From Blastopirellula marina DSM 3645 (GTDB lineage: Bacteria > Planctomycetota > Planctomycetia > Pirellulales > Pirellulaceae): 64,000 nucleotides of DNA. The notes under the pieces are model-generated. The model saw nothing but the letters and a program-made list of their open reading frames with translations, did not search any database and was not told the origin of the DNA. The translations under genes and the position numbers were made by a program. The stretch is taken from the NCBI RefSeq assembly GCF_000153105.1, contig NZ_CH672376.1, forward strand, positions 3,192,503 to 3,256,502. Direction: 5' to 3'. Below, piece by piece: positions 1 to 64,000 of this stretch. Position 1 is the first letter of the stretch. Every line of letters starts with the position of its first letter.

Positions 1-387
1 TTAACCCATCAGCCGACCAAGATTAGTGCCGAAGCGAACGAGCGCCGATCCCAGGCCGAAAATCGCCAAGTTGCGATCTTTCGGCTAAGATTACGCTTGG
101 CTGTGCAGGTTCGCTGCGAAACTCGGCTCGATGCTTCCCCTAGTTCGCGCTGGAAATCGCGAGTGCGGGGAGGCAAAATCGCCGTGAATCCGGCGCATGC
201 CGACTTTCCGTCGCTGTTGGCCGAAGGGCTCGATTATCTGGCGGCGGCCGATTGGGATGCAAAACTAGCGGCTCAAGCGTTATCTTGCAGTACCACGCAG
301 TTGGTTCGTTTTCTCAAAGACGAACCAACTGCGTTTCAACAATTCAATCAACAACGGGCCGAGCGTGGTTTGCGCCCGTTGACATAG
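1..387 (+). CDS. Peptide chain release factor-like (RF-1 domain) protein, 5' end missing
   Basis: The frame is open from the first base, so this is the C-terminal 128 residues of a protein that starts outside the window. The early residues ISAEANERRSQAENR resemble the stretch just after the GGQ region of class I release factors, where the rRNA-contacting segment carries a Q..RSQ..N pattern; the GGQ motif itself would lie upstream and cannot be checked. The rest is a helical tail that includes LAAQALSCSTTQLVRFLKD. Planctomycetes carry short stand-alone RF-1-domain proteins of this type besides PrfA and PrfB, and they are thought to act in ribosome rescue; that role is inference. An internal TTG at 97 could be mistaken for the start, but the RF-like residues upstream of it argue against that. 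Confidence 0.75.
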   Translation, partial: LTHQPTKISAEANERRSQAENRQVAIFRLRLRLAVQVRCETRLDASPSSRWKSRVRGGKIAVNPAHADFPSLLAEGLDYLAAADWDAKLAAQALSCSTTQLVRFLKDEPTAFQQFNQQRAERGLRPLT

Positions 388-464
388 GCGCTCGCTAACC
401 GCACCCAGCGGATCGTTCCCACGGATGGAGCGAGCGAGTCGACGCTTCAACCAAGGATAGTGCG

Positions 465-3215
465 ATGCGAATGTGGATAGCTTTGCTCGGCATCAGCGTG
501 ATGTCGCTGACGGCCGCTGGCGCCGACGCCGCCGAGGCGATCGCCGTGAGCGGGCAACCGTTCGGCGTTGGTCAAATCACGGTCTCGTTTCAAAAGTCGG
601 ACTTCGGCGACCCAATCGACAGTAACGGGTTTTCGATCCACGAGACCGACAATCGGATCTTCTATCCGGCGTTTGAAAAACAACGCGTGCTCGGATTCCT
701 GCAGGCGCTGACGGGGATCAACAACGTCACGCCGCCGCAGCGGTTGACAGTCTATTTTTTGTTCACGGGAACCGAACCGCTCGACATTACGGTTGCGACG
801 CCGACTCCGCAAAAATTTCGCCTGACGCCGACTCCTCCGTCGCATGAATCGATGCTGACCGCGATGGAGACGCTCTGGTGGCGCAAGTATCACGAGAATC
901 TGCGTGAACAAAAAGATTGGGCCAACTACCCGATGGTGATGGAGACCTACATGACCGCGATGCTCTCGCGGCGATTGGGTTTGCCGGCGCCCCCGTTATC
1001 GCAAAATGACTTGAACGATCGAGACGCGTTCAGTCCCGAACAGTCGGTCTTCGTGCTGCTGAACTCCGACAAAGTTCGCGCCGCCGAGATGCGCTCGGTG
1101 ATGCTTGACGAATCGATCACCGACCCGGCCGATTTGCCGTCGCCGCGGCCGATCAATTGGTCCGATATTATCGCGCCCCGGCCGGCCGCCGATGTTCCGA
1201 TCGAACCGCTGGCGAAAGCGGTTCCGCCTGACTGTTTTTACATCCGCTTCGGCAAGTTGAGCAACTATCTTTGGTTCAACAAGCTGATGGAGGAAAACGG
1301 CGGCGATTTGGGGATGATGATCGCCAATCGCGGGGTCAAGCTTGAGCTGAACGAAGTTGTCCAAAAGCAGTTGGCGCTGAAACAGTCGGAGCTGTCCGAG
1401 CTGTTTGGCGATTCTGTCGTCGCCGATGTCGCGATGATTGGCCGTGACGCCTATACCCGCGAGGGCGCCGCGTTTGGATTGATCTTTCAGGCCAAATCGA
1501 ACGACCTGCTGGCCAACGACATCAACACCAATCGAAGAGATTCGCTGAAGCTGAATAAAAAACTGGGCGCGAAACTAGAAACGATCACGATCGCGGGCCA
1601 AGAGATCTCGGCGTTAACGACGCCAGACAACAAGATTCGCTCGTTCTACGCGCGGCGAGGTGATTTTCACCTGGTGACTACTTCGCTGACCATCGCAGAG
1701 CGGTTTATCACGTTGAACGCCGATGCCGACAGCCTGGGGGCGACGGCCGAGTTTCAACAAGCTCGCGCCTATTTGCCGCTAAAACGAGAAGACACGATTT
1801 TCTGCTACATGTCGTCGCAGTTCTTTCAGGGGTTGTATAGCCCGCAGTATCGCGTCGAACTGCGCCGCCGGTTACGCGCGACGACCGAGATCGAGTTGCT
1901 GAAAATGGCGCGAGCCGCGGCGATGAACGAAGGGTTCGTCAAACTCTCGGAAGAAGAGTTGATCGAGCGCGGCTTTTTGCCGACCTCGTTCGGACGCCGC
2001 AGCGACGGCAGCCGCGTGGTGGAGGTCGACGGAGCCCTGCAAGATTCGCTGCGCGGCGCGCCGGGCAACTTTTTGCCGATCGCCGATGTTCAAGTGACCA
2101 AGGTCAACGTCGCGGAGGCGCGCGACTTCGAGCGCGTTCGTGAGTTTCACGTCTCTCATTGGAGCCAGATGGATCCACTAATGGCCGGCATCTATCGCTT
2201 TAAGCTCGACGACAAGGGAACGGAACGACTGACAATTGACGCGCGGATGACGCCGTTTGTCGAAGAGAAGTACGGCATGCTGACCGATCGCTTGGGGCCG
2301 CCGCTGACACGTCAAATTGCCCCCGCCGCACGTGACGTCGCGATGCTGCAGTTTGTGCTGAAGGGGGACTCGGACAATCAACTGTATCACTACGCGCTGG
2401 GTTTGCAGGACGTGCCGTTTCCGATTGATAACTACGCCAACGGCGGACTCCTGAATACGTTGCGCATGATGCAGGCGACCCCTGGCTATCTGACCGCTTG
2501 GCCGAAGCCTGGTTTGCTCGACAAAATTCCGGTGATCGGCGCGTTCGCCGCGCCGGATCAATATGGTTACTCGAAGTTTCCGCTGGGACTTTGGCGTCGC
2601 GAGTACAACGGCTTCTCGACGCTCTCGTTCCACTTTGACATTTTGCGAAACGTGACGCCGCAGTTGGCGCTGACCGAAGACGAACATCCCGCTCAGGCAC
2701 GCATACGCATCGGCGACATCTCGGACGCGGATGTGACTCCGCTCGCCAACGCGATGGCGCAGTCGTGGGCGAAGCGGGGTTCGCTAGGAAGTGCGCGGTT
2801 GTTTAACGCCGTTTCAGCGCAGCTCGGCGTGCCGGAAGAGAAAGCGAAGGACTTTGCAGAAGATCTGCTGGCCCTACAGTTTGTCTGCCCGCTGGAAGGG
2901 ACCTACGAGACGACCGGCGAAGGCGCCGGAGCCCGTTGGCGTTCGACCGCGTGGGGGGACGATCAATTAGAGTTTGAAGCCAACTTCTTGAAGTGGTTCC
3001 GCGGCTTAAACGCGCGCGTCAACATGGGAGATGGGCAAGTCGTGCTCAACGCCGAACTCGACATGTGGCGCGAAAAGCCAGAACCGTCGCTGAAGCTGCC
3101 GACCTTCAACTTCTTTGGACTCGGCGCTGCGCCGAAAGCGAAGGAAGAGAAGAAGCCGGTCAAGAAACCAGCCGAGGAAGTCGCTCCTCCGCCGACGGAA
3201 GGGCGCGACTTCTAA
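465..3215 (+). CDS. Large secreted planctomycete protein of unknown function
   Basis: This 916-residue protein begins with a signal peptide (hydrophobic core WIALLGISVMSLTAAGA, probable cleavage after ADAA near residue 22). The ATG at 465 has AAGGA seven bases upstream. I recognise no enzymatic motif. The body is a mixed alpha/beta sequence with many charged residues and no further membrane segments, so it is probably periplasmic or surface-exposed. The last 35 residues form a Lys/Pro/Glu-rich tail (KAKEEKKPVKKPAEE). It stands alone between the release-factor-like gene and a small gene pair. It is probably one of the large conserved secreted proteins of Pirellulaceae; no function is proposed. 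Confidence 0.8.
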   Translation: MRMWIALLGISVMSLTAAGADAAEAIAVSGQPFGVGQITVSFQKSDFGDPIDSNGFSIHETDNRIFYPAFEKQRVLGFLQALTGINNVTPPQRLTVYFLFTGTEPLDITVATPTPQKFRLTPTPPSHESMLTAMETLWWRKYHENLREQKDWANYPMVMETYMTAMLSRRLGLPAPPLSQNDLNDRDAFSPEQSVFVLLNSDKVRAAEMRSVMLDESITDPADLPSPRPINWSDIIAPRPAADVPIEPLAKAVPPDCFYIRFGKLSNYLWFNKLMEENGGDLGMMIANRGVKLELNEVVQKQLALKQSELSELFGDSVVADVAMIGRDAYTREGAAFGLIFQAKSNDLLANDINTNRRDSLKLNKKLGAKLETITIAGQEISALTTPDNKIRSFYARRGDFHLVTTSLTIAERFITLNADADSLGATAEFQQARAYLPLKREDTIFCYMSSQFFQGLYSPQYRVELRRRLRATTEIELLKMARAAAMNEGFVKLSEEELIERGFLPTSFGRRSDGSRVVEVDGALQDSLRGAPGNFLPIADVQVTKVNVAEARDFERVREFHVSHWSQMDPLMAGIYRFKLDDKGTERLTIDARMTPFVEEKYGMLTDRLGPPLTRQIAPAARDVAMLQFVLKGDSDNQLYHYALGLQDVPFPIDNYANGGLLNTLRMMQATPGYLTAWPKPGLLDKIPVIGAFAAPDQYGYSKFPLGLWRREYNGFSTLSFHFDILRNVTPQLALTEDEHPAQARIRIGDISDADVTPLANAMAQSWAKRGSLGSARLFNAVSAQLGVPEEKAKDFAEDLLALQFVCPLEGTYETTGEGAGARWRSTAWGDDQLEFEANFLKWFRGLNARVNMGDGQVVLNAELDMWREKPEPSLKLPTFNFFGLGAAPKAKEEKKPVKKPAEEVAPPPTEGRDF

Positions 3216-3250
3216 CGCGGAATGAATGATTTGGGAAACGGTCTAGATCG

Positions 3251-3538
3251 ATGATTTCGCGATTGGATTCGATGGAAAACTTGGCAAGCTACACGCAGGA
3301 TACTTCGAGTGAAGCGGAAGCGGTGCAGCGCGAATTAATGGCGCAGATGCAGCCTTCGCAGCGAATGGCGCTCGCTTTAAGACTTAGCTCCGAAATGCTC
3401 CGACTTTCTAAAGCGGCGATTCGCAGGCGTTTTCCTCAGTTCAACGAAGCGGAGGTTGGACTGAAATTCATTGAGTTGCATTATGGAGCGGAGCTAGCGG
3501 AAGCGGTGCGGCGTAGTCGGAGTAATGTCCAGTCGTGA
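3251..3538 (+). CDS. Small protein paired with a nucleotidyltransferase (possible antitoxin-like partner)
   Basis: The product has 95 residues, or 88 if the second in-frame ATG at 3272 is used. It is mostly helical, with SQRMALALRLSSEMLRLSK followed by RRRFPQFNEAEVGLKFIELHYG and AELAEAVRR. Short proteins of this general shape often sit directly before nucleotidyltransferase genes in planctomycetes and cyanobacteria. Its stop overlaps the GTG start of the next gene by four bases (GTGA), so the two are very likely translated together. An antitoxin or partner role is inferred from that arrangement; I see no DNA-binding motif. Confidence 0.65.
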   Translation: MISRLDSMENLASYTQDTSSEAEAVQRELMAQMQPSQRMALALRLSSEMLRLSKAAIRRRFPQFNEAEVGLKFIELHYGAELAEAVRRSRSNVQS

Positions 3539-4113
3539 GTCAATCAGATGATATTGTCGACGCATTGACCTTGGTAGTTGCGGCATTCGAAAGCTTGGAG
3601 ATTCGCTACTACATCGGCGGAAGCGTAGCGAGTTCGTACCATGGTGCGGCTCGAAGTACGATGGATGTGGACGTTGTTTCGGAAATTCCAGCAACAGCGG
3701 TGTCGGCGCTTTTGACATCGTTAGGCGGTTCTTACTACGCCAGCGAATCCGCAATTCAAGATGCGATCCGGCGTCGTTCGTGTTTTAACCTGATCCACTT
3801 GCCGACTTCTTTCAAATTCGACGTATTTGTTAGTCGCGACCGTGAATTTGATAAATCGGCGATGTCTCGGGCTGTCGTGGGAGAATTGGGAGAAACGAAT
3901 GTCATCTCTGTTCCCATTGCTTCGGCCGAAGATATTGTCATTAGCAAACTGGAATGGTTCCGACTCGGAGGCGAGTCTTCGGAGCGTCAGTTGGATGACA
4001 TAAGAAAAGTGCTGTCTTTGCTGGGCGAGAGCGCAGATGATCGTTACCTACGGCACTGGGCAACGTCAATCGGAGTGGCTGATTTGCTAAAGCGCCTACG
4101 CCCCGAAAGGTAA
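3535..4113 (+). CDS. Nucleotidyltransferase-fold protein (MNT/AbiEii-like)
   Basis: This 192-residue protein has a GTG start overlapping the preceding stop. It shows the minimal nucleotidyltransferase signature: GGS at residues 28-30, then R40, T42 and the metal-binding pair D44 and D46 (motif RSTMDVDVV). Later it has the family stretch IVISKLEWFRLGGESSERQ, known from stand-alone nucleotidyltransferases related to the AbiEii/MenT superfamily. Such enzymes transfer nucleotides to RNA or protein, some of them as toxins. With the small upstream partner this forms a candidate two-gene module. It could instead be a housekeeping modification enzyme, since nothing in the sequence shows toxicity. It converges on nadE with 34 bases between. 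Confidence 0.75.
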   Translation: MSQSDDIVDALTLVVAAFESLEIRYYIGGSVASSYHGAARSTMDVDVVSEIPATAVSALLTSLGGSYYASESAIQDAIRRRSCFNLIHLPTSFKFDVFVSRDREFDKSAMSRAVVGELGETNVISVPIASAEDIVISKLEWFRLGGESSERQLDDIRKVLSLLGESADDRYLRHWATSIGVADLLKRLRPER

Positions 4114-4147
4114 TCTTCGGACGAGTCGACATGGAATACTTCGAGTT

Positions 4148-6151
4148 TTACCCTTCCTCTTCTCCCCGCATCGCACGCCACATTTCCGCTAATTCGCGCT
4201 CAAATCCTCCCGAGAGGATTGGAAAGCGGCACCAGGTTTTTGGGTCCAGGTTCTCGTCGTCTAGGTGGAAGCTGGGCGCGTAGCGCTCGCGCTTCCATTG
4301 GTTGCGCGACCAGAGCTTGAAGAATCGCTCGATCCATACGGCCAATTGCTGCTCGTCGTATTGCGGAAACAGAGCCATCATCTGGCGATAGGTTTCTAGC
4401 GGCGATTGCTTGTCGCGGATCGCCGCGCGTTCGATGGCGTCGAGCAACTCGTACGGCATCAAGTCGTCTTCATCGGTTTGCTTCGACTCTTGCGGGCGAA
4501 GTTCGGCGGTCGGCGCTTGCACGTTGATTGCGTTCAACTCAGGCGTCGGACCAAAGCCGGCCGGGCCGGTTATTTCCATCCAGTTGAGCCATTGTCGTAA
4601 AAAGGCTTTGTCGATGCCGGCGATCGGGCAGAGTCCGCCGCTGGTGTCGCCGTCCATGGTTGCGTAGCCAACCGCCGCTTCGGAGCGATTGCTGGTCGAC
4701 AACAGCAGCGATCCTCGCAGATTCGCCAACATCCAGACGCTGGGCGAACGTGTGCGTGCTTGGATGTTTTGCAGCGCAATATCGTCGGTCGCCCACGAGA
4801 GAGGTCGTCCTAGAGCCTGAGCGCCAAGTTCCGTATACAACTCGACCAGGCGATCGATTTGAAAGTGATGAAAGTTGGCGTGGATCGCGGCGGCGATCTG
4901 CTGGGCCGCTTGCAGCGTCGTTTCTCCGCTGTTGCAGGTCGCTTGATAAACGCAATCGAGGGTCGCAGTCACCAGCGCGTCAATCGACTCGGCCTCTTTG
5001 GCGGCCGGAATGAATTGGAGCGACTCTTTGAGCGCTCCAAAGCCCAACTCTTTGGCCGCCATGCGCAGCGACAGACTGCACAACAGCGCGGTCGCGGCCG
5101 AATCGGCGCCTCCGCTGAGCGAAACGACATACCCGCGCGAGTGACTCTTGCGCAAATAGTCATAAAGGCCCAGTGCGACGGCGCGGGTGAATTCTTCCTT
5201 TTTCGTATCGCTCCCCGTTTCCCAGGCGGCCCGAACAAAGTGAACCGGTTCCGGCTCGATTTCGGGAAGGTTAAAGGGAACGCGAACTACCGGTTGCAGC
5301 GAGCCTTGATAGTCGGGGCGGAACGCGTCGCTGCGAGCGCGATACATGCGCGTCAGATCGAGATCGATGACTGCCGTTGTGACCAGGTACGCATGGAACG
5401 AAAGTCGCGAACCAATCGCCAGCATGCGGCCGCCGGAAGCGATCATCGCGTCGCCGTCATAGATGGCGCGGCCTGCTTCGTTCCCCAGCAGATTGGCGTA
5501 AACGTAACTCGTGTGGAACGCGCGCGATCCCTCCAGGACAAATCGCTGGCGGATTTCATGCTTGCCGAACGCAAAGTGACTGGCGCTCGGATTTAAGATG
5601 ATGTCGACGCCGATACGCGCCTGACGACTGCCGGGGCGATCGGCGACCCAAGCGTCTTCGCAGATTTCTAAACCGATCAGCGCATCATCAATGCGGAAGA
5701 CCAAGTCGCCAAACGGATAGGTGCGCCCCTCAAGTTCGACTTCGGCCCGCAGTCCCTCGGGCCATGGTTTGAACCAACGGGGCTCGTAATGGATTCCGTC
5801 GCCGGCCAGGTTTTGTTTGGGGACGAAGCCTACGATCTCGCCGTCGGCCAGAACCGCGACCACGTTATAAAGGACGCCGCGGTAAGACATCGGCAGCCCG
5901 AGCGTGACAAACATGTCGCGCGTGCGGGGAGCGATCATGTGCAGCATCGCCAGAGCGGTGCGTTGCACGTCGGCCGAGAGAAACGCATCTTCACAGCCAT
6001 AGCCGGTAATGCACAGCTCTGGCAGGCAGAGGATCGAGGCCTCGTTGAGATTCGCTTCTTCGATCGCGGCGAGGATACGGTCGCAGTTTCCTTGCCAATC
6101 GAGCGGCGTTTGATTGACGACGGCGGCAGCGACCTTGACCAGTTTCACCAA
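4148..6151 (-). CDS. nadE: Glutamine-dependent NAD(+) synthase
   Basis: This 667-residue enzyme has two domains and makes NAD from deamido-NAD, ATP and glutamine in the cytosol. The N-terminal nitrilase-type glutaminase (about residues 1-290) has the full Glu-Lys-Cys triad: E45 in LCLPELC, K112 in VPKQNLAGD and C164 in LEICEDAW. The C-terminal synthetase domain has the ATP-pyrophosphatase loop SGGADS at 346-351. The length matches the long bacterial/eukaryotic glutamine-dependent class, and no key residue is missing. It is transcribed alone, away from the two metalloprotease-like genes behind it. Confidence 0.95.
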   Translation of the reverse strand: MVKLVKVAAAVVNQTPLDWQGNCDRILAAIEEANLNEASILCLPELCITGYGCEDAFLSADVQRTALAMLHMIAPRTRDMFVTLGLPMSYRGVLYNVVAVLADGEIVGFVPKQNLAGDGIHYEPRWFKPWPEGLRAEVELEGRTYPFGDLVFRIDDALIGLEICEDAWVADRPGSRQARIGVDIILNPSASHFAFGKHEIRQRFVLEGSRAFHTSYVYANLLGNEAGRAIYDGDAMIASGGRMLAIGSRLSFHAYLVTTAVIDLDLTRMYRARSDAFRPDYQGSLQPVVRVPFNLPEIEPEPVHFVRAAWETGSDTKKEEFTRAVALGLYDYLRKSHSRGYVVSLSGGADSAATALLCSLSLRMAAKELGFGALKESLQFIPAAKEAESIDALVTATLDCVYQATCNSGETTLQAAQQIAAAIHANFHHFQIDRLVELYTELGAQALGRPLSWATDDIALQNIQARTRSPSVWMLANLRGSLLLSTSNRSEAAVGYATMDGDTSGGLCPIAGIDKAFLRQWLNWMEITGPAGFGPTPELNAINVQAPTAELRPQESKQTDEDDLMPYELLDAIERAAIRDKQSPLETYRQMMALFPQYDEQQLAVWIERFFKLWSRNQWKRERYAPSFHLDDENLDPKTWCRFPILSGGFERELAEMWRAMRGEEEG

Positions 6152-6240
6152 ACAGACCCTTTAAGGTGTCGAAATAACACTATCTATAGAATAACTAGAT
6201 GCCGCCCGAGGAAAAGTGGTTCGCGGTCGACATCTTTATT

Positions 6241-6975
6241 CTACGCTAGCAGAAAGAGGCTGCTGGCTGGTTTGGCGGCGGCTTGCGAATAAGCGGCTTC
6301 CGCCTCTTGGGCGAAATAGCCGATGATCGACGATTGGGCGGCGGTGCTGCTCGGAGCGGAGGGCGCATTCACGTCGACCGCGTCGAGGAGGGAAGCGCCA
6401 GCGAGCCCCTCTTCTGCCGTTGGGTCTGCATTGCGCTGTTGCAGCTCTTGCTGCGCTGACTGAACCAGTTGGACCGCGGCCGCGGCGACCGCTTGATCTT
6501 GCGAGGAGGGTTCGCTGGGCGAAAGCGCGGCCGCTTGAATCACGCGGGCCTTCTGAAGCGTCGCGTGGGGGTCTCCGTCGATGGGAGACGTATCGATCTG
6601 GACTTCGCCGCCGATCGCGTATCGCTGACCGTCTGGGCCTTGCTGATAGGTGAACGTCGGGCCGCCCTGGGCAAAGCCGCCAGCCGCGGCCAAGTGGGCT
6701 TGCTCGTGCTGGCGAACCTCTTGGTCACGGCTCTCGAGCTTTTGAACTTGCTCTTGCTCTTCCGGCGTCAGCTCTGTCGTAGCGGAAGTCGCTGATGCGT
6801 CTTCGGCAGCGGATGCGGCCTGGGCTTCGGCAGAGAGGGTGAGCTCATCAGCAGGCTGGGTGGACGGTTTGACGTCATTGCTGGAAGCGCCGCTGGGGCT
6901 GGCCGACGTTGATCCGCTGCGCAGCGTCGAGCCGATCAGGCTGGTCGACGAAAGTAGCAACGGTTGAATGTGCAT
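6241..6975 (-). CDS. SprA-related putative metalloprotease-like protein
   Basis: About 244 residues. It has a low-complexity Ser/Ala/Thr-rich N-terminal third and a conserved core with the zincin motif HEQAH at residues 90-94, followed by AAAGGFAQGGPTFTY and YAIGGEVQIDTSPI, which is diagnostic of the SprA-related family. The family is predicted to be metallopeptidase-like, but its substrate is not established. The ATG at 6975 is preferred over a TTG two codons upstream. No signal peptide or membrane segment is evident. It follows another small HExxH protein on the same strand. Confidence 0.8.
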   Translation of the reverse strand: MHIQPLLLSSTSLIGSTLRSGSTSASPSGASSNDVKPSTQPADELTLSAEAQAASAAEDASATSATTELTPEEQEQVQKLESRDQEVRQHEQAHLAAAGGFAQGGPTFTYQQGPDGQRYAIGGEVQIDTSPIDGDPHATLQKARVIQAAALSPSEPSSQDQAVAAAAVQLVQSAQQELQQRNADPTAEEGLAGASLLDAVDVNAPSAPSSTAAQSSIIGYFAQEAEAAYSQAAAKPASSLFLLA

Positions 6976-7088
6976 GGCCAAGGTGCGGATTGAAAACGGG
7001 AATGCTCCATTTTCAATTTCGGCAGAAGGCGGCGGAGACTTGGCTAGTTTTCCGGAAATGCCGGTTATGCCGCGAAAAAACGCCGCTG

Positions 7089-7484
7089 CTAGCCGTAGCC
7101 CAGCGCTTGCAGATCGTCTTCCGAGAGTCCGTGAAAATGTCCCAGCTCATGCAAGATGGTGATGCGAATTTGATTTCGAAGCTCATCTCGCGTCAGGTTT
7201 CCGGCGACGGAGATCGTCTGAGCGATGATCCCTTCCCGAAAGATCTGGATCGCATCCGACAAGATTCCGCTATGCGTCACGCTTTTTTCGGTGAGCGGAA
7301 TGCCGGTGTAGAGACCGCAAAGGTGACTGCGGTGCAGAATCTGCAATTGCTTCATCAAGCCGAGCGATGGATAGTCTTCGACGTAGAGAGGCACTTGATC
7401 GAGAATTTGGTGGACCGCCTCGGGAAGCGCGGCCAAAACGGCGTCGAGTTCCGTGTCAAAATGGTTTCTTAATTCTGAATTCAT
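7089..7484 (-). CDS. Small zincin-like metallopeptidase-family protein
   Basis: The 131-residue form begins at ATG 7484. The frame runs further upstream, but those 38 codons look non-coding and the conserved protein begins at MNSELRNHF. Near the C terminus is HELGHFHGLSEDDL, with H112, E113 and H116 as predicted zinc ligand/catalytic residues and the trailing ED pair typical of the short metallopeptidase family PF06262. This family is cytosolic and widespread; its substrates are unknown. The distance to the SprA-like gene (about 110 bases) is compatible with co-transcription. Confidence 0.8.
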   Translation of the reverse strand: MNSELRNHFDTELDAVLAALPEAVHQILDQVPLYVEDYPSLGLMKQLQILHRSHLCGLYTGIPLTEKSVTHSGILSDAIQIFREGIIAQTISVAGNLTRDELRNQIRITILHELGHFHGLSEDDLQALGYG

Positions 7485-7640
7485 GGAAGATAATTCTCGG
7501 GTCGAGCGCGGCCAGCTACGGATAACCATAGGGAAAAATAGCCGCCAAGCCAAGAATGCGTCCCCCTGGTCGAACAGTGGATAGGGGACGAGATTCACAA
7601 TATTCTTGAAAACCTCGCTAAGTCGAAGACAATAGGCGAC

Positions 7641-7931
7641 ATGTTAGGACTGCAATTCACGATTCGAAGCATGTTGATCAGCACCGCCGTGCTGGCGATC
7701 GTCTGTTGGACATTGGCCAGCGCCGTGCGCGGCGACGGCTGGGCGATCGCCGTCATGCTCTCGCTGGTTGCGCTAGCGATTTGGGCGCTCGGCCAGGGCG
7801 TGTTGTTCTCGGTAGCAGCGCTGGCGTCGGCGGTATTTGGGGCGACGCAAAGCCGGACGCTTCGTTCTCCGTTCGCCAACGAAACCCCGGCTCCGCAGAT
7901 TTTGCCGACCGATCACCATGTCGCCGATTAA
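7641..7931 (+). CDS. Small two-helix membrane protein at the head of an ABC transporter set
   Basis: This 96-residue protein starts LGLQFTIRSMLISTAVLAI, the common planctomycete pattern of a short FTIRSML-type lead followed by a membrane helix (about residues 10-30). A second helix spans about 36-65 and is followed by a polar tail. Its 3' end overlaps the region upstream of the next gene, so the two are probably co-transcribed. It has no catalytic motif. It may be an accessory membrane component of the exporter encoded downstream, which is inference from position only. Confidence 0.6.
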   Translation: MLGLQFTIRSMLISTAVLAIVCWTLASAVRGDGWAIAVMLSLVALAIWALGQGVLFSVAALASAVFGATQSRTLRSPFANETPAPQILPTDHHVAD

Positions 7932-7971
7932 CGCCGATCGTCGCGGTCGCTTTCTCAGGAATCACGATCCA

Positions 7972-10221
7972 ATGGATGCAGACAAGCGAACATGGCGCGC
8001 GTGGGGGATCGTTGTTCTGTTCATCCTTACGTCGACGGCGCCGGCGTGGGGACAAAACCGGGGCGTCGTTTCGTTTCCCCAAACGGGAAAGACCGTCAAG
8101 CATGGCCTGACGATGACCGTCGAGACGAACTGGGTCGAAAATAGCGGCTATCGGCCGATATGGGTCACCGTCAACACTTCGAACGGCATGCCGACCAAGG
8201 CGGATCGCGTGTTGACGGTCGAGCTGAGCGGCTCTGACCAATGGTATTGGCGAAACCGTCAGACCATCAGCGCCGTGGTGGAACTACCGCAAGGAGCGAC
8301 CACGGTGACCGCCGAGGTCCCAGCTCCTTCGACGGCGCTCTGGTACCAAATCGAAGTGACGACCTACGAGGATGGGACCCAGCTGAAAGACCTATCGACC
8401 AGCAGCAGCGGTCCCGTCGCGATTACCGACGGGCGCTATAGTGCCAGCGAGTCGTTTCCGGCGATTGTCGTGATTGATTCCGACGCTCCCAATCGGGTGC
8501 GACGATTGGCCTGGTACAACGAGCAAGTGAGGTTGATCCTCGACAAAAAAAGGAAGTCGCCGATTCCCGATTTACGCGTCTTGATCAACGAGACCGGGAC
8601 CTCGGCCCGCGGTTCGGTCAGCTCGCTCGTCGGCGGCGGCCAAACGGGATTGGAAGTGATGAACGCACTTTGGTCGCTGGGCCGAATCGATATTTTAAAT
8701 CCAAATGAAATGCCGCAACAATGGATCAACCTGACGTCGGTCGATCTGGCGTTTGTCTCGTTGTCTGATCTGCGTGGGATGAAAGCGAATCAACCTGAGC
8801 AGTTCGCGGCGCTTACCAAGTGGACTCGTTGCGGCGGCAATCTGGTGGTGAGCGATTTGGGAGTGGAGGAAAAATCCTTTTCCGCCGACCGCAGCGAACT
8901 GTCGAGACTGTTGGGAATGCCCCCGGCCGGCGCCAGTGACAATTGGCTTGAGCAAAGTCCGTTCGCGCGCCGCTCTGGAGTCGAGCAGTTGCGGACGCGA
9001 GGCTACTATGGCAACAACTATGTCGGCTCGTATGTGGGGGAAGACGGCACGTTTCGCGTCGGAACAGATCCCAAGGGATCGATTCCGCCGATTGAAATCA
9101 AGATGCGAACTTGGCAAATGGGGTTGGTTGTCGCGATCGAAGGTTCTCCCTTCCCCGGCGACGCGCAGCAATGGAAAGATCTGCTCGACCGAATGGGGAG
9201 CGATCGCTGGATGTGGTTCCAGCGGAACGGTCTCTCGCAACTGCGCGAGAACCAGCATTACTGGCAATTCATGATTCCAGGCGTCGGTCAGGCGCCGGTG
9301 ACGTCATTCCAGTTTCTGATCTCGCTGTTTGTGGTCGTGATCGGCCCGGTCAACTATTTTCTGTTGCGCAGCGCTGGGCGACTCAACTGGATCATCGTGA
9401 CCGTACCGGCAGGCGCGGCGATGGTGACCATGGCGCTGGTCGGCTTTGCGTTGTTCTCGGACGGCTTTGGGGTCAAGCTGCGAACGCGGGGAATCACGCT
9501 GCTGGATCAGCGGTCCGGCGATGCTGTCACCTGGTCGCGGCAAGCCTACTACGCCGGTCTGGCGCCGTCGTCCGGGTTTACCTTCCCGCGGTCCGCGGCG
9601 GTATTTGAGATCAATCAGCAGCCCAGCGATCGAGGGCAAGATCATGTTTTGGTGATTAGCGACAAAGCTCAGCACTTGAAGCGGGGCTATTTTCGCTCGC
9701 GCGTCACGCATCAAATGCTGGTCGTGCAGCCGAGTAAGACCGAACTGAAATTGGCGATCACCGAGCAAGGTGACGCGCTGGTCGTCGAGAACTTGCTGGG
9801 AGTCGACGTCTCGATGGTCGTCATCACCGGGAAGGACGACGAGCATCTTTATACGGCGCAGGATTTGAAAGCGGGCGAAACGAGAACGTTGACCCTCAGT
9901 ACGCCGAAAACAGCCGGCGAATTTCGCCGTCGGCTCAGCGACTTTGATCTGCAACTGCCGATTGGGTTTGATCAGTACGCCTATAACGCAAGCAATCGCT
10001 CGCGCAATCAATACTACTACCAGCAGATTCCTGAAGAATCGATTGCGGTGTCGCACGCGACAAGTCGGTTGGAGCGGGAGCTGAACGAATCGATGCGGTC
10101 CGGTTCTCTCGCCGCTCCGCACACTTATGAAGCGTTGGTCGAACGGTCTCCGTGGACGCCGGTCGGAGTTCCCCGGTTTCGTTCGGAAATGAGCGTCGAA
10201 GTGATTCGAGGAAAATGGTGA
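7972..10221 (+). CDS. Large membrane-anchored protein of an ABC transporter operon, function unknown
   Basis: About 749 residues from the ATG at 7972, chosen because it directly precedes a signal peptide (WRAWGIVVLFILTSTAPAWG) and has CAGGA about 12 bases upstream; in-frame ATGs at 7918 and 7837 would add a non-hydrophobic leader. The extracytoplasmic N-terminal part looks beta-rich, and a pair of membrane helices (FLISLFVVVIGPVNYFLL and the stretch after it) lies about two thirds along, before a C-terminal soluble part. The layout resembles GldG-like or DUF4350-like proteins encoded beside ABC-2 exporters. The ATPase gene begins four bases after its stop. Confidence 0.7.
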   Translation: MDADKRTWRAWGIVVLFILTSTAPAWGQNRGVVSFPQTGKTVKHGLTMTVETNWVENSGYRPIWVTVNTSNGMPTKADRVLTVELSGSDQWYWRNRQTISAVVELPQGATTVTAEVPAPSTALWYQIEVTTYEDGTQLKDLSTSSSGPVAITDGRYSASESFPAIVVIDSDAPNRVRRLAWYNEQVRLILDKKRKSPIPDLRVLINETGTSARGSVSSLVGGGQTGLEVMNALWSLGRIDILNPNEMPQQWINLTSVDLAFVSLSDLRGMKANQPEQFAALTKWTRCGGNLVVSDLGVEEKSFSADRSELSRLLGMPPAGASDNWLEQSPFARRSGVEQLRTRGYYGNNYVGSYVGEDGTFRVGTDPKGSIPPIEIKMRTWQMGLVVAIEGSPFPGDAQQWKDLLDRMGSDRWMWFQRNGLSQLRENQHYWQFMIPGVGQAPVTSFQFLISLFVVVIGPVNYFLLRSAGRLNWIIVTVPAGAAMVTMALVGFALFSDGFGVKLRTRGITLLDQRSGDAVTWSRQAYYAGLAPSSGFTFPRSAAVFEINQQPSDRGQDHVLVISDKAQHLKRGYFRSRVTHQMLVVQPSKTELKLAITEQGDALVVENLLGVDVSMVVITGKDDEHLYTAQDLKAGETRTLTLSTPKTAGEFRRRLSDFDLQLPIGFDQYAYNASNRSRNQYYYQQIPEESIAVSHATSRLERELNESMRSGSLAAPHTYEALVERSPWTPVGVPRFRSEMSVEVIRGKW

Positions 10222-10225
10222 GCCG

Positions 10226-11173
10226 ATGATCGCGACGAAATTTCCGATGATTGAACTGCGGCGCTTGCATCGCTTTTTTGGCGCTACTAAAGCGGTGAAC
10301 GATATCTCGTTCGAAGTCGAAGCGGGACAAGTATTTGGCTATATCGGACCCAATGGCGCCGGCAAAACGACGAGCATGCGCATTTTGGCGACGCTGGATC
10401 TGCCCACCGCCGGCGACGCGCTGATCGATGGGTTCTCGGTCATCAATGATCCCGATCGTGTCCGCCGCCGGTTGGGATTTATGCCTGATTATTTTGGCAC
10501 CTACTCCAACGTGAACTGTTGGGAGTATCTCGACTTTTTCGCGCGAGCCTATGGCCTGCGCGGCAATGATCGTCGCAAAGCGCTGAATTACACGATGGAC
10601 TTTACCGGGCTCGAAGTGCTGGCGACAAAGGCGATTAACGGCCTCTCGAAAGGGATGAAGCAGCGGCTTTGTCTGGGGCGCGCGATGATCCATGACCCGG
10701 CTGTCTTGATCCTGGACGAACCGGCCGCGGGGTTGGATCCTCGCGCGCGGATTGAACTGCGGGAAATGATCAATCGCTTGGCGAGCGACGGCAAGTCGGT
10801 TTTAGTCAGTTCGCATATTCTGACCGAACTGGCCGAGATGTGCGACATCGTCGGAATTATCGAGCAAGGTCAACTACTCGCAACCGGCAGCGTGGCCGAC
10901 ATCCAGCGCGGCAGAGTCACCCATGCGACGGTGCGCGTGCGTTGTTTAGAAAACGCCGCCGGGTTGGCCGCATGGTTGACCGAGCGCGAAGATATGTCGA
11001 ACGTTCTGGTCGATGGCGAACTGGTGATGTTCTCGCACGCCGGCGATCGCGTCTCGGAAGCGGCGCTGTTGCGGGAAATGATTGAAGCGAACTTTATCGT
11101 CGCTGAATTTGGCGCCAAGCATACGTCTTTGGAAGACGTATTTCTGACCGTGACCCAAGGAAGAGTGCAATGA
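10226..11173 (+). CDS. ABC transporter ATP-binding protein
   Basis: This 315-residue nucleotide-binding subunit has Walker A GPNGAGKT at 41-48, signature LSKGM at 140-144, Walker B LILDEP at 161-166 with the D-loop GLDPR, and a switch His in SSHIL. It belongs to the ABC-2 exporter class (CcmA/NatA-like), with about 80 residues after the ATPase core that may contact the permease. The permease start overlaps its stop (ATGA), so the two are translationally coupled. The substrate cannot be read from sequence. Confidence 0.92.
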   Translation: MIATKFPMIELRRLHRFFGATKAVNDISFEVEAGQVFGYIGPNGAGKTTSMRILATLDLPTAGDALIDGFSVINDPDRVRRRLGFMPDYFGTYSNVNCWEYLDFFARAYGLRGNDRRKALNYTMDFTGLEVLATKAINGLSKGMKQRLCLGRAMIHDPAVLILDEPAAGLDPRARIELREMINRLASDGKSVLVSSHILTELAEMCDIVGIIEQGQLLATGSVADIQRGRVTHATVRVRCLENAAGLAAWLTEREDMSNVLVDGELVMFSHAGDRVSEAALLREMIEANFIVAEFGAKHTSLEDVFLTVTQGRVQ

Positions 11174-12822
11174 CGACGGTGGAGTCGGCGGCAGCCATCG
11201 AAGAGGAACAAACGACCGCGTCCCCGGCGAGCCGTTGGGAGCGTTTCGATCAGTGGATTGAATACGGCAGCGAGTTTCTAAATCCGATTTTGGTGAAGGA
11301 GACGCGCCAGGCGCTCAAGAGCCGGCAATTCGCCGTCACGTTCACCCTCGTGCTGGCCTGTGGTTGGGCCTGGTCGCTGCTCGGCGTGGCGGTTAACTCG
11401 CCGGCAATCTATTATTCAGCGAACGGCCCGATCATGCTGGTCGGCTACATCGACATTTTGCTGTTTCCCTTGCTGGTAATCATCCCGTTTACCGCGTTTC
11501 GCTCATTAGCGGGAGAACGAGAGGATGGGACCTACGAGTTGTTGTCGGTGTCGACATTGCCGCCAGAAAAGATCATCAGCGGAAAATTGGGAAGCGCCGT
11601 CTTGCAGATGATCGTCTATCTCTCGGCCCTGGCTCCCTGCGTCGCGTTCACCTATTTACTGCGCGGGATCGACATCATCACGATCTGTTACGTGATGATC
11701 GCGGCGACGCTGGCTTCCGTCATTCTGTCGATGGCGGGCCTATTGTTAGCGACGGTAACCAACTCCAAGTCGTGGCAATCGGTATTATCGGTCGCGGTGA
11801 TCATCCTGTTTCTGATCGCCTTCTTCGCCGCGATTGGACTAACTTTGGGAGCGGTGGTCGAAGACACCGGCTGGCGGCGCTACGACGACCCCCGATTTTG
11901 GACGATTACGGTCTGCGCCCTGACCTTTTACTTCAGCTATCTCGCACTGCTCTATTTTGCGGCGTCCGCGGCGATTTCGTTCGCGAGTGAAAATCGTTCG
12001 ACAAAGTTGCGCATGGTGATGCTGACGCAACACTTCCTCTTTTTTATCTGGTTTTGTTGGGTCTTCCTCGAATCCTCGTATGAAACCGGCGCGTTGTTAG
12101 CCATGGTGACGTTTTTAGCGATTCATTGGGGATTGCATGGCGCGCTGATGGTTGGCGAAAGTCAAGCGCTCTCGCCGCGCATTCGTCGCTCGATTCCCAA
12201 AGCGGTTGTCCGACGCTTGTTTTCCAACTGGTTTTTGCCGGGGCCGGCGCGCGGATATTTATTTGCGACCAGCGGCATGATCAGCGGCGCCGTGTCTATC
12301 GTCGTGTTGGCGGCCGCGACGCAACAGTTGAGGCCCGGCGCCGTCGCCGATCTGGAGATGCTGTTCGCGTTTGTCGCGGTAGCGACGGCCTACGTGGTGA
12401 TTTATCTGGGGGTAGGACGATTGCTGATGATCGGCTTGCGCCGAATCGGCTCTGGCGATATTTTCCTGTCCGCGATTATTCACTTGTTGCTTTTGCTGTT
12501 GGGAGTTTTTATTCCCATCATCGTCCAGCTTTCGACCTATTGGCTGCCGAACGATGACTACAGCATCGTGCAAATCAGCAATCCCTTTTGGACGCTAGTT
12601 GCGATCGCCGAGAGCTCGAACACGATTGGGGATCCGGAACTCGTGGGGAGCGTTCTCTTGCTGACGCTGGGGGGAGCGGTCATGTTCTTCCTGCAAATCG
12701 TTATCTCGGCCGCAGATATTGTCCCCTCGACTCAAGCGACGCCGCAACGTGTTAGCGAAGAAGATCAGTTGCTGGCTCCCCTCGACGTGCTGGGCGCCGA
12801 TAGTCCCTGGGATGATGCATAA
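11170..12822 (+). CDS. ABC-2 type transporter permease
   Basis: This 550-residue membrane protein has about twelve hydrophobic segments. After a cytoplasmic lead it has the typical ABC-2 permease beginning NPILVKETRQALKSRQFA and then the coupling stretch FRSLAGEREDGTYELLSVS, which is characteristic of permeases such as NatB and GldF-like proteins. It is larger than a minimal six-helix permease, so it may be a fused or extended form. It is coupled to the upstream ATPase by a four-base overlap. With the membrane-anchored protein and the small protein upstream it probably forms one exporter of unknown cargo. Confidence 0.88.
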   Translation: MTTVESAAAIEEEQTTASPASRWERFDQWIEYGSEFLNPILVKETRQALKSRQFAVTFTLVLACGWAWSLLGVAVNSPAIYYSANGPIMLVGYIDILLFPLLVIIPFTAFRSLAGEREDGTYELLSVSTLPPEKIISGKLGSAVLQMIVYLSALAPCVAFTYLLRGIDIITICYVMIAATLASVILSMAGLLLATVTNSKSWQSVLSVAVIILFLIAFFAAIGLTLGAVVEDTGWRRYDDPRFWTITVCALTFYFSYLALLYFAASAAISFASENRSTKLRMVMLTQHFLFFIWFCWVFLESSYETGALLAMVTFLAIHWGLHGALMVGESQALSPRIRRSIPKAVVRRLFSNWFLPGPARGYLFATSGMISGAVSIVVLAAATQQLRPGAVADLEMLFAFVAVATAYVVIYLGVGRLLMIGLRRIGSGDIFLSAIIHLLLLLLGVFIPIIVQLSTYWLPNDDYSIVQISNPFWTLVAIAESSNTIGDPELVGSVLLLTLGGAVMFFLQIVISAADIVPSTQATPQRVSEEDQLLAPLDVLGADSPWDDA

Positions 12823-12960
12823 CGATTACGCCGATTGATCCAGCTAGGCGATGTTCGCTCGCCGACTAGGCCGCCTGACTTTTCCGCTTGCGACCGCCGC
12901 TAACCCATTTTCGCACTACGCTTGAAATACGGAAGTTTTTTCAGCTGGAGGGGTAGAGCA

Positions 12961-13653
12961 ATGATGATCGGCGTTAATGCGTTGTTCGGATCAATGGCGG
13001 CATTTGACCAGGAAGCGGCGCCAATCATCGCCGTGGCGATCATGTCGCTGGCGGTCGGCGTACTGGTTGGCTATTTGCTTACCAGAGGTTGGCGTAATTC
13101 GACCAAATCAGCGCAGCCGGACGCCGGAGCGGACGAAGGTCGACGATCTCAGCTTTACGAAAAGCGACAAGTCATTTTGCGCCGCTTACAAAAGGACCTT
13201 GATCTGTTGTTGGAAAACCAGGTCGAAGTTCGCAATCTGATGTCGACCCAAGTGGTTCGCGTGTTGCCGGGACGATCGGTGATGGAAATGCGCCGCCTGA
13301 TGAGCACGCAACATTTGCGACATTTGGTCGTTGTCGACGAAACGGAACGCGCCGTCGGCGTGATCAGCGATCGAGATCTGCTGGCCGTCAAAGATGGCGT
13401 GGCCGCCGACGTGATGCGTACCCCGGTCATGGCGATCTCGCCGCAGTCGATGTTGCTGCCGACGGTGTCGCACATGATCGAGAACAACATTTCTTGCCTG
13501 CCGGTGGTGGAAGACGATCATGTTGTCGGCATCATTACCACGACAGATCTGTTGCTCACGCTGCAAAGCGTCCTCCGCATTTTGCAGATGGAGCGGATCT
13601 CGCGCAGCGAACCATCGCCTACCGAAGAATTCGCCGAGGCCTGCTCCAACTAG
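12961..13653 (+). CDS. CBS-domain membrane-anchored protein
   Basis: A 230-residue protein starting at ATG 12961, with a strong ribosome binding site (GGAGGGG, seven bases upstream); a TTG start at 12922 is unlikely. One membrane helix (about residues 21-40, IIAVAIMSLAVGVLVGYLL) is followed by a polar linker and two CBS repeats (about 85-145 and 150-210) that include VGVISDRDLLAV and VGIITTTDLLLTL. CBS pairs bind adenine nucleotides and act as sensors. No effector domain is attached, so the partner is unknown. It converges on the cytochrome/WD40 gene, with only 13 bases between the two stop codons. Confidence 0.85.
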   Translation: MMIGVNALFGSMAAFDQEAAPIIAVAIMSLAVGVLVGYLLTRGWRNSTKSAQPDAGADEGRRSQLYEKRQVILRRLQKDLDLLLENQVEVRNLMSTQVVRVLPGRSVMEMRRLMSTQHLRHLVVVDETERAVGVISDRDLLAVKDGVAADVMRTPVMAISPQSMLLPTVSHMIENNISCLPVVEDDHVVGIITTTDLLLTLQSVLRILQMERISRSEPSPTEEFAEACSN

Positions 13654-13657
13654 AATC

Positions 13658-13678
13658 GCCGCCGAGCTAATTGGCGGC
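13658..13678. terminator. Hairpin between two convergent genes
   Basis: GCCGCC, a nine-base loop and GGCGGC form a six-base GC stem within the 13-base gap of two convergent genes, and the stem includes the stop codon of the minus-strand gene. There is no T tract on either side, so termination is only suggested by position. Confidence 0.35.
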
Positions 13679-16600
13679 TGGTCGTACGACGCGCAGTCGA
13701 ATCGGCAACGAGGTTTGCTTTCCTTCGACCTTGGTCGACGCCTGAAACGTGCGCTGCGAAGCAGGAGTCCAAGCGGCCGCCGTCAAGTGCAGCGTGCGCT
13801 CTAGCTGACCAGCCGGAATCAGTACTCCGCTCAGGCCGATGTTGTCAACGATGACTCCATGCGGCAAGTTGCTGACGTCGAATTGAATGCGGTCATCAAA
13901 GCCGTTGCGATCGACCCGCAATTGGCACGTGATCGTTTCGCCGGCGACAATCGTCAATTCTTGGACGGCCGGAAAATGATAGTCGGGAATGATCGGCGGC
14001 TCTACGGTTGCGGCCAAGCGAAAATGTCCCAATTGATGGCCTGCATTCCCTTCGTGCCGCAGTTCGCAAATCAGTTTCCCGGCTTGGGCCGTCGCCAACG
14101 GTTGGGCGAATTCCAATACGGCGTAGTGAGCGGGGTCTTTCCCATTTCGTTTGACCGGAAACTTGCCATCTTTGGGCTCGGCGATCGCCCAGCCGGTTTT
14201 CGGGTTGTCATCGATCAGGCCTGCCGCGGCGAACCCTGCTTGGGCATAGTCGACGGCCGCAGATGCAATTGCGATCGGCTGCGATGGTTTTCCCGCTGGT
14301 TGATACGAGAGCTTCAAGCCTGTCAAAACAAAGTTGCCGTTGTCAGCGCCGCGACCCGGCGAACCGCTCGGCAACGACGCATGTCCCAGCACGTCGAGAC
14401 GGATCGCATGCAGCGTCTCGCCTGCGGCGAGGGGAATTTCTAGCCGATAGTGATCGTTACCTGGATTGGCGCCGATCGCCAATAACGAACCATCGTTGAG
14501 CAGCGCGAGCTCGGAATGGTCATCGCTGGTGGTGAACTGGTCCGTGCGCAACGCTTTCCAAGTCCGCTCTGGTGGAGGTTCGCCAAAAGGGCCGTCGGGC
14601 GAACTTTGGGGAGAAAGAAAGACCGCCAGCTTGGGGCGTTCGGCAAGTTGAATCTTGCCGAGACTGCCGACCTCCTTCGTCACTTGCTGGCCATCGATCA
14701 TCGCACGAGCGATCACCTGCGAGATCGATTCGTTCTCCGCGGTTGGCGCCGGCGCCCAAGGCAGTGCTGAGAGGACCCCAGTCGCTTCGATGTGTCCCGC
14801 TTCGATCACCAGCGGTGATGTCGCCTGAAAACCGGGGGGCAAGCCGGTGATTTCGACTTCGACGGGGCCGTTGAAGTTGTCAAATCGCTCGATTTGGATG
14901 GTGAACTCTTTGCCGCTGCCGGCGTTGATCGTCGGATTGGCGCCGTTGAGCTTGGCCGAATAATCGGCCAGCGGCCGCCGCGCAATCAACTGATATTTGT
15001 AGTCGTCGCCTTCAAAACCTCGCACGTCGCGGACGCTGACCAAGTAATCGCCGGTATGCGGCGCGACAAACGCGAGCAGCGAGTCGCCGGCGCCGCGACC
15101 TTCGCTGTCGTCATCATTTTGATAGTTCAGCGTAAACGTTGGCAGACCATTGTCGGGCAAGTCCGATCCCGGCGCGTACGGCTCGACAATATAGCAAGGT
15201 TCAAACAGCGCGTGAGCATGCGCGGTCGTGTCAAAATAGGGTCGGCGCTTTCCCTGTCCGGGATAAAAATTAAATCCCGAGTCAGGACCCTGCGGCATGC
15301 GATAGAGCCGCACGACTTCTCCCTGGATATAGAGAAACTGGTTCAGCTCCATCTCTTCCCAGTTGGTCGTGCGGCAGTCGATCGTCGAAGAGTTAATGCC
15401 GCGGAAGGTCACCTCGGCGTCCCGTACGCCGCGCAGCAAAACGTGGGGCACAGGCTCTCCGGCCGCATCCAGAATCTCCAGACACGTATCGGCGGGACTT
15501 TTGTCGCGCGCGGCGCGCGTCTCAAAAATGATCTGCTCGCCGGCTTCGGCCGCAAAGCGATAGAGATCGACATCGGCGCCAGCGCCATCGTCCTGCAAAA
15601 CGCCCCGGATTACCTGCGGCCAAGCGAGCGAACCGGCTTGGTTTACCCCGTTATTGGGTTCAACTTCGTCGGCGCTGGGGAGCTTCTCCCAAGCCACGTG
15701 CTCCGCAGAGCGAATCGCTGGCGGCGGTTGATAGGGAAGGCCGATCGTTGCGGCCGCGTCGTTCAATTTGCCGCGAATCCCCGTGATCGGTTCAACGCGC
15801 CAATCTCCGCGCGCCAGGGCGACCAACGCTTCGGTTTGCGTCACCGCCAGTGATACCGGCCAATCGGCTTGATGCGGCGTCTCGCCCAGCAATTCCATGT
15901 CGGCAAATCGCCAAAAGCGAACGGTGCGGTCTTCGGCGGCTGAAACCAACAGTTTGCCATCTGGGGAAAGAGCGAGGTCGAGAATCGGCGCATCATGAGC
16001 GAACTTGGTGAAGAGCAGCCGATTGGTTCCTTCGGCGGCTGACTTGCTCACCTGCCAGACGCGGATGCGATTGTCGGCGCCGGCGGCGGCGACTCGATTT
16101 CCAGCGGGAGAGAAACAGACGGCGTTAGTCTCATCCGTCGCTTCGCCAAAGGTCTCGAGCCGTTCGCCGGTAGTGATGTCCCACAATTTGACGGTTCGGT
16201 CAGCGCTGCAGGTCGCCAGCACTTTCGAGTCGTTTCGGAAAGCAAGATCATAGATCGCGTCGTTGTGCCCGGTGAGAGTGTTGAGCGGTAAGCCTGATTG
16301 CAAATCCCAAACAATCACGTCCTTGTCGTAACTGCCGGTCGCCAGCACTTGCGCGTCAGGCGAAAACGCGACGGAATAGATCGCGTCGTGATGTCCGCGA
16401 ATCGATTGCTTTAACCGGCCTGTCGCAGCGTCCCAAATACGAACTTCGCCGCTCACGCCGACTTGTCCCCCTGCACCGGCAACCAAGGTTCCATCCGCAG
16501 AATAGGCGATCTGGTTGACTTTGCCGGGAAAATCCAGCCGGTGAATCGTCTTGTGGGCCGGAAATGCGGCGAGTTCTACTTTGCCATAGCGGGCGATCGC

Positions 16601-17062
16601 CATTTGATCTCCTCGGGGAGAGAGTGCGATGCAGCTTGTGCCGGCTTGCAGATCGCCGCGGACTGCGATCTGCGGAATGTTCATCTGGGGAGCCGCTTCG
16701 TCGGCCTGGGGGCCTGTGGCGCCGGCAAGAATCCAACGTCGCAGCAGAGCGAGTTCCGCCGCCGTCGGTTGCGGCTCTTCTTCGGGGGGCATTTTGGGTT
16801 CGCCGTCTGTCGCCAGCACGGCCAGCAATAGGCTCTTCTCGGGTTGATCGGGAGCAAGGATTGCGCCGCTTTCGCCGCCGGTTTGCAGTCCGTCGAAGGT
16901 GGTCAAAATCAGTTCTGCATTCGCATCGTCCGGATTGTGGCAGCCGGCGCAATACTTGGTCAGAAGCGGCCCGATGTCGCGCGTGTAATCGACGGCCGGC
17001 TCAGCGGCCGTTGCGGCGCTGGCAACACAAAGCAGGAGGGTGGTGAGTAGGAATATTCGCAT
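13667..17062 (-). CDS. Secreted planctomycete cytochrome c / WD40 repeat protein
   Basis: This 1131-residue protein has a signal peptide (FLLTTLLLCVASAATA) and then a PSCyt1-type haem-c region (about 25-110) with the CxxCH site in LLTKYCAGCHNPDD and a conserved PPEEEP stretch. Residues about 130-420 hold WD40 repeats (for example DAIYSVAFSPDAQVLATGSY and DAIYDLAFRNDSKVLATCSA), predicted to make a beta-propeller. The remaining part is beta-rich and looks like pre-peptidase/bacterial Ig-like modules. The protein should be periplasmic. It is the last of three minus-strand genes with DUF1549/DUF1553 and DUF1501 proteins, a standard planctomycete set whose biochemical role is not established. Confidence 0.85.
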   Translation of the reverse strand: MRIFLLTTLLLCVASAATAAEPAVDYTRDIGPLLTKYCAGCHNPDDANAELILTTFDGLQTGGESGAILAPDQPEKSLLLAVLATDGEPKMPPEEEPQPTAAELALLRRWILAGATGPQADEAAPQMNIPQIAVRGDLQAGTSCIALSPRGDQMAIARYGKVELAAFPAHKTIHRLDFPGKVNQIAYSADGTLVAGAGGQVGVSGEVRIWDAATGRLKQSIRGHHDAIYSVAFSPDAQVLATGSYDKDVIVWDLQSGLPLNTLTGHNDAIYDLAFRNDSKVLATCSADRTVKLWDITTGERLETFGEATDETNAVCFSPAGNRVAAAGADNRIRVWQVSKSAAEGTNRLLFTKFAHDAPILDLALSPDGKLLVSAAEDRTVRFWRFADMELLGETPHQADWPVSLAVTQTEALVALARGDWRVEPITGIRGKLNDAAATIGLPYQPPPAIRSAEHVAWEKLPSADEVEPNNGVNQAGSLAWPQVIRGVLQDDGAGADVDLYRFAAEAGEQIIFETRAARDKSPADTCLEILDAAGEPVPHVLLRGVRDAEVTFRGINSSTIDCRTTNWEEMELNQFLYIQGEVVRLYRMPQGPDSGFNFYPGQGKRRPYFDTTAHAHALFEPCYIVEPYAPGSDLPDNGLPTFTLNYQNDDDSEGRGAGDSLLAFVAPHTGDYLVSVRDVRGFEGDDYKYQLIARRPLADYSAKLNGANPTINAGSGKEFTIQIERFDNFNGPVEVEITGLPPGFQATSPLVIEAGHIEATGVLSALPWAPAPTAENESISQVIARAMIDGQQVTKEVGSLGKIQLAERPKLAVFLSPQSSPDGPFGEPPPERTWKALRTDQFTTSDDHSELALLNDGSLLAIGANPGNDHYRLEIPLAAGETLHAIRLDVLGHASLPSGSPGRGADNGNFVLTGLKLSYQPAGKPSQPIAIASAAVDYAQAGFAAAGLIDDNPKTGWAIAEPKDGKFPVKRNGKDPAHYAVLEFAQPLATAQAGKLICELRHEGNAGHQLGHFRLAATVEPPIIPDYHFPAVQELTIVAGETITCQLRVDRNGFDDRIQFDVSNLPHGVIVDNIGLSGVLIPAGQLERTLHLTAAAWTPASQRTFQASTKVEGKQTSLPIRLRVVRPAAN

Positions 17063-17082
17063 CGCACGCGGTGGGGAATGGT

Positions 17083-19536
17083 TTAGTGATTAAAGAGAAA
17101 CTCTTTCGACGTGAGCAAGCTCCAGAAAAGATCGTCCACTAATTCTTGCCGATCCTCGGCTTTGAGTTGTTCAAACTCGGCCGAGATCGCTTCCGTTTCA
17201 GCGGTCGTGGGGAAGCGGCAAAGCGTCGCCAGATAGGCTTCTTCAATGATTTCTGCGGGCGACTTGTCGCTCGTCGCCAATTGACGCGAACGGCTATCTT
17301 TGGCGCCCAATTTTTTCAGTAACGTCTCGCCGTTATAGAGATGCAGCGCCTGCGTCATCGACGGTTCGTCGCTCCGTTCGCACTCGCAGGTGATCAGACG
17401 TTCGGGACGACCAAAGGTCGCCAGAAAGTCGGACTCCACGCTCGCATCAGGCAGTTGCATCGCGCGCGTACCGGCGTCAAAACCTTTGAAGGTTGACGGC
17501 GCTTTGGTCACAGCGGCGTAAGCGTCCAGGATCACTTCGGCGGAAAGCCGACGCGGGTAGTAGCGAGAATAAAAGCGCCCGTCGTTTTGGTTCCCTGCCA
17601 ACGGTTGGCTGCTGCGCTGGTAGGCGGCCGATTGCATGATGACTCGCATCAGTTCTTTGAGTTGGAAGTCATGCTGGACCAGATATTGTTGCGTCGCGGC
17701 GAGCAGTTCTTCGTTGCTGGCCGGATTGGTCAGGCGAACGTCATCAACTTTTTCGACCAGCCCCACTCCGAAGTAGTTCGCCCAGACGCGATTGACAATG
17801 GCCCGCGAGAAATAGGGGTTTTCTTTCGAGGTAAGCCAATCGGCCATGTGCTCGCGGCGATCTTCCGTCGCAGCAAATGGGATCGCTTCGCCGTCTAGTG
17901 GACGAGGCAACTGCGGTTTGCCGGTTCTCGGTTGGACTAGTTCTCCGGCGGTGTCGGCAAAGACGGTTCGCTTGCCGTCGCCGCTGCGGTAATCGCCGCC
18001 CCAACCTTTGCCGCGGACGCGCGAGAAGAGATTCGCCATGCCGAAGTACTGGTCGTTGGTCCATTTTTCCAGCGGATGGTTGTGACACTTTGCACAGCCG
18101 ATCGAGAGACCGAGAAACGCCTGGGCGACGGTTTCGGCCATCACGGTCGGATCTTGATGGAGCGCATAAAAGTTGGCGGCGCCGTTGTCGTAGGTCCCGC
18201 CGCTCGCGGTCACCAGTTCATGCACCATTTCGTCCCACGGACGGTTTTTCTCGACCTGACCCCGGATCCAACCGTAGTAGCTTTTCACCGCTTCGGGACG
18301 AAGCCGATCGCCGCTGACCAACAGCAGATCGGACCATTGGTAAGACCAATAGTCGACAAACTCGGGACGTTTCAACAGCGCGTCGATCAATTTGTCGCGT
18401 TTGGCCGGATCGTGGTCGGCGAGAAAATCGCGCGTCTCGGCGGTGGTCGGCAAAATGCCGATTGCATCGAGATAAGCGCGGCGGACAAACTGGGCGTCAT
18501 CGGCCGGCGGAGACGGCGGCAGGTTCAAGCTATCGAGTTTCGCCAGGATCATCTCGTCGATGAAATTGCGCCGCGGTGCGGCGGCGATCGCGACCGCAGC
18601 CGGTTCGCCGGGATAGGGAACGCTGACGAATGCGAGGACGTTTTGGTTCAAAAACCAAGCCTTCACGGCGCCTTCGCCGGGGCCCACAATCGAAACATGA
18701 CCGTCGGCGGCGACTTCGGCGACCGATGTATTCACCGAGTCAAACTTGGCCCAGCGCGTGACATCTTCGCGGCGACCATCCTCGTAATGCGCGATGACGA
18801 CCAGTTGTTGTTCGTCGCCGGGCGATTGACGACTTGCCGCCGGTAGGATCTGGAGGTGATCCAACCGCGCGTCGGATTCTTGCGGCGGCGGAGCGCCGTC
18901 GGCGATCCACTCGGCGATCGCCAGATAGTCGGGTGAACTGACTTCAAATCGCACGCCCCCTTTATGGGGCAACGTGCCGGTAGGCTTGAGCAGCAGCAAA
19001 CTGCGGCCTGGATCGCTGTACGTCACTCGGCGTCCACGAGCATGCCGCGTGATCGAGTCGTAGTCGGACGCCGGATCGTACCCGAAGAGCGAGAGTTTGA
19101 ATCCCTTTTTGCCGGCCAGTGCGCCATGGCATGCGCCGCCGTTGCAATTCGCTTTCGAGAAGATCGACAAGATTTGATTGCGGAAGTTCCAGTGGAACTC
19201 CGTCTCTTGACCCGTCACGCGCACCTGCGCGGTTGCGGTCAGTTCTCCTGCGGTAGCGGTGATTGTCGCCAGTCCGTTTGCGTGCGGAATGACCGATCCA
19301 TTTTTTACAGTAGCGATCGATTCGTCCGACGATTTCCAGACCACGTCGCGGGCTTCAGCCAACGCCTGGTCACCGTCCAATCGCTGCGCAACGATGCGTT
19401 GCGACGATTTGACAGTATCGAGGACGATCTCGCCGGGGAGCACGCTGAGCGAAGGCTCGGTTGCATGCAAATCGCCGACGACGGCGGCATAAGCCGCGGC
19501 CAGTGCGAGTGAAAGGAAAACACGATGGACGCGCAT
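17083..19536 (-). CDS. DUF1549/DUF1553 secreted protein with Ig-like and cytochrome-type motifs
   Basis: An 817-residue protein with a signal peptide. An Ig-like (Big_2-type) module spans about residues 25-115, followed by the cysteine-containing block NCNGGACHGALAGKKGFKLS. DUF1549 begins at FIDEMILAKLDSLNLPPSP (about residue 325) and contains a CxxCH site in CAKCHNHPLEKWTNDQY. DUF1553 occupies roughly the last 250 residues, from FSRAIVNRVWANYFGVG onward. Such proteins are expanded in planctomycetes and are predicted to be exported, haem-binding and large; their reaction is unknown. It lies 20 bases from the WD40/cytochrome gene and 42 from the DUF1501 gene, consistent with one transcript. 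Confidence 0.88.
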   Translation of the reverse strand: MRVHRVFLSLALAAAYAAVVGDLHATEPSLSVLPGEIVLDTVKSSQRIVAQRLDGDQALAEARDVVWKSSDESIATVKNGSVIPHANGLATITATAGELTATAQVRVTGQETEFHWNFRNQILSIFSKANCNGGACHGALAGKKGFKLSLFGYDPASDYDSITRHARGRRVTYSDPGRSLLLLKPTGTLPHKGGVRFEVSSPDYLAIAEWIADGAPPPQESDARLDHLQILPAASRQSPGDEQQLVVIAHYEDGRREDVTRWAKFDSVNTSVAEVAADGHVSIVGPGEGAVKAWFLNQNVLAFVSVPYPGEPAAVAIAAAPRRNFIDEMILAKLDSLNLPPSPPADDAQFVRRAYLDAIGILPTTAETRDFLADHDPAKRDKLIDALLKRPEFVDYWSYQWSDLLLVSGDRLRPEAVKSYYGWIRGQVEKNRPWDEMVHELVTASGGTYDNGAANFYALHQDPTVMAETVAQAFLGLSIGCAKCHNHPLEKWTNDQYFGMANLFSRVRGKGWGGDYRSGDGKRTVFADTAGELVQPRTGKPQLPRPLDGEAIPFAATEDRREHMADWLTSKENPYFSRAIVNRVWANYFGVGLVEKVDDVRLTNPASNEELLAATQQYLVQHDFQLKELMRVIMQSAAYQRSSQPLAGNQNDGRFYSRYYPRRLSAEVILDAYAAVTKAPSTFKGFDAGTRAMQLPDASVESDFLATFGRPERLITCECERSDEPSMTQALHLYNGETLLKKLGAKDSRSRQLATSDKSPAEIIEEAYLATLCRFPTTAETEAISAEFEQLKAEDRQELVDDLFWSLLTSKEFLFNH

Positions 19537-19578
19537 GGATCCTCTGTAAGTGGAAGAAAATCAGGGAATAGCGCCGCG

Positions 19579-20955
19579 TTAGAATAATTCATCGATTGCG
19601 TGCGCTCCAAAATCAACCAACGGGAACGGCCGACCGGCAGGACCCGGCAGCGTTGTTTCTAAATCGAGTCCGAGACTGCGATAGATGGTCGCGACCACCT
19701 CGGACGGCGGTGTGGGACGTTCGGCCGGATAGGCGCCGTTGGGATCGCTGCGTCCCACGACGCGACCTCCTTGAACTCCGCCGCCGGCGAAATAAACGGT
19801 AAAGCATTGCGGCCAATGGTCGCGGCCGCCGGCAGGATTGACGCGCGGCGTCCGACCGAACTCGGCCAGATTGCAGACCAGCGTGTTTTCGAGCAGGCCG
19901 CGATCAACCAAATCGGTGATCAAAGCCGAGTAGGCCTGGTCGTACATCGGCGCGACAATTTCTTTCATCCCTTCGATCGACGTGAACGGCTTCGAGCCGT
20001 GGATGTCCCACGTAATCTCATTGAAGACGGTCAGAAACGTATTGACGGTGACAAAGCGAACGCCGGCTTCGATCAAGCGTCGCGCCAACAAGCAACTTTG
20101 ACCAAAGCGATTCATGCCGTAACGCTCGCGCAGCGCCGGCGGTTCTTTCGTGAGATCAAACGCGTCACGAGCGGCCGGGCTGGTGATCATGCGATAGGCC
20201 GACTCAAAGTTCGCGTCCATCAGCTTGGCGCTCTCGCTCGCTTCAAAGTTGCGCATCGTGCCTTCGACAATCTGGCGCAAGCGGCGACGACGCTCTAAGC
20301 GGGCCTGGCCGATTTCTTTGGGCGGCAATAAGTCGGGAACCTGGAAGTTCGGTTTCGAGGGATCGGCCATCAACGCGAACGGATCAAACGCTTTGCCCAA
20401 GAATCCGGCGTCTTGTCCATGCGGCAGATTGCCGCCGGTGTTGCCCATCGGCTCTGGCAAGATCACATGGGCCGGCAAGTCGGTCTTGCGGCCGCGGAGA
20501 TACTCGAGCACGCAACCGGCGTGCGGCGTGTTGACGCCGCCGGTAAACAGGCGACCCGTTTGCAACATCTGATGGCCGGTATCATGAACGGCGGCCGCCG
20601 TGTGATAACAACTGCGAACCAGGGAAAACTTATCGGCGATCGCCGCATGTTTCGGCAGGATCTCGGTCAGTTGAATGTCGGGGCTTTTGGTGGCGATCGG
20701 CTTGAAGGGACCGCGAACTTCGGCCGGCGCATCAGGTTTCGGATCGAACGTATCCATCTGGCTCGGCGCGCCCAGATTGAAGATCATGATGACGCTGCGC
20801 TCGTCATGATTATCGGCGACAGCGCCTTGAGCTTGGGCGGCCAACAAATGGGGAAGCGACAAACCAAGCGCACCCAGCGCGCCCACTTGCAAGAAATCGC
20901 GACGGACCATGCCGTCGCAAGTCACCGACTTGGCGCGAGAGGTGAGTTGAAGCAT
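19579..20955 (-). CDS. DUF1501 family protein with Tat-type signal
   Basis: This 458-residue protein has a twin-arginine-like export signal (VRRDFLQVGALGALGLSLPH) starting at about residue 17; an internal ATG at residue 16 is a possible start. The body carries DUF1501 features such as SVIMIFNLGAPSQMDTFDPK and NLAEFGRTPRVNPAGGRDHW, related to the alkaline phosphatase/sulfatase-like fold. It is first in the minus-strand set with the DUF1549/DUF1553 and WD40/cytochrome genes. DUF1501 and DUF1549/1553 genes are almost always neighbours in planctomycetes; the joint function is unproven. Confidence 0.9.
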   Translation of the reverse strand: MLQLTSRAKSVTCDGMVRRDFLQVGALGALGLSLPHLLAAQAQGAVADNHDERSVIMIFNLGAPSQMDTFDPKPDAPAEVRGPFKPIATKSPDIQLTEILPKHAAIADKFSLVRSCYHTAAAVHDTGHQMLQTGRLFTGGVNTPHAGCVLEYLRGRKTDLPAHVILPEPMGNTGGNLPHGQDAGFLGKAFDPFALMADPSKPNFQVPDLLPPKEIGQARLERRRRLRQIVEGTMRNFEASESAKLMDANFESAYRMITSPAARDAFDLTKEPPALRERYGMNRFGQSCLLARRLIEAGVRFVTVNTFLTVFNEITWDIHGSKPFTSIEGMKEIVAPMYDQAYSALITDLVDRGLLENTLVCNLAEFGRTPRVNPAGGRDHWPQCFTVYFAGGGVQGGRVVGRSDPNGAYPAERPTPPSEVVATIYRSLGLDLETTLPGPAGRPFPLVDFGAHAIDELF

Positions 20956-21103
20956 ATCGCCGCGCGGGGGTAGGTAGAATGCGACTGGAAGGAGGGACTT
21001 TCCTTCAACCTATCGACCCCGTCTTAAGGCGTCAATCTTTTTCCGCAGAGAATATGGCGATTCGGCAGCGAATCAATGCGACTCCCACCGTCGATCTTAA
21101 AGC

Positions 21104-22837
21104 CTAGCGAGAATTTGAGTTACGTAGCGCAGCCATCTTGGCTAGGGGAGAATCACCTGGCGCTAGAACGATCAATTCATCCTTGCGCAGGAAGTAGGGC
21201 GCCGACTCGATGACGCTCAGTTGTTGTTGCGTTTCGGCCGATAGCCGATCGTAGTGCCCGCGCGTGGTGACGATCAATGGAGACCGGCTGGATGCGATCG
21301 ACTGTTGCAGCAGCGACTCGTCGCCGTTCACCTCGCGAATCGCGCGCCCGCTATAGAAGATCCAACTCGGCTCGAGCGTGTTGTAGGCGAACAGTTCGTC
21401 GTCGCTCTCGCGCAGGAGCGAAATGATCGGTTGATTCAATTGGTGCCGATCAATCCGCTGGGCCGCGAAGGCGAACATCAGCAGGATGAACGCGAGACTT
21501 GTTCCTCCATAAACCGATAGTGCGGCGCCTGGCTGATTTTTGCGGAGGAAGTAAATCGCGGCGATTCCTCCCACAAGCGGTGCGATGCCGACCACCGCCA
21601 AAATGGTTTCGCCTGGGATGAATTGATCGATCGCTAACGGGGCGCCGACCAAAAATCCAATGCCGATCATGATCGAAATCGCAAATCCGCTGATGTACCA
21701 GTTCCGGCTGACTTGCGTCTCACCAGAAACAAGTCGCGCCAGCGCCGTGCCGACTAGCAGCGCCAAAGCGGGATAACAGGGCGTGACGTAACTCGGCAGT
21801 TTTGTTTTGGCGATCGTAAACAGCGTGATCCAAACTCCGCACCAACAGGCCAGAAAGATCAAGCCGGGCGTCTCCTTCGCGCGGCGACCGATTTGAGCGC
21901 CGACGTCGAGAATGGTCTCGAGGAAGAAAATTGACCACGGAAAAAAGCCGATACAGATCGCGATAACATAGAAGATGACAGGCCCTTGATGCCCTTCCAT
22001 CGCCGACGTCGCACGGCCGAGATTGTGTTCCCAGAAGAAGCCTTGGATCCAAGCGAATTCACGCAGCGCGACCCACAGATACCAGGGCAGCGCGACGGCC
22101 AATGCGGCGACGATCGCCAAAGCGGGACGCATGAACCAGCATGTTTTGAGAAAGTGCAGCGGCGCGAACGGCTTCAGCGGCGTGAGCCAACGACGCCAAC
22201 CGGTCGCCGCGTCGGCAGGCAAACGCTGGATCAACAGGAACATTCCGATGATCGCCGTCGGCAGCACCAGGCCGATTGGACCCTTGGCCAACATCGCGAG
22301 TCCCATCGATCCGTAGAGGAGCGCGACTTTCCACCACGTTTCTGGATAATATTTGGAATCGGGTTTCGACCAATCGCCCACTCCCCAGACGTAAACCCAC
22401 ATCGACAGGGCCACGGTAAAAATCAACAGCGCATCGGGCGTCGCAATCCGAGCCGCCATCGCAAACATCAATGACGTCGCCAGCGCCAAAGCGCCCCAAA
22501 ACGCGGCCTCGGGATTGAACAGTCGACGTCCCATGTCGTAAGTCAGCAGCACGACCGAAACGCTCAGCGCGGCGGACCAAAAGCGCGCGGCGAACTCGTT
22601 GACCCCCAATGTCGAGTAGGAAGTCATCATCAGCCAATACAGCAGGACCGGCTTGTGAGAGCGAACCTCGTCGTTGAAGCGCGGAGTAATCCAGTCGTTG
22701 GCTTGCAGCATTTCGACCGCGCAGCCGGCATTGCGCGGTTCGTCACGATCCCACAGCCGAGGGCCGCCGAGATTGATGAAAAACGCCGCTGCAGATACGC
22801 AGGCCAACAGCCAAGGGGCAAGTCGTCCCCCCTTCAT
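21104..22837 (-). CDS. Glycosyltransferase family 39-like membrane protein (ArnT/PMT type)
   Basis: 577 residues from the ATG at 22837, chosen because AAAGGA lies about seven bases upstream; a TTG two codons earlier is the alternative. It has about a dozen membrane helices. The first periplasmic loop carries WDRDEPRNAG, with the acidic pair D32/E33 expected for the catalytic/metal site of GT-C enzymes. These enzymes move a sugar from a polyprenyl-phosphate donor to lipid or protein on the outer face of the cytoplasmic membrane. Acceptor and sugar are unknown. The neighbouring divergent PAP2 phosphatase could recycle a lipid carrier, which is inference. Confidence 0.85.
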   Translation of the reverse strand: MKGGRLAPWLLACVSAAAFFINLGGPRLWDRDEPRNAGCAVEMLQANDWITPRFNDEVRSHKPVLLYWLMMTSYSTLGVNEFAARFWSAALSVSVVLLTYDMGRRLFNPEAAFWGALALATSLMFAMAARIATPDALLIFTVALSMWVYVWGVGDWSKPDSKYYPETWWKVALLYGSMGLAMLAKGPIGLVLPTAIIGMFLLIQRLPADAATGWRRWLTPLKPFAPLHFLKTCWFMRPALAIVAALAVALPWYLWVALREFAWIQGFFWEHNLGRATSAMEGHQGPVIFYVIAICIGFFPWSIFFLETILDVGAQIGRRAKETPGLIFLACWCGVWITLFTIAKTKLPSYVTPCYPALALLVGTALARLVSGETQVSRNWYISGFAISIMIGIGFLVGAPLAIDQFIPGETILAVVGIAPLVGGIAAIYFLRKNQPGAALSVYGGTSLAFILLMFAFAAQRIDRHQLNQPIISLLRESDDELFAYNTLEPSWIFYSGRAIREVNGDESLLQQSIASSRSPLIVTTRGHYDRLSAETQQQLSVIESAPYFLRKDELIVLAPGDSPLAKMAALRNSNSR

Positions 22838-22972
22838 AAGCAATCCTTTGCTATCGTGTGAAAATAGGCTGTCGAAGCTTACTCTGAGGCGCCAGCAGAA
22901 AGCAACGTCAATTCCATGGCTGGAATTTGCTGTTCGACGCCAGCATACTGCCCGCTACACTGTTCGACTTGT

Positions 22973-23800
22973 ATGATACGAAGCTTTCTGAACGATTGTT
23001 TGGCAGTTGAGAAATTGGCGTCAAAGCCCCAAAAAATTGCGACCGCGGTCGAGTCGCCGTCGCTGGCGGTCTACGCCGAGGAACTAGCCGCCGCGCCGAC
23101 CTCGATGCGGCGCGTCTATTATCTGGCGGCTGCGCTGTTTTTGCTCGGATTTCTCGCGCTGCCGATTGACCATGCGGCAGGCGCCAATTTTGTGGAGCCC
23201 GGCGATCTGGCCTGGAAGATCGAAGGAGACCTGCGGACTCTGTTTCTGTTGAGCGAAGCGTTTGCCCATGGGACCGGGGTCATTGTGATCGTGATTGCGC
23301 TGGCCGTCTTGGATCGGCGACATCGCAACTTGTTTTTTGTGCCGCTGCTCACCGCGCTGGGGGGAGGCATGTTGGCCAACATTCTAAAAGTTTCGCTGTT
23401 GGCCCGCATTCGTCCGCATGCGTTCGACTTTACGCAATCGATTTGGGGGACGTTTTATGCGGCGCTGCCGCTATTCAATTCAGCCGCGTGGTCGCATCTC
23501 GGCGAGCATGATTACCAAGGCTGTCCGTCGGCCCACTCGGCGACCGCCGCCGCGCTGGCGGTTGCGTTGACGTTGATCTATCCACACGGCCGCTGGCTGT
23601 TTGTGGGGCTGACGTTGATGGCCGGTTTTCAGCGCGTGTTGGTAGGCGCTCATTTTCCCAGCGACGTAATTTGGGGCTGGTCGGTCGGAACTGTCTTTGC
23701 CGCGGTGATCTTGGATCACGGTCGCTTAATTCGTTGGGCGAATGCCTGGGTGCGTCGTTTTCGCCGCATCTGGGGCGTTACGAAGAGCGCAGAAAAATAG
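22973..23800 (+). CDS. PAP2-type phosphatase, membrane protein
   Basis: About 275 residues from the ATG at 22973; the frame extends to 22916 with unconvincing, Cys-rich codons. It has several membrane helices and the three PAP2 phosphatase blocks: K...RP in KVSLLARIRPHAF (seven residues between Lys and Arg, one more than usual), PSAHSATA with the catalytic His, and QRVLVGAHFPSDVIWG with the second His and Asp. These enzymes dephosphorylate lipid phosphates such as undecaprenyl diphosphate or phosphatidic acid at the membrane. It diverges from the GT39-like gene. An obvious Shine-Dalgarno sequence is lacking. Confidence 0.82.
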   Translation: MIRSFLNDCLAVEKLASKPQKIATAVESPSLAVYAEELAAAPTSMRRVYYLAAALFLLGFLALPIDHAAGANFVEPGDLAWKIEGDLRTLFLLSEAFAHGTGVIVIVIALAVLDRRHRNLFFVPLLTALGGGMLANILKVSLLARIRPHAFDFTQSIWGTFYAALPLFNSAAWSHLGEHDYQGCPSAHSATAAALAVALTLIYPHGRWLFVGLTLMAGFQRVLVGAHFPSDVIWGWSVGTVFAAVILDHGRLIRWANAWVRRFRRIWGVTKSAEK

Positions 23801-23828
23801 CGGACGTCGCTCGGCGACGCCCGCTATT
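23792..23828 (-). terminator. Intrinsic terminator of the FKBP gene
   Basis: A 13-base-pair stem with one mismatch and a five-base loop spans 23796-23828. Read on the minus strand, the stem is followed by TTTTT, so it fits termination of the FKBP gene. On the plus strand no T tract follows, though the hairpin touches the stop of the PAP2 gene. Confidence 0.75.
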
Positions 23829-23877
23829 GGGTTGAAACATCTTCACGCAGTAGAAGGCTCTAGAGAGCCAACTGGCG

Positions 23878-24600
23878 TTACTTGGCGCCGCCCGGGGCAG
23901 CGGCGGCCGGCGGTAGGACTTCGAGCAGTTCGATGTCGAAGATCAGCACCGAGTTCGGCGGAATGGTCGGATTGCCCTGTTCGCCGTAGGCGAGATCGGA
24001 CGGAACGAACAGTTTCCACTTGGCGCCGGTCTTCATCAGTTCCAGCGCTTCCGTCCAGCCGGCGATCACGCGGCTGACGGGGAACCGAGCTGGTTCGCCT
24101 CGTTCGTACGAGCTATCGAAGACGGTGCCGTCGAGCAGTTCGCCTTTGTAGTGACAGACCACGTCGTTTTCTTTGGTCGGCGAGGGGCCGGTCCCTTCCT
24201 TTTCGACGATGTACTGCAGGCCGCTCTTGGTCGTCTTTACGTTCGGCTTCTTGGCGTTTTCGGCCAGGAACGCAATCCCTTTTTCTTTGGCGGCATCCAT
24301 CGATTTTTGCTGTTCGGCGATCAACATTTTCTGGAATTCGACCATGGTCGCTTGGATCTGTTCTTGGGTCAGTTGCGAATCCTTCCCTTCCAGCGATTCG
24401 GTGATGCCCAGCAGCAACGCTTTGACGTCGATCGTGGGGAGATCGGATTTGATGTTCGTGCCAAAGTTACGTCCGATGACGTAAGAGGCCTTTTGCATCG
24501 TCGAACCAAGTTCCGCTTGCGGCGCGGCCGGCTCTTGAGCCTGCAGAACGGCCGGACCGAACGAGAGGAGCGCCAGCGTCATACATAGGACGCGTTTCAT
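23878..24600 (-). CDS. FKBP-type peptidyl-prolyl cis-trans isomerase, exported
   Basis: A 240-residue protein beginning at ATG 24600, preceded by AAAGGA at six to seven bases; an upstream in-frame ATG adds five residues and is not needed. It has a signal peptide (MTLALLSFGPAVLQAQ), an FKBP N-terminal dimerisation-like helical domain (about 35-125) with KASYVIGRNFG, and a C-terminal FKBP domain (about 135-230) with VVCHYKGELLDGTVFDSS and LAYGEQGNPTIPPNS. It corresponds to the FkpA/Mip type, which folds exported proteins in the periplasm. It is a single gene with its own terminator. Confidence 0.93.
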   Translation of the reverse strand: MKRVLCMTLALLSFGPAVLQAQEPAAPQAELGSTMQKASYVIGRNFGTNIKSDLPTIDVKALLLGITESLEGKDSQLTQEQIQATMVEFQKMLIAEQQKSMDAAKEKGIAFLAENAKKPNVKTTKSGLQYIVEKEGTGPSPTKENDVVCHYKGELLDGTVFDSSYERGEPARFPVSRVIAGWTEALELMKTGAKWKLFVPSDLAYGEQGNPTIPPNSVLIFDIELLEVLPPAAAAPGGAK

Positions 24601-24724
24601 AAATAATCCTTTCAAGGAGAGGCCGCTACCGGCGGCAAGTTGGTGGGTAGACGCTCGCGGACGCGCCTTGACGGTAAGTATTATTGAAGATCTGGCGCGA
24701 ATTGGAAATCGGGGAAGAGCGAGA

Positions 24725-26125
24725 CTAGCGGATTGAGCGAAGCCATTGCGACGCGAATCGCTCGGCTTCCCCTCGGTTACGAAACAAGCGAATTTCGACC
24801 TGAGCCCCGGCGCGTTGCTCGGGAGTCAGCTTTTTTAACTGCTGCGTTTGCCACTGGGCGGCCAGGTCCTGAGCATGGAACACATTCGCGGTTCCGTAGG
24901 TTTTGCCGTCCGAAATGATCCTGACTGTCGCTGTAAAATGGGCGAATTCTGCAAACGGATGGTTGTATTGTTGCGATTTGAGATGAGCGACCATCCCCTT
25001 TTCGATCTCGCTGAGGTCGGCGCCAAAATGTTTTGAGAAATCATCTTGATTCGAGAGGATTACCCCGCCGGTCGAGACGTTGACCGAGCCCTCCATCGGC
25101 TTGATCGCGCTTAACTCACGCATCAAATCATTGAAATCAGATCGCCGCTGCGACGCGAGATAGTGCGTTAAACCCCAGGCCGAAGCGTAGCCGGTCGACG
25201 TTAAGCGGGCCGCTTTGACGGTTTGTTCGACCATGATTCCATCGGCTTGTTCGGCGTCTTTACCTTTGATGTACGACTCCAACTCGAACATCCGCATGTC
25301 GTTAATGACGCCGGCGCCTTTCCATTTCATCCGCGTGCCGAATTCGGTCGGCGCGTAATACTCGGCGATTCCTTCCGAAATCCACATCGGCCAACGCGAA
25401 AGTCGCTGTTGTACGCCGATGTTATGCAAGATCTGATGGGCGCCTTCATGGGCGATCGTGGAAATCGCCTGTTTGTAATAAAGGTCTTGTTTTAGCGGGG
25501 GATTCGTGGGGCGTTCGTACATCACCACATGATTGGCCAGCGTATCGTAGAAGGCGACAATCCCTTCGGGAACCTCGCTGAACTCTTGGTATTCGGCCTC
25601 GGTTGCAAACATGATCGCGACCAGCGGAACGTCCGGCTCATGCACATCAATCCGCTGCGCCTTGGCATGTTTCTGCATGCCTGGAATCATCGATTCCAAA
25701 ATACGCATGGTCGCTTCGGCAAACTCGTTGGACGTGTTGTAGACGAACACGTAATGCCGGCTGGTGCGCGTCTTGAAGCCGGGGAATTTTTCTTCCAGTT
25801 GTTTGGCCAACGACTTTTTGTCGAGCCCTTTGAACGGTGTGTCGGTTCGTCGCAGGTCGCTGACCGCTCGGGTCACCAATTGGCCATCGGGAAGCTCGAC
25901 AATTAGATTGCTGCCGATCATCACATGGATTCGACCGATGACCTGTTCGCCGGCTTCATCGCGGACTTCGACGCTACCGGTAAGATTGTGAGAAATGACT
26001 CCCGGCGGCAGATCGATCCCAAACGCTCTGGGGTTGGGGACTTTTGTCCCCTGAGCAAGTAGGTTCTCTCCCCCTCCTAGCAGGGCGAGCGACCATGCAA
26101 CAAGGCAAATCGCTAGTTTTCTCAT
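24725..26125 (-). CDS. DUF1570 secreted protein with HExxH motif
   Basis: 466 residues from the ATG at 26125, chosen because MRKLAICLVAWSLALLGGG is a clean signal peptide; the frame extends to 26260, and a start at 26134 is also possible. The conserved core carries HEGAH at about residues 226-230 and, 20 residues later, WISEGIAEYY, a gluzincin-like arrangement (HExxH followed by a Glu ligand). This is the hallmark of DUF1570, common in planctomycetes and predicted to be an extracytoplasmic metallopeptidase. The substrate is unknown. It diverges from the secretin-like gene across about 280 bases. Confidence 0.82.
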   Translation of the reverse strand: MRKLAICLVAWSLALLGGGENLLAQGTKVPNPRAFGIDLPPGVISHNLTGSVEVRDEAGEQVIGRIHVMIGSNLIVELPDGQLVTRAVSDLRRTDTPFKGLDKKSLAKQLEEKFPGFKTRTSRHYVFVYNTSNEFAEATMRILESMIPGMQKHAKAQRIDVHEPDVPLVAIMFATEAEYQEFSEVPEGIVAFYDTLANHVVMYERPTNPPLKQDLYYKQAISTIAHEGAHQILHNIGVQQRLSRWPMWISEGIAEYYAPTEFGTRMKWKGAGVINDMRMFELESYIKGKDAEQADGIMVEQTVKAARLTSTGYASAWGLTHYLASQRRSDFNDLMRELSAIKPMEGSVNVSTGGVILSNQDDFSKHFGADLSEIEKGMVAHLKSQQYNHPFAEFAHFTATVRIISDGKTYGTANVFHAQDLAAQWQTQQLKKLTPEQRAGAQVEIRLFRNRGEAERFASQWLRSIR

Positions 26126-26134
26126 GGCAAGCAT

Positions 26135-26408
26135 TCGGCTGCGATCGAGGACGTTCGAGAAGAGGTTGGGAAGGGTTGCCTCTATTTTGCGGCTAAACTC
26201 CTTTCTGGCAAGGAATTTCCCGCCGGTGAAATCCGAGAAAAACGAATAGTTTGCGGACACAAACTCCGGCTTTCCGGGTTAAACAAACGGGACAGTTTCT
26301 TGTTCCACTCAACTTGCTCTTCCGAATCTCGCCAAACGTGATTCTCTAAACTATTGTTTTAGAAGAGCTTACGGCATTATTTGGCGCAATTTTTCCTTTA
26401 TCGGGTCA
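26135..26408. other. Divergent intergenic region
   Basis: This stretch must hold the promoters of the DUF1570 and secretin-like genes. I see one imperfect inverted repeat at about 26344-26366 (TAAAC, four bases, GTTT with flanking TCT/AGA), AT-rich and operator-like but unproven. No small gene is evident. Confidence 0.4.
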
Positions 26409-29400
26409 ATGCATACCACGATGGTCGCGATTCCCCATTTCAAAACTGGCGGGCTCCTTTTGGCGGCGCTCGTCTGCTTTTCTACCTTCCTGACGCCGGT
26501 TTCGGCGGCCACCCCAGAATTTGTGGGGGTGTTGGCGTATGCGCTTGACTCAGACGCGACCGAAAAACTGAACATCGACGCCGAGACTCAGCAAAAGCTA
26601 AAGCAGCTGATCGCCGACCGCGAAGACAAGGCCTTAGAGCTGGCGCTGTCGATCCAGGATCTGACGAAAGCAGAGCAGGCCGAGAAGCTTGCGCCGTTTG
26701 TCGCCGAATCAGAAAAGCTCGGCTTTGCGCTGCTGACCGCGGATCAGCAACAGGGGCTCAAGCAATTTGGCGTGAAGCAAGCAGGCATGAAGTCGCTGCT
26801 GACGACGGAAATGGCCGACTCATTAAAGCTAACCGCCGATCAACAGACGCAAATCGGCCAACTCGCGGCCAAGATTGACGCCGCCCAAGCGGCGGGTGCT
26901 CCGGCGGTGGAAGCGGCTCGCAAAGAATTTGAACGCGAGTCCCGCAAATTGTTGAGCCCTACGCAACAAGCGGCTTGGGACCAGATGGCCGGCCTGGTGG
27001 GTGAACCTGCCGATCCGCTTCCCGCGGTGACTCCGCCTGCCGAAGCGACGCCTGCCGAGATGAAACCGGCAGTCGCCGCCGCTCCTGTCGATGCGAATGT
27101 TCCTTCCCCCAGCGACAAGGCGGCCGCGCCGAAGCCGGAAGTGGGACCCAATGGAGAACCGCTGTTGCGTTTCAGCTTCCGTTACGCTCCCTGGCGGGAC
27201 GTGCTGGATTGGTTCGCGGAGCAATCGGATCTGTCGATGGTGATGGACGCGCCGCCGTCCGGCACCTTCAATTACACCGATGGCCGCGCTTATACGCCGG
27301 CTCAAGCGATTGACCTGCTGAACAGCGTCTTGCTGACCAAAGGCTATACGCTGGTTCGACGCGACAAAATGTTGTTGGTGGTGAACCTGGAAGACGGAAT
27401 TCCGCCCGACTTTGTGACGACCGTTCCGGCCGAAAAGCTGGACGAACGCGGCGAATACGAACTGGTCAAGACGCTCTTTACGCTCAGCCGCATGACTGCG
27501 GAAGAAGCGGAAGCGGAGATCTCGAAACTGATCGGACCGCAAGGTCAGGTCGTGGTGCTGCCGAAGTCGAAGCAGATTTTTGTGACCGAGACGGCAGGAC
27601 GCTTGCGGACGATTCGCGATGTGATCAACGCGGTCGAACGGCCCCTGAGCGAGAAGGTGCATATTGTTACGCTCGAGAATGTTGGCCCCGAAGAGGCGCT
27701 GACTGTCGTGCGACAATTGCTGGATCTGCCGCCGGAAGCGAACGGCACCGACGACGGTACCTTGCGGATCGCGGTTGACGCTTTGGGGGGACGCTTGTTT
27801 GTGAGCGGCGAGCCCGAATTGACCAGCCGCGTGCAAGAAATTCTCAAGATGGTCGATGAGCCGGGCGGCATGGTCGCGATCAGCGAACAGCCGCAATTGG
27901 AAGTCTACGCCGTCGGATCCTCGCAGCCGCAGACGGCGTTGCAAGTGATGCAGACGTTGCTGGCCGGCTTGCCGGAAGTCCGCTTGGCGATTGACGAAAA
28001 CACCGGCAATTTGGTCGCGTTGGCCAAGCCGTCGCAACACGCGACGATTCGGGCGACGCTTGAACAGATGCAACGTGACTCGAAAAAGATTTCGGTCATT
28101 CAACTGCAGACCGTCGATCCGCAGTTGGCCGTGTTGTCGATCAGCAAACTGTTTGGCGGCGGTGGAGAAACGCCCAACCCCAGCGCTCCGATCGTCGACG
28201 CCGACCCGATCAGCGGCATGTTGCTGGTTCGCGGAACGCAGGATCAAATCGCGCAGATCAACGATCTGCTCAAACAGATGGGAGAAGACCCCGAAGCGGC
28301 GCTCGCATCGTCGTTGGACCGCGGCCGAGTTCGCACTCTGTCGTTGCCGGGCGCGTCATCGTCGCAGATCCTGGACGAGCTGGAAATGATTTGGCCCACC
28401 GTCAGCACGGCTCGGATTCGCGTCGTCCGTCCTTCGGCGCCGCCGATTCGGACGGTCGCTCCCCAAGATTCGCCGGTCGAAGCGGAATTCCAAGAGAATC
28501 TGCGTCTCCTATTCCCGCCGGCCAAAAAGCCGACCACACCACGCGAGGACGAATCGGCCAACGCGACTTCGACCTCTCCGTTTCGCTTTGTGAGTGAAAC
28601 GACGGTCGCTGACGCAGCCGAGGATGCGACGACGGAACCGGTGCAGGCCGAATCCGCCGAGCCGAAAAAGCCGGCGACTCCGAAACCGCCTGCCGAGATC
28701 ATCATCATGCCGGGGCCCGGCGGCATCGTTATCGCCTCGGACGATACCGAAGCGCTCGATCAGCTCGAAGAATTGATTCAAATGCTGGGAGACCGGATCG
28801 CCAACAGCGGCGCTGACTATACGGTCTTCTATCTGAAGCACGCGCCAGCCGACGTGGCGGCCGATTTGCTCTCCAAAATAATGACCGGTCAAGCTGCTTC
28901 CGGCGGCGGCGACGCCGGGGGCGGACTGCTGGGCGACATGGCGTCGAGCATGCTAGGAGGCGGCGGCGGCCTGATGGGTTCGCTATTGGGACTAGGCGGA
29001 AGCGACGGCGGAAGCTACACCGCATCCGGCAGCTTTTCGGTGGTCGCCGATGGACGTCTCAACGCCCTGGTTGTCAAAGGGAGTGCGGCGGATGTCCAAG
29101 TCATTGACCAGTTGCTCAAGATCATTGATCAACCGCATAGTCCCGAAGATGTGCAGACCAAAGCCAAGCCGCGCATGATCCCGGTTTTGTATCAACCGGC
29201 CAACGATGTGCTGAACGTGGTGAAGCAGGTTTATGCCGATCGCATCGCCGATTCGGGCGGCGGCGGTCAGCAGCGTCAGCCGAGTCCGGAAGATTTCATT
29301 CGCGCCCTGGGCGGAGGTCGCGGCGGTCGTGGCGGCGGCGGCGGTCAAGGCGGCCAGGGTGGCGCTCCTAGCGAACCGCCCAAGATGACCATCGGCGTCG

Positions 29401-29831
29401 ACACGCGCAGCAACGCGCTGGTCGTATCAGCCCCCGACCCGCTGTTTGATGAAGTGAAATTGCTTGTCGAACAGCTCGATCAAGCTGGTTCCGATTCGCA
29501 AGAAACGATGCAGGTGGTCAACATTCGCAAGTCGAATCCAGAGACGGTGCAAAACGCGCTGAGATCGATCCTCGGCGCCAACGTCACTTCCAACACAACG
29601 TCGGCCACGTCCAGCACCAATGGTCAATCGACCCCCAATCAACCCCAGGCTCCGAGCCAGGCCGACGCCGACGCAATGCGTCAGCGGATGGAAATGTTCA
29701 ATCGTATTCGCGGCGCGATGGAACAAGGCGGCGGAGGACGCGGCGGTCGCGGCGGCGGCGCTCCCGGCGGCGGAGGCGGAGGTCGTGGCGGCGGCGCTCC
29801 CGGTGGCGGCGGAGGTCGCGGCGGACGCTAG
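26409..29831 (+). CDS. Secretin N-domain repeat protein with Gly-rich tail, no visible pore domain
   Basis: This 1140-residue exported protein has a signal peptide (about 1-34), a helical segment with Lys/Glu/Gln (35-200) and a Pro/Ala linker. An STN-like domain follows (about 245-320, FRYAPWRDVLDWFAEQSDLS), then at least four secretin-N/NolW-type repeats, for example VHIVTLENVGPEEALTVVRQ, SVIQLQTVDPQLAVLSISK, TVFYLKHAPADVAADLLSK and MQVVNIRKSNPETVQNALR. It ends in a long Gly/Arg/Ala-rich tail (GGRGGRGGGAPGGGG). I cannot find the C-terminal outer-membrane barrel domain of true secretins, so it may be a periplasmic ring or scaffold protein. It is followed by a strong terminator. Confidence 0.8.
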   Translation: MHTTMVAIPHFKTGGLLLAALVCFSTFLTPVSAATPEFVGVLAYALDSDATEKLNIDAETQQKLKQLIADREDKALELALSIQDLTKAEQAEKLAPFVAESEKLGFALLTADQQQGLKQFGVKQAGMKSLLTTEMADSLKLTADQQTQIGQLAAKIDAAQAAGAPAVEAARKEFERESRKLLSPTQQAAWDQMAGLVGEPADPLPAVTPPAEATPAEMKPAVAAAPVDANVPSPSDKAAAPKPEVGPNGEPLLRFSFRYAPWRDVLDWFAEQSDLSMVMDAPPSGTFNYTDGRAYTPAQAIDLLNSVLLTKGYTLVRRDKMLLVVNLEDGIPPDFVTTVPAEKLDERGEYELVKTLFTLSRMTAEEAEAEISKLIGPQGQVVVLPKSKQIFVTETAGRLRTIRDVINAVERPLSEKVHIVTLENVGPEEALTVVRQLLDLPPEANGTDDGTLRIAVDALGGRLFVSGEPELTSRVQEILKMVDEPGGMVAISEQPQLEVYAVGSSQPQTALQVMQTLLAGLPEVRLAIDENTGNLVALAKPSQHATIRATLEQMQRDSKKISVIQLQTVDPQLAVLSISKLFGGGGETPNPSAPIVDADPISGMLLVRGTQDQIAQINDLLKQMGEDPEAALASSLDRGRVRTLSLPGASSSQILDELEMIWPTVSTARIRVVRPSAPPIRTVAPQDSPVEAEFQENLRLLFPPAKKPTTPREDESANATSTSPFRFVSETTVADAAEDATTEPVQAESAEPKKPATPKPPAEIIIMPGPGGIVIASDDTEALDQLEELIQMLGDRIANSGADYTVFYLKHAPADVAADLLSKIMTGQAASGGGDAGGGLLGDMASSMLGGGGGLMGSLLGLGGSDGGSYTASGSFSVVADGRLNALVVKGSAADVQVIDQLLKIIDQPHSPEDVQTKAKPRMIPVLYQPANDVLNVVKQVYADRIADSGGGGQQRQPSPEDFIRALGGGRGGRGGGGGQGGQGGAPSEPPKMTIGVDTRSNALVVSAPDPLFDEVKLLVEQLDQAGSDSQETMQVVNIRKSNPETVQNALRSILGANVTSNTTSATSSTNGQSTPNQPQAPSQADADAMRQRMEMFNRIRGAMEQGGGGRGGRGGGAPGGGGGGRGGGAPGGGGGRGGR

Positions 29832-29862
29832 GATTCGGTTTTCGCTACATCAGCAAGAAGTG

Positions 29863-29900
29863 AAAAGAGACCGCACGCCAACCGTGCGGTCTCTTTTTTT
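29863..29900. terminator. Strong intrinsic terminator between convergent genes
   Basis: A perfect 12-base-pair stem (AGAGACCGCACG and its complement) with a five-base loop at 29866-29894 is followed by a run of T and preceded by a run of A. It can stop transcription from the secretin-like gene and, on the other strand, from the oxidoreductase gene. Confidence 0.9.
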
Positions 29901-29937
29901 GCAAGCATGCGCTGCTTCGCATCTCGAGCAGGTCGGA

Positions 29938-31269
29938 CTACATCCAGCCTTTGGGATACTCTTTCGACAGGAACGGCTCGGCCTGGCTGAAGCCGGGGAT
30001 TGTCATCTTGGCCGCGTCCCACTTCAGCGTCTGGCCAGGGAAGCGAATCGCGACGGTGCCTAGCAGCACGGTCTCGGTGAGCGGGACCGAGTAGTCGAAC
30101 GTCGATGTCGTTTTGTCTTCCCCACGACAAGCGTCCGCCCATTGCACGTAGTGATCGACTCCTGCGACCGTGTCGTACTTCGCTTCGGTCTCTTCCCCTT
30201 TGAGGTAGAGCTTCGGCATCGCGACGTGCGGAATGATCAACGATCCCTTCTCGCCGATCAGAATCGAGCCGGCTTTGGGAAGTTCGGCCGATTTCGGCAG
30301 GCTCGACAACGCTTCTGCCGGCGGTTGAACTCCGGCTGCGTCGTACCAGGTGACGCGAATCGTATCACCGGCGGTGCGTTCGGTGCCGGGGAAGACGTAG
30401 CTGACGGTCGCTTTGTCGGTCCAGGTTTCCGGCTTGAGCGGCGGAGCTTCGGCGACCAGTTCGAGCGGCGCAGTGAGCTCCAACGATTTGAAGACCGGGT
30501 CCAGGATATGGCAGCCGAAGTCACCCAATTGCCCGGTGCCGTAATCTTGCCAACCGCGCCAGTTGAACGGATGGTAAATGCCGGTCTTATAAGGACGACG
30601 CGGAGCGACCCCTTGCCAGAGATCCCAAGCGACGGTCGTCGGTACAGGGTCCGATCCAGCAGGACGATCGATATTGCGGGGCCAGCTTGGTTGTCCACCT
30701 TGCCAGGAATGGACTTCCAGGACTTTGCCGATCTGTCCGGCGTGCACCAGCGCGACCGCGGTGCGATAGGCGCTGTGCGACTGAATCTGGTTACACATCT
30801 GCGTGACCAATTTCTGTTTTTGCGCGGCCAACTGCATCTGCCGAGCCTCTTTGACCGTGTGGGTCAGCGGCTTTTGGCAGAAGATATGCTTGCCTAGCGC
30901 CATCGCCGAGAGCGAGATCGGAGCATGCATAAAGTCAGGCGTCGAGACAATCACGCCGTCGATGTCGTCCGACTTGTCGAGCATCTTGCGATAGTCGGCG
31001 TAAGTGAGGGCCGACGGATACCTCTCAGCGGCACGCCCGAGATGATCGGCCGAACTGTCGATGTTGCAAAGGGCGACGACTTCGACCGCCGGGCTAGCGG
31101 CGACGCCGAGCAAGTCGCTCCAGCCTTTGCCTCCGGTTCCGACGCTGGCGACGCGCAATTTTTCATTCGCGCCCAAGACGCGCGAATAAGAAGCGGCCGG
31201 AAGCGCCAAAGCAGCGCCGGCCAAGCCGAGTTGTTTCACAAAGTGACGTCGACTTGTCTTTCGATTCAT
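29938..31269 (-). CDS. Gfo/Idh/MocA family oxidoreductase with Tat signal
   Basis: 443 residues from the ATG at 31269 (an ATG two codons earlier is the alternative; GAGAA lies in front of it). The N terminus is a twin-arginine signal (SRRHFVKQLGLAGAALALP), so the enzyme is exported folded. An NAD(P)-binding domain follows, with VASVGTGGKGWSDL near residue 41, then a Gfo/Idh/MocA substrate domain containing the typical EKP-like QKPLTHTVKEARQM. Planctomycetes have many such exported dehydrogenases, presumed to act on sugars or cyclitols; the substrate is unknown. It converges on the secretin-like gene. Confidence 0.9.
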   Translation of the reverse strand: MNRKTSRRHFVKQLGLAGAALALPAASYSRVLGANEKLRVASVGTGGKGWSDLLGVAASPAVEVVALCNIDSSADHLGRAAERYPSALTYADYRKMLDKSDDIDGVIVSTPDFMHAPISLSAMALGKHIFCQKPLTHTVKEARQMQLAAQKQKLVTQMCNQIQSHSAYRTAVALVHAGQIGKVLEVHSWQGGQPSWPRNIDRPAGSDPVPTTVAWDLWQGVAPRRPYKTGIYHPFNWRGWQDYGTGQLGDFGCHILDPVFKSLELTAPLELVAEAPPLKPETWTDKATVSYVFPGTERTAGDTIRVTWYDAAGVQPPAEALSSLPKSAELPKAGSILIGEKGSLIIPHVAMPKLYLKGEETEAKYDTVAGVDHYVQWADACRGEDKTTSTFDYSVPLTETVLLGTVAIRFPGQTLKWDAAKMTIPGFSQAEPFLSKEYPKGWM

Positions 31270-32210
31270 GAACATTTCTCAAGAGGGTCGGTGGGTGGGG
31301 GCATCTAGGTAGGAATCCCTAGTCTGCCCGACGGGAATAGCGCCCGTCAACCTGATTTTATAAAATTCTGCAGGTTGGCGGATCCAAGAGATATCACCTG
31401 AGATCATGCGGACAAATCGGTCCGAGCGTCGGGGATCGGTATAGCCGCCGGAGCCGCTGTGGAAAAGTGGGGAATCGTCCGAGGTTCAATCTCTTGGCTA
31501 TCGAAAGGAGAGCGCGTTCTCTGGCTTGCAGAAAAGCCTGCGTCCCTCAGCGATGATCCCGGCATGCATGCGCTTGGGGATCGGAAGGAGAAAGGAATGC
31601 TCCGAGCAAAGATCCACCTTCAGGCGAAGCGGATTGCGGTCGTGTTTACCTCTGTAGCGTGGTGTCTGCGGAAAACCACACCATGGAACTAGGATTTTCT
31701 ACCGTCCTCTTATTTTCCTTTGCCACGAAAAAATCCTTTCTAGTGGCGTCTAATTGAGAATTGCCCCCTTCATCGCGATTCTTTGTCTGCTAGTCGCACG
31801 TTGATCGATCTTTCACGCCATTTTAAAGTGTGAGCTTGACGCTTTGATCCACGGCCGAGCTGAGATTGCGCGTGGTGGAGGACCGAGAGGTGGTCGATCT
31901 GGACTTCACGCTGCTGGTCTCCGGGCTGAAGCAAGGTGCCATGAATTTGGATCAGCCGCACCGCGAGAGAATTGTCGGAAGCGTTCGCTCGCTGCTACCC
32001 TTCTGCCTAAGTCGGGAGCCAATATTTCACCGGCGCCGACCGCAAAGTGGGTAAGAAATCGTAGGCATCGACGGTCGAATTGAGATTCTTTTTGAACCGG
32101 CGAATTTATTCAGGCTTTTTGCAGGTGGCCACGGTTGAGTTTGAATTTCACGGCGCCTAGACTCCGGTATAAATCGGACGCAAGTTAAAAATTTTAATTG
32201 GGAACTAATA
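31270..32210. other. Long region without a convincing gene
   Basis: About 0.9 kb between the oxidoreductase and the DUF1559 gene. A six-base-pair hairpin (GACGGG, seven bases, CCCGTC) lies at 31330-31348, followed by an AT-rich stretch. Open frames at 31459-31692 (+), 31866-32054 (+) and 31770-31961 (-) are short, have no clear ribosome binding site and match nothing I know. The stretch at about 31848-32040 is the best candidate for a gene remnant, because it reads as a plausible charged helical peptide without stops. The promoter of the DUF1559 gene is probably near the AT-rich end. Confidence 0.5.
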
Positions 32211-33167
32211 ATGAGCAGACTTCGCAAACCGGGCTTTACGCTCGTCGAACTGTTGGTCGTTATCGCCATCATCGGCGTGTTGATCGCTCTCCTCTTGCCT
32301 GCGGTGCAACAGGCGCGTGAAGCTGCTCGACGGATGACTTGTAGCAATAATCTGAAGCAGATGGGCTTGGCCGTCCATAACTTTCACGGCACTTACAACA
32401 AGTTGCCGCCGTTGGTCAATTGCCAGCAAGGTTACAGCGTCTGGGTCCATTTGATGCCGTACACCGAGCAAACCGCCGTCTATGATCTGCTGCACTTGGG
32501 TAATACCGACAATTGGAAAGACACAATCTTCACCGATTTAACCGCGACGCAGCAAGAAGCCGTCGCGTCGGTTCCTTACATGACTTGCCCGTCGCGACGT
32601 AGCGGCGTTCAAATCGCAACCGGCGACACGCCGGGTCCGATGTCGGACTATTCTGCTGTCGGCTATTTCGATAACAGCACGACGTTTAACTTCTACATGG
32701 ATCCCTACAATACGGGAGACGTGGATCGCGTGAAGAGCATGCTGCGGGTTGGCAAGCCGATCGCCGCAAATGACAGCAATCCCTGCGGCCCGGCGGTCGG
32801 ACGCGATAGCTTTGCTCGCGTCTCCGATGGTCTTAGTAATACGGCGATGCTGGGAGAAAAAGGTCTGGGACAGAACCAACTTAACGTTTGCTGCGATGAA
32901 AACGGAGCGGCGGATGGTTCGTACTTGTTCGCCAGCAACGAATGGCGCGAGTTTTCGGTCGCTAGTTCGATTCGTTTACGTTTGGGACGCGGCCCGCAAG
33001 ATAATGCTCGTCCTGACAACGGTCAGGGGCACGGCAGTTGGCACCCCGGCATTTGCCAGTTTGTCTTGGGTGACGGATCGGTTCGCAATATCAGCACCAA
33101 CATCTCGCAAAACACGCTCGCCAACCTCGGTAATTGTGCCGACGGCCAAGTTCTGGGCGAATTTTAA
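32211..33167 (+). CDS. DUF1559 protein with prepilin-type N-terminal signal
   Basis: A 318-residue protein with a type IV pilin-like leader: KPGFTLVELLVVIAIIGVLI, with the Gly-Phe cleavage site and Glu at +5, then the conserved PAVQQAREAARRMTCSNNLK. The body and the ending WHPGICQFVLGDGSVRNIS are diagnostic of DUF1559, a family hugely expanded in planctomycetes with dozens of paralogues per genome. It should be processed by a prepilin peptidase and sit in the cell envelope; its function is unknown. A small lipoprotein gene follows 87 bases downstream, the usual companion. Confidence 0.93.
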   Translation: MSRLRKPGFTLVELLVVIAIIGVLIALLLPAVQQAREAARRMTCSNNLKQMGLAVHNFHGTYNKLPPLVNCQQGYSVWVHLMPYTEQTAVYDLLHLGNTDNWKDTIFTDLTATQQEAVASVPYMTCPSRRSGVQIATGDTPGPMSDYSAVGYFDNSTTFNFYMDPYNTGDVDRVKSMLRVGKPIAANDSNPCGPAVGRDSFARVSDGLSNTAMLGEKGLGQNQLNVCCDENGAADGSYLFASNEWREFSVASSIRLRLGRGPQDNARPDNGQGHGSWHPGICQFVLGDGSVRNISTNISQNTLANLGNCADGQVLGEF

Positions 33168-33254
33168 GCCGCGGGAACGGTTGGCGAGAAGCCGTTCTTC
33201 ATCGCTTTCGACCTCACAACAATCCAGAACAACGCCCTATTTTCGAGATTCATC

Positions 33255-33641
33255 ATGTCTAGCAAACAAATTGCGCTGTCGCTTTGCACACTGCCGCTGC
33301 TGATGTTCGCCATCGGCTGCGGTCAGGGGGGCGCCACCGTGCGAGGTAAGGTTCAGTTTGAAGATGGTTCTCCGCTGACGCAGGGAGAATTGATTTTCGA
33401 CAGCGGTACTTACTCCGAAATTGCTCCGATCGATGACCAGGGAAACTTTACCATCGCCAAAGGACTTCCGGATGGAAACTACAAGATCATCGTCCAGGGA
33501 GCGTCCGAAGGAGATTACACCGCGCCGAAAATGCTGATTGACAAGCGTTATATTGACTACCGCTCGACCGACTTGGAGTTGAACGTGGAAGGTTCCGCCA
33601 GCGACATTGTGTTGACGGTCGATCGTCCCAAGAAAAAATAG
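33255..33641 (+). CDS. Small lipoprotein, carboxypeptidase-regulatory-like fold
   Basis: A 128-residue protein with a signal peptide and lipobox MFAIGC, lipid-modified Cys at residue 22. The mature part reads VRGKVQFEDGSPLTQGELIF and DGNYKIIVQG, the beta-sandwich pattern of carboxypeptidase regulatory-like/transthyretin-like domains. Such lipoproteins regularly follow DUF1559 genes in planctomycetes. An envelope-attached role is likely; no enzymatic residues are visible. A terminator-like palindrome follows. Confidence 0.85.
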   Translation: MSSKQIALSLCTLPLLMFAIGCGQGGATVRGKVQFEDGSPLTQGELIFDSGTYSEIAPIDDQGNFTIAKGLPDGNYKIIVQGASEGDYTAPKMLIDKRYIDYRSTDLELNVEGSASDIVLTVDRPKKK

Positions 33642-33668
33642 CCGGCTTGCAGTTCTCCAAAGCTGCTC

Positions 33669-33696
33669 AAGGGGCGAGATATCTCGCCCCTTTGTT
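33669..33696 (+). terminator. Intrinsic terminator-like hairpin after the lipoprotein gene
   Basis: GGGGCGAG, a four-base loop and CTCGCCCC make an eight-base-pair GC stem extended by AA/TT, followed by TTTGTT. It lies 28 bases after the lipoprotein stop. Confidence 0.7.
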
Positions 33697-33899
33697 CTGC
33701 GCGCTCCGAATTTCGTCATCCGGCTGGCTCCCCGGATCAATCGCCAGCTTTTGCGACCTCAGCTCGGTACTTTCGGCACAGTTTGCCTAGATTTCGCGAT
33801 TGCTCCAGACAGCTCTCGACATGGTTTTCGCAGACAAGCCGGTTCGAAGGTCGATATAGGGAGAAGGACGATAGCTTGTGTCTAAGGGAAAGGTCGCCT

Positions 33900-34373
33900 G
33901 TGCTGAACTCAGAGCTCCAAACGCTTCAGGCCTATGTCGCCGATTGCGCTGCGCGGAACCTGATTCAGTGGTGGTTTGACTCTCTAGGAACCCCTGCTCG
34001 TCAAAGTTTGAATCGGGCGTTGTTCGATGGTCAGACCCGCGGTTTGAAGCCGCTCTCCTCGCCGGCCGTGCGCCGCGCCGTCTGGCAATGTGCGCTGCGG
34101 CACGAAAGTTTGCATGCGTTGATCGCCCGCTCGGCCGGTACGATCTCGACTGGCCAGCCGTTGCAGCAGGGAGACCGAGTTCGCCTGCGCAATTCGTTGC
34201 CGATCTTAGACGCCGCCGGCCGCATCATCCGCGTCCACCGGGGAGGCGAAACCTGGCGCGTCGTTGGCCGCGACGGTCAGCGCTCAGTCTGGCTCGAACA
34301 ACCCGACGGTTGTCGCCAAGAATGGGGAGATGATCGGGAGATCTTGTCGCAGTTTGAGAAGCTGGCGGGGTAG
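33900..34373 (+). CDS. Unknown cytosolic protein
   Basis: 157 residues from the GTG at 33900, preferred because AAGGGAAAGG lies seven bases upstream and the conserved-looking sequence starts at NSELQTLQAYVADCAARNLI; the frame extends to 33783. The N-terminal half is helical. The C-terminal half is beta-rich (GDRVRLRNSLPILDAAGRII and GETWRVVGRDGQRSVWLE) and could be a small barrel domain. It has no signal peptide or membrane helix. I do not recognise the family. Confidence 0.6.
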   Translation: MLNSELQTLQAYVADCAARNLIQWWFDSLGTPARQSLNRALFDGQTRGLKPLSSPAVRRAVWQCALRHESLHALIARSAGTISTGQPLQQGDRVRLRNSLPILDAAGRIIRVHRGGETWRVVGRDGQRSVWLEQPDGCRQEWGDDREILSQFEKLAG

Positions 34374-34491
34374 GAGAGAGAGCGGAAAGCGGCGCACGAA
34401 GGTTGTTGTGATCGTTGCGGCGTTTGCTGTAGCAAAGTAGGCGGTTGTTGTTTTTTGAGATCAGCGATAGACCTTACAACTTCGGCCTTGC

Positions 34492-35085
34492 TTACTCTGC
34501 GTGTTTCTTTCGCACTAACCGACTGACCTGTTTGAAGAGGTCGTCGCCGGCGTGTTCGCACCATTCAAACATGGCTGCTTCGGTGGTCGTAAGGACAGCG
34601 CCGGCGTTTTCCATGCGGCGGAGCGAGATATCTTTTTCGAGCGGGAATCGTGAGCCGATCGCGTCGACCGCGATATAGACGTCAAAGCCGGCCGCCAGCA
34701 GGTCAAGCGCCGTTTGTTGCACGCAAACATGGGCTTCGACTCCGACGAGCAGCAATTTGTGAATCGCTCGCTGGGGCAACTCCTTCAACAGACCGTCAAC
34801 GCCGCAAGCGCTGAAGGTGAGCTTCGTAGGCAGGTCGTTCAGCAGCGAATGAAGCGGCTCGACAGTTGGCCCCAGACCCTTCGGATACTGTTCGGTTCCC
34901 AGCACCGACATGTCGAACAGCTGTGCCGTCAGAACCAGACGTTGCACGTTCTCCACGATCGATTCGGCCTGGTCAATCACCGGCATCAGCCGCTCTTGCA
35001 GATCGATCAGCAGCAGCGCGGTATCGCTGCGTGACATCAACAGCGGGCTACGGAAATAGCCGGGGGATTCAGACAACGCGTTCAT
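34492..35085 (-). CDS. Isochorismatase-family hydrolase
   Basis: 197 residues from the ATG at 35085; a TTG three codons upstream is possible. It shows the Asp-Lys-Cys triad of the family: D28 in LLLIDLQERL, K88 in PTKLTFSA and C121 in VGVEAHVCVQQTALDLL. Members hydrolyse isochorismate, nicotinamide or related amides; this one is closest in pattern to the YcaC-like/hydrolase group with unknown substrate. It is cytosolic. It diverges from hslV, with about 75 bases between the two starts. Confidence 0.88.
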   Translation of the reverse strand: MNALSESPGYFRSPLLMSRSDTALLLIDLQERLMPVIDQAESIVENVQRLVLTAQLFDMSVLGTEQYPKGLGPTVEPLHSLLNDLPTKLTFSACGVDGLLKELPQRAIHKLLLVGVEAHVCVQQTALDLLAAGFDVYIAVDAIGSRFPLEKDISLRRMENAGAVLTTTEAAMFEWCEHAGDDLFKQVSRLVRKKHAE

Positions 35086-35162
35086 TGGCAGCAAGCGGTC
35101 CTAGCCGCGCGAAGGTCGATCCGTCACAATAACCAGAGATCGAAACCCAGAAAGTCTTTGCG

Positions 35163-35705
35163 ATGAAAATACGCTCTACCACGATTTTAACCGTGCGGCA
35201 CAACGGCCGCGTCGCCATCGGCGGTGACGGTCAAGTTACCATGAATTCGTCGGTGATGAAATCCGATGCGCACAAGATTCGCCCGTTGCTGGGCGGCAAG
35301 GTGATCTGCGGCTTCGCCGGTTCGACCGCCGATGCGTTTTCGCTGCTAGAGCGATTTGAAGGGAAGCTGAAAGATTATCCCAACAACGTACCCAAGGCGG
35401 CGACCGAGCTGGCCAAAGAATGGCGAACCGATCGCGCAATGCGCCGTCTAGAAGCGCTAATGACGGTGATTAACGGCGAGCATACCTTTTTGATCAGCGG
35501 CACCGGTGACGTGATCGCGCCCACCGATGGCGTGCTGGGAATTGGCTCAGGCGGTGACTACGCGGTCGCCGCGGCGCGGGCGCTGGTCAATCATAGCGTC
35601 TTGTCCGCCGACGAGATCGTCAAAGCTGCACTGCAGATCGCCGCGGGAATCGACATCTATACGAACGATAACATCATGGTCGAAAGCATGGAGAGCCAAT
35701 CGTGA
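35163..35705 (+). CDS. hslV: ATP-dependent protease subunit HslV (ClpQ)
   Basis: A 180-residue threonine protease, the peptidase ring of the HslVU complex. The conserved catalytic segment [19 protein letters not shown] shows that the nucleophile is Thr6, so a five-residue propeptide (MKIRS) must be removed. Other family marks are [29 protein letters not shown], the [10 protein letters not shown] stretch and [15 protein letters not shown]. Length matches the family. Its stop overlaps the GTG start of hslU (GTGA), so the two subunits are translated together. Confidence 0.97.
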
Positions 35706-37048
35706 GCGAATCGCCGCAAGAGTTGACTCCGCGCGAAATCGTCGCGGCGCTGGATCAGAACATCGTTGGTCAGGCCGACGCCAAACGAGCCGTCGCAGTC
35801 GCGGTTCGCAATCGTTGGCGACGCAAGCAATTGCCGGAAGATCTGCAAGCCGAAATCGCTCCCAAGAACATCATGATGATGGGGCCGACCGGGGTTGGGA
35901 AAACCGAGATCGCGCGCCGATTGGCGAAGCTGACCGGCGCCCCCTTCTTGAAAGTTGAAGCGACCAAATACACGGAAGTCGGCTACTACGGTCGCGACGT
36001 CGAAAGCATGGTGCGCGAACTGGTCGAGACGTCGATCGCGATGGTTCGCGAACGCGAACGCAAGAACGTCGAGAAAGACGCCGTGGTCCGCGTCGAAGAA
36101 CGCTTGCTCGATTTGTTGGTCCCCCGCCCTGTCTCGTATGAAATGGCGAGTGAAGAAGAAGAGGCGACCGACCACTACGAGCGAACCCGCGAGCGCTTTC
36201 GCGGCATGTTGCGCGGAGGGGAACTAGAACAGCGTAAGGTCGAGCTGACGATCGAGCAAAAATCGGCGCCGATGATGATCGGCGGTATGGGGCTCGAGCA
36301 GATGGATGTTGATCTGCAAGGCATGTTCGAGAAGATCTTGCCCAAAAACTCGACGCGCCGTGAACTAACCATCGCCCAGGCGCGCGGCGTGTTGCTGGAG
36401 CAGGAGAGCGAAAGCCTGCTCGACAAGGAAGCGATCAATCAGGCGGCGATCGAACTAGCCGAAAACCTGGGGATCATCTTCTTGGACGAGCTTGACAAGA
36501 TCGTCGCGACCGACGGCAAAAGCGGCGACGTTTCTCGCCAAGGAGTGCAGCGCGACTTGCTGCCGATCGTCGAGGGAACGACCGTGCAAACCAAGCATGG
36601 CTACGTTTCGACCGATCATGTGTTGTTTATCGCGGCCGGCGCGTTTCATAAGTCGAGTCCCAGCGAATTGATGCCGGAACTTCAGGGCCGATTTCCGATT
36701 CGCGTCGAATTGAACGATCTGACGAAGGATGACTTTGTCCGGATTTTGACCGAGCCGAACGCATCGCTCACGATGCAGTACAAGGCGCTGTTAGCAGCGG
36801 AAGGTCTGAAGATCGACTTTACCGAAGACGCGATCGAAGAACTTGCCGAGTTTGCGTTTCAAGTCAACCAGACGACGCAAAACATCGGCGCTCGCCGGTT
36901 GTACACGATCATGGAGCGACTGTTGGAAGAGTTGAGTTTTGAGGCGCCCGACATGACGACGAAGAAAGTAACGATCGACGCCGAATATGTGCGCGAGCGA
37001 CTGACGAAAGTGACGCAAGACGAAGATCTCAGCCGGTTCATTCTATGA
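35702..37048 (+). CDS. hslU: ATP-dependent protease ATPase subunit HslU (ClpY)
   Basis: A 448-residue AAA+ unfoldase that feeds substrates to HslV. It begins [20 protein letters not shown], has Walker [10 protein letters not shown] at 61-69, Walker [11 protein letters not shown] and the C-terminal LSRFIL tail that docks into HslV. The intermediate I-domain (about 110-240) is present with charged helices. It starts with GTG inside the hslV stop and its own stop overlaps the ATG of modA, which is unusual for this gene pair. Confidence 0.97.
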
Positions 37049-37851
37049 TTAGCGACGCGCGGCCCGCAATAATTGGCGCGCTGTTGCTGACGGTTCTCGC
37101 GTCGGCTGGGTGTCCTTCACCGCGCGATCAGGCGAAGTCCGCCCAGACAATCACCGTGCTGGCGGCCGCCAGTTTGACGAATGCGATTCAGGAAGCGGCC
37201 GACGCCTGGTCGCACCGCTCGGGCGTGCAAGTTCGTATTAGCTTCGGTCCGTCGAACGCGCTGGCGCAGCAGATCTTGTCAGGCGCCCCGGCGGATGTTT
37301 ATCTTTCGGCGAACGAACGCTGGGCCGACGCGCTGGCCGCCGAAGATCATATCCAGCAGCGCGTCGCATTGCTGTCGAATCGGCTGACTTGGATCGCGCC
37401 CCTGGAGAATCAGGCGGGGATCGCCGATCCGAGTGAGATCGCAAAGAAAGCGCAGCGTATCGCCTTGGCCGGCGAGAACGTACCGGCTGGGATTTATGCC
37501 GATCAGTCGCTGCGAACATCCGGCATTTACGAATTGCTGGCCGATCGCATCGTGCGCGGCGCGGATGTGCGCACGACGCTCGCCTATGTCGAGCGCGGAG
37601 AGGTCGACGCCGGCGTTGTTTACGCAACCGATGCGGCGATCTCTGACCGGGTGATTGTGTTGGGGGAGCTTGATCCAACCAGTTATGATCCGATCATTTA
37701 TCCCGCTGTTTTGCTGACAGGCGCGTCACCAGAGGCCGCAGGCTTTTTCACGTTTTTACAATCTTCGGAAGCTCGTGAGATTTTCGCGCGTCATCACTTC
37801 GTCGCACTGCCAACCACCGCCGGAGAGAAGCATGACGCCGGCCGACCTTAG
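37045..37851 (+). CDS. modA: Molybdate ABC transporter substrate-binding protein
   Basis: A 268-residue binding protein with a lipoprotein signal (LLLTVLASAGC, Cys23), so it is probably anchored on the outer face of the membrane. The mature sequence has the ModA patterns TITVLAAASLTNAIQEAADA, FGPSNALAQQILSGAPADVY and YVERGEVDAGVVYATDA. It captures molybdate (or tungstate) and passes it to ModB/ModC. Its ATG overlaps the hslU stop (ATGA) and its end overlaps modB by 20 bases. Confidence 0.93.
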   Translation: MISDARPAIIGALLLTVLASAGCPSPRDQAKSAQTITVLAAASLTNAIQEAADAWSHRSGVQVRISFGPSNALAQQILSGAPADVYLSANERWADALAAEDHIQQRVALLSNRLTWIAPLENQAGIADPSEIAKKAQRIALAGENVPAGIYADQSLRTSGIYELLADRIVRGADVRTTLAYVERGEVDAGVVYATDAAISDRVIVLGELDPTSYDPIIYPAVLLTGASPEAAGFFTFLQSSEAREIFARHHFVALPTTAGEKHDAGRP

Positions 37852-38512
37852 CGCCATCGCCGTCAGTCTGCAGGTCGCACTGGTCGCCGCGATCGCCAGT
37901 TTGCCGTTGGGAATCGCCGCTGGGTGGTTGCTGGCGCGAAAGCGATTTCCAGGCAAGATCGTGTTGGAAACCGTGATCAACCTGCCGTTGGTCATGCCGC
38001 CGGTCGTGACCGGCTATTTGCTGTTGGTCACTTTCGGCAGACGAGGACCGGTCGGCAGTTGGTTGGAAGATTGGTTCGGCTTGCAACTGGTGTTTGACTG
38101 GAAAGGAGCGGCGCTGGCCGCGGCGGTGGTCTCGTTTCCGCTCCTCGTTCGTTCGATCCGTTCGGCGATCGCCGGAGTCGATACTCGCTTAGAAGATGCG
38201 GCGCGCACACTGGGCGCGAGCCCGCTCGATCTTTTCTGGAGCGTCACCCTGCCGCTGGCGCGACGCGGCGTGATCGCTGGCGCCCTGTTGGCGTTTGCGC
38301 GGGCTTTGGGCGAATTCGGCGCGACGATTATGATCGCCGGCAACATTGCCGGAGAGACGCGAACGATTCCGCTGATGATCTATAGTGAATTGGAAACGCC
38401 TGGCGGCGAGCGCAACATCACAATGTTGATCGCCGCGTCCATCTTCATTTCGGCCATCGCTTTGCTTGTCAGCGAGTACCTGGAACGCCGCGTCGAACCG
38501 ACCACCCCCTGA
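37832..38512 (+). CDS. modB: Molybdate ABC transporter permease
   Basis: 226 residues from the ATG at 37832, with GGAGAGAAG just upstream; the frame runs further up inside modA. It has five to six membrane helices and the ABC permease EAA loop EDAARTLGASPLDLFWSVTL, followed by GALLAFARALGEFGAT, which is highly typical of ModB. It overlaps modA by 20 bases; modC starts eight bases after its stop. Confidence 0.95.
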   Translation: MTPADLSAIAVSLQVALVAAIASLPLGIAAGWLLARKRFPGKIVLETVINLPLVMPPVVTGYLLLVTFGRRGPVGSWLEDWFGLQLVFDWKGAALAAAVVSFPLLVRSIRSAIAGVDTRLEDAARTLGASPLDLFWSVTLPLARRGVIAGALLAFARALGEFGATIMIAGNIAGETRTIPLMIYSELETPGGERNITMLIAASIFISAIALLVSEYLERRVEPTTP

Positions 38513-38519
38513 GCATCGC

Positions 38520-39164
38520 ATGGTTTTGTCGCTGAATTGTACGTTCCAGTATTCGCAAGGATTTTCGTTGCATGCGACCTTGGAGTCCGATGCGCATGTG
38601 ACGGCGTTGTGCGGCGCATCGGGAAGTGGGAAGACGACCGTGTTGATGTTGATCGCCGGGCTGTTGCAGCCGCAGTCAGGGGTGATTCGTTGCGGTGATG
38701 CGACCTGGGTCAACATTGAGCAAAAGTTGTTTGTCTTGCCCGAAATGCGCCGCGTCGGCGTGATGTTCCAAGAGCCGCGACTTTTTCCGCACTTCAATGT
38801 ACAGCAGAATCTTGATTATGGCTTCTCACGGCGGCGGGGCGATCCGGCGCAAAGAGCGAAAGCGATTGAAACGCTGGAGATCGGTGATCTGCTCACGCGG
38901 CGAATCGGCAGTTTGAGCGGTGGTCAAAAGCAACGCGTAGCGCTGGCTCGGGCGCTGGTCAGTTCGCCGGAACTCTTATTGCTGGATGAGCCTTTGACGT
39001 CGGTCGAGTCCGCGCTGCAAGAGCGGATCGCCGACTACATAAAACGGGTCGCCAAAGAGTTTGCGACCCCGATTGTGCTGGTCAGTCATTCGGCCGAGTT
39101 GGTCGAGCAAATGGCGGAACGCACCTTCTGGCTGCGCGACGGAACGATTTCCGTTTCTTTGTAG
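38520..39164 (+). CDS. modC: Molybdate ABC transporter ATPase, short form without Mop domain
   Basis: 214 residues from the ATG at 38520. Walker A GASGSGKT at 32-39, Q-loop FQEPRLFPHF, signature LSGGQKQRV at 132-140, Walker B LLLLDEP at 152-158 and the switch His190 in LVSHSAE are all present. The protein ends directly after the ATPase core, so the C-terminal TOBE/Mop molybdate-binding domain found in standard ModC (about 350 residues) is absent. Short ModC proteins exist in other bacteria. Co-occurrence with modA and modB supports the assignment. Confidence 0.9.
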   Translation: MVLSLNCTFQYSQGFSLHATLESDAHVTALCGASGSGKTTVLMLIAGLLQPQSGVIRCGDATWVNIEQKLFVLPEMRRVGVMFQEPRLFPHFNVQQNLDYGFSRRRGDPAQRAKAIETLEIGDLLTRRIGSLSGGQKQRVALARALVSSPELLLLDEPLTSVESALQERIADYIKRVAKEFATPIVLVSHSAELVEQMAERTFWLRDGTISVSL

Positions 39165-39303
39165 CCGGCTGCGTTTGCAAAAAGGAAGAAGCCATATGCC
39201 GGGACTTGCATCCGCACGGTAATTGACCAGCGACCATAAGTCGATGGCGTACTACTTGAAATTTTCGGCGCGACTCTTCGCTTCGTGGGACGGAGGCGCG
39301 GCG

Positions 39304-41583
39304 TTATTCGTGTGCGAGCGGCGGCGCTTCGCCGGCCTCCGTTTTCTTCTCACGTGAAAAGCAAAGCAAAATCGCCGGCAGAATGAACAGGTCGCATAGC
39401 AGAGCGATCAATAGCAACGAAAACATCATCCAAGCGAACCGCGAGATCGGCGTAAACGGGCTGAGCGCGAAGACCAGCAAGCCGAACGAGCAGATCAAGG
39501 AAGTTTGAATCATCGCGGCGCCGCAATGCTCATACGCCAGACGAGTCGCTTCGCGCCGATTGGCGCCGGAGGCGATCCCCTTGTTGAACCAGCTGATAAA
39601 GTGCAGCGAGTCATCGACGGCGATTCCGAGCGCCGCGCTGGCCGTCAACAACGATCCCACTTCGACCGGCATGCCCAGCCAACCCATCGCGCCAAAGGCG
39701 ATGAGCGTGGGCAGAATATTGGGAACCATGCTGAAGAAGCCGGTGAATACGTTGCGCAGCAGAACGATCATGATGCCGGCGATCATGATGAACGCCAAGG
39801 CGAAGCTTTTCATCAAGTCGTTGAGCATCTCGGTTTGGGCTTTGAAAACCAAGGGGACCGAGCCCGAGTAGATCGGCTCGATGTTGGGATGATCCGCCAA
39901 GACGTGATCGACGTTCTGTTTGACGCGATCCATCAGGTCGCCGTAGTGCAAACGATCGCCGGCCGGCACGCGGGCGCTGATTCGCCACAAGTGATTGTCT
40001 TCTTCGTCGCTGAGGTAGTTCATCTCAACATATTGGTCGAGACGATTTTGCAGGATCTTCCGAAATGAAGCGCGTCGCGTGACCGCGATAAAACCGCGTT
40101 GCGTAGGATCGGGGAATTGCGGTGCGAATGTCGCAGCCGACATCGAAGCTTCGACTCCATCTACATCTGAAACTGCCTGTTGCACTTGGTTCAGGATGTA
40201 GAACTGCTCATCCAGCTTTAGTCCATCTGGATGGCTATCCGTGGTATTGGGCATGCGCAAGACGATCTCGATCGGCACTAAGGGGCCGACATGTTCTTCC
40301 AGCCAATCGTAGTCATGGATGATTCGCGCCTCGGGCCAAAACAAATCGTGCAGCTGGGCTGACGTCTTGATCCGCGATACGCCAGCCAGGCAAACGCCGA
40401 TCAAGACGAGTGAGGTGACGAAGATGAACCAACGCAGGGAGTCGATCCTATTCGAAAGCTTGTCCCAAAAGACGTGTAGCCAACGCGGACCATGATTGGG
40501 ATCGTGCCAAAGCTGGGGATTGACCGGAAACTTGTAAAGCGCGGCAGGCGCTAACAGCAACAGGACGATCGAACCGGCGCCAATCGACGCGGCGGCATAG
40601 AGCCCAAAGTTGGTCACCGGGCGAATCTGGCTGACCGTCAGCGAAAGCATGCCGACAGCCGTCGTGCCTGCCGACAAGAGACAGGGAACCAGCGCCGCGC
40701 GCAACGCCCACGCGACGGACTCTTTGGGGGGGCGATCAACGAGCGACTCGCGATAGTAGTTCACCAGGTGAACGCCTGACGAGATGCTGAGCACATACGT
40801 CAAGTTGGCGACCAAGGTCAGGACCGAGTCAATCGCTTGACCGCTGAAATACATGATTGACATGCTGAGCTGTTCGCAGAAGATGGCGATCAGAAACACG
40901 ATCATCGTCGCACGCATGCTGCGAAAACCGATGTACATGATCGTGATGCAGACGGCGAACGAACCCAGATTGAGCAGGTCCAGCGAGTTCTTGCTGGCGT
41001 TGTCAATCGCGACCCCGTCGCTGGTTGGCCCCGCGACGATCAAGTTCTCGCGCGTGAGCCCTTGGACTTGATCCGCACATTGATAGGCGTATTCCACTGC
41101 GGCGGCTCGATTTTCTTCGCCGGCTTTAGATACGATCGCGATCAGGCAAGTTTGCTGGTGATCCGATCCGATCAACCAACCTTCCATCCGTGCGAGCGCA
41201 TCTTCCTGGGGAAGTTCGAGCGGGTCGGCGGTGAGCGATTCGATTGCGTCGGCGCCGGTAATGATCTCGCCAAACCACTCCACCGGCTCCGGACCGCTGG
41301 TATCTAGCTTCGATAGTTCCGCTTTGTATTGATTCAGACGAGGGTCGCCGAGGGTGCAACCTTCCCAACTGATCATCAGCAATTCGTCGGTGCCGAACTG
41401 TTGATAGAACCAGAGGAGCCGCTGCGTCTCTTCAAACGATTCGGGAAGCCAGTCTTCGACGCGGTTCTTGATACTGTCCCAAGCGCCTTTGGCGCCGTAA
41501 GTCAGAATCGGCGTCACCGCCAAAAAGAAGGCGATGATCAGCCAACCGTATCGATCTTGCCACGAGGAGGAAGATGACGACAT
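39304..41583 (-). CDS. RND/MMPL superfamily transporter
   Basis: A 759-residue membrane protein with the RND layout: one helix, a large periplasmic loop, five or six helices, a second loop and a further helix bundle. The second bundle contains LGIAVDDSLHFISWFNKGI, the conserved acidic motif of the MMPL/HpnN-like branch. Members export hydrophobic molecules such as lipids, hopanoids or glycolipids using the proton gradient. It is encoded divergently from a metallo-beta-lactamase-fold gene and about 1.4 kb from the synthase operon, so it could export the product; that is inference from position. Confidence 0.87.
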   Translation of the reverse strand: MSSSSSSWQDRYGWLIIAFFLAVTPILTYGAKGAWDSIKNRVEDWLPESFEETQRLLWFYQQFGTDELLMISWEGCTLGDPRLNQYKAELSKLDTSGPEPVEWFGEIITGADAIESLTADPLELPQEDALARMEGWLIGSDHQQTCLIAIVSKAGEENRAAAVEYAYQCADQVQGLTRENLIVAGPTSDGVAIDNASKNSLDLLNLGSFAVCITIMYIGFRSMRATMIVFLIAIFCEQLSMSIMYFSGQAIDSVLTLVANLTYVLSISSGVHLVNYYRESLVDRPPKESVAWALRAALVPCLLSAGTTAVGMLSLTVSQIRPVTNFGLYAAASIGAGSIVLLLLAPAALYKFPVNPQLWHDPNHGPRWLHVFWDKLSNRIDSLRWFIFVTSLVLIGVCLAGVSRIKTSAQLHDLFWPEARIIHDYDWLEEHVGPLVPIEIVLRMPNTTDSHPDGLKLDEQFYILNQVQQAVSDVDGVEASMSAATFAPQFPDPTQRGFIAVTRRASFRKILQNRLDQYVEMNYLSDEEDNHLWRISARVPAGDRLHYGDLMDRVKQNVDHVLADHPNIEPIYSGSVPLVFKAQTEMLNDLMKSFALAFIMIAGIMIVLLRNVFTGFFSMVPNILPTLIAFGAMGWLGMPVEVGSLLTASAALGIAVDDSLHFISWFNKGIASGANRREATRLAYEHCGAAMIQTSLICSFGLLVFALSPFTPISRFAWMMFSLLLIALLCDLFILPAILLCFSREKKTEAGEAPPLAHE

Positions 41584-41739
41584 ATCAACTTGGAAAAAAG
41601 GTCTACGGCGTCGGAATTACGAAGAAAAGCGGCAATGCTCGCCGATTTTGTCGAATGAGCATAACACATCAATGGCGCTTCAAATAGGATGAACTGAACG
41701 CGAAGACGAACTTACCCGCAGCATTGATGGCGACAACTC

Positions 41740-42585
41740 ATGCAGATTGGCGATTGGCGACTTGACCTAGTTTCGGGAGGCGGATTCCTGCACGACGGGG
41801 GAATCCTGTATGGCGTCGTGCCGAAATCGATCTGGCGAACCATTACTCCTGCCGATGAACAAAACCGCGTTCCCTTGGCGATGAATTGCGTCTTGGCGCG
41901 CAGCGCATCTTACACGGTGCTCATCGACGCCGGGCACGGTGAAAAAATGTCTCCGTTGGATCGCAAGTCGCATAGTCTGGAGCCAGGTTGGCCGCTGCTG
42001 ACGGACCTCGCGGCGCTCGGCGTCGCTCCGGACGATATCGATATCGTTATTCTTAGTCACCTGCACTGGGATCATGCCGGAGGCGCGACGACCCGGCTCG
42101 AGGGGAGAATCGCGGCGACCTTTCCCTCGGCTACTTACTTTATTCAGCAGTCAGAGTGGGACGACGCGAATTCAAATACGCTCGAACTTTCGGGCGGGTA
42201 TCACGGAGATGACTTTCTTCCCCTGGCCGCCGAGGGACGCTTGATGTTGGTCGAAGGGAACCAGGAAATTGTCCCGGATGTTCGAGTCATTCAAACCGGG
42301 GGACATACCCGCGGGCATCAAGCGATCGAAATCGCTTCGCGGGGCGAGGGTTTGATGTTTCTAGGGGACGTCGCGCCGACGGTCGCACACATACGCCGGA
42401 TGTGGTGCACGTCGTATGACCTCGATTTGGTCCAATCTCGACGCGTGAAATACGACCTTTTCGGGCATGCGGCGGACCGCGATTATTGGGTCGTCTGGAA
42501 TCATGATCGGTACAACCCGATCAGCCGAATCGAACGGCATCCTCGTCGCGAGTATATCCCGGCGGACATCCGCGAAAAACTCTAA
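41740..42585 (+). CDS. Metallo-beta-lactamase-fold hydrolase
   Basis: A 281-residue protein without signal peptide. The zinc motif HLHWDH occupies residues 107-112 (SHLHWDHAGG), with further ligand candidates in QTGGHTRGHQ and MFLGDVAPT. This is the quorum-quenching lactonase/glyoxalase II-like branch, which hydrolyses lactones, thioesters or esters. It lies on the same strand just upstream of the synthase operon, separated by about 410 bases, so it could release thioesters or act on its product, but a separate function is equally possible. Confidence 0.85.
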   Translation: MQIGDWRLDLVSGGGFLHDGGILYGVVPKSIWRTITPADEQNRVPLAMNCVLARSASYTVLIDAGHGEKMSPLDRKSHSLEPGWPLLTDLAALGVAPDDIDIVILSHLHWDHAGGATTRLEGRIAATFPSATYFIQQSEWDDANSNTLELSGGYHGDDFLPLAAEGRLMLVEGNQEIVPDVRVIQTGGHTRGHQAIEIASRGEGLMFLGDVAPTVAHIRRMWCTSYDLDLVQSRRVKYDLFGHAADRDYWVVWNHDRYNPISRIERHPRREYIPADIREKL

Positions 42586-42999
42586 AGTTCTGAGTGACTA
42601 TTAGTTCGCATGCTAATAACTAGGGCGATTAAGCGCCTGCTTCAGAGCGATTAAAACGACCAAATTGTCGTGAACTAGGTGGCTCAACTCGCCCTACTCC
42701 ATTTCCGTATTCTGCTATTTCGGGGGGGGCGAATGCGAGCGGCCCAGATGGGGAGAAAAATCGCCTCTCGTATCCTGTGAGAATGTTGCATTTACCCCAT
42801 CTTGTGTAATCATGGGAGTTTCAATGCTCAAACGCATGAGATCGCCTCTACTCATTCCCGCCTCCGAATTGACTCTCAACATCGATATTCACCGAAAGTC
42901 TCGCCCACCAAGGGCAAGCTGGCAGAGGGTGAATCGCAAGTAGCCCGCAATGCGCAACAAGAAACCATTGTTGGTTGCCAAAAAATCAGGATAGGAAAC
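42586..42999 (+). promoter_or_regulatory. Upstream region of the synthase operon with spaced direct repeats
   Basis: This 414-base stretch probably holds the promoter and regulatory sites of the biosynthetic operon. It contains two copies of AGRGCGATTAA at 42622-42632 and 42644-42654, 22 bases apart (about two helical turns), a common spacing for a dimeric activator or repressor. A small inverted repeat (TATTAG, eight bases, CTAATA) precedes them near 42600. A 39-codon open frame (42824-42943) with GGGAG in front of its ATG could be a leader peptide. No clear sigma-70 promoter is visible. Confidence 0.4.
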
Positions 43000-45900
43000 A
43001 TGACAATCTCGACTGATCGAACCGATATTCCGGTGGCGATTGTCGGCATGGCGTGCCGTCTCCCCGGCGCCGCCAACTTGAACGAATATTGGCAACTGAT
43101 CTCCGAGGGGCGATCGGCCGTAGGCGAAGTCCCGGCGGATCGTTTGAATCGTGAGCTCTATTACCATCCGGACAAGGGCGTCCGCGGAAAGACTTACTCG
43201 ACCAAAGCTGCGGTGCTGTCAGATCGCACGTTCCATCGTGACCGCTGCCCGCTGCCGCAGGACTTGATTGACTCGGTCGATAACACGCATCTTTTGATGA
43301 CGGAAACGGCGGCCGAAGCATTCCGTCATGCCGGTTACGATCCTTTCCAACTCAAGGATCGAAACTGTTCCGTCTTCATTGGCCATGCGCAAGGAAGCTC
43401 GCGCCTCGGCGAACTGACGTTTCGCGCGTACGTCGACGAAGCGGTCGCGTTGCTGGAACAAACCCCCGAGTTCCAAGATTTGGCGCCCGCCGAGCGCCAA
43501 GCCGTCGAGCAGCAATTGCTGCAAGATCTATTGGCCACCATTCCAGAAGGCGCCGAAGGGTTCCGCTATCTCAACTGCAACATGGTCGCCGGCACCGTCG
43601 CCAAAGCGTTTGGTCTGAACGGCTCGTGGTTGGCGTTGAACTCGGCTTGCGCCTCCTCGTTGCACGCGATGCTGATGGGCGCCCGAGCGCTGCAGCGCGG
43701 CCGCGCGGATATGGTTGTGGTCGGCGGAGCGTCGGACTGTAAGTCCGATTCGCTGGTCCTCTTCTCGAACGCGCAAACGCTGACAAAGGATGATAGTCGT
43801 CCCTTTGACTCCGGCGCCGATGGCCTGATCATGTCGGAAGGCTACGTCGCGCTGGTCATGAAGACGCTGGAGCGAGCGATCGCAGACGGCGACCAAATTC
43901 AAGCCGTCGTCCGCGGTTTGGGCGTAGCGACCGACGGACGCGGCAAAAGTTTGTGGGCGCCCCGCAAAGAAGGGCAAATGCGAGCAATGCGCCGCGCGTA
44001 TCGCAGCGGCGTTGACGTTTCTCGACTCCAGTACTTGGAATGTCACGCGACGGCGACCCAGTTGGGCGACGCTACCGAGTTGGAAACGCTGCGCGAAGTG
44101 CTGGAGCCAAACTTTCCGAAGGGGAAGAAAATCCCCATCACCAGCGCCAAGGCCAACATTGGGCATGCGCTGGAAGCGGCAGGCGTCGCCGGGATGATCA
44201 AGACGATCCTCTGCATGCAGCATCAGCAATTTCCGGCCGCAATCAATATCAAAGAGCTGAATACGAAGGTGCCGTGGAACGAGTCTCCCTTCTTCGTGCC
44301 GATGCAACCGGCTCCGTGGAGTGCGCCCGCCGATGGCGGACCGCGTTGCGCAGCGGTGAATGCATTTGGAATCGGCGGCTTGAACATGCACGTGGTGATC
44401 GACGAGTATGTCGGTCAGACGTCCGAGCAGATTACCGGCGGTCCGCGTCCGGTTGCCGAAACAGCGGACGATCGCGCTATCGCGATTATCGGCCTGGGCT
44501 GCATCGCACCAGGCGCCGCTGAAATCAACGCGTTCTGGGAAACATTGCAACAAGGGACCGATCCGAAAATCGAACCTCCAGCCGATCGCTGGTCGCCGCT
44601 GGCGCGCCAAAAGGCGGCCGACAAAGGAATTCAGGTCCTGGGCGGTTTCATAACGGACTACGCGTACGATTGGCGCAAACATAAGGTCCCGCCCAAACAA
44701 GTTCTCGAAGCCGATCCGCTGCAGTTCATGTTTCTTGACGCGAGCGAACAAGCGCTGGCCGACGCCGGCTACGATCGCGAATCGATCCAGCGCGAACTGT
44801 GCGGCGTTGTCATCGGAACCGAATTTGGAGGCGATTTTGGCGACCAGTTAGAAATGGGTCTGCGTCTCCCCGAAATGCAGGCGAAGCTGACCACGTTACT
44901 GCAAGCACGCGGACTCGCCGCCGAGAAGATCGAAGCGATCAATCAAGATTTCGCCAATGTCTTGCTGAAAAAATGGCCGGCCCTGGTCGACGAGACCGGC
45001 AGTTTTACCAGCAGCACGCTCGCTTCGCGAATTAGCAAAACGCTTGACTTGAACGGCGGCGCCGTCGCGATCGATAGCGGCACGACGTCCGGCATGTCAG
45101 GAATTGCGCTGTGCATCGATTCGCTGTTGTCAGGCGACAACGACATGATGATTTGCGCCGCTGGACAGCGTCGCATGGGAATCACCATGTTTGACGGACT
45201 GCGTGAGTCGGGCTTGTTGCATTGCGATGCGGAGCCGAAAAACGTACTCGACGCTGGATACAACGGCGTGGTGCCGAGCGAAGGCGCCGCGGTTGTCGTC
45301 TTGAAGCGACTTTCTGATGCGCGACGTGACGGCGATCGGATTCGCGCCGTAATTCGTGGTCTGGGCGTCGCGACGCATGATTCGCCTGCCGAAGCGATGC
45401 GAATGGCGGTCGAGCGCGCCTCGAAAATAGCCGACATTGCGCCGAGTGAAATTCAGTTCGTCGATATCGAAACGGACGAAAACAACAGTAGCGTCTCGCA
45501 ATCGCTGTCGGCCTTGGCTCACGAGCATACGTCGCCCGATCGCAAGCAGCCGCTCCATCTGACGTCCGGCACCGCGCAGTTCGGACACATGGGAGGCGGC
45601 AGCTCGCTGATCACCGTGCTCAAAGCGGCCCTGGAATCGCAACATCACGAAGTTTCGGCGGCGCGCGAACTTCAACAGTCGACCGCCGCATTTAACGGTT
45701 CGACCGCCAGCGTCCAGACGGCGACCGTCAACGTGAAATTGGGGGGCCGTGGAGTAGGCGCCGTCGCCAGCTGGTCGAAGGGACAAGCTTTCTACCTAAT
45801 GCTGGATGACGGCTCGGTCGCGCCGCCTAAGGCGATCGTTCAAGCAAGCACGCCGTCAACAGCCGAGCCGGTTCAAGCCGCACGAATCGTGCGCTTGGGC

Positions 45901-48900
45901 GCCGCTTCGCTGTCCGAGCTGAAGAACATGGTCAACGTCGCACTTGCGGATGCGGACAGCACGTTTGACCAGGCGGAAGCAAAAACATTTACTCCTAGCG
46001 ACAAGATTCGGTTAGCGATCGTCGCCGACAGTGTGCCGGCGCTGACCAAGAAGCTGATGATGGCATTGCCGCAACTGGGCAATTCCGCTTCGCGTCAGGT
46101 ACTAGAACAACAAGGGATCTTCTGTCGCGAACCGCTCGCTGCAATACCGCGTATTGCGTTTTTGTTTCCGGGCCAGGGATCGCAGTACGAAGGAATGTTG
46201 CGCGATCTGGTCCGCCAGTCGCCGGCTGCGGCTCAAATGATGTCAGAAGCGGACGCTGCGATGCGACGACTGGGCTATCCGATTTTTGCGGACTTGGCCT
46301 GGAACGCGCCGACGCAGCTTGGCGCCGACGTTTGGAAGACGCAGATCGCGATGCTATTGGCCGATCTGATCTGCCTGGCGGCCCTTTCGGAACGCGGCGT
46401 GAAACCGGATGTCGTGCTGGGACACAGCTACGGCGAGTTCCCCGCTTTGTACGCCGCAGGCGTTTGGAACCTGGACGCGGTCATTCGTATGACGCGGGCA
46501 CGCTGCGATGGAATCAACGCGACTTCGCTGAACAACGCCGGACTGTTGGCCACGACCGCTCCGCCAGAAGAGATCAAGCAGGTGATCGCCGCTTGCGGCT
46601 GCCAGGCCTATCTGGCCAACTACAACGCTCCTGATCAGACCGTGATCGGCGGCAAATTGGCGGCGCTGGAGCAGTTGTCCAATGCGCTGGCGGCCAAGTC
46701 GTATCCCACGCGAATCTTGGCGGTTCCGGCGGCGTTTCACACGCCGTTGATGGCCGGATCAAGCCGGATGCTGCAACAGGCGCTCGAAACGGCCGACATG
46801 CGAACGCCGCAAACGCCGTTTATCAGCACCGTTGATAACAACCTGACGGAAGATCCAGTCCGAATCCGTCGCAATCTGGGCGTGCAACTGACGACTCCTG
46901 TCAAATATGCCCCCTTGATTGAACAACTAGCGTTGGAGACGCCGACGATTTTTGTCGAGGTCGGCCCCCAACAAACGCTCACAAAACTGAACCGCCGGAT
47001 CCTTTCCGGCGATGCGACAGTGATTGCTTCCGATAATCCCAAGCATGGCGGCATCGAGCCCATTTTGTGCGTCGAAGCGCTGCTGGAATGCCTAGGAGTG
47101 AGAGCTCCCGTTGTCAGCACGCCGAAGCCTGTCCCCGCCAAGACGGCGACCGAGACGCGTGCGACGTTTACGGCTCCGCAACCGGCCGCTGCGGCTGTTG
47201 TTTCCCAACCCATAACTTCTTCGACGGACCGCGCGCCAGTTAAGCCGCAGCCTGTCGCTTCCTCCCGTAGTTCGATTAGCACCAACGAGAAGAACCAGAT
47301 GGACGATATTCCGCACTTTGACGCTACAGAGCGTCGTCGCGCGAAGATGCGTGGTTCTGCCCAGGCTTCGCCGCCTGCGGCATCGCCGCCGACTCCGGCT
47401 CCGGCCGTGGTCACGCCTCCCGCGCCGGCGCCGGTCGCAGCGCCAATTGTTCCGAGACCGACGTTTGCCGCCCCGCCAGCGCCTGTTGCGGTTCAACCGC
47501 CTGCACCGCAGCCAGCGCCGCCGACTCCGCCCCCTGCCCCGGTTGCGCCGGCGCCTGTGTCCGCTGCTGCGAGCAGCAAGAGCGAAGGGGTCGACCTGGA
47601 GAAATTCCTCGTCAACTTTGTGGTCGAGCAAACCGGATATCCGCCGGAAGTGGTCGATCTCGACGCTGATATGGAAGCCGATCTCGGTATCGACAGCATT
47701 AAGAAAGCCCAGCTGTTTGGTGAGCTGCAGGAATACTTCGACATCAGCACGTCGGCCACCGACTTGTCGCTGGATGACTTCCCGACGCTGCGTCACGTCA
47801 TGGACTTCCTCTCGGCCAGCGGACAAGGAAGCACTGCTCCGGCGGCGCCTACTCCAGTCGTTGCCCCGCCGCAACCGGTTGCTCCGGTCGCCGCCGCTGA
47901 GCCGGTCGCTGCTGCGTCTGATACGAGCCCGGCCGAGTTGGAATCATTTTTGGTCAACTTTGTGGTCGAGCAAACCGGTTATCCGCCGGAAGTGGTCGAC
48001 ATGGACGCGGATCTCGAAGCCGACTTGGGCATCGACAGCATCAAGAAGGCGCAGTTGTTTGGCGAGTTGCAGGAATACTTCGACATCAGCACGTCGGCCA
48101 CCGACATGTCGTTGGATGACTTCCCGACGCTGCGTCACGTTTTGAACTTCCTCTCGGCTAGCGGTCAAGCCAGCGAAAGCTCTGCGGCTGCTCCGGTCGC
48201 AACGCCGGCTGCGGTTTCGCCTCCGCCTATGGCGGAAACGCCTGCTGCGACGGGAACGAGCCCGGCCGAGCTGGAATCGTTTTTGGTCAACTTTGTGGTC
48301 GAGCAAACCGGTTATCCGCCGGAAGTGGTCGACATGGACGCGGATCTCGAAGCCGACTTGGGCATCGACAGCATCAAGAAGGCGCAGTTGTTTGGCGAGT
48401 TACAGGAATACTTCGACATCAGCACGTCGGCCACCGACATGTCGTTGGATGACTTCCCGACGCTGCGTCACGTCTTGAACTTCCTCGCGGGCAACGCATC
48501 TGCCGCGACCGAGGAACCAGCATCTTTTTCCCTGGCCGCTCCGGCGCCGGCTCTGGAAACTAAAGACAACGCGCCGGCCGCAGCTAGCAGCACTAATGGT
48601 GCTGCCGCTACGGAACTCAATGGTAAGAATTTGGATTTTGGCGCTGCAGCGCCCCTGACCCTCGTCGGCACGCCGTACGAAATGGGCTGGCGGCACGGCA
48701 GTCAATATCGCGCAGAGATTCGTCGCGTACTCCGCACCTATGCGGAGTACGTTGGCGAGTCGATTGACGAGCTCCCTGGTTCCGCTCACACGGCTCAGGC
48801 GTTGCAACTGCTGACGCCTGATCAATTGGATGAACTGCAAGGAATCGCTGACGCAATTGAGACACCGCTTAGCAATGTACTCGCTCATCACTTTGCGGTC

Positions 48901-51900
48901 GCAGAAACGCTGACCGGCATGGAGCAAGCCGCTTCGACTGGCCAGTCCGAAGGTTCGCTGTTGCACGCCGCTCAATTTGGCTCGCCGGTGATCAACCCGA
49001 TGCGCGAGACGATTCGGTTGGCGACGTTTTTGCGAAGGCCGACCAACGGCTTGTCGCACGTGGTGGTTGCTCCGATCGGCACGATGTTGGTGTTGGGGGG
49101 CGTGAACGCTGCAGGTTTGACTTTCAGCGGTGAGAACCATTCAGCTTATGTATTACAAAACGGCGTAGATCTGGAAGCCGCGATTGATCTGACGCTGCAT
49201 TCGCCCGCCGCAGCAGGCAATGTGGTTCTCGGCGATCTCCATGGTGGTCGTCTGGCCAGCGTTCAGTCGCACGGGCAACAACGGCAAGTCATCAGCGATC
49301 AACCGTCCATTCACTGCGGCAAGCGTCAGATGGCGCTCGCTGGCGGTGCTTCGCTGACCGAACAAGATGTCGATTCGAGCGAAGTCGCGAATCTGCTGCT
49401 GTCAGCCGATAGTGACGCTCTCGCCTTCTTGATCGATTTTGGATCGGGACAATTGTCTCTGAAGAAATCGACCACATCGCGATCGATGGAGCATTTCTCG
49501 CTCAACGGATTGTTTGCCGACGCCAACATTACGGCGCCGGCAGTTCGGCAGAAAGGTGCAGCGACTCCGCTGGCGCAGCCGCACGTCACCGCTCGTTTTG
49601 AGCTGGAAATGTGCGATTCGCCGCTATCCGCATCGTCGATGACGCCTGTTTTCCATGGCGCCGCAATCGTGCTGGGCGATGGAGAAACTGCCGCTGCACT
49701 GATCGAACAGCTGCAACAAGCGAGCGTTACGGTTTATCAAATCGCGGACGCATCCAATTTGGAGAGCGCCGTCGCGCAGGTTGAATCGATCTGTGCCGCC
49801 GGCCCTGCGCCGCACCTGTTTGTAACGACGGCGCGCGATGATCGCGCGAATCTGCGGTTTTCCGTCGAGTCGGCCTGGAACGCTCAGCAACAATCGTCCA
49901 TGGAAACGCCGCTGTTCGTTTGCCAGAAATGGCTATCTTTGGCGGATGCCGGTGGTTGGCTTGAGAATACGACGGTTGTCGCCGTGACCGCACTGGGCGG
50001 CGACTTCGGCTTCAGCCGCGGAGCGACGGCGGTTCAGGGGGGCGCTTTGACCGGGTTGATGAAAGCGATCTTCATCGAATACACCGTGATGCGCGGCGGC
50101 AAAGGCCCCCGCGTCAAAGCGTTCGATACCTGTTCGCAAGAATCACCGTGTCAGATCGCCTGCAACATCTTTGTCGAACTCGCTTCGGGCAATCAAGATT
50201 ACGAGGTTTCCTACACCGGCGGAGTGCGCCGGGTTCCGTTTGCGATGGACCGTCCTGCTGCGACCAAGGCTGCCGCCCAATTGCCGCAAGGAGTTTGGGT
50301 CGTTACCGGCGGCGCTCGCGGCATCACGGCGGCGTGTGCGTTGGAATTAGGGAAACGGTACGGCCTGAAACTGCATTTGATTGGCTCTAGCGAATTGCCG
50401 GCGATTGATCCCGCCTGGCGACAGTTGGATGAAGCGGGTCTGCAAAAACTGAAGGCCGAGACGATGATCGCGGCCCGCAATGCAGGCCAACAAGCGCCGC
50501 AAGCGTGGGAGCGGGTGCAGAAAAGCTTGGAGATCGACAAATCGCTACGCGCGTTTGTCGACAGCGGCGTTTCGGCCACGTACCATGCTTGCGATGTTTC
50601 GGATCGCGCCGCATTGGCGGTCGTGTTGGAAGAAATTCGCCGCGTCGATGGACCGATTTCCGGCATCTTGCATGGCGCCGGCATCGACAAATCTTGCCGA
50701 ATGGAAAAGAAACGTCGCGATGTCGTGCAGGCGACCATCGGCGTCAAAGATGGCGGCGTCGTCCATCTGGCGGCGCTGACCGAGCGGGATCCGATCCGAC
50801 ATTTCATCGGCTTCGGTTCCATCGCTGGTCGGCTCGGCAGCTTTGGGCAAGCCGACTATTGTCTGGCGAGCGATCTGCTCTGTAAACTGATGAACGCCTA
50901 CCGTCGCACGCGTCCGTGGGTCCGAGCTGTCGGCTTCCACTGGCACGGCTGGGATGAAGTCGGGATGGCGGCTCGCCCTGAAACGAAAAACGTTTTGAAC
51001 GATAAGAGCGCCTTAAAACTGATGCCGCTCGCCGAAGGCGTTGGCCATTTGATTCGCGAGATCGAGGCCGATGTTCCGCGCGGCGAGATTCTGATCACCG
51101 AGCGTCGTCATTGGCAACGTTTTGCCGATGGTTTGGGGATTTTGGCCGAGAGCCGCGCCGAAGCGAAGCCATCCGCAGCGCCGGCCGAACCTGTTTCAAC
51201 CGAGCCGCTGGGGCCAGCGGATGCTGCGGTGGAGTTGAGAACCGAACGATGCGAATTGAAACTGATCGATTCGCCGCTTGCTGCGGGAACACCGACCGCG
51301 CCTACGTTTGATGGGCCAGTTTGGATCTTGGGAGAAAACGCCGACGCGGTCGAACTCGAGCAACGACTGCAACAAGCAGGCGTCGAGGTCTATCGCTTTG
51401 GCGCACGCGCCGACCTGGACGAAACGCTGGCTTGGCTTGATGCGCTGCATCCCGAGAAACCGGCGAAGCGGCTCTTTTTGATGACCAGTCGTGATGCGTT
51501 GTCAGCCGACTCGCTGTCGGTCGCCGAGATTGATCGCCGTCGTCACGAAGGAATCATTGCTCCCTACTTCATCGCCCAAAATTGGTACAAGCGGCTCCTT
51601 AAGTTTCCGGAAGCAGGTACCGGCGATCTGGTCGCAGCAACTTCGCTGGGGGGAGATTTCGGCTTTGAGTCGACGGTGCAGACGCCTGACGGCGGCGGAG
51701 TCGCCGGCTTTATGAAGTCGCTGCATATTGAAGATTCGCGGCTCGACAATCGCGTCGCACGCTGCAAAGTGATCGACGCTCCGAGCGACGAATCGCCGGC
51801 GACTCTGTTTGACGCGCTGATGCGTGAACTTGCCGCCGATCAGCCGGAAGTTGAAGTGAGCTGGAGCCGCGGCGTTCGTCGTGTGATTCGGCCGATCGGA

Positions 51901-53697
51901 ACCCCGCTCGAACTGGGACCGGCCGCGAACATTCCACGTGGCGGAACTTGGGTCGTGACGGGTGGTGCTCGCGGGATTACCGCGATCGCCGCACGCGAGT
52001 TGGCGGCTCGCTACGGTTGGAAATTGCATCTGCTGGGCAAAAGTCCGGCGCCGCTGGCCGACGCCATCTGGCGCACTTTTGATGAAGAACAGCTGAAAAC
52101 CTACAAAACGCAGATCGCTCGAGAAGCGGTCGCCGCCGGCGGTTCGCCGGGTCAGGCATGGGATCGCGTGTTGAAAGACTGCGAGATTTTCAACAACCTG
52201 CAGAGGTTTGCGGATTCCGGCGTTCAGGCGACCTATCACCAGTGCGACGTCACCGATCGCGATGCGGTCGCAGCGGTGTTGGAAAAGGTGCGTCGCGTCG
52301 ATGGTCCGATCAACGGTCTGATGCATGGCGCCGGCTTGATTGAGCCGGGGCGATTTGATCACAAACGTCGACCGTTTGTCGAGAAGCTAATTCGCGCCAA
52401 GTTTGACGGGTTGCTTCATTTATTCGCGCTGACGCAGAAGGATCCGCTGACGCATTGCATCGGATTCGGCTCGATCAGCGGACGTTTTGGTGGGAACGGG
52501 CTGAGCGACTACGCGGCCGGAAACGACTCGATGTCGAAGGCGCTCGACTGGTTTCGCTCGACACGTCCTGATTGCACGACGCTCTGCATCCACTGGGAAT
52601 CGTGGGAAGGCGCCGGCATCGCGACGCTGTCTCGATTCGCCTGGGGACCGCGATCAGTGATGAAAATGAAATACATGCTGCCGGAAGAAGGAGTTCGGCG
52701 GATGGAAGAAGAAATGGCCGGCGGCGGATTGAAAGCGGAAACGCTTTACACGTTCGGCGACTTCTACCCGATGTTCTACCCGAACGAACAGTTCCCCTTA
52801 GGCGAGTTCCAACCTCGCTCTGGCGATGCGGTTGACGGCTCGTTTCCGCTGGTCGCGACTTCGCGTACTGAGGGAGACGAGTTTGTCGGCGACGTGCCGC
52901 TCGATCCGGTGAACGATCCTTTCTTGGCGTTGCATCGGCTGCGCGGCAAACCGTTGATGCCGGTTGTCGTAACGCTAGAAGCGCTGCGCGAAGCGGCCGA
53001 GTTGGCTTCTGGTAAAAAGGTGGTCGCCTTCTGTGACGTCGATATGATTGACGGCCTGGCGTTTCATACCGACAACGCAGCGACAGCCCAGGCGCGAGCC
53101 AAGATGGTGGGCGACCATGTCGCTGAGTGCCGCTGGACCTGCGATTTCCGGAATCGCACCGGCGGATTGATTCAAAAAGACCGACTTTACTTGCAAGCAA
53201 AGCTCGAACTGAGTGACGCGCCAGCTGCGATCACGGCCGATCTGCCGCCGTTTCCGAGCGAATGGAGCGCTGTCACGTATCCCGAGGATAGCGCCATCTA
53301 TCATGGCGCTCCGTTCCGCTGCTTAAAGGCGCTCAGTTGCGACTCGACAGGCGGTTGGGGACATATTGTCGCACAACCTTTGGCCGATCTGACGAAGCCT
53401 GAACGCGTGGAAGGGTGGCGCGTTCCATCGTGCGTGCTCGATTCGGCGCTTTATGCGTGCGGTTGTCAGCTGTATCTGCATAGCGAGGGGGCGATTTCGC
53501 TGCCGCGGAAGATTGAGCGATTGGAGCTTGGTCGTCTGCCGCGAGATGGCGAAAATTGCTACGTTCATTTTGTTTGTCGCGATGTGGCCGAAAAATCGGC
53601 GATCTACGATCTGACTCTGTTTGGTGAAAACGGAGACGTGATCTTGAAAGCGATTGGCTATCAGAAAGTGATTCTTGGCCGGGGAGGAATCGCATGA
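43000..53697 (+). CDS. PUFA synthase-like iterative type I polyketide/fatty acid synthase
   Basis: 3565 residues from the ATG at 43000, chosen for its TAGGAAAC ribosome site and because the KS domain begins ten residues later; the open frame runs back to 42802. Domains in order: active KS (about 10-470; C217, H349, H389), KS-like chain-length factor (490-935; Cys replaced by Thr695, one His kept at 863), malonyl-type AT (1045-1340; S1143 in GHSYGE, AFH ending at 1247), Ala/Pro linker, three ACPs (Ser1566, Ser1680, Ser1791 in GIDSIKKAQ), a penicillin acyltransferase-like C45 domain (1880-2180), KR1 (S2607, Y2620), KR2 (S3158, Y3171) and a hot-dog DH (H3312, D3481). No enoyl reductase, acyltransferase of AGPAT type or thioesterase is visible. 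The stop overlaps the next start. Confidence 0.93.
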   Translation: MTISTDRTDIPVAIVGMACRLPGAANLNEYWQLISEGRSAVGEVPADRLNRELYYHPDKGVRGKTYSTKAAVLSDRTFHRDRCPLPQDLIDSVDNTHLLMTETAAEAFRHAGYDPFQLKDRNCSVFIGHAQGSSRLGELTFRAYVDEAVALLEQTPEFQDLAPAERQAVEQQLLQDLLATIPEGAEGFRYLNCNMVAGTVAKAFGLNGSWLALNSACASSLHAMLMGARALQRGRADMVVVGGASDCKSDSLVLFSNAQTLTKDDSRPFDSGADGLIMSEGYVALVMKTLERAIADGDQIQAVVRGLGVATDGRGKSLWAPRKEGQMRAMRRAYRSGVDVSRLQYLECHATATQLGDATELETLREVLEPNFPKGKKIPITSAKANIGHALEAAGVAGMIKTILCMQHQQFPAAINIKELNTKVPWNESPFFVPMQPAPWSAPADGGPRCAAVNAFGIGGLNMHVVIDEYVGQTSEQITGGPRPVAETADDRAIAIIGLGCIAPGAAEINAFWETLQQGTDPKIEPPADRWSPLARQKAADKGIQVLGGFITDYAYDWRKHKVPPKQVLEADPLQFMFLDASEQALADAGYDRESIQRELCGVVIGTEFGGDFGDQLEMGLRLPEMQAKLTTLLQARGLAAEKIEAINQDFANVLLKKWPALVDETGSFTSSTLASRISKTLDLNGGAVAIDSGTTSGMSGIALCIDSLLSGDNDMMICAAGQRRMGITMFDGLRESGLLHCDAEPKNVLDAGYNGVVPSEGAAVVVLKRLSDARRDGDRIRAVIRGLGVATHDSPAEAMRMAVERASKIADIAPSEIQFVDIETDENNSSVSQSLSALAHEHTSPDRKQPLHLTSGTAQFGHMGGGSSLITVLKAALESQHHEVSAARELQQSTAAFNGSTASVQTATVNVKLGGRGVGAVASWSKGQAFYLMLDDGSVAPPKAIVQASTPSTAEPVQAARIVRLGAASLSELKNMVNVALADADSTFDQAEAKTFTPSDKIRLAIVADSVPALTKKLMMALPQLGNSASRQVLEQQGIFCREPLAAIPRIAFLFPGQGSQYEGMLRDLVRQSPAAAQMMSEADAAMRRLGYPIFADLAWNAPTQLGADVWKTQIAMLLADLICLAALSERGVKPDVVLGHSYGEFPALYAAGVWNLDAVIRMTRARCDGINATSLNNAGLLATTAPPEEIKQVIAACGCQAYLANYNAPDQTVIGGKLAALEQLSNALAAKSYPTRILAVPAAFHTPLMAGSSRMLQQALETADMRTPQTPFISTVDNNLTEDPVRIRRNLGVQLTTPVKYAPLIEQLALETPTIFVEVGPQQTLTKLNRRILSGDATVIASDNPKHGGIEPILCVEALLECLGVRAPVVSTPKPVPAKTATETRATFTAPQPAAAAVVSQPITSSTDRAPVKPQPVASSRSSISTNEKNQMDDIPHFDATERRRAKMRGSAQASPPAASPPTPAPAVVTPPAPAPVAAPIVPRPTFAAPPAPVAVQPPAPQPAPPTPPPAPVAPAPVSAAASSKSEGVDLEKFLVNFVVEQTGYPPEVVDLDADMEADLGIDSIKKAQLFGELQEYFDISTSATDLSLDDFPTLRHVMDFLSASGQGSTAPAAPTPVVAPPQPVAPVAAAEPVAAASDTSPAELESFLVNFVVEQTGYPPEVVDMDADLEADLGIDSIKKAQLFGELQEYFDISTSATDMSLDDFPTLRHVLNFLSASGQASESSAAAPVATPAAVSPPPMAETPAATGTSPAELESFLVNFVVEQTGYPPEVVDMDADLEADLGIDSIKKAQLFGELQEYFDISTSATDMSLDDFPTLRHVLNFLAGNASAATEEPASFSLAAPAPALETKDNAPAAASSTNGAAATELNGKNLDFGAAAPLTLVGTPYEMGWRHGSQYRAEIRRVLRTYAEYVGESIDELPGSAHTAQALQLLTPDQLDELQGIADAIETPLSNVLAHHFAVAETLTGMEQAASTGQSEGSLLHAAQFGSPVINPMRETIRLATFLRRPTNGLSHVVVAPIGTMLVLGGVNAAGLTFSGENHSAYVLQNGVDLEAAIDLTLHSPAAAGNVVLGDLHGGRLASVQSHGQQRQVISDQPSIHCGKRQMALAGGASLTEQDVDSSEVANLLLSADSDALAFLIDFGSGQLSLKKSTTSRSMEHFSLNGLFADANITAPAVRQKGAATPLAQPHVTARFELEMCDSPLSASSMTPVFHGAAIVLGDGETAAALIEQLQQASVTVYQIADASNLESAVAQVESICAAGPAPHLFVTTARDDRANLRFSVESAWNAQQQSSMETPLFVCQKWLSLADAGGWLENTTVVAVTALGGDFGFSRGATAVQGGALTGLMKAIFIEYTVMRGGKGPRVKAFDTCSQESPCQIACNIFVELASGNQDYEVSYTGGVRRVPFAMDRPAATKAAAQLPQGVWVVTGGARGITAACALELGKRYGLKLHLIGSSELPAIDPAWRQLDEAGLQKLKAETMIAARNAGQQAPQAWERVQKSLEIDKSLRAFVDSGVSATYHACDVSDRAALAVVLEEIRRVDGPISGILHGAGIDKSCRMEKKRRDVVQATIGVKDGGVVHLAALTERDPIRHFIGFGSIAGRLGSFGQADYCLASDLLCKLMNAYRRTRPWVRAVGFHWHGWDEVGMAARPETKNVLNDKSALKLMPLAEGVGHLIREIEADVPRGEILITERRHWQRFADGLGILAESRAEAKPSAAPAEPVSTEPLGPADAAVELRTERCELKLIDSPLAAGTPTAPTFDGPVWILGENADAVELEQRLQQAGVEVYRFGARADLDETLAWLDALHPEKPAKRLFLMTSRDALSADSLSVAEIDRRRHEGIIAPYFIAQNWYKRLLKFPEAGTGDLVAATSLGGDFGFESTVQTPDGGGVAGFMKSLHIEDSRLDNRVARCKVIDAPSDESPATLFDALMRELAADQPEVEVSWSRGVRRVIRPIGTPLELGPAANIPRGGTWVVTGGARGITAIAARELAARYGWKLHLLGKSPAPLADAIWRTFDEEQLKTYKTQIAREAVAAGGSPGQAWDRVLKDCEIFNNLQRFADSGVQATYHQCDVTDRDAVAAVLEKVRRVDGPINGLMHGAGLIEPGRFDHKRRPFVEKLIRAKFDGLLHLFALTQKDPLTHCIGFGSISGRFGGNGLSDYAAGNDSMSKALDWFRSTRPDCTTLCIHWESWEGAGIATLSRFAWGPRSVMKMKYMLPEEGVRRMEEEMAGGGLKAETLYTFGDFYPMFYPNEQFPLGEFQPRSGDAVDGSFPLVATSRTEGDEFVGDVPLDPVNDPFLALHRLRGKPLMPVVVTLEALREAAELASGKKVVAFCDVDMIDGLAFHTDNAATAQARAKMVGDHVAECRWTCDFRNRTGGLIQKDRLYLQAKLELSDAPAAITADLPPFPSEWSAVTYPEDSAIYHGAPFRCLKALSCDSTGGWGHIVAQPLADLTKPERVEGWRVPSCVLDSALYACGCQLYLHSEGAISLPRKIERLELGRLPRDGENCYVHFVCRDVAEKSAIYDLTLFGENGDVILKAIGYQKVILGRGGIA
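47923..48487 (+). repeat. Near-identical tandem ACP coding repeats 2 and 3
   Basis: The segments 47923-48154 and 48256-48487, exactly 333 bases apart, differ at only a handful of positions, almost all silent. ACP1 (about 47590-47815) is clearly more diverged. This is expected for recently duplicated or gene-converted carrier domains. Confidence 0.9.
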
Positions 53698-54395
53698 TTT
53701 TTTCACCGACCTGGATCGTTCGGTACGTCGCGGATACGCGTCGATTGCCGATCGATCATCAAGACGCTTGGCTGAGCGCCGCAGAAGAGGCCGAACTGGC
53801 GTTTTTCGCGCATGAAAATCGCCGTCGGCAATGGCTGCGCGCACGCTGGATCGCCAAGCGTTTGATCGCCCTGTCGAATGAGTCGGCCGATTTACGGCGG
53901 GTAGAAATATTGTCCCGTTCACCTGTTGGATTGGGGGCAGCGCCGCAGGTTTTTGTGGATGGGCAACCGTCGCAACACCGCATTTCTCTTTCTCATGCGG
54001 GCGACGCCGTATTGGTCGGAATGACGACCGACGCGACGTCCATCGGCGTTGATCTGGCTTGGGACGTTCCGCAAGACAAGCAATTTTCGCGTGCTTGGTT
54101 TAGTGAGCGTGAACAAGCTTGGCTTGCCGAACGTCCGGAGTCGGCTTCCCTGTTATGGGGACTGAAAGAAGCGATTTTCAAATCACAGGGAGACAGCCAG
54201 GCCTGGAACCCGCGAAGCGTAGAAATCGAATCGTATTGCGATCGAGAAGTTCGTTGCTCGTTGTTTGGACGCCGACTCGCTCCCCTCTCGACGTGGATTC
54301 GCACGTCCCCTCGAGGAACCGCGACGGCAGTTTGGCAAGCAATTACTCATGATTCTCCAGTCGCCGCTCGGCAGGAGTTTACTTCATGTTTGTGA
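53694..54395 (+). CDS. 4'-Phosphopantetheinyl transferase (Sfp type)
   Basis: A 233-residue enzyme that attaches the CoA-derived phosphopantetheine arm to carrier proteins, here presumably the three ACPs of the synthase. It shows the Sfp-type motifs: ISLSHAGD (substrate and magnesium region), IGVDLAW (acidic metal site, with Leu-Ala where Val/Ile-Glu is usual) and WGLKEAIFKSQG (the W..KEA..K motif). Its ATG overlaps the stop of the synthase gene (ATGA), so it is coupled to its substrate. The changed residue after GVD deserves a check, but the rest is intact. Confidence 0.93.
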   Translation: MIFSPTWIVRYVADTRRLPIDHQDAWLSAAEEAELAFFAHENRRRQWLRARWIAKRLIALSNESADLRRVEILSRSPVGLGAAPQVFVDGQPSQHRISLSHAGDAVLVGMTTDATSIGVDLAWDVPQDKQFSRAWFSEREQAWLAERPESASLLWGLKEAIFKSQGDSQAWNPRSVEIESYCDREVRCSLFGRRLAPLSTWIRTSPRGTATAVWQAITHDSPVAARQEFTSCL

Positions 54396-55549
54396 GCAAA
54401 GAACACCATCCGCAGGTTTTACCGCGTGAGTCCTATATTGATCCGACGATCTACAAAAAGGAGATTGAAACGATCCTGTTGCCGGCGTGGCATTGCGTCG
54501 CGGTGATGAGCGAATTGCCTCGCAACGGATCTTTTTTAACGTTCGACTTGTTCGAGCGCCCGATTATCCTGTGGCGAAACGAAGATGAGGTCAGCGCCTT
54601 TCTGAACGTTTGCTCGCATCGCTACTCGAAACTGACATGCAAACCGTGCGGAATCGCCGAGCGTTTGCATTGCCAATACCATGGTTGGGAATACGACGAG
54701 ACCGGCAACGTTCGGAAAATTCCAGACGCGAAAACCTTTCGTCCGCTTGCGCACGGAATGCTGGGACTTAAGCGATTTCGAGTGGAGCGCTGCGGCGAAC
54801 TGGTGTTTGTCAATCTGACAGAAGACGGTCCGAGCCTGAAAGAATTTTTAGGGAACAAGTTCGAGCTGTACGAATCCTGGTTTTCGCCAGAGATGCATAC
54901 GGCGATTGTGATGACGCGAAAGATCAACGCCAATTGGAAATGCTTGGTCGAAAACGCACTAGAAAGCTATCACACAACCGAGGTCCATCCGAAGACGTTC
55001 GGCAAGGCGCCGGCCGAGAAGGATTGCACGCATCAGCTGCACGACACTTGGACGTCGCTGTTTGTCGATTACAGTGAGGAACGCTCGTTTCGCGCGATGC
55101 TGGATCGGATCGGGCATTGGATGGTGGGACGTCAGCGGGACGGCTCTTACGAACACATTCTGCATTACCCCAACATCATGATCGCGCGATTATCGCTCTA
55201 TCGTTGGGTCGAATGCGTGGTTCCGGTTTCGCCGGATCAGTCGTTGTCGGTGGTCCGCTTGATGTGCCACATCGGCGAAAAGGGACAGCTGCGGCGATTG
55301 TGGAATCGCGGCTTTATCAGCCGGTGGGCGAATGATTTTCTGACCAAGGTCGGTTCCGAAGACGCCGAAATCCTGCCGCACATTCAAGCCGGGTTGGCGG
55401 CGGCCGATGAGCCGACCGGCGGTTTGATTTCAACACGTGAAGAACGCGTTTTTCATTTTCAAAACTATATCGAGCGTGCGAGCCAAATGACTGGTTCGGA
55501 CGACGTTAGCGAAATACTTCCAATTCGATTTTCAGGGAACGCAACATGA
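54386..55549 (+). CDS. Rieske-type ring-hydroxylating oxygenase, alpha subunit-like
   Basis: A 387-residue oxygenase whose N-terminal Rieske [2Fe-2S] site is complete: C76-x-H78 and C96-x2-H99 in VCSHRYSKL and LHCQYHGWEY. The C-terminal domain carries the mononuclear iron ligands in ENALESYHTTEVH (H196, H201) with a later Asp/Glu in GSEDAEILPHIQAGL. Family members hydroxylate or demethylate aromatic, betaine-like or aliphatic substrates and need a reductase that is not encoded here. It overlaps the end of the transferase gene by ten bases, so it is part of the operon and probably tailors the chain. Confidence 0.92.
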   Translation: MFVSKEHHPQVLPRESYIDPTIYKKEIETILLPAWHCVAVMSELPRNGSFLTFDLFERPIILWRNEDEVSAFLNVCSHRYSKLTCKPCGIAERLHCQYHGWEYDETGNVRKIPDAKTFRPLAHGMLGLKRFRVERCGELVFVNLTEDGPSLKEFLGNKFELYESWFSPEMHTAIVMTRKINANWKCLVENALESYHTTEVHPKTFGKAPAEKDCTHQLHDTWTSLFVDYSEERSFRAMLDRIGHWMVGRQRDGSYEHILHYPNIMIARLSLYRWVECVVPVSPDQSLSVVRLMCHIGEKGQLRRLWNRGFISRWANDFLTKVGSEDAEILPHIQAGLAAADEPTGGLISTREERVFHFQNYIERASQMTGSDDVSEILPIRFSGNAT

Positions 55550-56310
55550 TTAACCTCTCCGGACGTATCGCTTTGGTTACCGGAAGTTCGCGCGGAATGG
55601 GGCGAGCTTCCGCATTGCGACTTGCCGAAGCAGGCTGCGACGTCATCGTTAACTACGTCACGTCACGTACCGCCGCGATGGAAACGGCCAAGGAAATTCG
55701 CGCGATGGGACGACGTTCGTTTGTCGTCAAAGCGGATGTGAGCAAAAAGGATGACGTCGAATCGATGATGGAGTACATCAGCGAACATATTCAACAATTG
55801 GACATCATCGTCAGCAATGCGGCGACCGGCGGTTTTCGCCCGTTGATGGCGGCGAACGAAAAGCATTTTGAAAACACGTATCACACCAACGTGCTAGCGA
55901 TGCTATTTCTGGTGCAGGCCGGATTGCCGTTGCTTGAAAAAAGCAAAGGCCGCGCGAAAGTGATCGGCATCAGCAGCCATGGCTCGAACATGGCGTTGCC
56001 CTGGTACGGGCTAATCGGCAGCTCGAAAGCGGCGCTCGAAAGCTTGGCGCGCCATCTCACCTTGGAAGTCGGCGACAAAGGGGTGAACGTCAATATCATC
56101 AAGTCGGGCCTGGTCGAAACCGATTCGACCAAACGCCTGCCAGGCGCCGGCGAGATGTTCGACCATCGCAAAGACAAAACGATGATGGGTGACCGCATGC
56201 TGAGCATCGAAGACATTGCGGACGCGGTCTTGTTTCTGGCGTCGCCGTTGTCGGATCTTGTTCAAGGTGAAACGCTCGTCGTTGACGGCGGAGCCGCGGT
56301 TCACGTTTAG
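55546..56310 (+). CDS. FabL-like enoyl-ACP reductase / SDR
   Basis: A 254-residue SDR with cofactor loop TGSSRGMG (12-19) and catalytic Y154-x6-K161 in WYGLIGSSKAAL. The six-residue spacing between Tyr and Lys is that of enoyl reductases (FabI/FabL), not the three-residue spacing of ketoreductases, and stretches such as SNAATGGFRPLM resemble Bacillus FabL. It would reduce enoyl-ACP using NAD(P)H. The synthase has KR and DH but no enoyl reductase, so a trans-acting role is likely, comparable in logic to PfaD. Its ATG overlaps the preceding stop. A plain SDR acting on another substrate is the alternative. Confidence 0.82.
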   Translation: MINLSGRIALVTGSSRGMGRASALRLAEAGCDVIVNYVTSRTAAMETAKEIRAMGRRSFVVKADVSKKDDVESMMEYISEHIQQLDIIVSNAATGGFRPLMAANEKHFENTYHTNVLAMLFLVQAGLPLLEKSKGRAKVIGISSHGSNMALPWYGLIGSSKAALESLARHLTLEVGDKGVNVNIIKSGLVETDSTKRLPGAGEMFDHRKDKTMMGDRMLSIEDIADAVLFLASPLSDLVQGETLVVDGGAAVHV

Positions 56311-56346
56311 TTGATCAGGACGTAATAGCAAAGCAAGATTTTCCGC

Positions 56347-57843
56347 ATGAAGTATCACTTGTTAACCGGCGCGACAGGATTGCTTGGCCGGTACTTGATT
56401 CGCGACCTCACATTGGCCGACGTGCCTTTGGCGGTCGTCGTGCGCCGATCGCGATTTGAGTCGGCGACGCAACGGATTGAGACGGCGATGGCCTATTGGG
56501 AAGCGGAGCTCGGTCGAGCTCTCGTTCGTCCGGTCGTCTTGGAAGGAGATATCACCCAATCCGGCTTGGGACTTTCGGCCGCCGATCAAGCGTGGGTCGC
56601 TGAGAATTGCGACACGATGGTCCACTCGGCCGCATCGCTGACGTTTTACGCCGATAGCGAAGAAGGCGAACCATGGCGCAGCAATATTCTGGGGACGCGT
56701 CATATGCTGGGCCTTTGCCGCGACGCGGGGATTCGCAAATTGCATCATGTTTCGACCGCCTATATTTGCGGAACGCGTCGCGATGTGATCCGCGAAGACG
56801 AAGTTGACGTGGGTCAAGAGCCTAGCAACGACTACGAGTCGAGCAAACTAACCGCTGAGAAGGAAGTTCGCGCCGCCGATTTTCTGGATGTGCTTACCGT
56901 GCATCGTCCTTCCATTATCGTGGGAGACGCCGAGACCGGCTTTACCGTTTCGTACCACGGCTTTTACACGCCGCTACGTTTGGTTCACGCGATGGTGACT
57001 TCGTTGCCTTGGGAGTCGTTCGTTCAATGCGACCTGCTGGGAGCGTTACAGTTGGACGGATCGGAACGAAAGAATCTGGTTCCGGTCGACTGGGTCTCGA
57101 AGGCGATGACCGAGGTGATCGCTCGTCCTGACTTGCATGGCGAGACGTATCATTTCACCAACCCTAAGCCTGCGACGGTAGCCGAAATGTTGGCGGCGCT
57201 TGCATCGATGGTGATGAAGTTGGCTCGTCCGGATGAACCATTCACCGGAAATAAAAATATCTCGGTGGATGAAATTGGGGAGACGTTCCGCGAGCAAATG
57301 GGCGTGTACCAATCGTACTGGAGCGACGACCCTGCGTTTGATTCGACGCGCACCGAGCAAGCGCTGCCCGATTTGCCTTGCCCGGTCGTAGATGACGCGA
57401 TGATGGATCGTTTAATTTCATTCGCCCTAGAAAAGAATTTCGGTTGGCCGCGCGAAGCGACGGCCAAGATTAAGTTTCCGGTCGCTGAAGACTTGGCTCC
57501 TTGGTTGGCTAACGCCAACCAGCTCGCTCAGGAATCCAGCGATCGTCGGTACGTCAGTTTGCAGATTTGCGGCAGCGGCGGTGGGCAATGGCACATGATC
57601 GTAGATCATGGGCGGTTGGTCGGCGTTGGGGCGGGTTTGCAAAACGGCGACAGTCCCACTTGTTATTTAAACAGCGACACATTCACGCGATTGACGCGCG
57701 GAGAGCTGTCTTGGGAAACAGCATTGCAGTCGGGTCGTTTGGTGACGACTGGGCATGCGGCGAGTTCTGAGCAGCTCGCTCGTTGTTTTCACGATCTTGC
57801 CTCTTTGACCCGCTCCGACACCACTAATAACTGCGCCAATTGA
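56347..57843 (+). CDS. Thioester reductase-like extended SDR fused to an SCP2-like domain
   Basis: A 498-residue protein. The first 390 residues form an extended SDR of the NAD_binding_4/thioester reductase type: cofactor loop LTGATGLLGRYLIRD at 6-20, then HVSTAYICG and the YESSK (Y-x3-K) motif. Such domains reduce acyl thioesters to aldehydes or alcohols. From about residue 402 there is an SCP2-like region (YLNSDTFTRLTRGELSWETA and SGRLVTTGH), which binds hydrophobic ligands. The fusion suggests reductive release of a long acyl chain held in the lipid pocket. It begins 36 bases after the FabL-like gene. Confidence 0.8.
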   Translation: MKYHLLTGATGLLGRYLIRDLTLADVPLAVVVRRSRFESATQRIETAMAYWEAELGRALVRPVVLEGDITQSGLGLSAADQAWVAENCDTMVHSAASLTFYADSEEGEPWRSNILGTRHMLGLCRDAGIRKLHHVSTAYICGTRRDVIREDEVDVGQEPSNDYESSKLTAEKEVRAADFLDVLTVHRPSIIVGDAETGFTVSYHGFYTPLRLVHAMVTSLPWESFVQCDLLGALQLDGSERKNLVPVDWVSKAMTEVIARPDLHGETYHFTNPKPATVAEMLAALASMVMKLARPDEPFTGNKNISVDEIGETFREQMGVYQSYWSDDPAFDSTRTEQALPDLPCPVVDDAMMDRLISFALEKNFGWPREATAKIKFPVAEDLAPWLANANQLAQESSDRRYVSLQICGSGGGQWHMIVDHGRLVGVGAGLQNGDSPTCYLNSDTFTRLTRGELSWETALQSGRLVTTGHAASSEQLARCFHDLASLTRSDTTNNCAN

Positions 57844-57874
57844 AAGACACACAGCAATGAACGGGGGTAACGCC

Positions 57875-59227
57875 ATGACGGGAATGATTTCCAAAGCGGA
57901 TTCAAGCGGAGCGGCTCTTAGTGCGAAAACGCTGGAACGCGGTCGCAAGAGCATCGCGGGCGGCGATAGCAGCACGATGCGAGTTCTGCCTTATCACATT
58001 CCTCTCGTCGCAGACCGCGGCGAAGGAAGTCGTCTGTGGGATATCGACGGCAACGAGTACATCGACTTGAACATGGCCTATGGCCCGCTGCTGTTGGGCC
58101 ATCGGCCCAAGCAAGTGATCGAAGCCGTGTATCGTCAGATTTCGGAACGAGGGAGCCAGCTTGGCTTTCCGACCGAAGTGACGATTCGGGTCGCCGAAAA
58201 GTTGAAGCAATTGTTTCCGTGCATCGAACTGCTGCGATTCGCCAATTCGGGGACCGAAGCCTGCGCCTCGGCGATTCGTTTGGCTCGGACCTACACCGGC
58301 AAACGCAAGCTGATCATGTTTGAAGGTCACTATCACGGTTGGAGCGAAGCGGTCTTCACCAAGTACCACGCTCCGCTGGAGATGTTGCCAGAGTGCGGTT
58401 ATGGGCCGGCGATCCCCGGCACTACCGGCATGACCGACGCATTGGATGACGTGATCACTTGCCAATGGAACGATCTCGACGCGCTGCAGCGCTGTTTGGA
58501 AGAGCACGGCGACGAAGCGGCGGCGATCATCATGGAGCCGATCTCGGGCAACGCCGGTTTGTTGCTTCCGCGCGACGGTTACTTGGCCACGGCGCGCGAA
58601 ATGATCCATGATCGCGGCGGTCTGTTGATCTTCGACGAGGTGATCACCGGCATGCGCGTCGCTGCGGGCGGCGCCCAAGAGCACTATCTCGTTTCGCCCG
58701 ATATCACCGTCGTCTCGAAGGCGATGGGCGGCGGCTATCCGGTTGGATCGTTTGGCGCTTCGGCGGAGATCATGAGCTGCATCACCAACGGCCCGCTGTT
58801 CCACGGCGGCGTCTTCTCAGGAAATGCAGTGGTGATGTCGGCTGCCGAAGCGGTGCTCGACACCGTTCTCGCCGACAAAGACAACATTTACGCCAACTTG
58901 CATGCTCTCGGCAATCAATTGGCCGGCGGTATCGACGATATTTACAATCGTCTTGGCGTTCCGCACCATGTTCATCACCTGGGCCCGTTATTGGCCGGTC
59001 TGATCACCAAGACCGACGTCGAAGGACTGTACAACTACCGCGATGTTCGACGTCATTGCGACTTTGAACGCTACATCCAGTTCCAACACCAGATGCAGCG
59101 CAGCGGAGTTTATTTCCATCCGAACGAATTTGAACCGATGTTCCTGTCAACCGCTCATACTTCAGCCGACATCGATGAGGTTTTGGAGCGTTGGGAAGAT
59201 GGAGCCCGACAGTGTCTGGTCCGGTAA
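57875..59227 (+). CDS. Class III PLP aminotransferase (glutamate-1-semialdehyde aminomutase-like)
   Basis: 450 residues from the ATG at 57875, which has GGGGG eight bases upstream; an ATG six codons earlier is the alternative. Fold type I signatures are present: SGTEA and HYHGW for phosphate and pyridine binding, LIFDEVITG with the conserved Asp, and the Schiff-base Lys282 in VVSKAMGGGYPVGSFG. The closest familiar relatives are HemL-like enzymes. In this operon it follows a putative thioester reductase, so converting a released aldehyde to an amine is the likeliest job. It overlaps the ligase gene. Confidence 0.9.
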   Translation: MTGMISKADSSGAALSAKTLERGRKSIAGGDSSTMRVLPYHIPLVADRGEGSRLWDIDGNEYIDLNMAYGPLLLGHRPKQVIEAVYRQISERGSQLGFPTEVTIRVAEKLKQLFPCIELLRFANSGTEACASAIRLARTYTGKRKLIMFEGHYHGWSEAVFTKYHAPLEMLPECGYGPAIPGTTGMTDALDDVITCQWNDLDALQRCLEEHGDEAAAIIMEPISGNAGLLLPRDGYLATAREMIHDRGGLLIFDEVITGMRVAAGGAQEHYLVSPDITVVSKAMGGGYPVGSFGASAEIMSCITNGPLFHGGVFSGNAVVMSAAEAVLDTVLADKDNIYANLHALGNQLAGGIDDIYNRLGVPHHVHHLGPLLAGLITKTDVEGLYNYRDVRRHCDFERYIQFQHQMQRSGVYFHPNEFEPMFLSTAHTSADIDEVLERWEDGARQCLVR

Positions 59228-60693
59228 CTTCCGACACGATTTGGAGTGCGGCGCCAATCTTGGATGCTGTCGAGAACTATCGCGGCAGCATTATCGATCT
59301 TGATGCGCAGCGCGTCATTTCGGCGGACGAACTTGCCCGCGCTCGCGTGGCCTTGATCGGCGAGTTTCGCCGTCAAGGTCTGGCTTCCGGCGACCGCGTC
59401 CTGGTGACGATTGGCAATGGGCCTCTCTTTCCGGCGGCGTTAGCGGCGCTGTTGGCTTGTGAGGCCTCGCCGTTGCTGGTGCATGTGATGACTCCGCCGG
59501 CCGAGTTGGCTCGCTATTCCAAACGCTTCGGCGTGAAGTGGATCGCCAGTTTTGGGGGCGATCCGCACGTTTCGACGGTCCTGTCACGCCAACAGCAGTT
59601 GCAGCCGCTCGACGGTTGGAATCTGCTGTGGGGCGCGTTTGCGGATCCGACAAGCGTCCCTGGTCCAGAGCTGCGGGGAGTCCCGCTTCATCCAACCTCG
59701 GGTTCGACAGGCCTGCCGAAGATCGCACTTCGGCCTGGCTTTGCGGCGATGGAGGAAGCGCGGCACTATGCCGAGACGATGGCGATTTGCGAAGATGATT
59801 GCCTCTTCGCGATTCCGCCGATGAGCCATGCGTATGGTTATGGATTGACGGTGATGACGCCGCTGCTTTCCGGCGCCAGCATCGTGACGACCGCCAATTT
59901 CAGCATGAAAAAGCTGGCAGACGTCCTGCGCGACTATCCGGTGACCCTGCTGCCGATGGTCCCGGCGCATATTGACATGTTGCTGTTTGGCGGAATGATT
60001 GATTTTGGTCGGTTGCGTTGGCTGTTAACCGCCGGATCGATGATGCCGCGTCGCTCGGCGGTGCAGTTTCGCAAGAAGACAGGCGTCACCGTTTGTCCTC
60101 TTTATGGAACGACCGAAACCGGCGGAATTTCGGTCGCGACGACTGCCGACGGACAAGATGTCGATGGTCGCGTTGGCCCTGCGATGAACGGCGTCAAAGT
60201 TTGCGTTCGTCCGCCGGCGGATGCCGAGGATCAGGGACTAGAGCCCGGCGTTGGCAAGCTGCACATTCAAAGCAGCTCGATGATGGCCGGCTATCTGGAT
60301 GAGCAGGACGCGATCCTTCATCCGTGGGATGCGGACGGTTGGTTTGAGACCGGCGATCTCGCGAGAATCGCCGGCGACGCCGTGATTCATTTGCGGGGTC
60401 GTACCGGTGAAATGATTAATGTCTTGGGACTAAAAGTGGTCCCTTGCGAAGTCGAAGAAACGATCGCCGCGATGCCCGGGGTCCGAGAAGTCAAAGTTTA
60501 CGGCAGTCGCTTGGCCTCTCAAGCCGAGATCGTCAAAGCTGCGATCGCGGTTGAGCCCGGCGTGGATGAGTTGGCCATTCGAGCGTATTGCGAAGAGCAT
60601 TTGGTTTACTACAAACGCCCGCAGGCGATCGCATTGGTCGACGCATTGCCGCGTTCGCCCGCCGGTAAAATCGTGCGCGATCGACTTCCTTAG
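59212..60693 (+). CDS. AMP-dependent acyl/aryl-CoA ligase-like adenylating enzyme
   Basis: About 493 residues from the GTG at 59212, which has GGAGC in front and overlaps the preceding stop by 16 bases; the frame reaches 59191. Adenylation motifs: PTSGSTGLPKIALRPG (P-loop), LYGTTETGG, GWFETGDLARI and PAGKIVRDRL with the catalytic Lys. It activates a carboxylic acid as acyl-AMP and passes it to CoA or a carrier. The substrate class cannot be read from sequence; no carrier domain is fused. It probably supplies either a starter or the acyl partner of the condensation protein that follows. Confidence 0.88.
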   Translation: MSGPVTSDTIWSAAPILDAVENYRGSIIDLDAQRVISADELARARVALIGEFRRQGLASGDRVLVTIGNGPLFPAALAALLACEASPLLVHVMTPPAELARYSKRFGVKWIASFGGDPHVSTVLSRQQQLQPLDGWNLLWGAFADPTSVPGPELRGVPLHPTSGSTGLPKIALRPGFAAMEEARHYAETMAICEDDCLFAIPPMSHAYGYGLTVMTPLLSGASIVTTANFSMKKLADVLRDYPVTLLPMVPAHIDMLLFGGMIDFGRLRWLLTAGSMMPRRSAVQFRKKTGVTVCPLYGTTETGGISVATTADGQDVDGRVGPAMNGVKVCVRPPADAEDQGLEPGVGKLHIQSSSMMAGYLDEQDAILHPWDADGWFETGDLARIAGDAVIHLRGRTGEMINVLGLKVVPCEVEETIAAMPGVREVKVYGSRLASQAEIVKAAIAVEPGVDELAIRAYCEEHLVYYKRPQAIALVDALPRSPAGKIVRDRLP

Positions 60694-60722
60694 TGATAGG
60701 CCTAACCGCCGGGAGCTTGCCG

Positions 60723-62114
60723 ATGTCGCAAGTCGCTGACGTTTCGCAAACGGAGTTCAACGCATCGTTGAACAAACTATTTCCTCTGCCGCTTTCTCCG
60801 GTAGAGAAGTTCATGTTCGCCGATGGTCGGGCGCAATACCCGATGATGTGCGACGCCGAGGCGCGCTTTCAAGGGACCATCGAGCGGGGACCCTTTGAGG
60901 AAGCGCTGGAGTTCGCACTGAGCCGCGCTCCGATCTTTCGCAGCGTCATTGAACACGACAAAAAGCGGGGCGACGTCTGGCGCCTGACCGACCTTCGTCC
61001 CGAAGTTGATTGGAACGACTATGGCGCTGACCATGAAACTTGTTACGACGACCTGATCGACCTCCGCCAGAATGTGGGGCTGCGCGTCTACGTGCGCAGC
61101 GGCAGTGAGCGGTCGTCGATCATGTTCCACTTTCATCATGCGTGCGCCGATGGAGTGGGCGCTTTTGCTTTTATCGAAGATTTTCTGGCCGGCTACAACA
61201 ACGCGACGCCGGGAGCCAAACCGGTGACTCCGCGCAAGCTAGAGCCAGGTCGTTTGTTGAATCGTTGCAATTCGGCGTTAGAAAATCCGACCTGGGTGAA
61301 AGGACTGCGAGACGTCGCGAGCGGCGTCGCCAGCGCGTTTCGCTTTTTTGCAGAACGTCCGCTGCCGCTCACCAGCGGATTGCCGACGATAACGACTAAC
61401 GCAACGCGCAAACAAAATGGCTTTGTAACGCAAGAATTGTCGCACGAGACGACGGTCGCACTGCGACGATTTTCGTCGGAGTCCAAGGTGACGCTCAACG
61501 ATTTGCTCTTGCGTGATTTGTTTTTGACGGTGCACGAGCAAATTGAGATGCAGGGTTTTCCAATCCGACGTCGACAACTGCGAGTGTTGATGCCGCAAAA
61601 CTTGCGCGGCCGCGGCGATAGCGCAATGCCGACGACCAATGATGTTGGATTCGCCTTTTTGACGCGCCGCGGCGATCTTTGCAATATGCCCGATGCGCTC
61701 CGCAAATCCTTAGCCTGGGAAACCGGCGCGATTCGCTCGGATCGACTGTCGCGGTACTTCATTGGTGGTCTGGCCGGGATTCAATCGGTCGGAGCACAAC
61801 CTTGGATCGTGAACGGCAAGTTTTGTTTTGCGACCGCCGTGTTGACCAATTTTGGTAATTCCTGGCGGCGTTTCGCCACCAAGTTGCCGGTGGCGAACGG
61901 CGGATTGGTCGCTGGCGACGTCGTCTACGATTGCTTGATAGGCGTGCCTCCGGTTCGTCCCCGCACGGCCGGCGCTTTTAGCGTCACCACGACTGCGGAC
62001 AAAATCTTTTTGACTCTCAAGCAAGATCCGTTCTTCTTCACGCGGGAAGAATCGGAGGACCTGTTGGCTCTTTTCGCTCAAAAAGTGACGCAAACGGCCG
62101 AACTGGCCCGCTAA
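60723..62114 (+). CDS. Stand-alone condensation-domain acyltransferase
   Basis: 463 residues from the ATG at 60723 (GGGAGC upstream); the frame opens at 60693. The HHxxxDG motif of NRPS condensation/CoA-dependent acyltransferases is at 138-144 (HHACADG), and a second-half structure with FATAVLTNFGNSW and a DFGW-like region fits the two-lobed fold. Such free-standing proteins (for example Pap-type acyltransferases) join an acyl thioester to an amine or alcohol. It is the last gene of the operon and would be well placed to acylate an amine made by the aminotransferase. A wax-ester-synthase-like activity is an alternative. Confidence 0.82.
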   Translation: MSQVADVSQTEFNASLNKLFPLPLSPVEKFMFADGRAQYPMMCDAEARFQGTIERGPFEEALEFALSRAPIFRSVIEHDKKRGDVWRLTDLRPEVDWNDYGADHETCYDDLIDLRQNVGLRVYVRSGSERSSIMFHFHHACADGVGAFAFIEDFLAGYNNATPGAKPVTPRKLEPGRLLNRCNSALENPTWVKGLRDVASGVASAFRFFAERPLPLTSGLPTITTNATRKQNGFVTQELSHETTVALRRFSSESKVTLNDLLLRDLFLTVHEQIEMQGFPIRRRQLRVLMPQNLRGRGDSAMPTTNDVGFAFLTRRGDLCNMPDALRKSLAWETGAIRSDRLSRYFIGGLAGIQSVGAQPWIVNGKFCFATAVLTNFGNSWRRFATKLPVANGGLVAGDVVYDCLIGVPPVRPRTAGAFSVTTTADKIFLTLKQDPFFFTREESEDLLALFAQKVTQTAELAR

Positions 62115-62129
62115 ACGGCCCTCGTTTAG
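62111..62129 (+). terminator. Hairpin at the end of the biosynthetic operon
   Basis: CTAAACG, a five-base loop and CGTTTAG form a perfect seven-base-pair stem that includes the stop codon of the condensation gene. No T tract follows, so it may be an RNA-stabilising hairpin or a weak terminator. Confidence 0.45.
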
Positions 62130-62155
62130 GTTAGTGATTGAGTGCAACATTCCGC

Positions 62156-62161
62156 TATAAT
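62156..62161 (+). promoter_or_regulatory. Possible -10 element before the next gene
   Basis: A perfect TATAAT lies about 48 bases before the start at 62209. No good -35 box is found at the normal distance, so the assignment is tentative. It would separate the cytochrome-type gene from the operon. Confidence 0.35.
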
Positions 62162-62208
62162 GGAATCGATTGCGAGCCACTTTCTCCCGCCTAAAAATTG
62201 CCGACCGT

Positions 62209-64000
62209 ATGAACAAGCTGTGCGTTCCATCTCCCTGTTTACGTGCGCTGGTTGCGATCGGGATGCTGTCTTATGTCGTCGGCGGTCTGGACGCGGCGGA
62301 GAAGAGCGAAGCGATCGACTTCGCCCATCAGATCGTGCCGATTCTCCGCAAGAATTGTTCGACTTGTCATGCTGCCGGCAAGGCGGAGGGGGGATTTTCG
62401 ATCAACGATCGGACGTCGTTTTTGGACGACGGCATGGCGGTTCCCGGCGATATCGACGGATCTTACTTTCTGGAACTGATCGCGTCCGACGATCCAGAGC
62501 TGCAAATGCCGCCGCAGGAGCGGCCGCGCGTTAGCAAAAAAGAGATCACGTTGCTGCGCCAGTGGGTAGCGGCCGACATGCCGTGGGAAGCAGATTTTAC
62601 CTTTGGCGACAAATTCTACGAGCCCCCGCTGCGTCCCCGTCGTCCTGAACTTCCCCCGGCGGTCGCCGGACGTGAGAACCCGATCGATCGGATCATCGAC
62701 GCCTACCTGACCATCCGCCAGATTCCACCACCAGAGCCGCTGGGCGATGCGGCGTTCTTGCGACGGGTCTCGCTCGACCTGATCGGGTTGCCGCCGACCA
62801 TCGAACAACTGCAAGCGTTTCTCGCCGATGATTCGACTGACAAACGAAGCGATGCGATCGACGCTCTGTTGGCTCGTGACATCGACTATGCCGACCATTG
62901 GCTAAGCTTTTGGAATGACTTGCTTCGCAACGACTACGCCGGGACCGGATTCATCACCGGCGGTCGTACGCAGATCACCGGCTGGCTCTACGACTCGCTC
63001 CGTGAGAACAAGCCGTTTGACCAGTTCACGCGCGAGTTGATCGCGCCTCCGACGGCGGCAAGTCGTGGTTTCATCGATGGGATTCAATGGCGCGGAGAAG
63101 TTAGCGCCGGACAAACGACGGCGATCCAGTTTTCGCAAAACGTGTCGCAGTCGTTGCTAGGCGTCAACATGAAGTGCGCCTCGTGTCACAATAGTTTTGT
63201 CGATCAATGGAAACTGGCGGACGCGTATGGACTCGCAGCGATTTACGCAAAGCAACCGCTAGAACTGCACCGCTGCGACAAGCCGACCGGCGAGATGGCG
63301 AAGGCCGCGTGGTTGTTTCCTGAGCTGGGCGAAATTGACGCCGAGGCCGATCAGCCAGAACGCTTGCGTCAACTGGCGCAGCTAATGACGGCGCCCGAAA
63401 ATGGACGATTCTCACGGACGATCGTCAATCGGCTCTGGCAAAGACTGATGGGGCGCGGCGTCGTGCATCCGCTTGATTCGATGCAGTCGCGTCCTTGGAA
63501 TGAAGATTTGCTCGACTACCTGGCGGTTTATCTGGTCGATCAAAATTATGATTTGAAACAAGTGTTGCGGCTGATTGCGACCAGTCGCGCCTATCAGTCG
63601 CAGACCGAAGTCATCACCGACGAAAACGGCGACCGCGAGTACGTCTTTCGCGGTCCGCAGGCCAAACGGATGACCGCCGAGCAATTTGTTGACGCCGTCT
63701 GGCGCTTGTCCAACGCGGCGCCGCTGACGATGGATGCGAAGGTCAGCCGGATTGACAAAGACGACGCGAAATCAACCGGCGTCAAACTTCAGGCGCAGTG
63801 GATCTGGGGCGATTCCGCCGCGGTCGGTAAGATTCCGCCGGCTGGCGAAACGATCGCTTTGACGCGTCAATTTCAGCTGGACGGCCCGATCGAATCGGCG
63901 GTTGCTGCGATCACTTGCGACAACGAGTTCCAATTGTTCGTCAACCGCCGCGAAGTCGCCGCGAGCGCGGTTTGGACCGAGGTCAAATCGGTCGCACTGT
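62209..64000 (+). CDS. PSCyt1/DUF1549/DUF1553 secreted protein, 3' end missing
   Basis: The frame is open from ATG 62209 to the last base (597 complete codons). It starts with a signal peptide (LVAIGMLSYVVGGLDA), then the PSCyt1-type site CSTCHAAGKAEGGFS, the DUF1549 beginning IDRIIDAYLTIRQIPPPEPL, a second CxxCH in CASCHNSFVDQWKLAD and a DUF1553-like region with RTIVNRLWQRLMGRGVVHPL. It ends in a beta-rich part that continues outside. It should be periplasmic. It is a paralogue of the gene at 17083-19536, but with the cytochrome and DUF1549 parts combined. Confidence 0.9.
   Translation, partial: MNKLCVPSPCLRALVAIGMLSYVVGGLDAAEKSEAIDFAHQIVPILRKNCSTCHAAGKAEGGFSINDRTSFLDDGMAVPGDIDGSYFLELIASDDPELQMPPQERPRVSKKEITLLRQWVAADMPWEADFTFGDKFYEPPLRPRRPELPPAVAGRENPIDRIIDAYLTIRQIPPPEPLGDAAFLRRVSLDLIGLPPTIEQLQAFLADDSTDKRSDAIDALLARDIDYADHWLSFWNDLLRNDYAGTGFITGGRTQITGWLYDSLRENKPFDQFTRELIAPPTAASRGFIDGIQWRGEVSAGQTTAIQFSQNVSQSLLGVNMKCASCHNSFVDQWKLADAYGLAAIYAKQPLELHRCDKPTGEMAKAAWLFPELGEIDAEADQPERLRQLAQLMTAPENGRFSRTIVNRLWQRLMGRGVVHPLDSMQSRPWNEDLLDYLAVYLVDQNYDLKQVLRLIATSRAYQSQTEVITDENGDREYVFRGPQAKRMTAEQFVDAVWRLSNAAPLTMDAKVSRIDKDDAKSTGVKLQAQWIWGDSAAVGKIPPAGETIALTRQFQLDGPIESAVAAITCDNEFQLFVNRREVAASAVWTEVKSVAL

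Follow-up and report, generated by a model that had tools for sequence, protein, structure and literature searches.

A conserved Blastopirellula marina locus for a probable new variant of PUFA-like secondary lipid synthesis, with a cassette that probably supplies a small acid

We found that a 64,000-nucleotide stretch of the Blastopirellula marina DSM 3645 genome (the window) carries a gene set for a probable new variant of PUFA-like secondary lipid synthesis. The conserved genes of this locus probably build, release, cap and export a long-chain lipid, for which a three-gene add-on probably provides a small acid as a building block in activated form. Searches of the literature library available to us listed no paper on the product of this gene set.

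An earlier note on this DNA had described an eight-gene operon at 43000-62114. All eight plus-strand genes are present in the order it gave (Table 1), and the overlapping or very close starts it reported correspond to measured stop-to-next-start distances of -37 to 36 nt: PKS/PPTase -4, PPTase/Rieske -10, Rieske/SDR -4, SDR/TR 36, TR/AMT 13, AMT/LIG -37 and LIG/CON -1, with TTG as the LIG start codon. This spacing fits a single predicted operon; the eight members stand, and the metallo-hydrolase gene immediately upstream (MBL), which had been missed, is part of the set as well. The PKS reading frame opens at TTG 42802, and ATG 43000, the start given earlier, is the likely one. A planctomycete cytochrome PSCyt1/DUF1549 gene lies 55 nt after CON, at 62170, and is excluded from the operon because its close copies (73-89%) adjoin the operon in three genomes of the same genus only. 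The note had called for a search for the same gene order in other Pirellulaceae; nine other genomes show it (G001-G003, G021, G073, G084, G088, G106 and G137), a recurrence far above chance. By piece, identities across these genomes range from 35% (PPTase of G021) to 99%; G021 has the order without the Rieske gene, and the sequence of G073 and G084 is covered only into the AMT gene.

Table 1. Genes and synthase domains of the locus, with window positions
Feature	Position	Strand	Basis
MMPL/HAE3-type RND transporter, oriented divergently to MBL	39304..41583	-	PF03176 5.5e-24
MBL-fold metallo-hydrolase, YtnP-lactonase-like (MBL)	41740..42585	+	PF00753 1.3e-18
Single-chain iterative synthase KS-CLF-AT-ACP3-C45-KR-KR-DH (PKS), 3565 aa from ATG 43000	43000..53697	+	PfaA model TIGR02813, 912.7 bits
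Ketosynthase (KS), C-H-H intact	43030..44427	+	PF00109/PF02801; motifs in 34 rows
CLF-like second KS, nucleophile lost (DSGTTSG)	44467..46011	+	sequence, motifs, alignment
Acyltransferase (AT), GHSYG, AFHT	46159..47007	+	PF00698 3.3e-34; motifs
Three tandem ACPs (LGIDS)	47569..48381	+	PF00550, 3 stretches; sequence
C45/Ntn-hydrolase-fold domain, nucleophile cysteine missing	48604..49659 (stretch modelled)	+	profile, AF2/Foldseek, Cys block in 23 rows
First ketoreductase (KR), S and Y present	50182..51141	+	PF08659, 2 stretches; motifs
Second ketoreductase, marks the two-KR subtype	51943..52608	+	PF08659; S, Y intact
PS-DH-type dehydratase (DH; HxxxGxxxxP, D)	52864..53664	+	PF21089 1e-5 (under cut-off), PF14765 1.9e-5 (over cut-off)
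4'-phosphopantetheinyl transferase (PPTase)	53694..54395	+	PF01648 1.5e-9
Rieske non-haem iron oxygenase	54386..55549	+	PF00355, PF00848; Rieske and iron ligands in 16/16 rows
FabL-type SDR of the core, probably a trans enoyl reductase	55546..56310	+	3oic FabL 6e-58
Thioester reductase (TR; 1 to about 290), SCP2-type domain at the C-terminus	56347..57843	+	PF07993
Class III PLP aminotransferase, 4zm3/HemL-like group (AMT)	57857..59227	+	PF00202; K288 in 10/10 rows
AMP-dependent acyl ligase (LIG)	59191..60693	+	PF00501, PF13193
Condensation / WS-DGAT-superfamily acyltransferase (CON), HHxxxDG	60693..62114	+	PF00668 3.7e-11, PF03007 4.8e-5

The domain order reported earlier for the synthase holds by Pfam, motifs and fold. 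Pfam alone finds two KS stretches, the AT, three PP-binding domains, two KRs and a weak DH, and the score against the PfaA model lies under its cut-off of 1010.1. The active-site residues of the KS (C, H, H), the AT (GHSYG), both KRs (S, Y) and the DH (HxxxGxxxxP, D) are intact in the window, while the second KS-like domain lacks the nucleophile cysteine, as expected of a CLF. From its motif we take the AT to be of the malonyl type. The synthase has the KS-CLF pair with tandem ACPs that marks PUFA synthases. Also in common with the PUFA (PfaA-D) and secondary lipid synthases of the types of Shulse and Allen 2011 are the AT, the LGIDS form of the ACPs, KR, DH and a PPTase of its own. It differs in carrying everything on one chain, with a second KR, a C45 domain and matches to PS-DH; furthermore, the operon has a FabL-type SDR and a thioester reductase, and domain searches found no PfaD-type flavin enoyl reductase among its eight proteins. 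Of the planctomycete types, the portion of PMC3098273 available to us describes type I with a pfaBC fusion and type J as pfaD with KS-MAT-ACP3-KR.

The C45 domain claimed earlier is present as a fold, and its catalytic cysteine, kept by some relatives, is absent. Pfam gives no C45 support in the window protein itself; PF03417 is matched by 5 of 17 aligned proteins, the profile reaches the acyl-CoA:6-APA acyltransferase 2x1c at 4e-7, and the AF2 model (pLDDT 74.7) matches 2x1c in Foldseek at 2.6e-14. As modelled, the domain has the Ntn-hydrolase fold of the C45 / acyl-CoA:6-APA acyltransferase family, and here it is no longer a cysteine-nucleophile enzyme and is probably structural. The cysteine is gone in all 15 AMT-bearing rows, the window included, all of which have TR, and is kept in 5 of the 8 rows without AMT. 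For three of these five cysteine-keeping clusters (G115, G171 and G229), no TR was found in the 34-40 kb examined. The loss in AMT-bearing clusters, together with the retention in three clusters without TR, suggests a shift of release chemistry; against this pattern, G048 and G118 keep both the cysteine and TR. Neither was seen in G199.

The FabL-like reductase named in the note was borne out. Among solved chains the SDR best matches Bacillus FabL (3oic, 199 bits; next match 5.6e-33, 117 bits), and it carries the signature Tyr154-x6-Lys161, a spacing read from the 3oic alignment, with Y154 in 32 and K161 in all of 33 rows; position 157 is I or V, with no tyrosine at the classical Y-x3-K place. 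Its score of 266 against the NCBIfam FabL equivalog lies under the cut-off of 328. Of the 33 G loci in which the KS-CLF pair is present, 31 also have the SDR, the other two (G014 and G420) being cut in the synthase, and it is 91-93% identical to that of genus g58, where the KS is 83-85% identical. This distribution and the signature suggest that it is probably a trans enoyl reductase, which unlike FabL would serve a megasynthase.

TR, nearest by sequence and fold to the R domain of MxaA (myxalamid; 4u7w/4w4t), has T137/Y163/K167 in 44 of 44 rows. At over 35% identity it occurs in 28 of the 33 G loci with a KS-CLF pair, the G014 copy being at 34%; its SCP2 domain is sub-threshold in the window (E 0.013), but 5 of 25 aligned proteins match it, the best at 5.8e-6. 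Gene content supports the earlier reading of an iterative PUFA-like synthase for a lipid or polyketide with reductive release by TR. A Rieske homologue is present in 14 of the 33 G loci, and none of the eight operon genes encodes a reductase partner for it.

CON retains the HH and D of its motif in 20 of 20 rows and the G in 18. Homologues (28-34% identical) were found in 11 of the 14 G loci with AMT, three of these 14 being cut or at a contig end, and in 7 of the 19 without, which argues that an amine is not their general acceptor and weakens N-acylation, the role assigned earlier, as a general one. The MMPL protein, which matches TIGR00921 at 4.5e-38 (below its cut-off), is a probable exporter; the gene sits at the matching place in the genus of the window and in genus g58, with homologues in 16 of the 33 G loci.

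We found that AMT, LIG and MBL form an accessory cassette. AMT is nearest to 4zm3 (41.1% identity, 334 bits), which the search tool names just 'Aminotransferase' and which we take to be PctV, the 3-aminobenzoate synthase; HemL 3k28 follows at 38.0%, and 42 family-invariant residues are shared with 4zm3 only compared to 16 with 3k28 only. AMT stays under the HemL levels (TIGR00713, 362.3 under 527.3; subfamily NF000818, 386.6 under 398). The nearest solved relatives of LIG are FadD13 and 4-coumarate-CoA ligase. In all 14 rows MBL keeps the HxHxDH motif together with additional metal ligands, and it scores 182.9 bits against the YtnP / AHL lactonase model (cut-off 425). It adjoins LIG in G049, G250, G257, G292, G388, L154, L158 and G420; the order AMT>LIG>MBL is found in G049, G257, G292, G388 and L158, and inverted in G250.

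Among 397 genomes of the class, AMT (E<=1e-125) occurs in 15 and LIG (E<=1e-70) in 16, including all 15 AMT genomes. The 20 strong-CLF genomes hold 14 of the AMT genomes (Fisher p 3e-20) and 15 of the LIG genomes (p 4e-22), values for which the cut-offs were set after the lists were seen, the related genomes are not independent and an identical 397-genome draw is assumed. AMT and LIG scarcely occur outside genomes that have this synthase, and in the window both are embedded in the operon, with LIG overlapping its two neighbours, which makes it highly improbable that they and MBL are neighbours with another job while the core alone makes a plain long-chain or hydroxy alcohol or a wax-like ester, heterocyst-glycolipid-like or PDIM-like; consistent with such a core, AMT is absent from 19 of the 33 G loci, the G292 cassette lies about 20 kb from the synthase, and G370 has AMT and LIG with no related KS found in that genome at 1e-40. 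The G370 genes, CON-AMT-LIG-CON-MMPL on a 7.9-kb contig with one TGA in the LIG frame, indicate that AMT, LIG and CON can travel together.

AMT goes with the two-KR synthase subtype in the loci read, the exception being one genome in which no synthase was found: two KR copies are present in 14 of 14 AMT-bearing G loci compared to 1 of 19 without AMT, three of the latter 19 being cut or split synthases. G411 has two KRs and MBL with a different ligase and no AMT seen, and in L184 and L198 two KR copies are likewise present while the stretch examined shows none of the cassette genes. The pairing would be expected if AMT acted in trans on the growing chain, placing beta-amino groups in chosen cycles. 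In the part of PMC3547906 available to us, HemL-related aminotransferases of the zeamine and mycosubtilin systems are proposed to act in this way, and the mycosubtilin enzyme 6kfm is a 172-bit match. We regard this as quite improbable, since AMT is encoded by a gene of its own, both here and in the mapped loci, and is nearer to 4zm3 than to 6kfm, and an in-chain role leaves LIG, MBL and the lyase described below unexplained.

The AMT slot can be filled by another enzyme. L154 has an ammonia-lyase (PF00221 5e-156) there, beside LIG (43%) and MBL (50%), and the sister genome G420 has a lyase 72% identical to it, the sole PF00221 match there. This second lyase adjoins TR where a contig ends, and a different contig carries LIG and MBL. 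Like the gene content, the active-site state and the conserved linkage, this replacement is read directly from the genomes. The lyase passes the histidine-lyase cut-offs (548.6 vs 539.15) and has an S-H pair where tyrosine lyases have H-L, so that its product would be urocanate rather than cinnamate. A lyase in the AMT slot, and an AMT always accompanied by LIG, fit acid supply better than aldehyde capture.

These observations weaken the earlier model of a chain released as an aldehyde, aminated and then N-acylated by CON. Spelled out gene by gene, TR would set free a long-chain aldehyde and AMT would turn this into a terminal amine, which CON would link to an acid activated by LIG, giving an N-acylated lipid amine like a zeamine or tambjamine tail. 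HemL-type enzymes do use an aldehyde; the order TR-AMT-LIG-CON is kept in the window genus, G021 and the three g58 genomes covered that far, and G370 keeps CON-AMT-LIG-CON together. As a precedent, TamH converts C12-ACP to an amine through a TR plus a transaminase, as given in the part of PMC9594044 available to us. Outside these relatives, however, AMT adjoins LIG and MBL, CON homologues occur without AMT, and against the PigE model for fatty-aldehyde transaminases AMT scores a distant 138.6 bits (cut-off 850). We therefore consider terminal amination unlikely, and the sequences favour acid supply and activation, as primer or cap.

The zeamine parallel drawn in the note is real. According to the accessible portion of PMC3547906, the zeamine cluster brings together proteins like PfaA and PfaC, a thioester reductase, a condensation domain that stands alone, and a class III aminotransferase akin to the glutamate-1-semialdehyde enzymes; the window, like the zeamine and fabclavine clusters, combines a KS-CLF synthase, a HemL-related AMT, TR and a stand-alone condensation protein. 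It differs in that AMT is not fused to PfaD, that CON keeps HHxxxDG where Zmn19 has PHxxxDG, and that a ligase, metallo-hydrolase, Rieske oxygenase and MMPL are added; no multi-domain NRPS, a zeamine trait, is found among the genes of 39304-62114. Unlike the PigE / TamH transaminases, AMT and TR are separate genes with no TA-TR fusion. For heterocyst glycolipid (hgl) islands, KS, CLF, AT, ACP, KR, DH, thioester reductase and PPTase are named in the part of PMC11804610 available, and an excerpt of PMC13190842 reports one antiSMASH hglE-KS cluster in the planctomycete Kothea flammea. The window shares these components and differs in its cassette, Rieske oxygenase, C45 domain, MMPL and single-chain architecture. 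Mycobacterial PDIM / phenolic glycolipid synthesis uses a ligase-activated aryl primer, an iterative PKS, a PapA-type condensation-fold acyltransferase and MmpL export. The likeness to the window is one of logic only, and the window differs in its reductive release.

We propose a secondary-lipid pathway with a conserved core and an accessory acid cassette, to which as a whole we give a little less than an even chance; we infer all of the chemistry, what AMT and LIG act on, the chain length and the product. The synthase would be charged by its own PPTase and loaded with malonyl units by its own AT; with KS-CLF, KR and DH it would lengthen the chain in repeated rounds on its three ACPs, and the SDR, acting in trans, would take over from PfaD the reduction of enoyl intermediates. 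TR-SCP2 would release the completed chain from the ACP by reducing its thioester to an aldehyde or alcohol, CON would join a second acyl group to the released lipid, and the MMPL protein would export it. In the cassette, AMT, or the ammonia-lyase in the sister clade, would make a small carboxylic acid, probably an amino-aromatic or unsaturated one, LIG would activate it, MBL may edit or free thioesters or lactones, and the unit would cap the lipid as synthase primer or as the acyl group transferred by CON. Weighing against this proposal are the mere 41% identity of AMT to 4zm3, the action on a chain proposed for the likewise HemL-related zeamine and mycosubtilin aminotransferases, the histidine type of the lyase, the loci G370, G411, L184/L198 and G292, and the exceptions G048, G118 and G199 to the pattern of C45 cysteine and TR.

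To our knowledge, few products are known from planctomycete PKS clusters. The synthase family is common in planctomycetes, with a two-KR member without AMT in Bythopirellula polymerisocia Pla144 and more distant members in Stieleria sedimenti and Rhodopirellula strains, and since these are cultured, named species the lipid can be sought directly. Published descriptions, as far as available to us, give several PKS clusters per planctomycete genome. It is conceivable, if doubtful, that a class of exported lipids with reductive release, peculiar to planctomycetes and widespread among them, is built by a one-chain PUFA-like synthase working with a FabL-type trans enoyl reductase, and that a subgroup of these lipids is capped or primed with an exchangeable aryl or heteroaryl unit (an AMT-made amino-aryl acid in one clade, a lyase-made aryl-acrylate in its sister), as a bacterial counterpart of phenolic glycolipids. 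If our reading of the SDR is true, a FabI/FabL-type reductase would serve a megasynthase in trans, and the lyase in the AMT slot beside LIG leads to the testable prediction that one scaffold comes with either of two head or primer groups.

We found the eight genes of the operon proposed in the earlier note by ORF listing, translation and family scans, all on the + strand from the ATG at 43000 to 62114: the PKS synthase, PPTase, Rieske protein, FabL-like reductase (SDR), thioester reductase-SCP2 protein (TR), class III aminotransferase (AMT), AMP ligase (LIG) and condensation protein (CON). Adjacent genes are spaced by -37 (overlap) to 36 nt. A promoter/terminator scan gave 13 promoter-like signals against 6.8 in shuffles, and no excess of terminator-like signals (25 against 26.7). 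Cytochrome-type planctomycete genes start 55 nt 3′ of the operon. We excluded from the operon the PSCyt1/DUF1549 and DUF1501 genes that follow it, because close copies adjoin the operon only in the three genomes of the window's own genus; no match to them at 1e-20 was found in the loci examined from a related genus (g58), although two of these loci stop short of the position. The genome (6.66 Mb, 3 contigs), which gene content and the closest named relatives place in the planctomycetes, also carries another large PKS frame of 2565 aa on a 376-kb contig (G000:C3, about 28345; L001); the KS of this second frame matches the window KS at 38% over part of its length.

Genes and frames around the operon (window coordinates)
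Feature	Position	Strand	Remark
MBL metallo-hydrolase	41740-42585	+	upstream, 414 nt before PKS
MMPL transporter	39304-41583	-	upstream, divergent
DUF1549-DUF1553 plus DUF1501 pair, first copy	17083-20955	-	
DUF1549-DUF1553 plus DUF1501 pair, second copy	62170 onward	+	55 nt behind operon
Proteasome-fold (HslV-like) and AAA (HslU-like) genes, overlapping into ABC transporter genes (solute-binding protein, permease, ATPase)	35163-39164		odd pairing
Large frame	465-3215		no Pfam match at 1e-6
Large frame	7837-10221		no Pfam match at 1e-6
Large frame	11170-12822		no Pfam match at 1e-6

The window synthase has the C-H-H residues in its KS and a second KS domain without the nucleophile, together with GHSYG and AFHT in the AT, LGIDS in the ACPs, Ser and Tyr in both KRs, and HxxxGxxxxP plus Asp in the DH. 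In alignments of 31-34 rows per domain, for which each locus supplied its strongest match spanning 60% or more of the segment, the 14 commonest variants of each domain retain C/H/H in the KS, Ser in the AT, Ser and Tyr in the KRs, and His and Asp in the DH; the Gly of the DH is variable, and AHSYG stands in one AT variant. Furthermore, conservation was complete for TR Thr/Tyr/Lys (44/44 rows), the HH and D of CON (20/20), the Rieske and iron ligands (16/16), the AMT lysine (10/10) and the MBL metal ligands (14/14). Among the sites checked, the sole lost one looks to be that of C45, an Ntn-hydrolase-fold domain inside the synthase.

The window C45 domain has no Pfam match, and PF03417 is matched by 5 of 17 aligned C45 proteins (best 6.6e-14). 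The profile of this alignment picks up acyl-CoA:6-APA acyltransferase at 4e-7 and acid ceramidase at 7e-4, and an AlphaFold2 model (pLDDT 74.7, pTM 0.75) matches 2x1c at 2.6e-14. G118, G229, G115, G171 and G048 carry GCx(Q/H)FA as their nucleophile block (G numbers denote genomes and loci of the class genome set, L numbers loci); the cysteine is retained in 5 of 8 rows without AMT, and it is missing from the window and 14 other AMT-bearing rows. A Cys-nucleophile C45 in the window was rejected, as its block holds no cysteine. We regard C45 as a genuine, inherited domain that is predicted to have ceased to be a Cys-nucleophile enzyme in the AMT-bearing subtype. Our guess is that it was formerly the chain-releasing enzyme. 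TR was not found in the 34-40 kb fetched around the G115, G171 and G229 clusters (L113, L111 and L110), all three of which keep the C45 cysteine, a pattern that would fit chain release by C45 in these clusters. Both C45 cysteine and TR are present in G048 and G118, and neither was seen in G199.

The SDR is among the best-conserved genes of the operon. It was seen in 31 of the 33 G loci; the sequence of the other two, G014 and G420, ends inside the synthase. Among solved structures, FabL matches the SDR best (3oic, 199 bits; next chain 117), and the SDR falls under the NCBIfam FabL cut-off (266 vs 328). In the alignment its Tyr stands seven residues before the Lys, as it does in FabL, and the classical place is taken by Ile or Val. 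Because no Tyr stands at that place, we rejected the SDR as a probable classical 3-oxoacyl reductase. No PfaD-like domain was detected among the operon proteins. The best reading is that the SDR would be a trans enoyl reductase.

Searched with TR at E<=0.001, 36 of 60 relatives gave a match, in some cases a weak one. A CLF-segment search of 397 class genomes found matches at 1e-20 in 190, many of these matches being short or 27-32% identical, as would be expected of ordinary KS domains, and matches with E<=3.2e-111 in 20. In a named genome collection, the best 80 of 100 CLF-profile matches came from 75 loci, 73 titled planctomycete and 2 'bacterium' only, a result biased toward planctomycetes by search patterns built from planctomycete sequences. 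Some of these loci are titled Candidatus Kuenenia; the one of them included in our tree differs little from a Planctomycetaceae row and may be mislabelled. The best KS-CLF match in a plasmid collection was 31% identical. Besides the SDR, TR is present in 28 of the 33 G loci that contain a KS-CLF pair, CON in 18, MMPL in 16 and Rieske in 14, several loci being incomplete. The synthases carry either one KR, in some cases along with two DHs, or two KRs.

AMT, LIG and MBL travel together. They are adjacent in this order in G049, G257, G292, G388 and L158 and inverted in G250, and in the window's genus, g58 and G021 the cassette is split around the operon, with MBL first and AMT-LIG near the end (for G073 and G084 the LIG position was taken from a separate LIG search). 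Across the 397 genomes, AMT occurs in 15 and LIG in 16, with 15 common to both, and a strong CLF match is present in 14 of the AMT genomes and 15 of the LIG genomes. The exception is G370, a genome in which no related KS was found at 1e-40 and where CON-AMT-LIG-CON-MMPL lie on a 7.9-kb contig (L243, G370:C298); the LIG frame there contains one TGA. Two KR copies are present in 14/14 AMT-bearing G loci; of the 19 without AMT, one (G411) has two KRs and three are split or incomplete. Among the L loci, L154, L184, L198 and L153 also have two KRs, and AMT is absent from the part examined of each, L153 ending before the AMT place. G411, the Bythopirellula cluster, is absent from the matches of the AMT genome search; it has MBL and a different ligase. 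Ahead of this ligase lie an FAD oxidoreductase and a fusion of a luciferase-like monooxygenase to an O-methyltransferase (L133:4682-6916).

A KS-CLF tree was made by a quick method from 53 of 98 rows (the window row, every one of the 33 G rows and 19 L rows chosen from 64), the 98 leaving out seven L loci from genomes already present as G loci. The AMT label needs 4 changes on this tree, at least 3 of them forced by starred branches, and no AMT was found in the stretches examined of G411, L154, L155, L159, L162 and G420. Given these changes and the AMT-less or short loci, the tree does not establish one AMT origin.

In L154 the gene adjoining LIG (43%) and MBL (50%) is not AMT: it encodes an aromatic amino-acid ammonia-lyase (PF00221 5.2e-156; hutH 548.6 bits, cut-off 539.15). 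Its sister in the tree, G420 (100% SH-aLRT), has a lyase 72% identical to it beside TR at a contig end, with no second gene of this kind found in the genome, and another contig begins with LIG and MBL orthologues; because the genes are on separate contigs, we infer their adjacency in G420. A PF00221 search of 11 genomes matched G420 and G250, in the latter on a different contig from the cluster. HutH-like ammonia-lyases with an ASG motif lie next to lipid-synthase clusters at L154:4274-5887 and L097:1-1569. The solved protein nearest to AMT is 4zm3 (41.1%), which we take to be PctV, and HemL 3k28 is 38.0% identical; of the family-invariant residues, 42 are common to 4zm3 only and 16 to 3k28 only. 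AMT and the lyase, both possible makers of a small (hetero)aromatic or amino acid, thus stand in one and the same slot by the ligase.

The main rival is the zeamine-like model of the earlier note, in which a long chain is released as an aldehyde, aminated by AMT and N-acylated by CON. The comparison is fair in gene content, as far as the available part of the zeamine description goes (PMC3547906). Because a lyase stands in the AMT slot, the balance tips towards a role of AMT in acid supply. Since CON homologues (28-34% identical) occur in 7 of the 19 G loci without AMT, an O-acyl role of CON on an alcohol or chain hydroxyl would be as likely as amide formation.

Gene content, active-site states, linkage and the lyase in the AMT slot are established here at the level of sequence. 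With AMT as a putative acid supplier, we propose that the synthase would be primed, the chain built with enoyl reduction in trans and released reductively, and the lipid then capped and exported; the SCP2-type domain of TR would fit a hydrophobic product.

No paper on the operon was found in the literature searched, which covered few subscription papers. Planctomycete Types I and J of Shulse and Allen have other architectures in the part of that study available (PMC3098273), the main text of a 2026 survey of hybrid PUFA-like clusters does not contain 'planctomycet', and the accessible part of a planctomycete description lists one hglE-KS class cluster (PMC13190842). We provisionally file the operon as PUFA-like secondary lipid synthesis in a new version, outside the Pfa, zeamine and hgl families.
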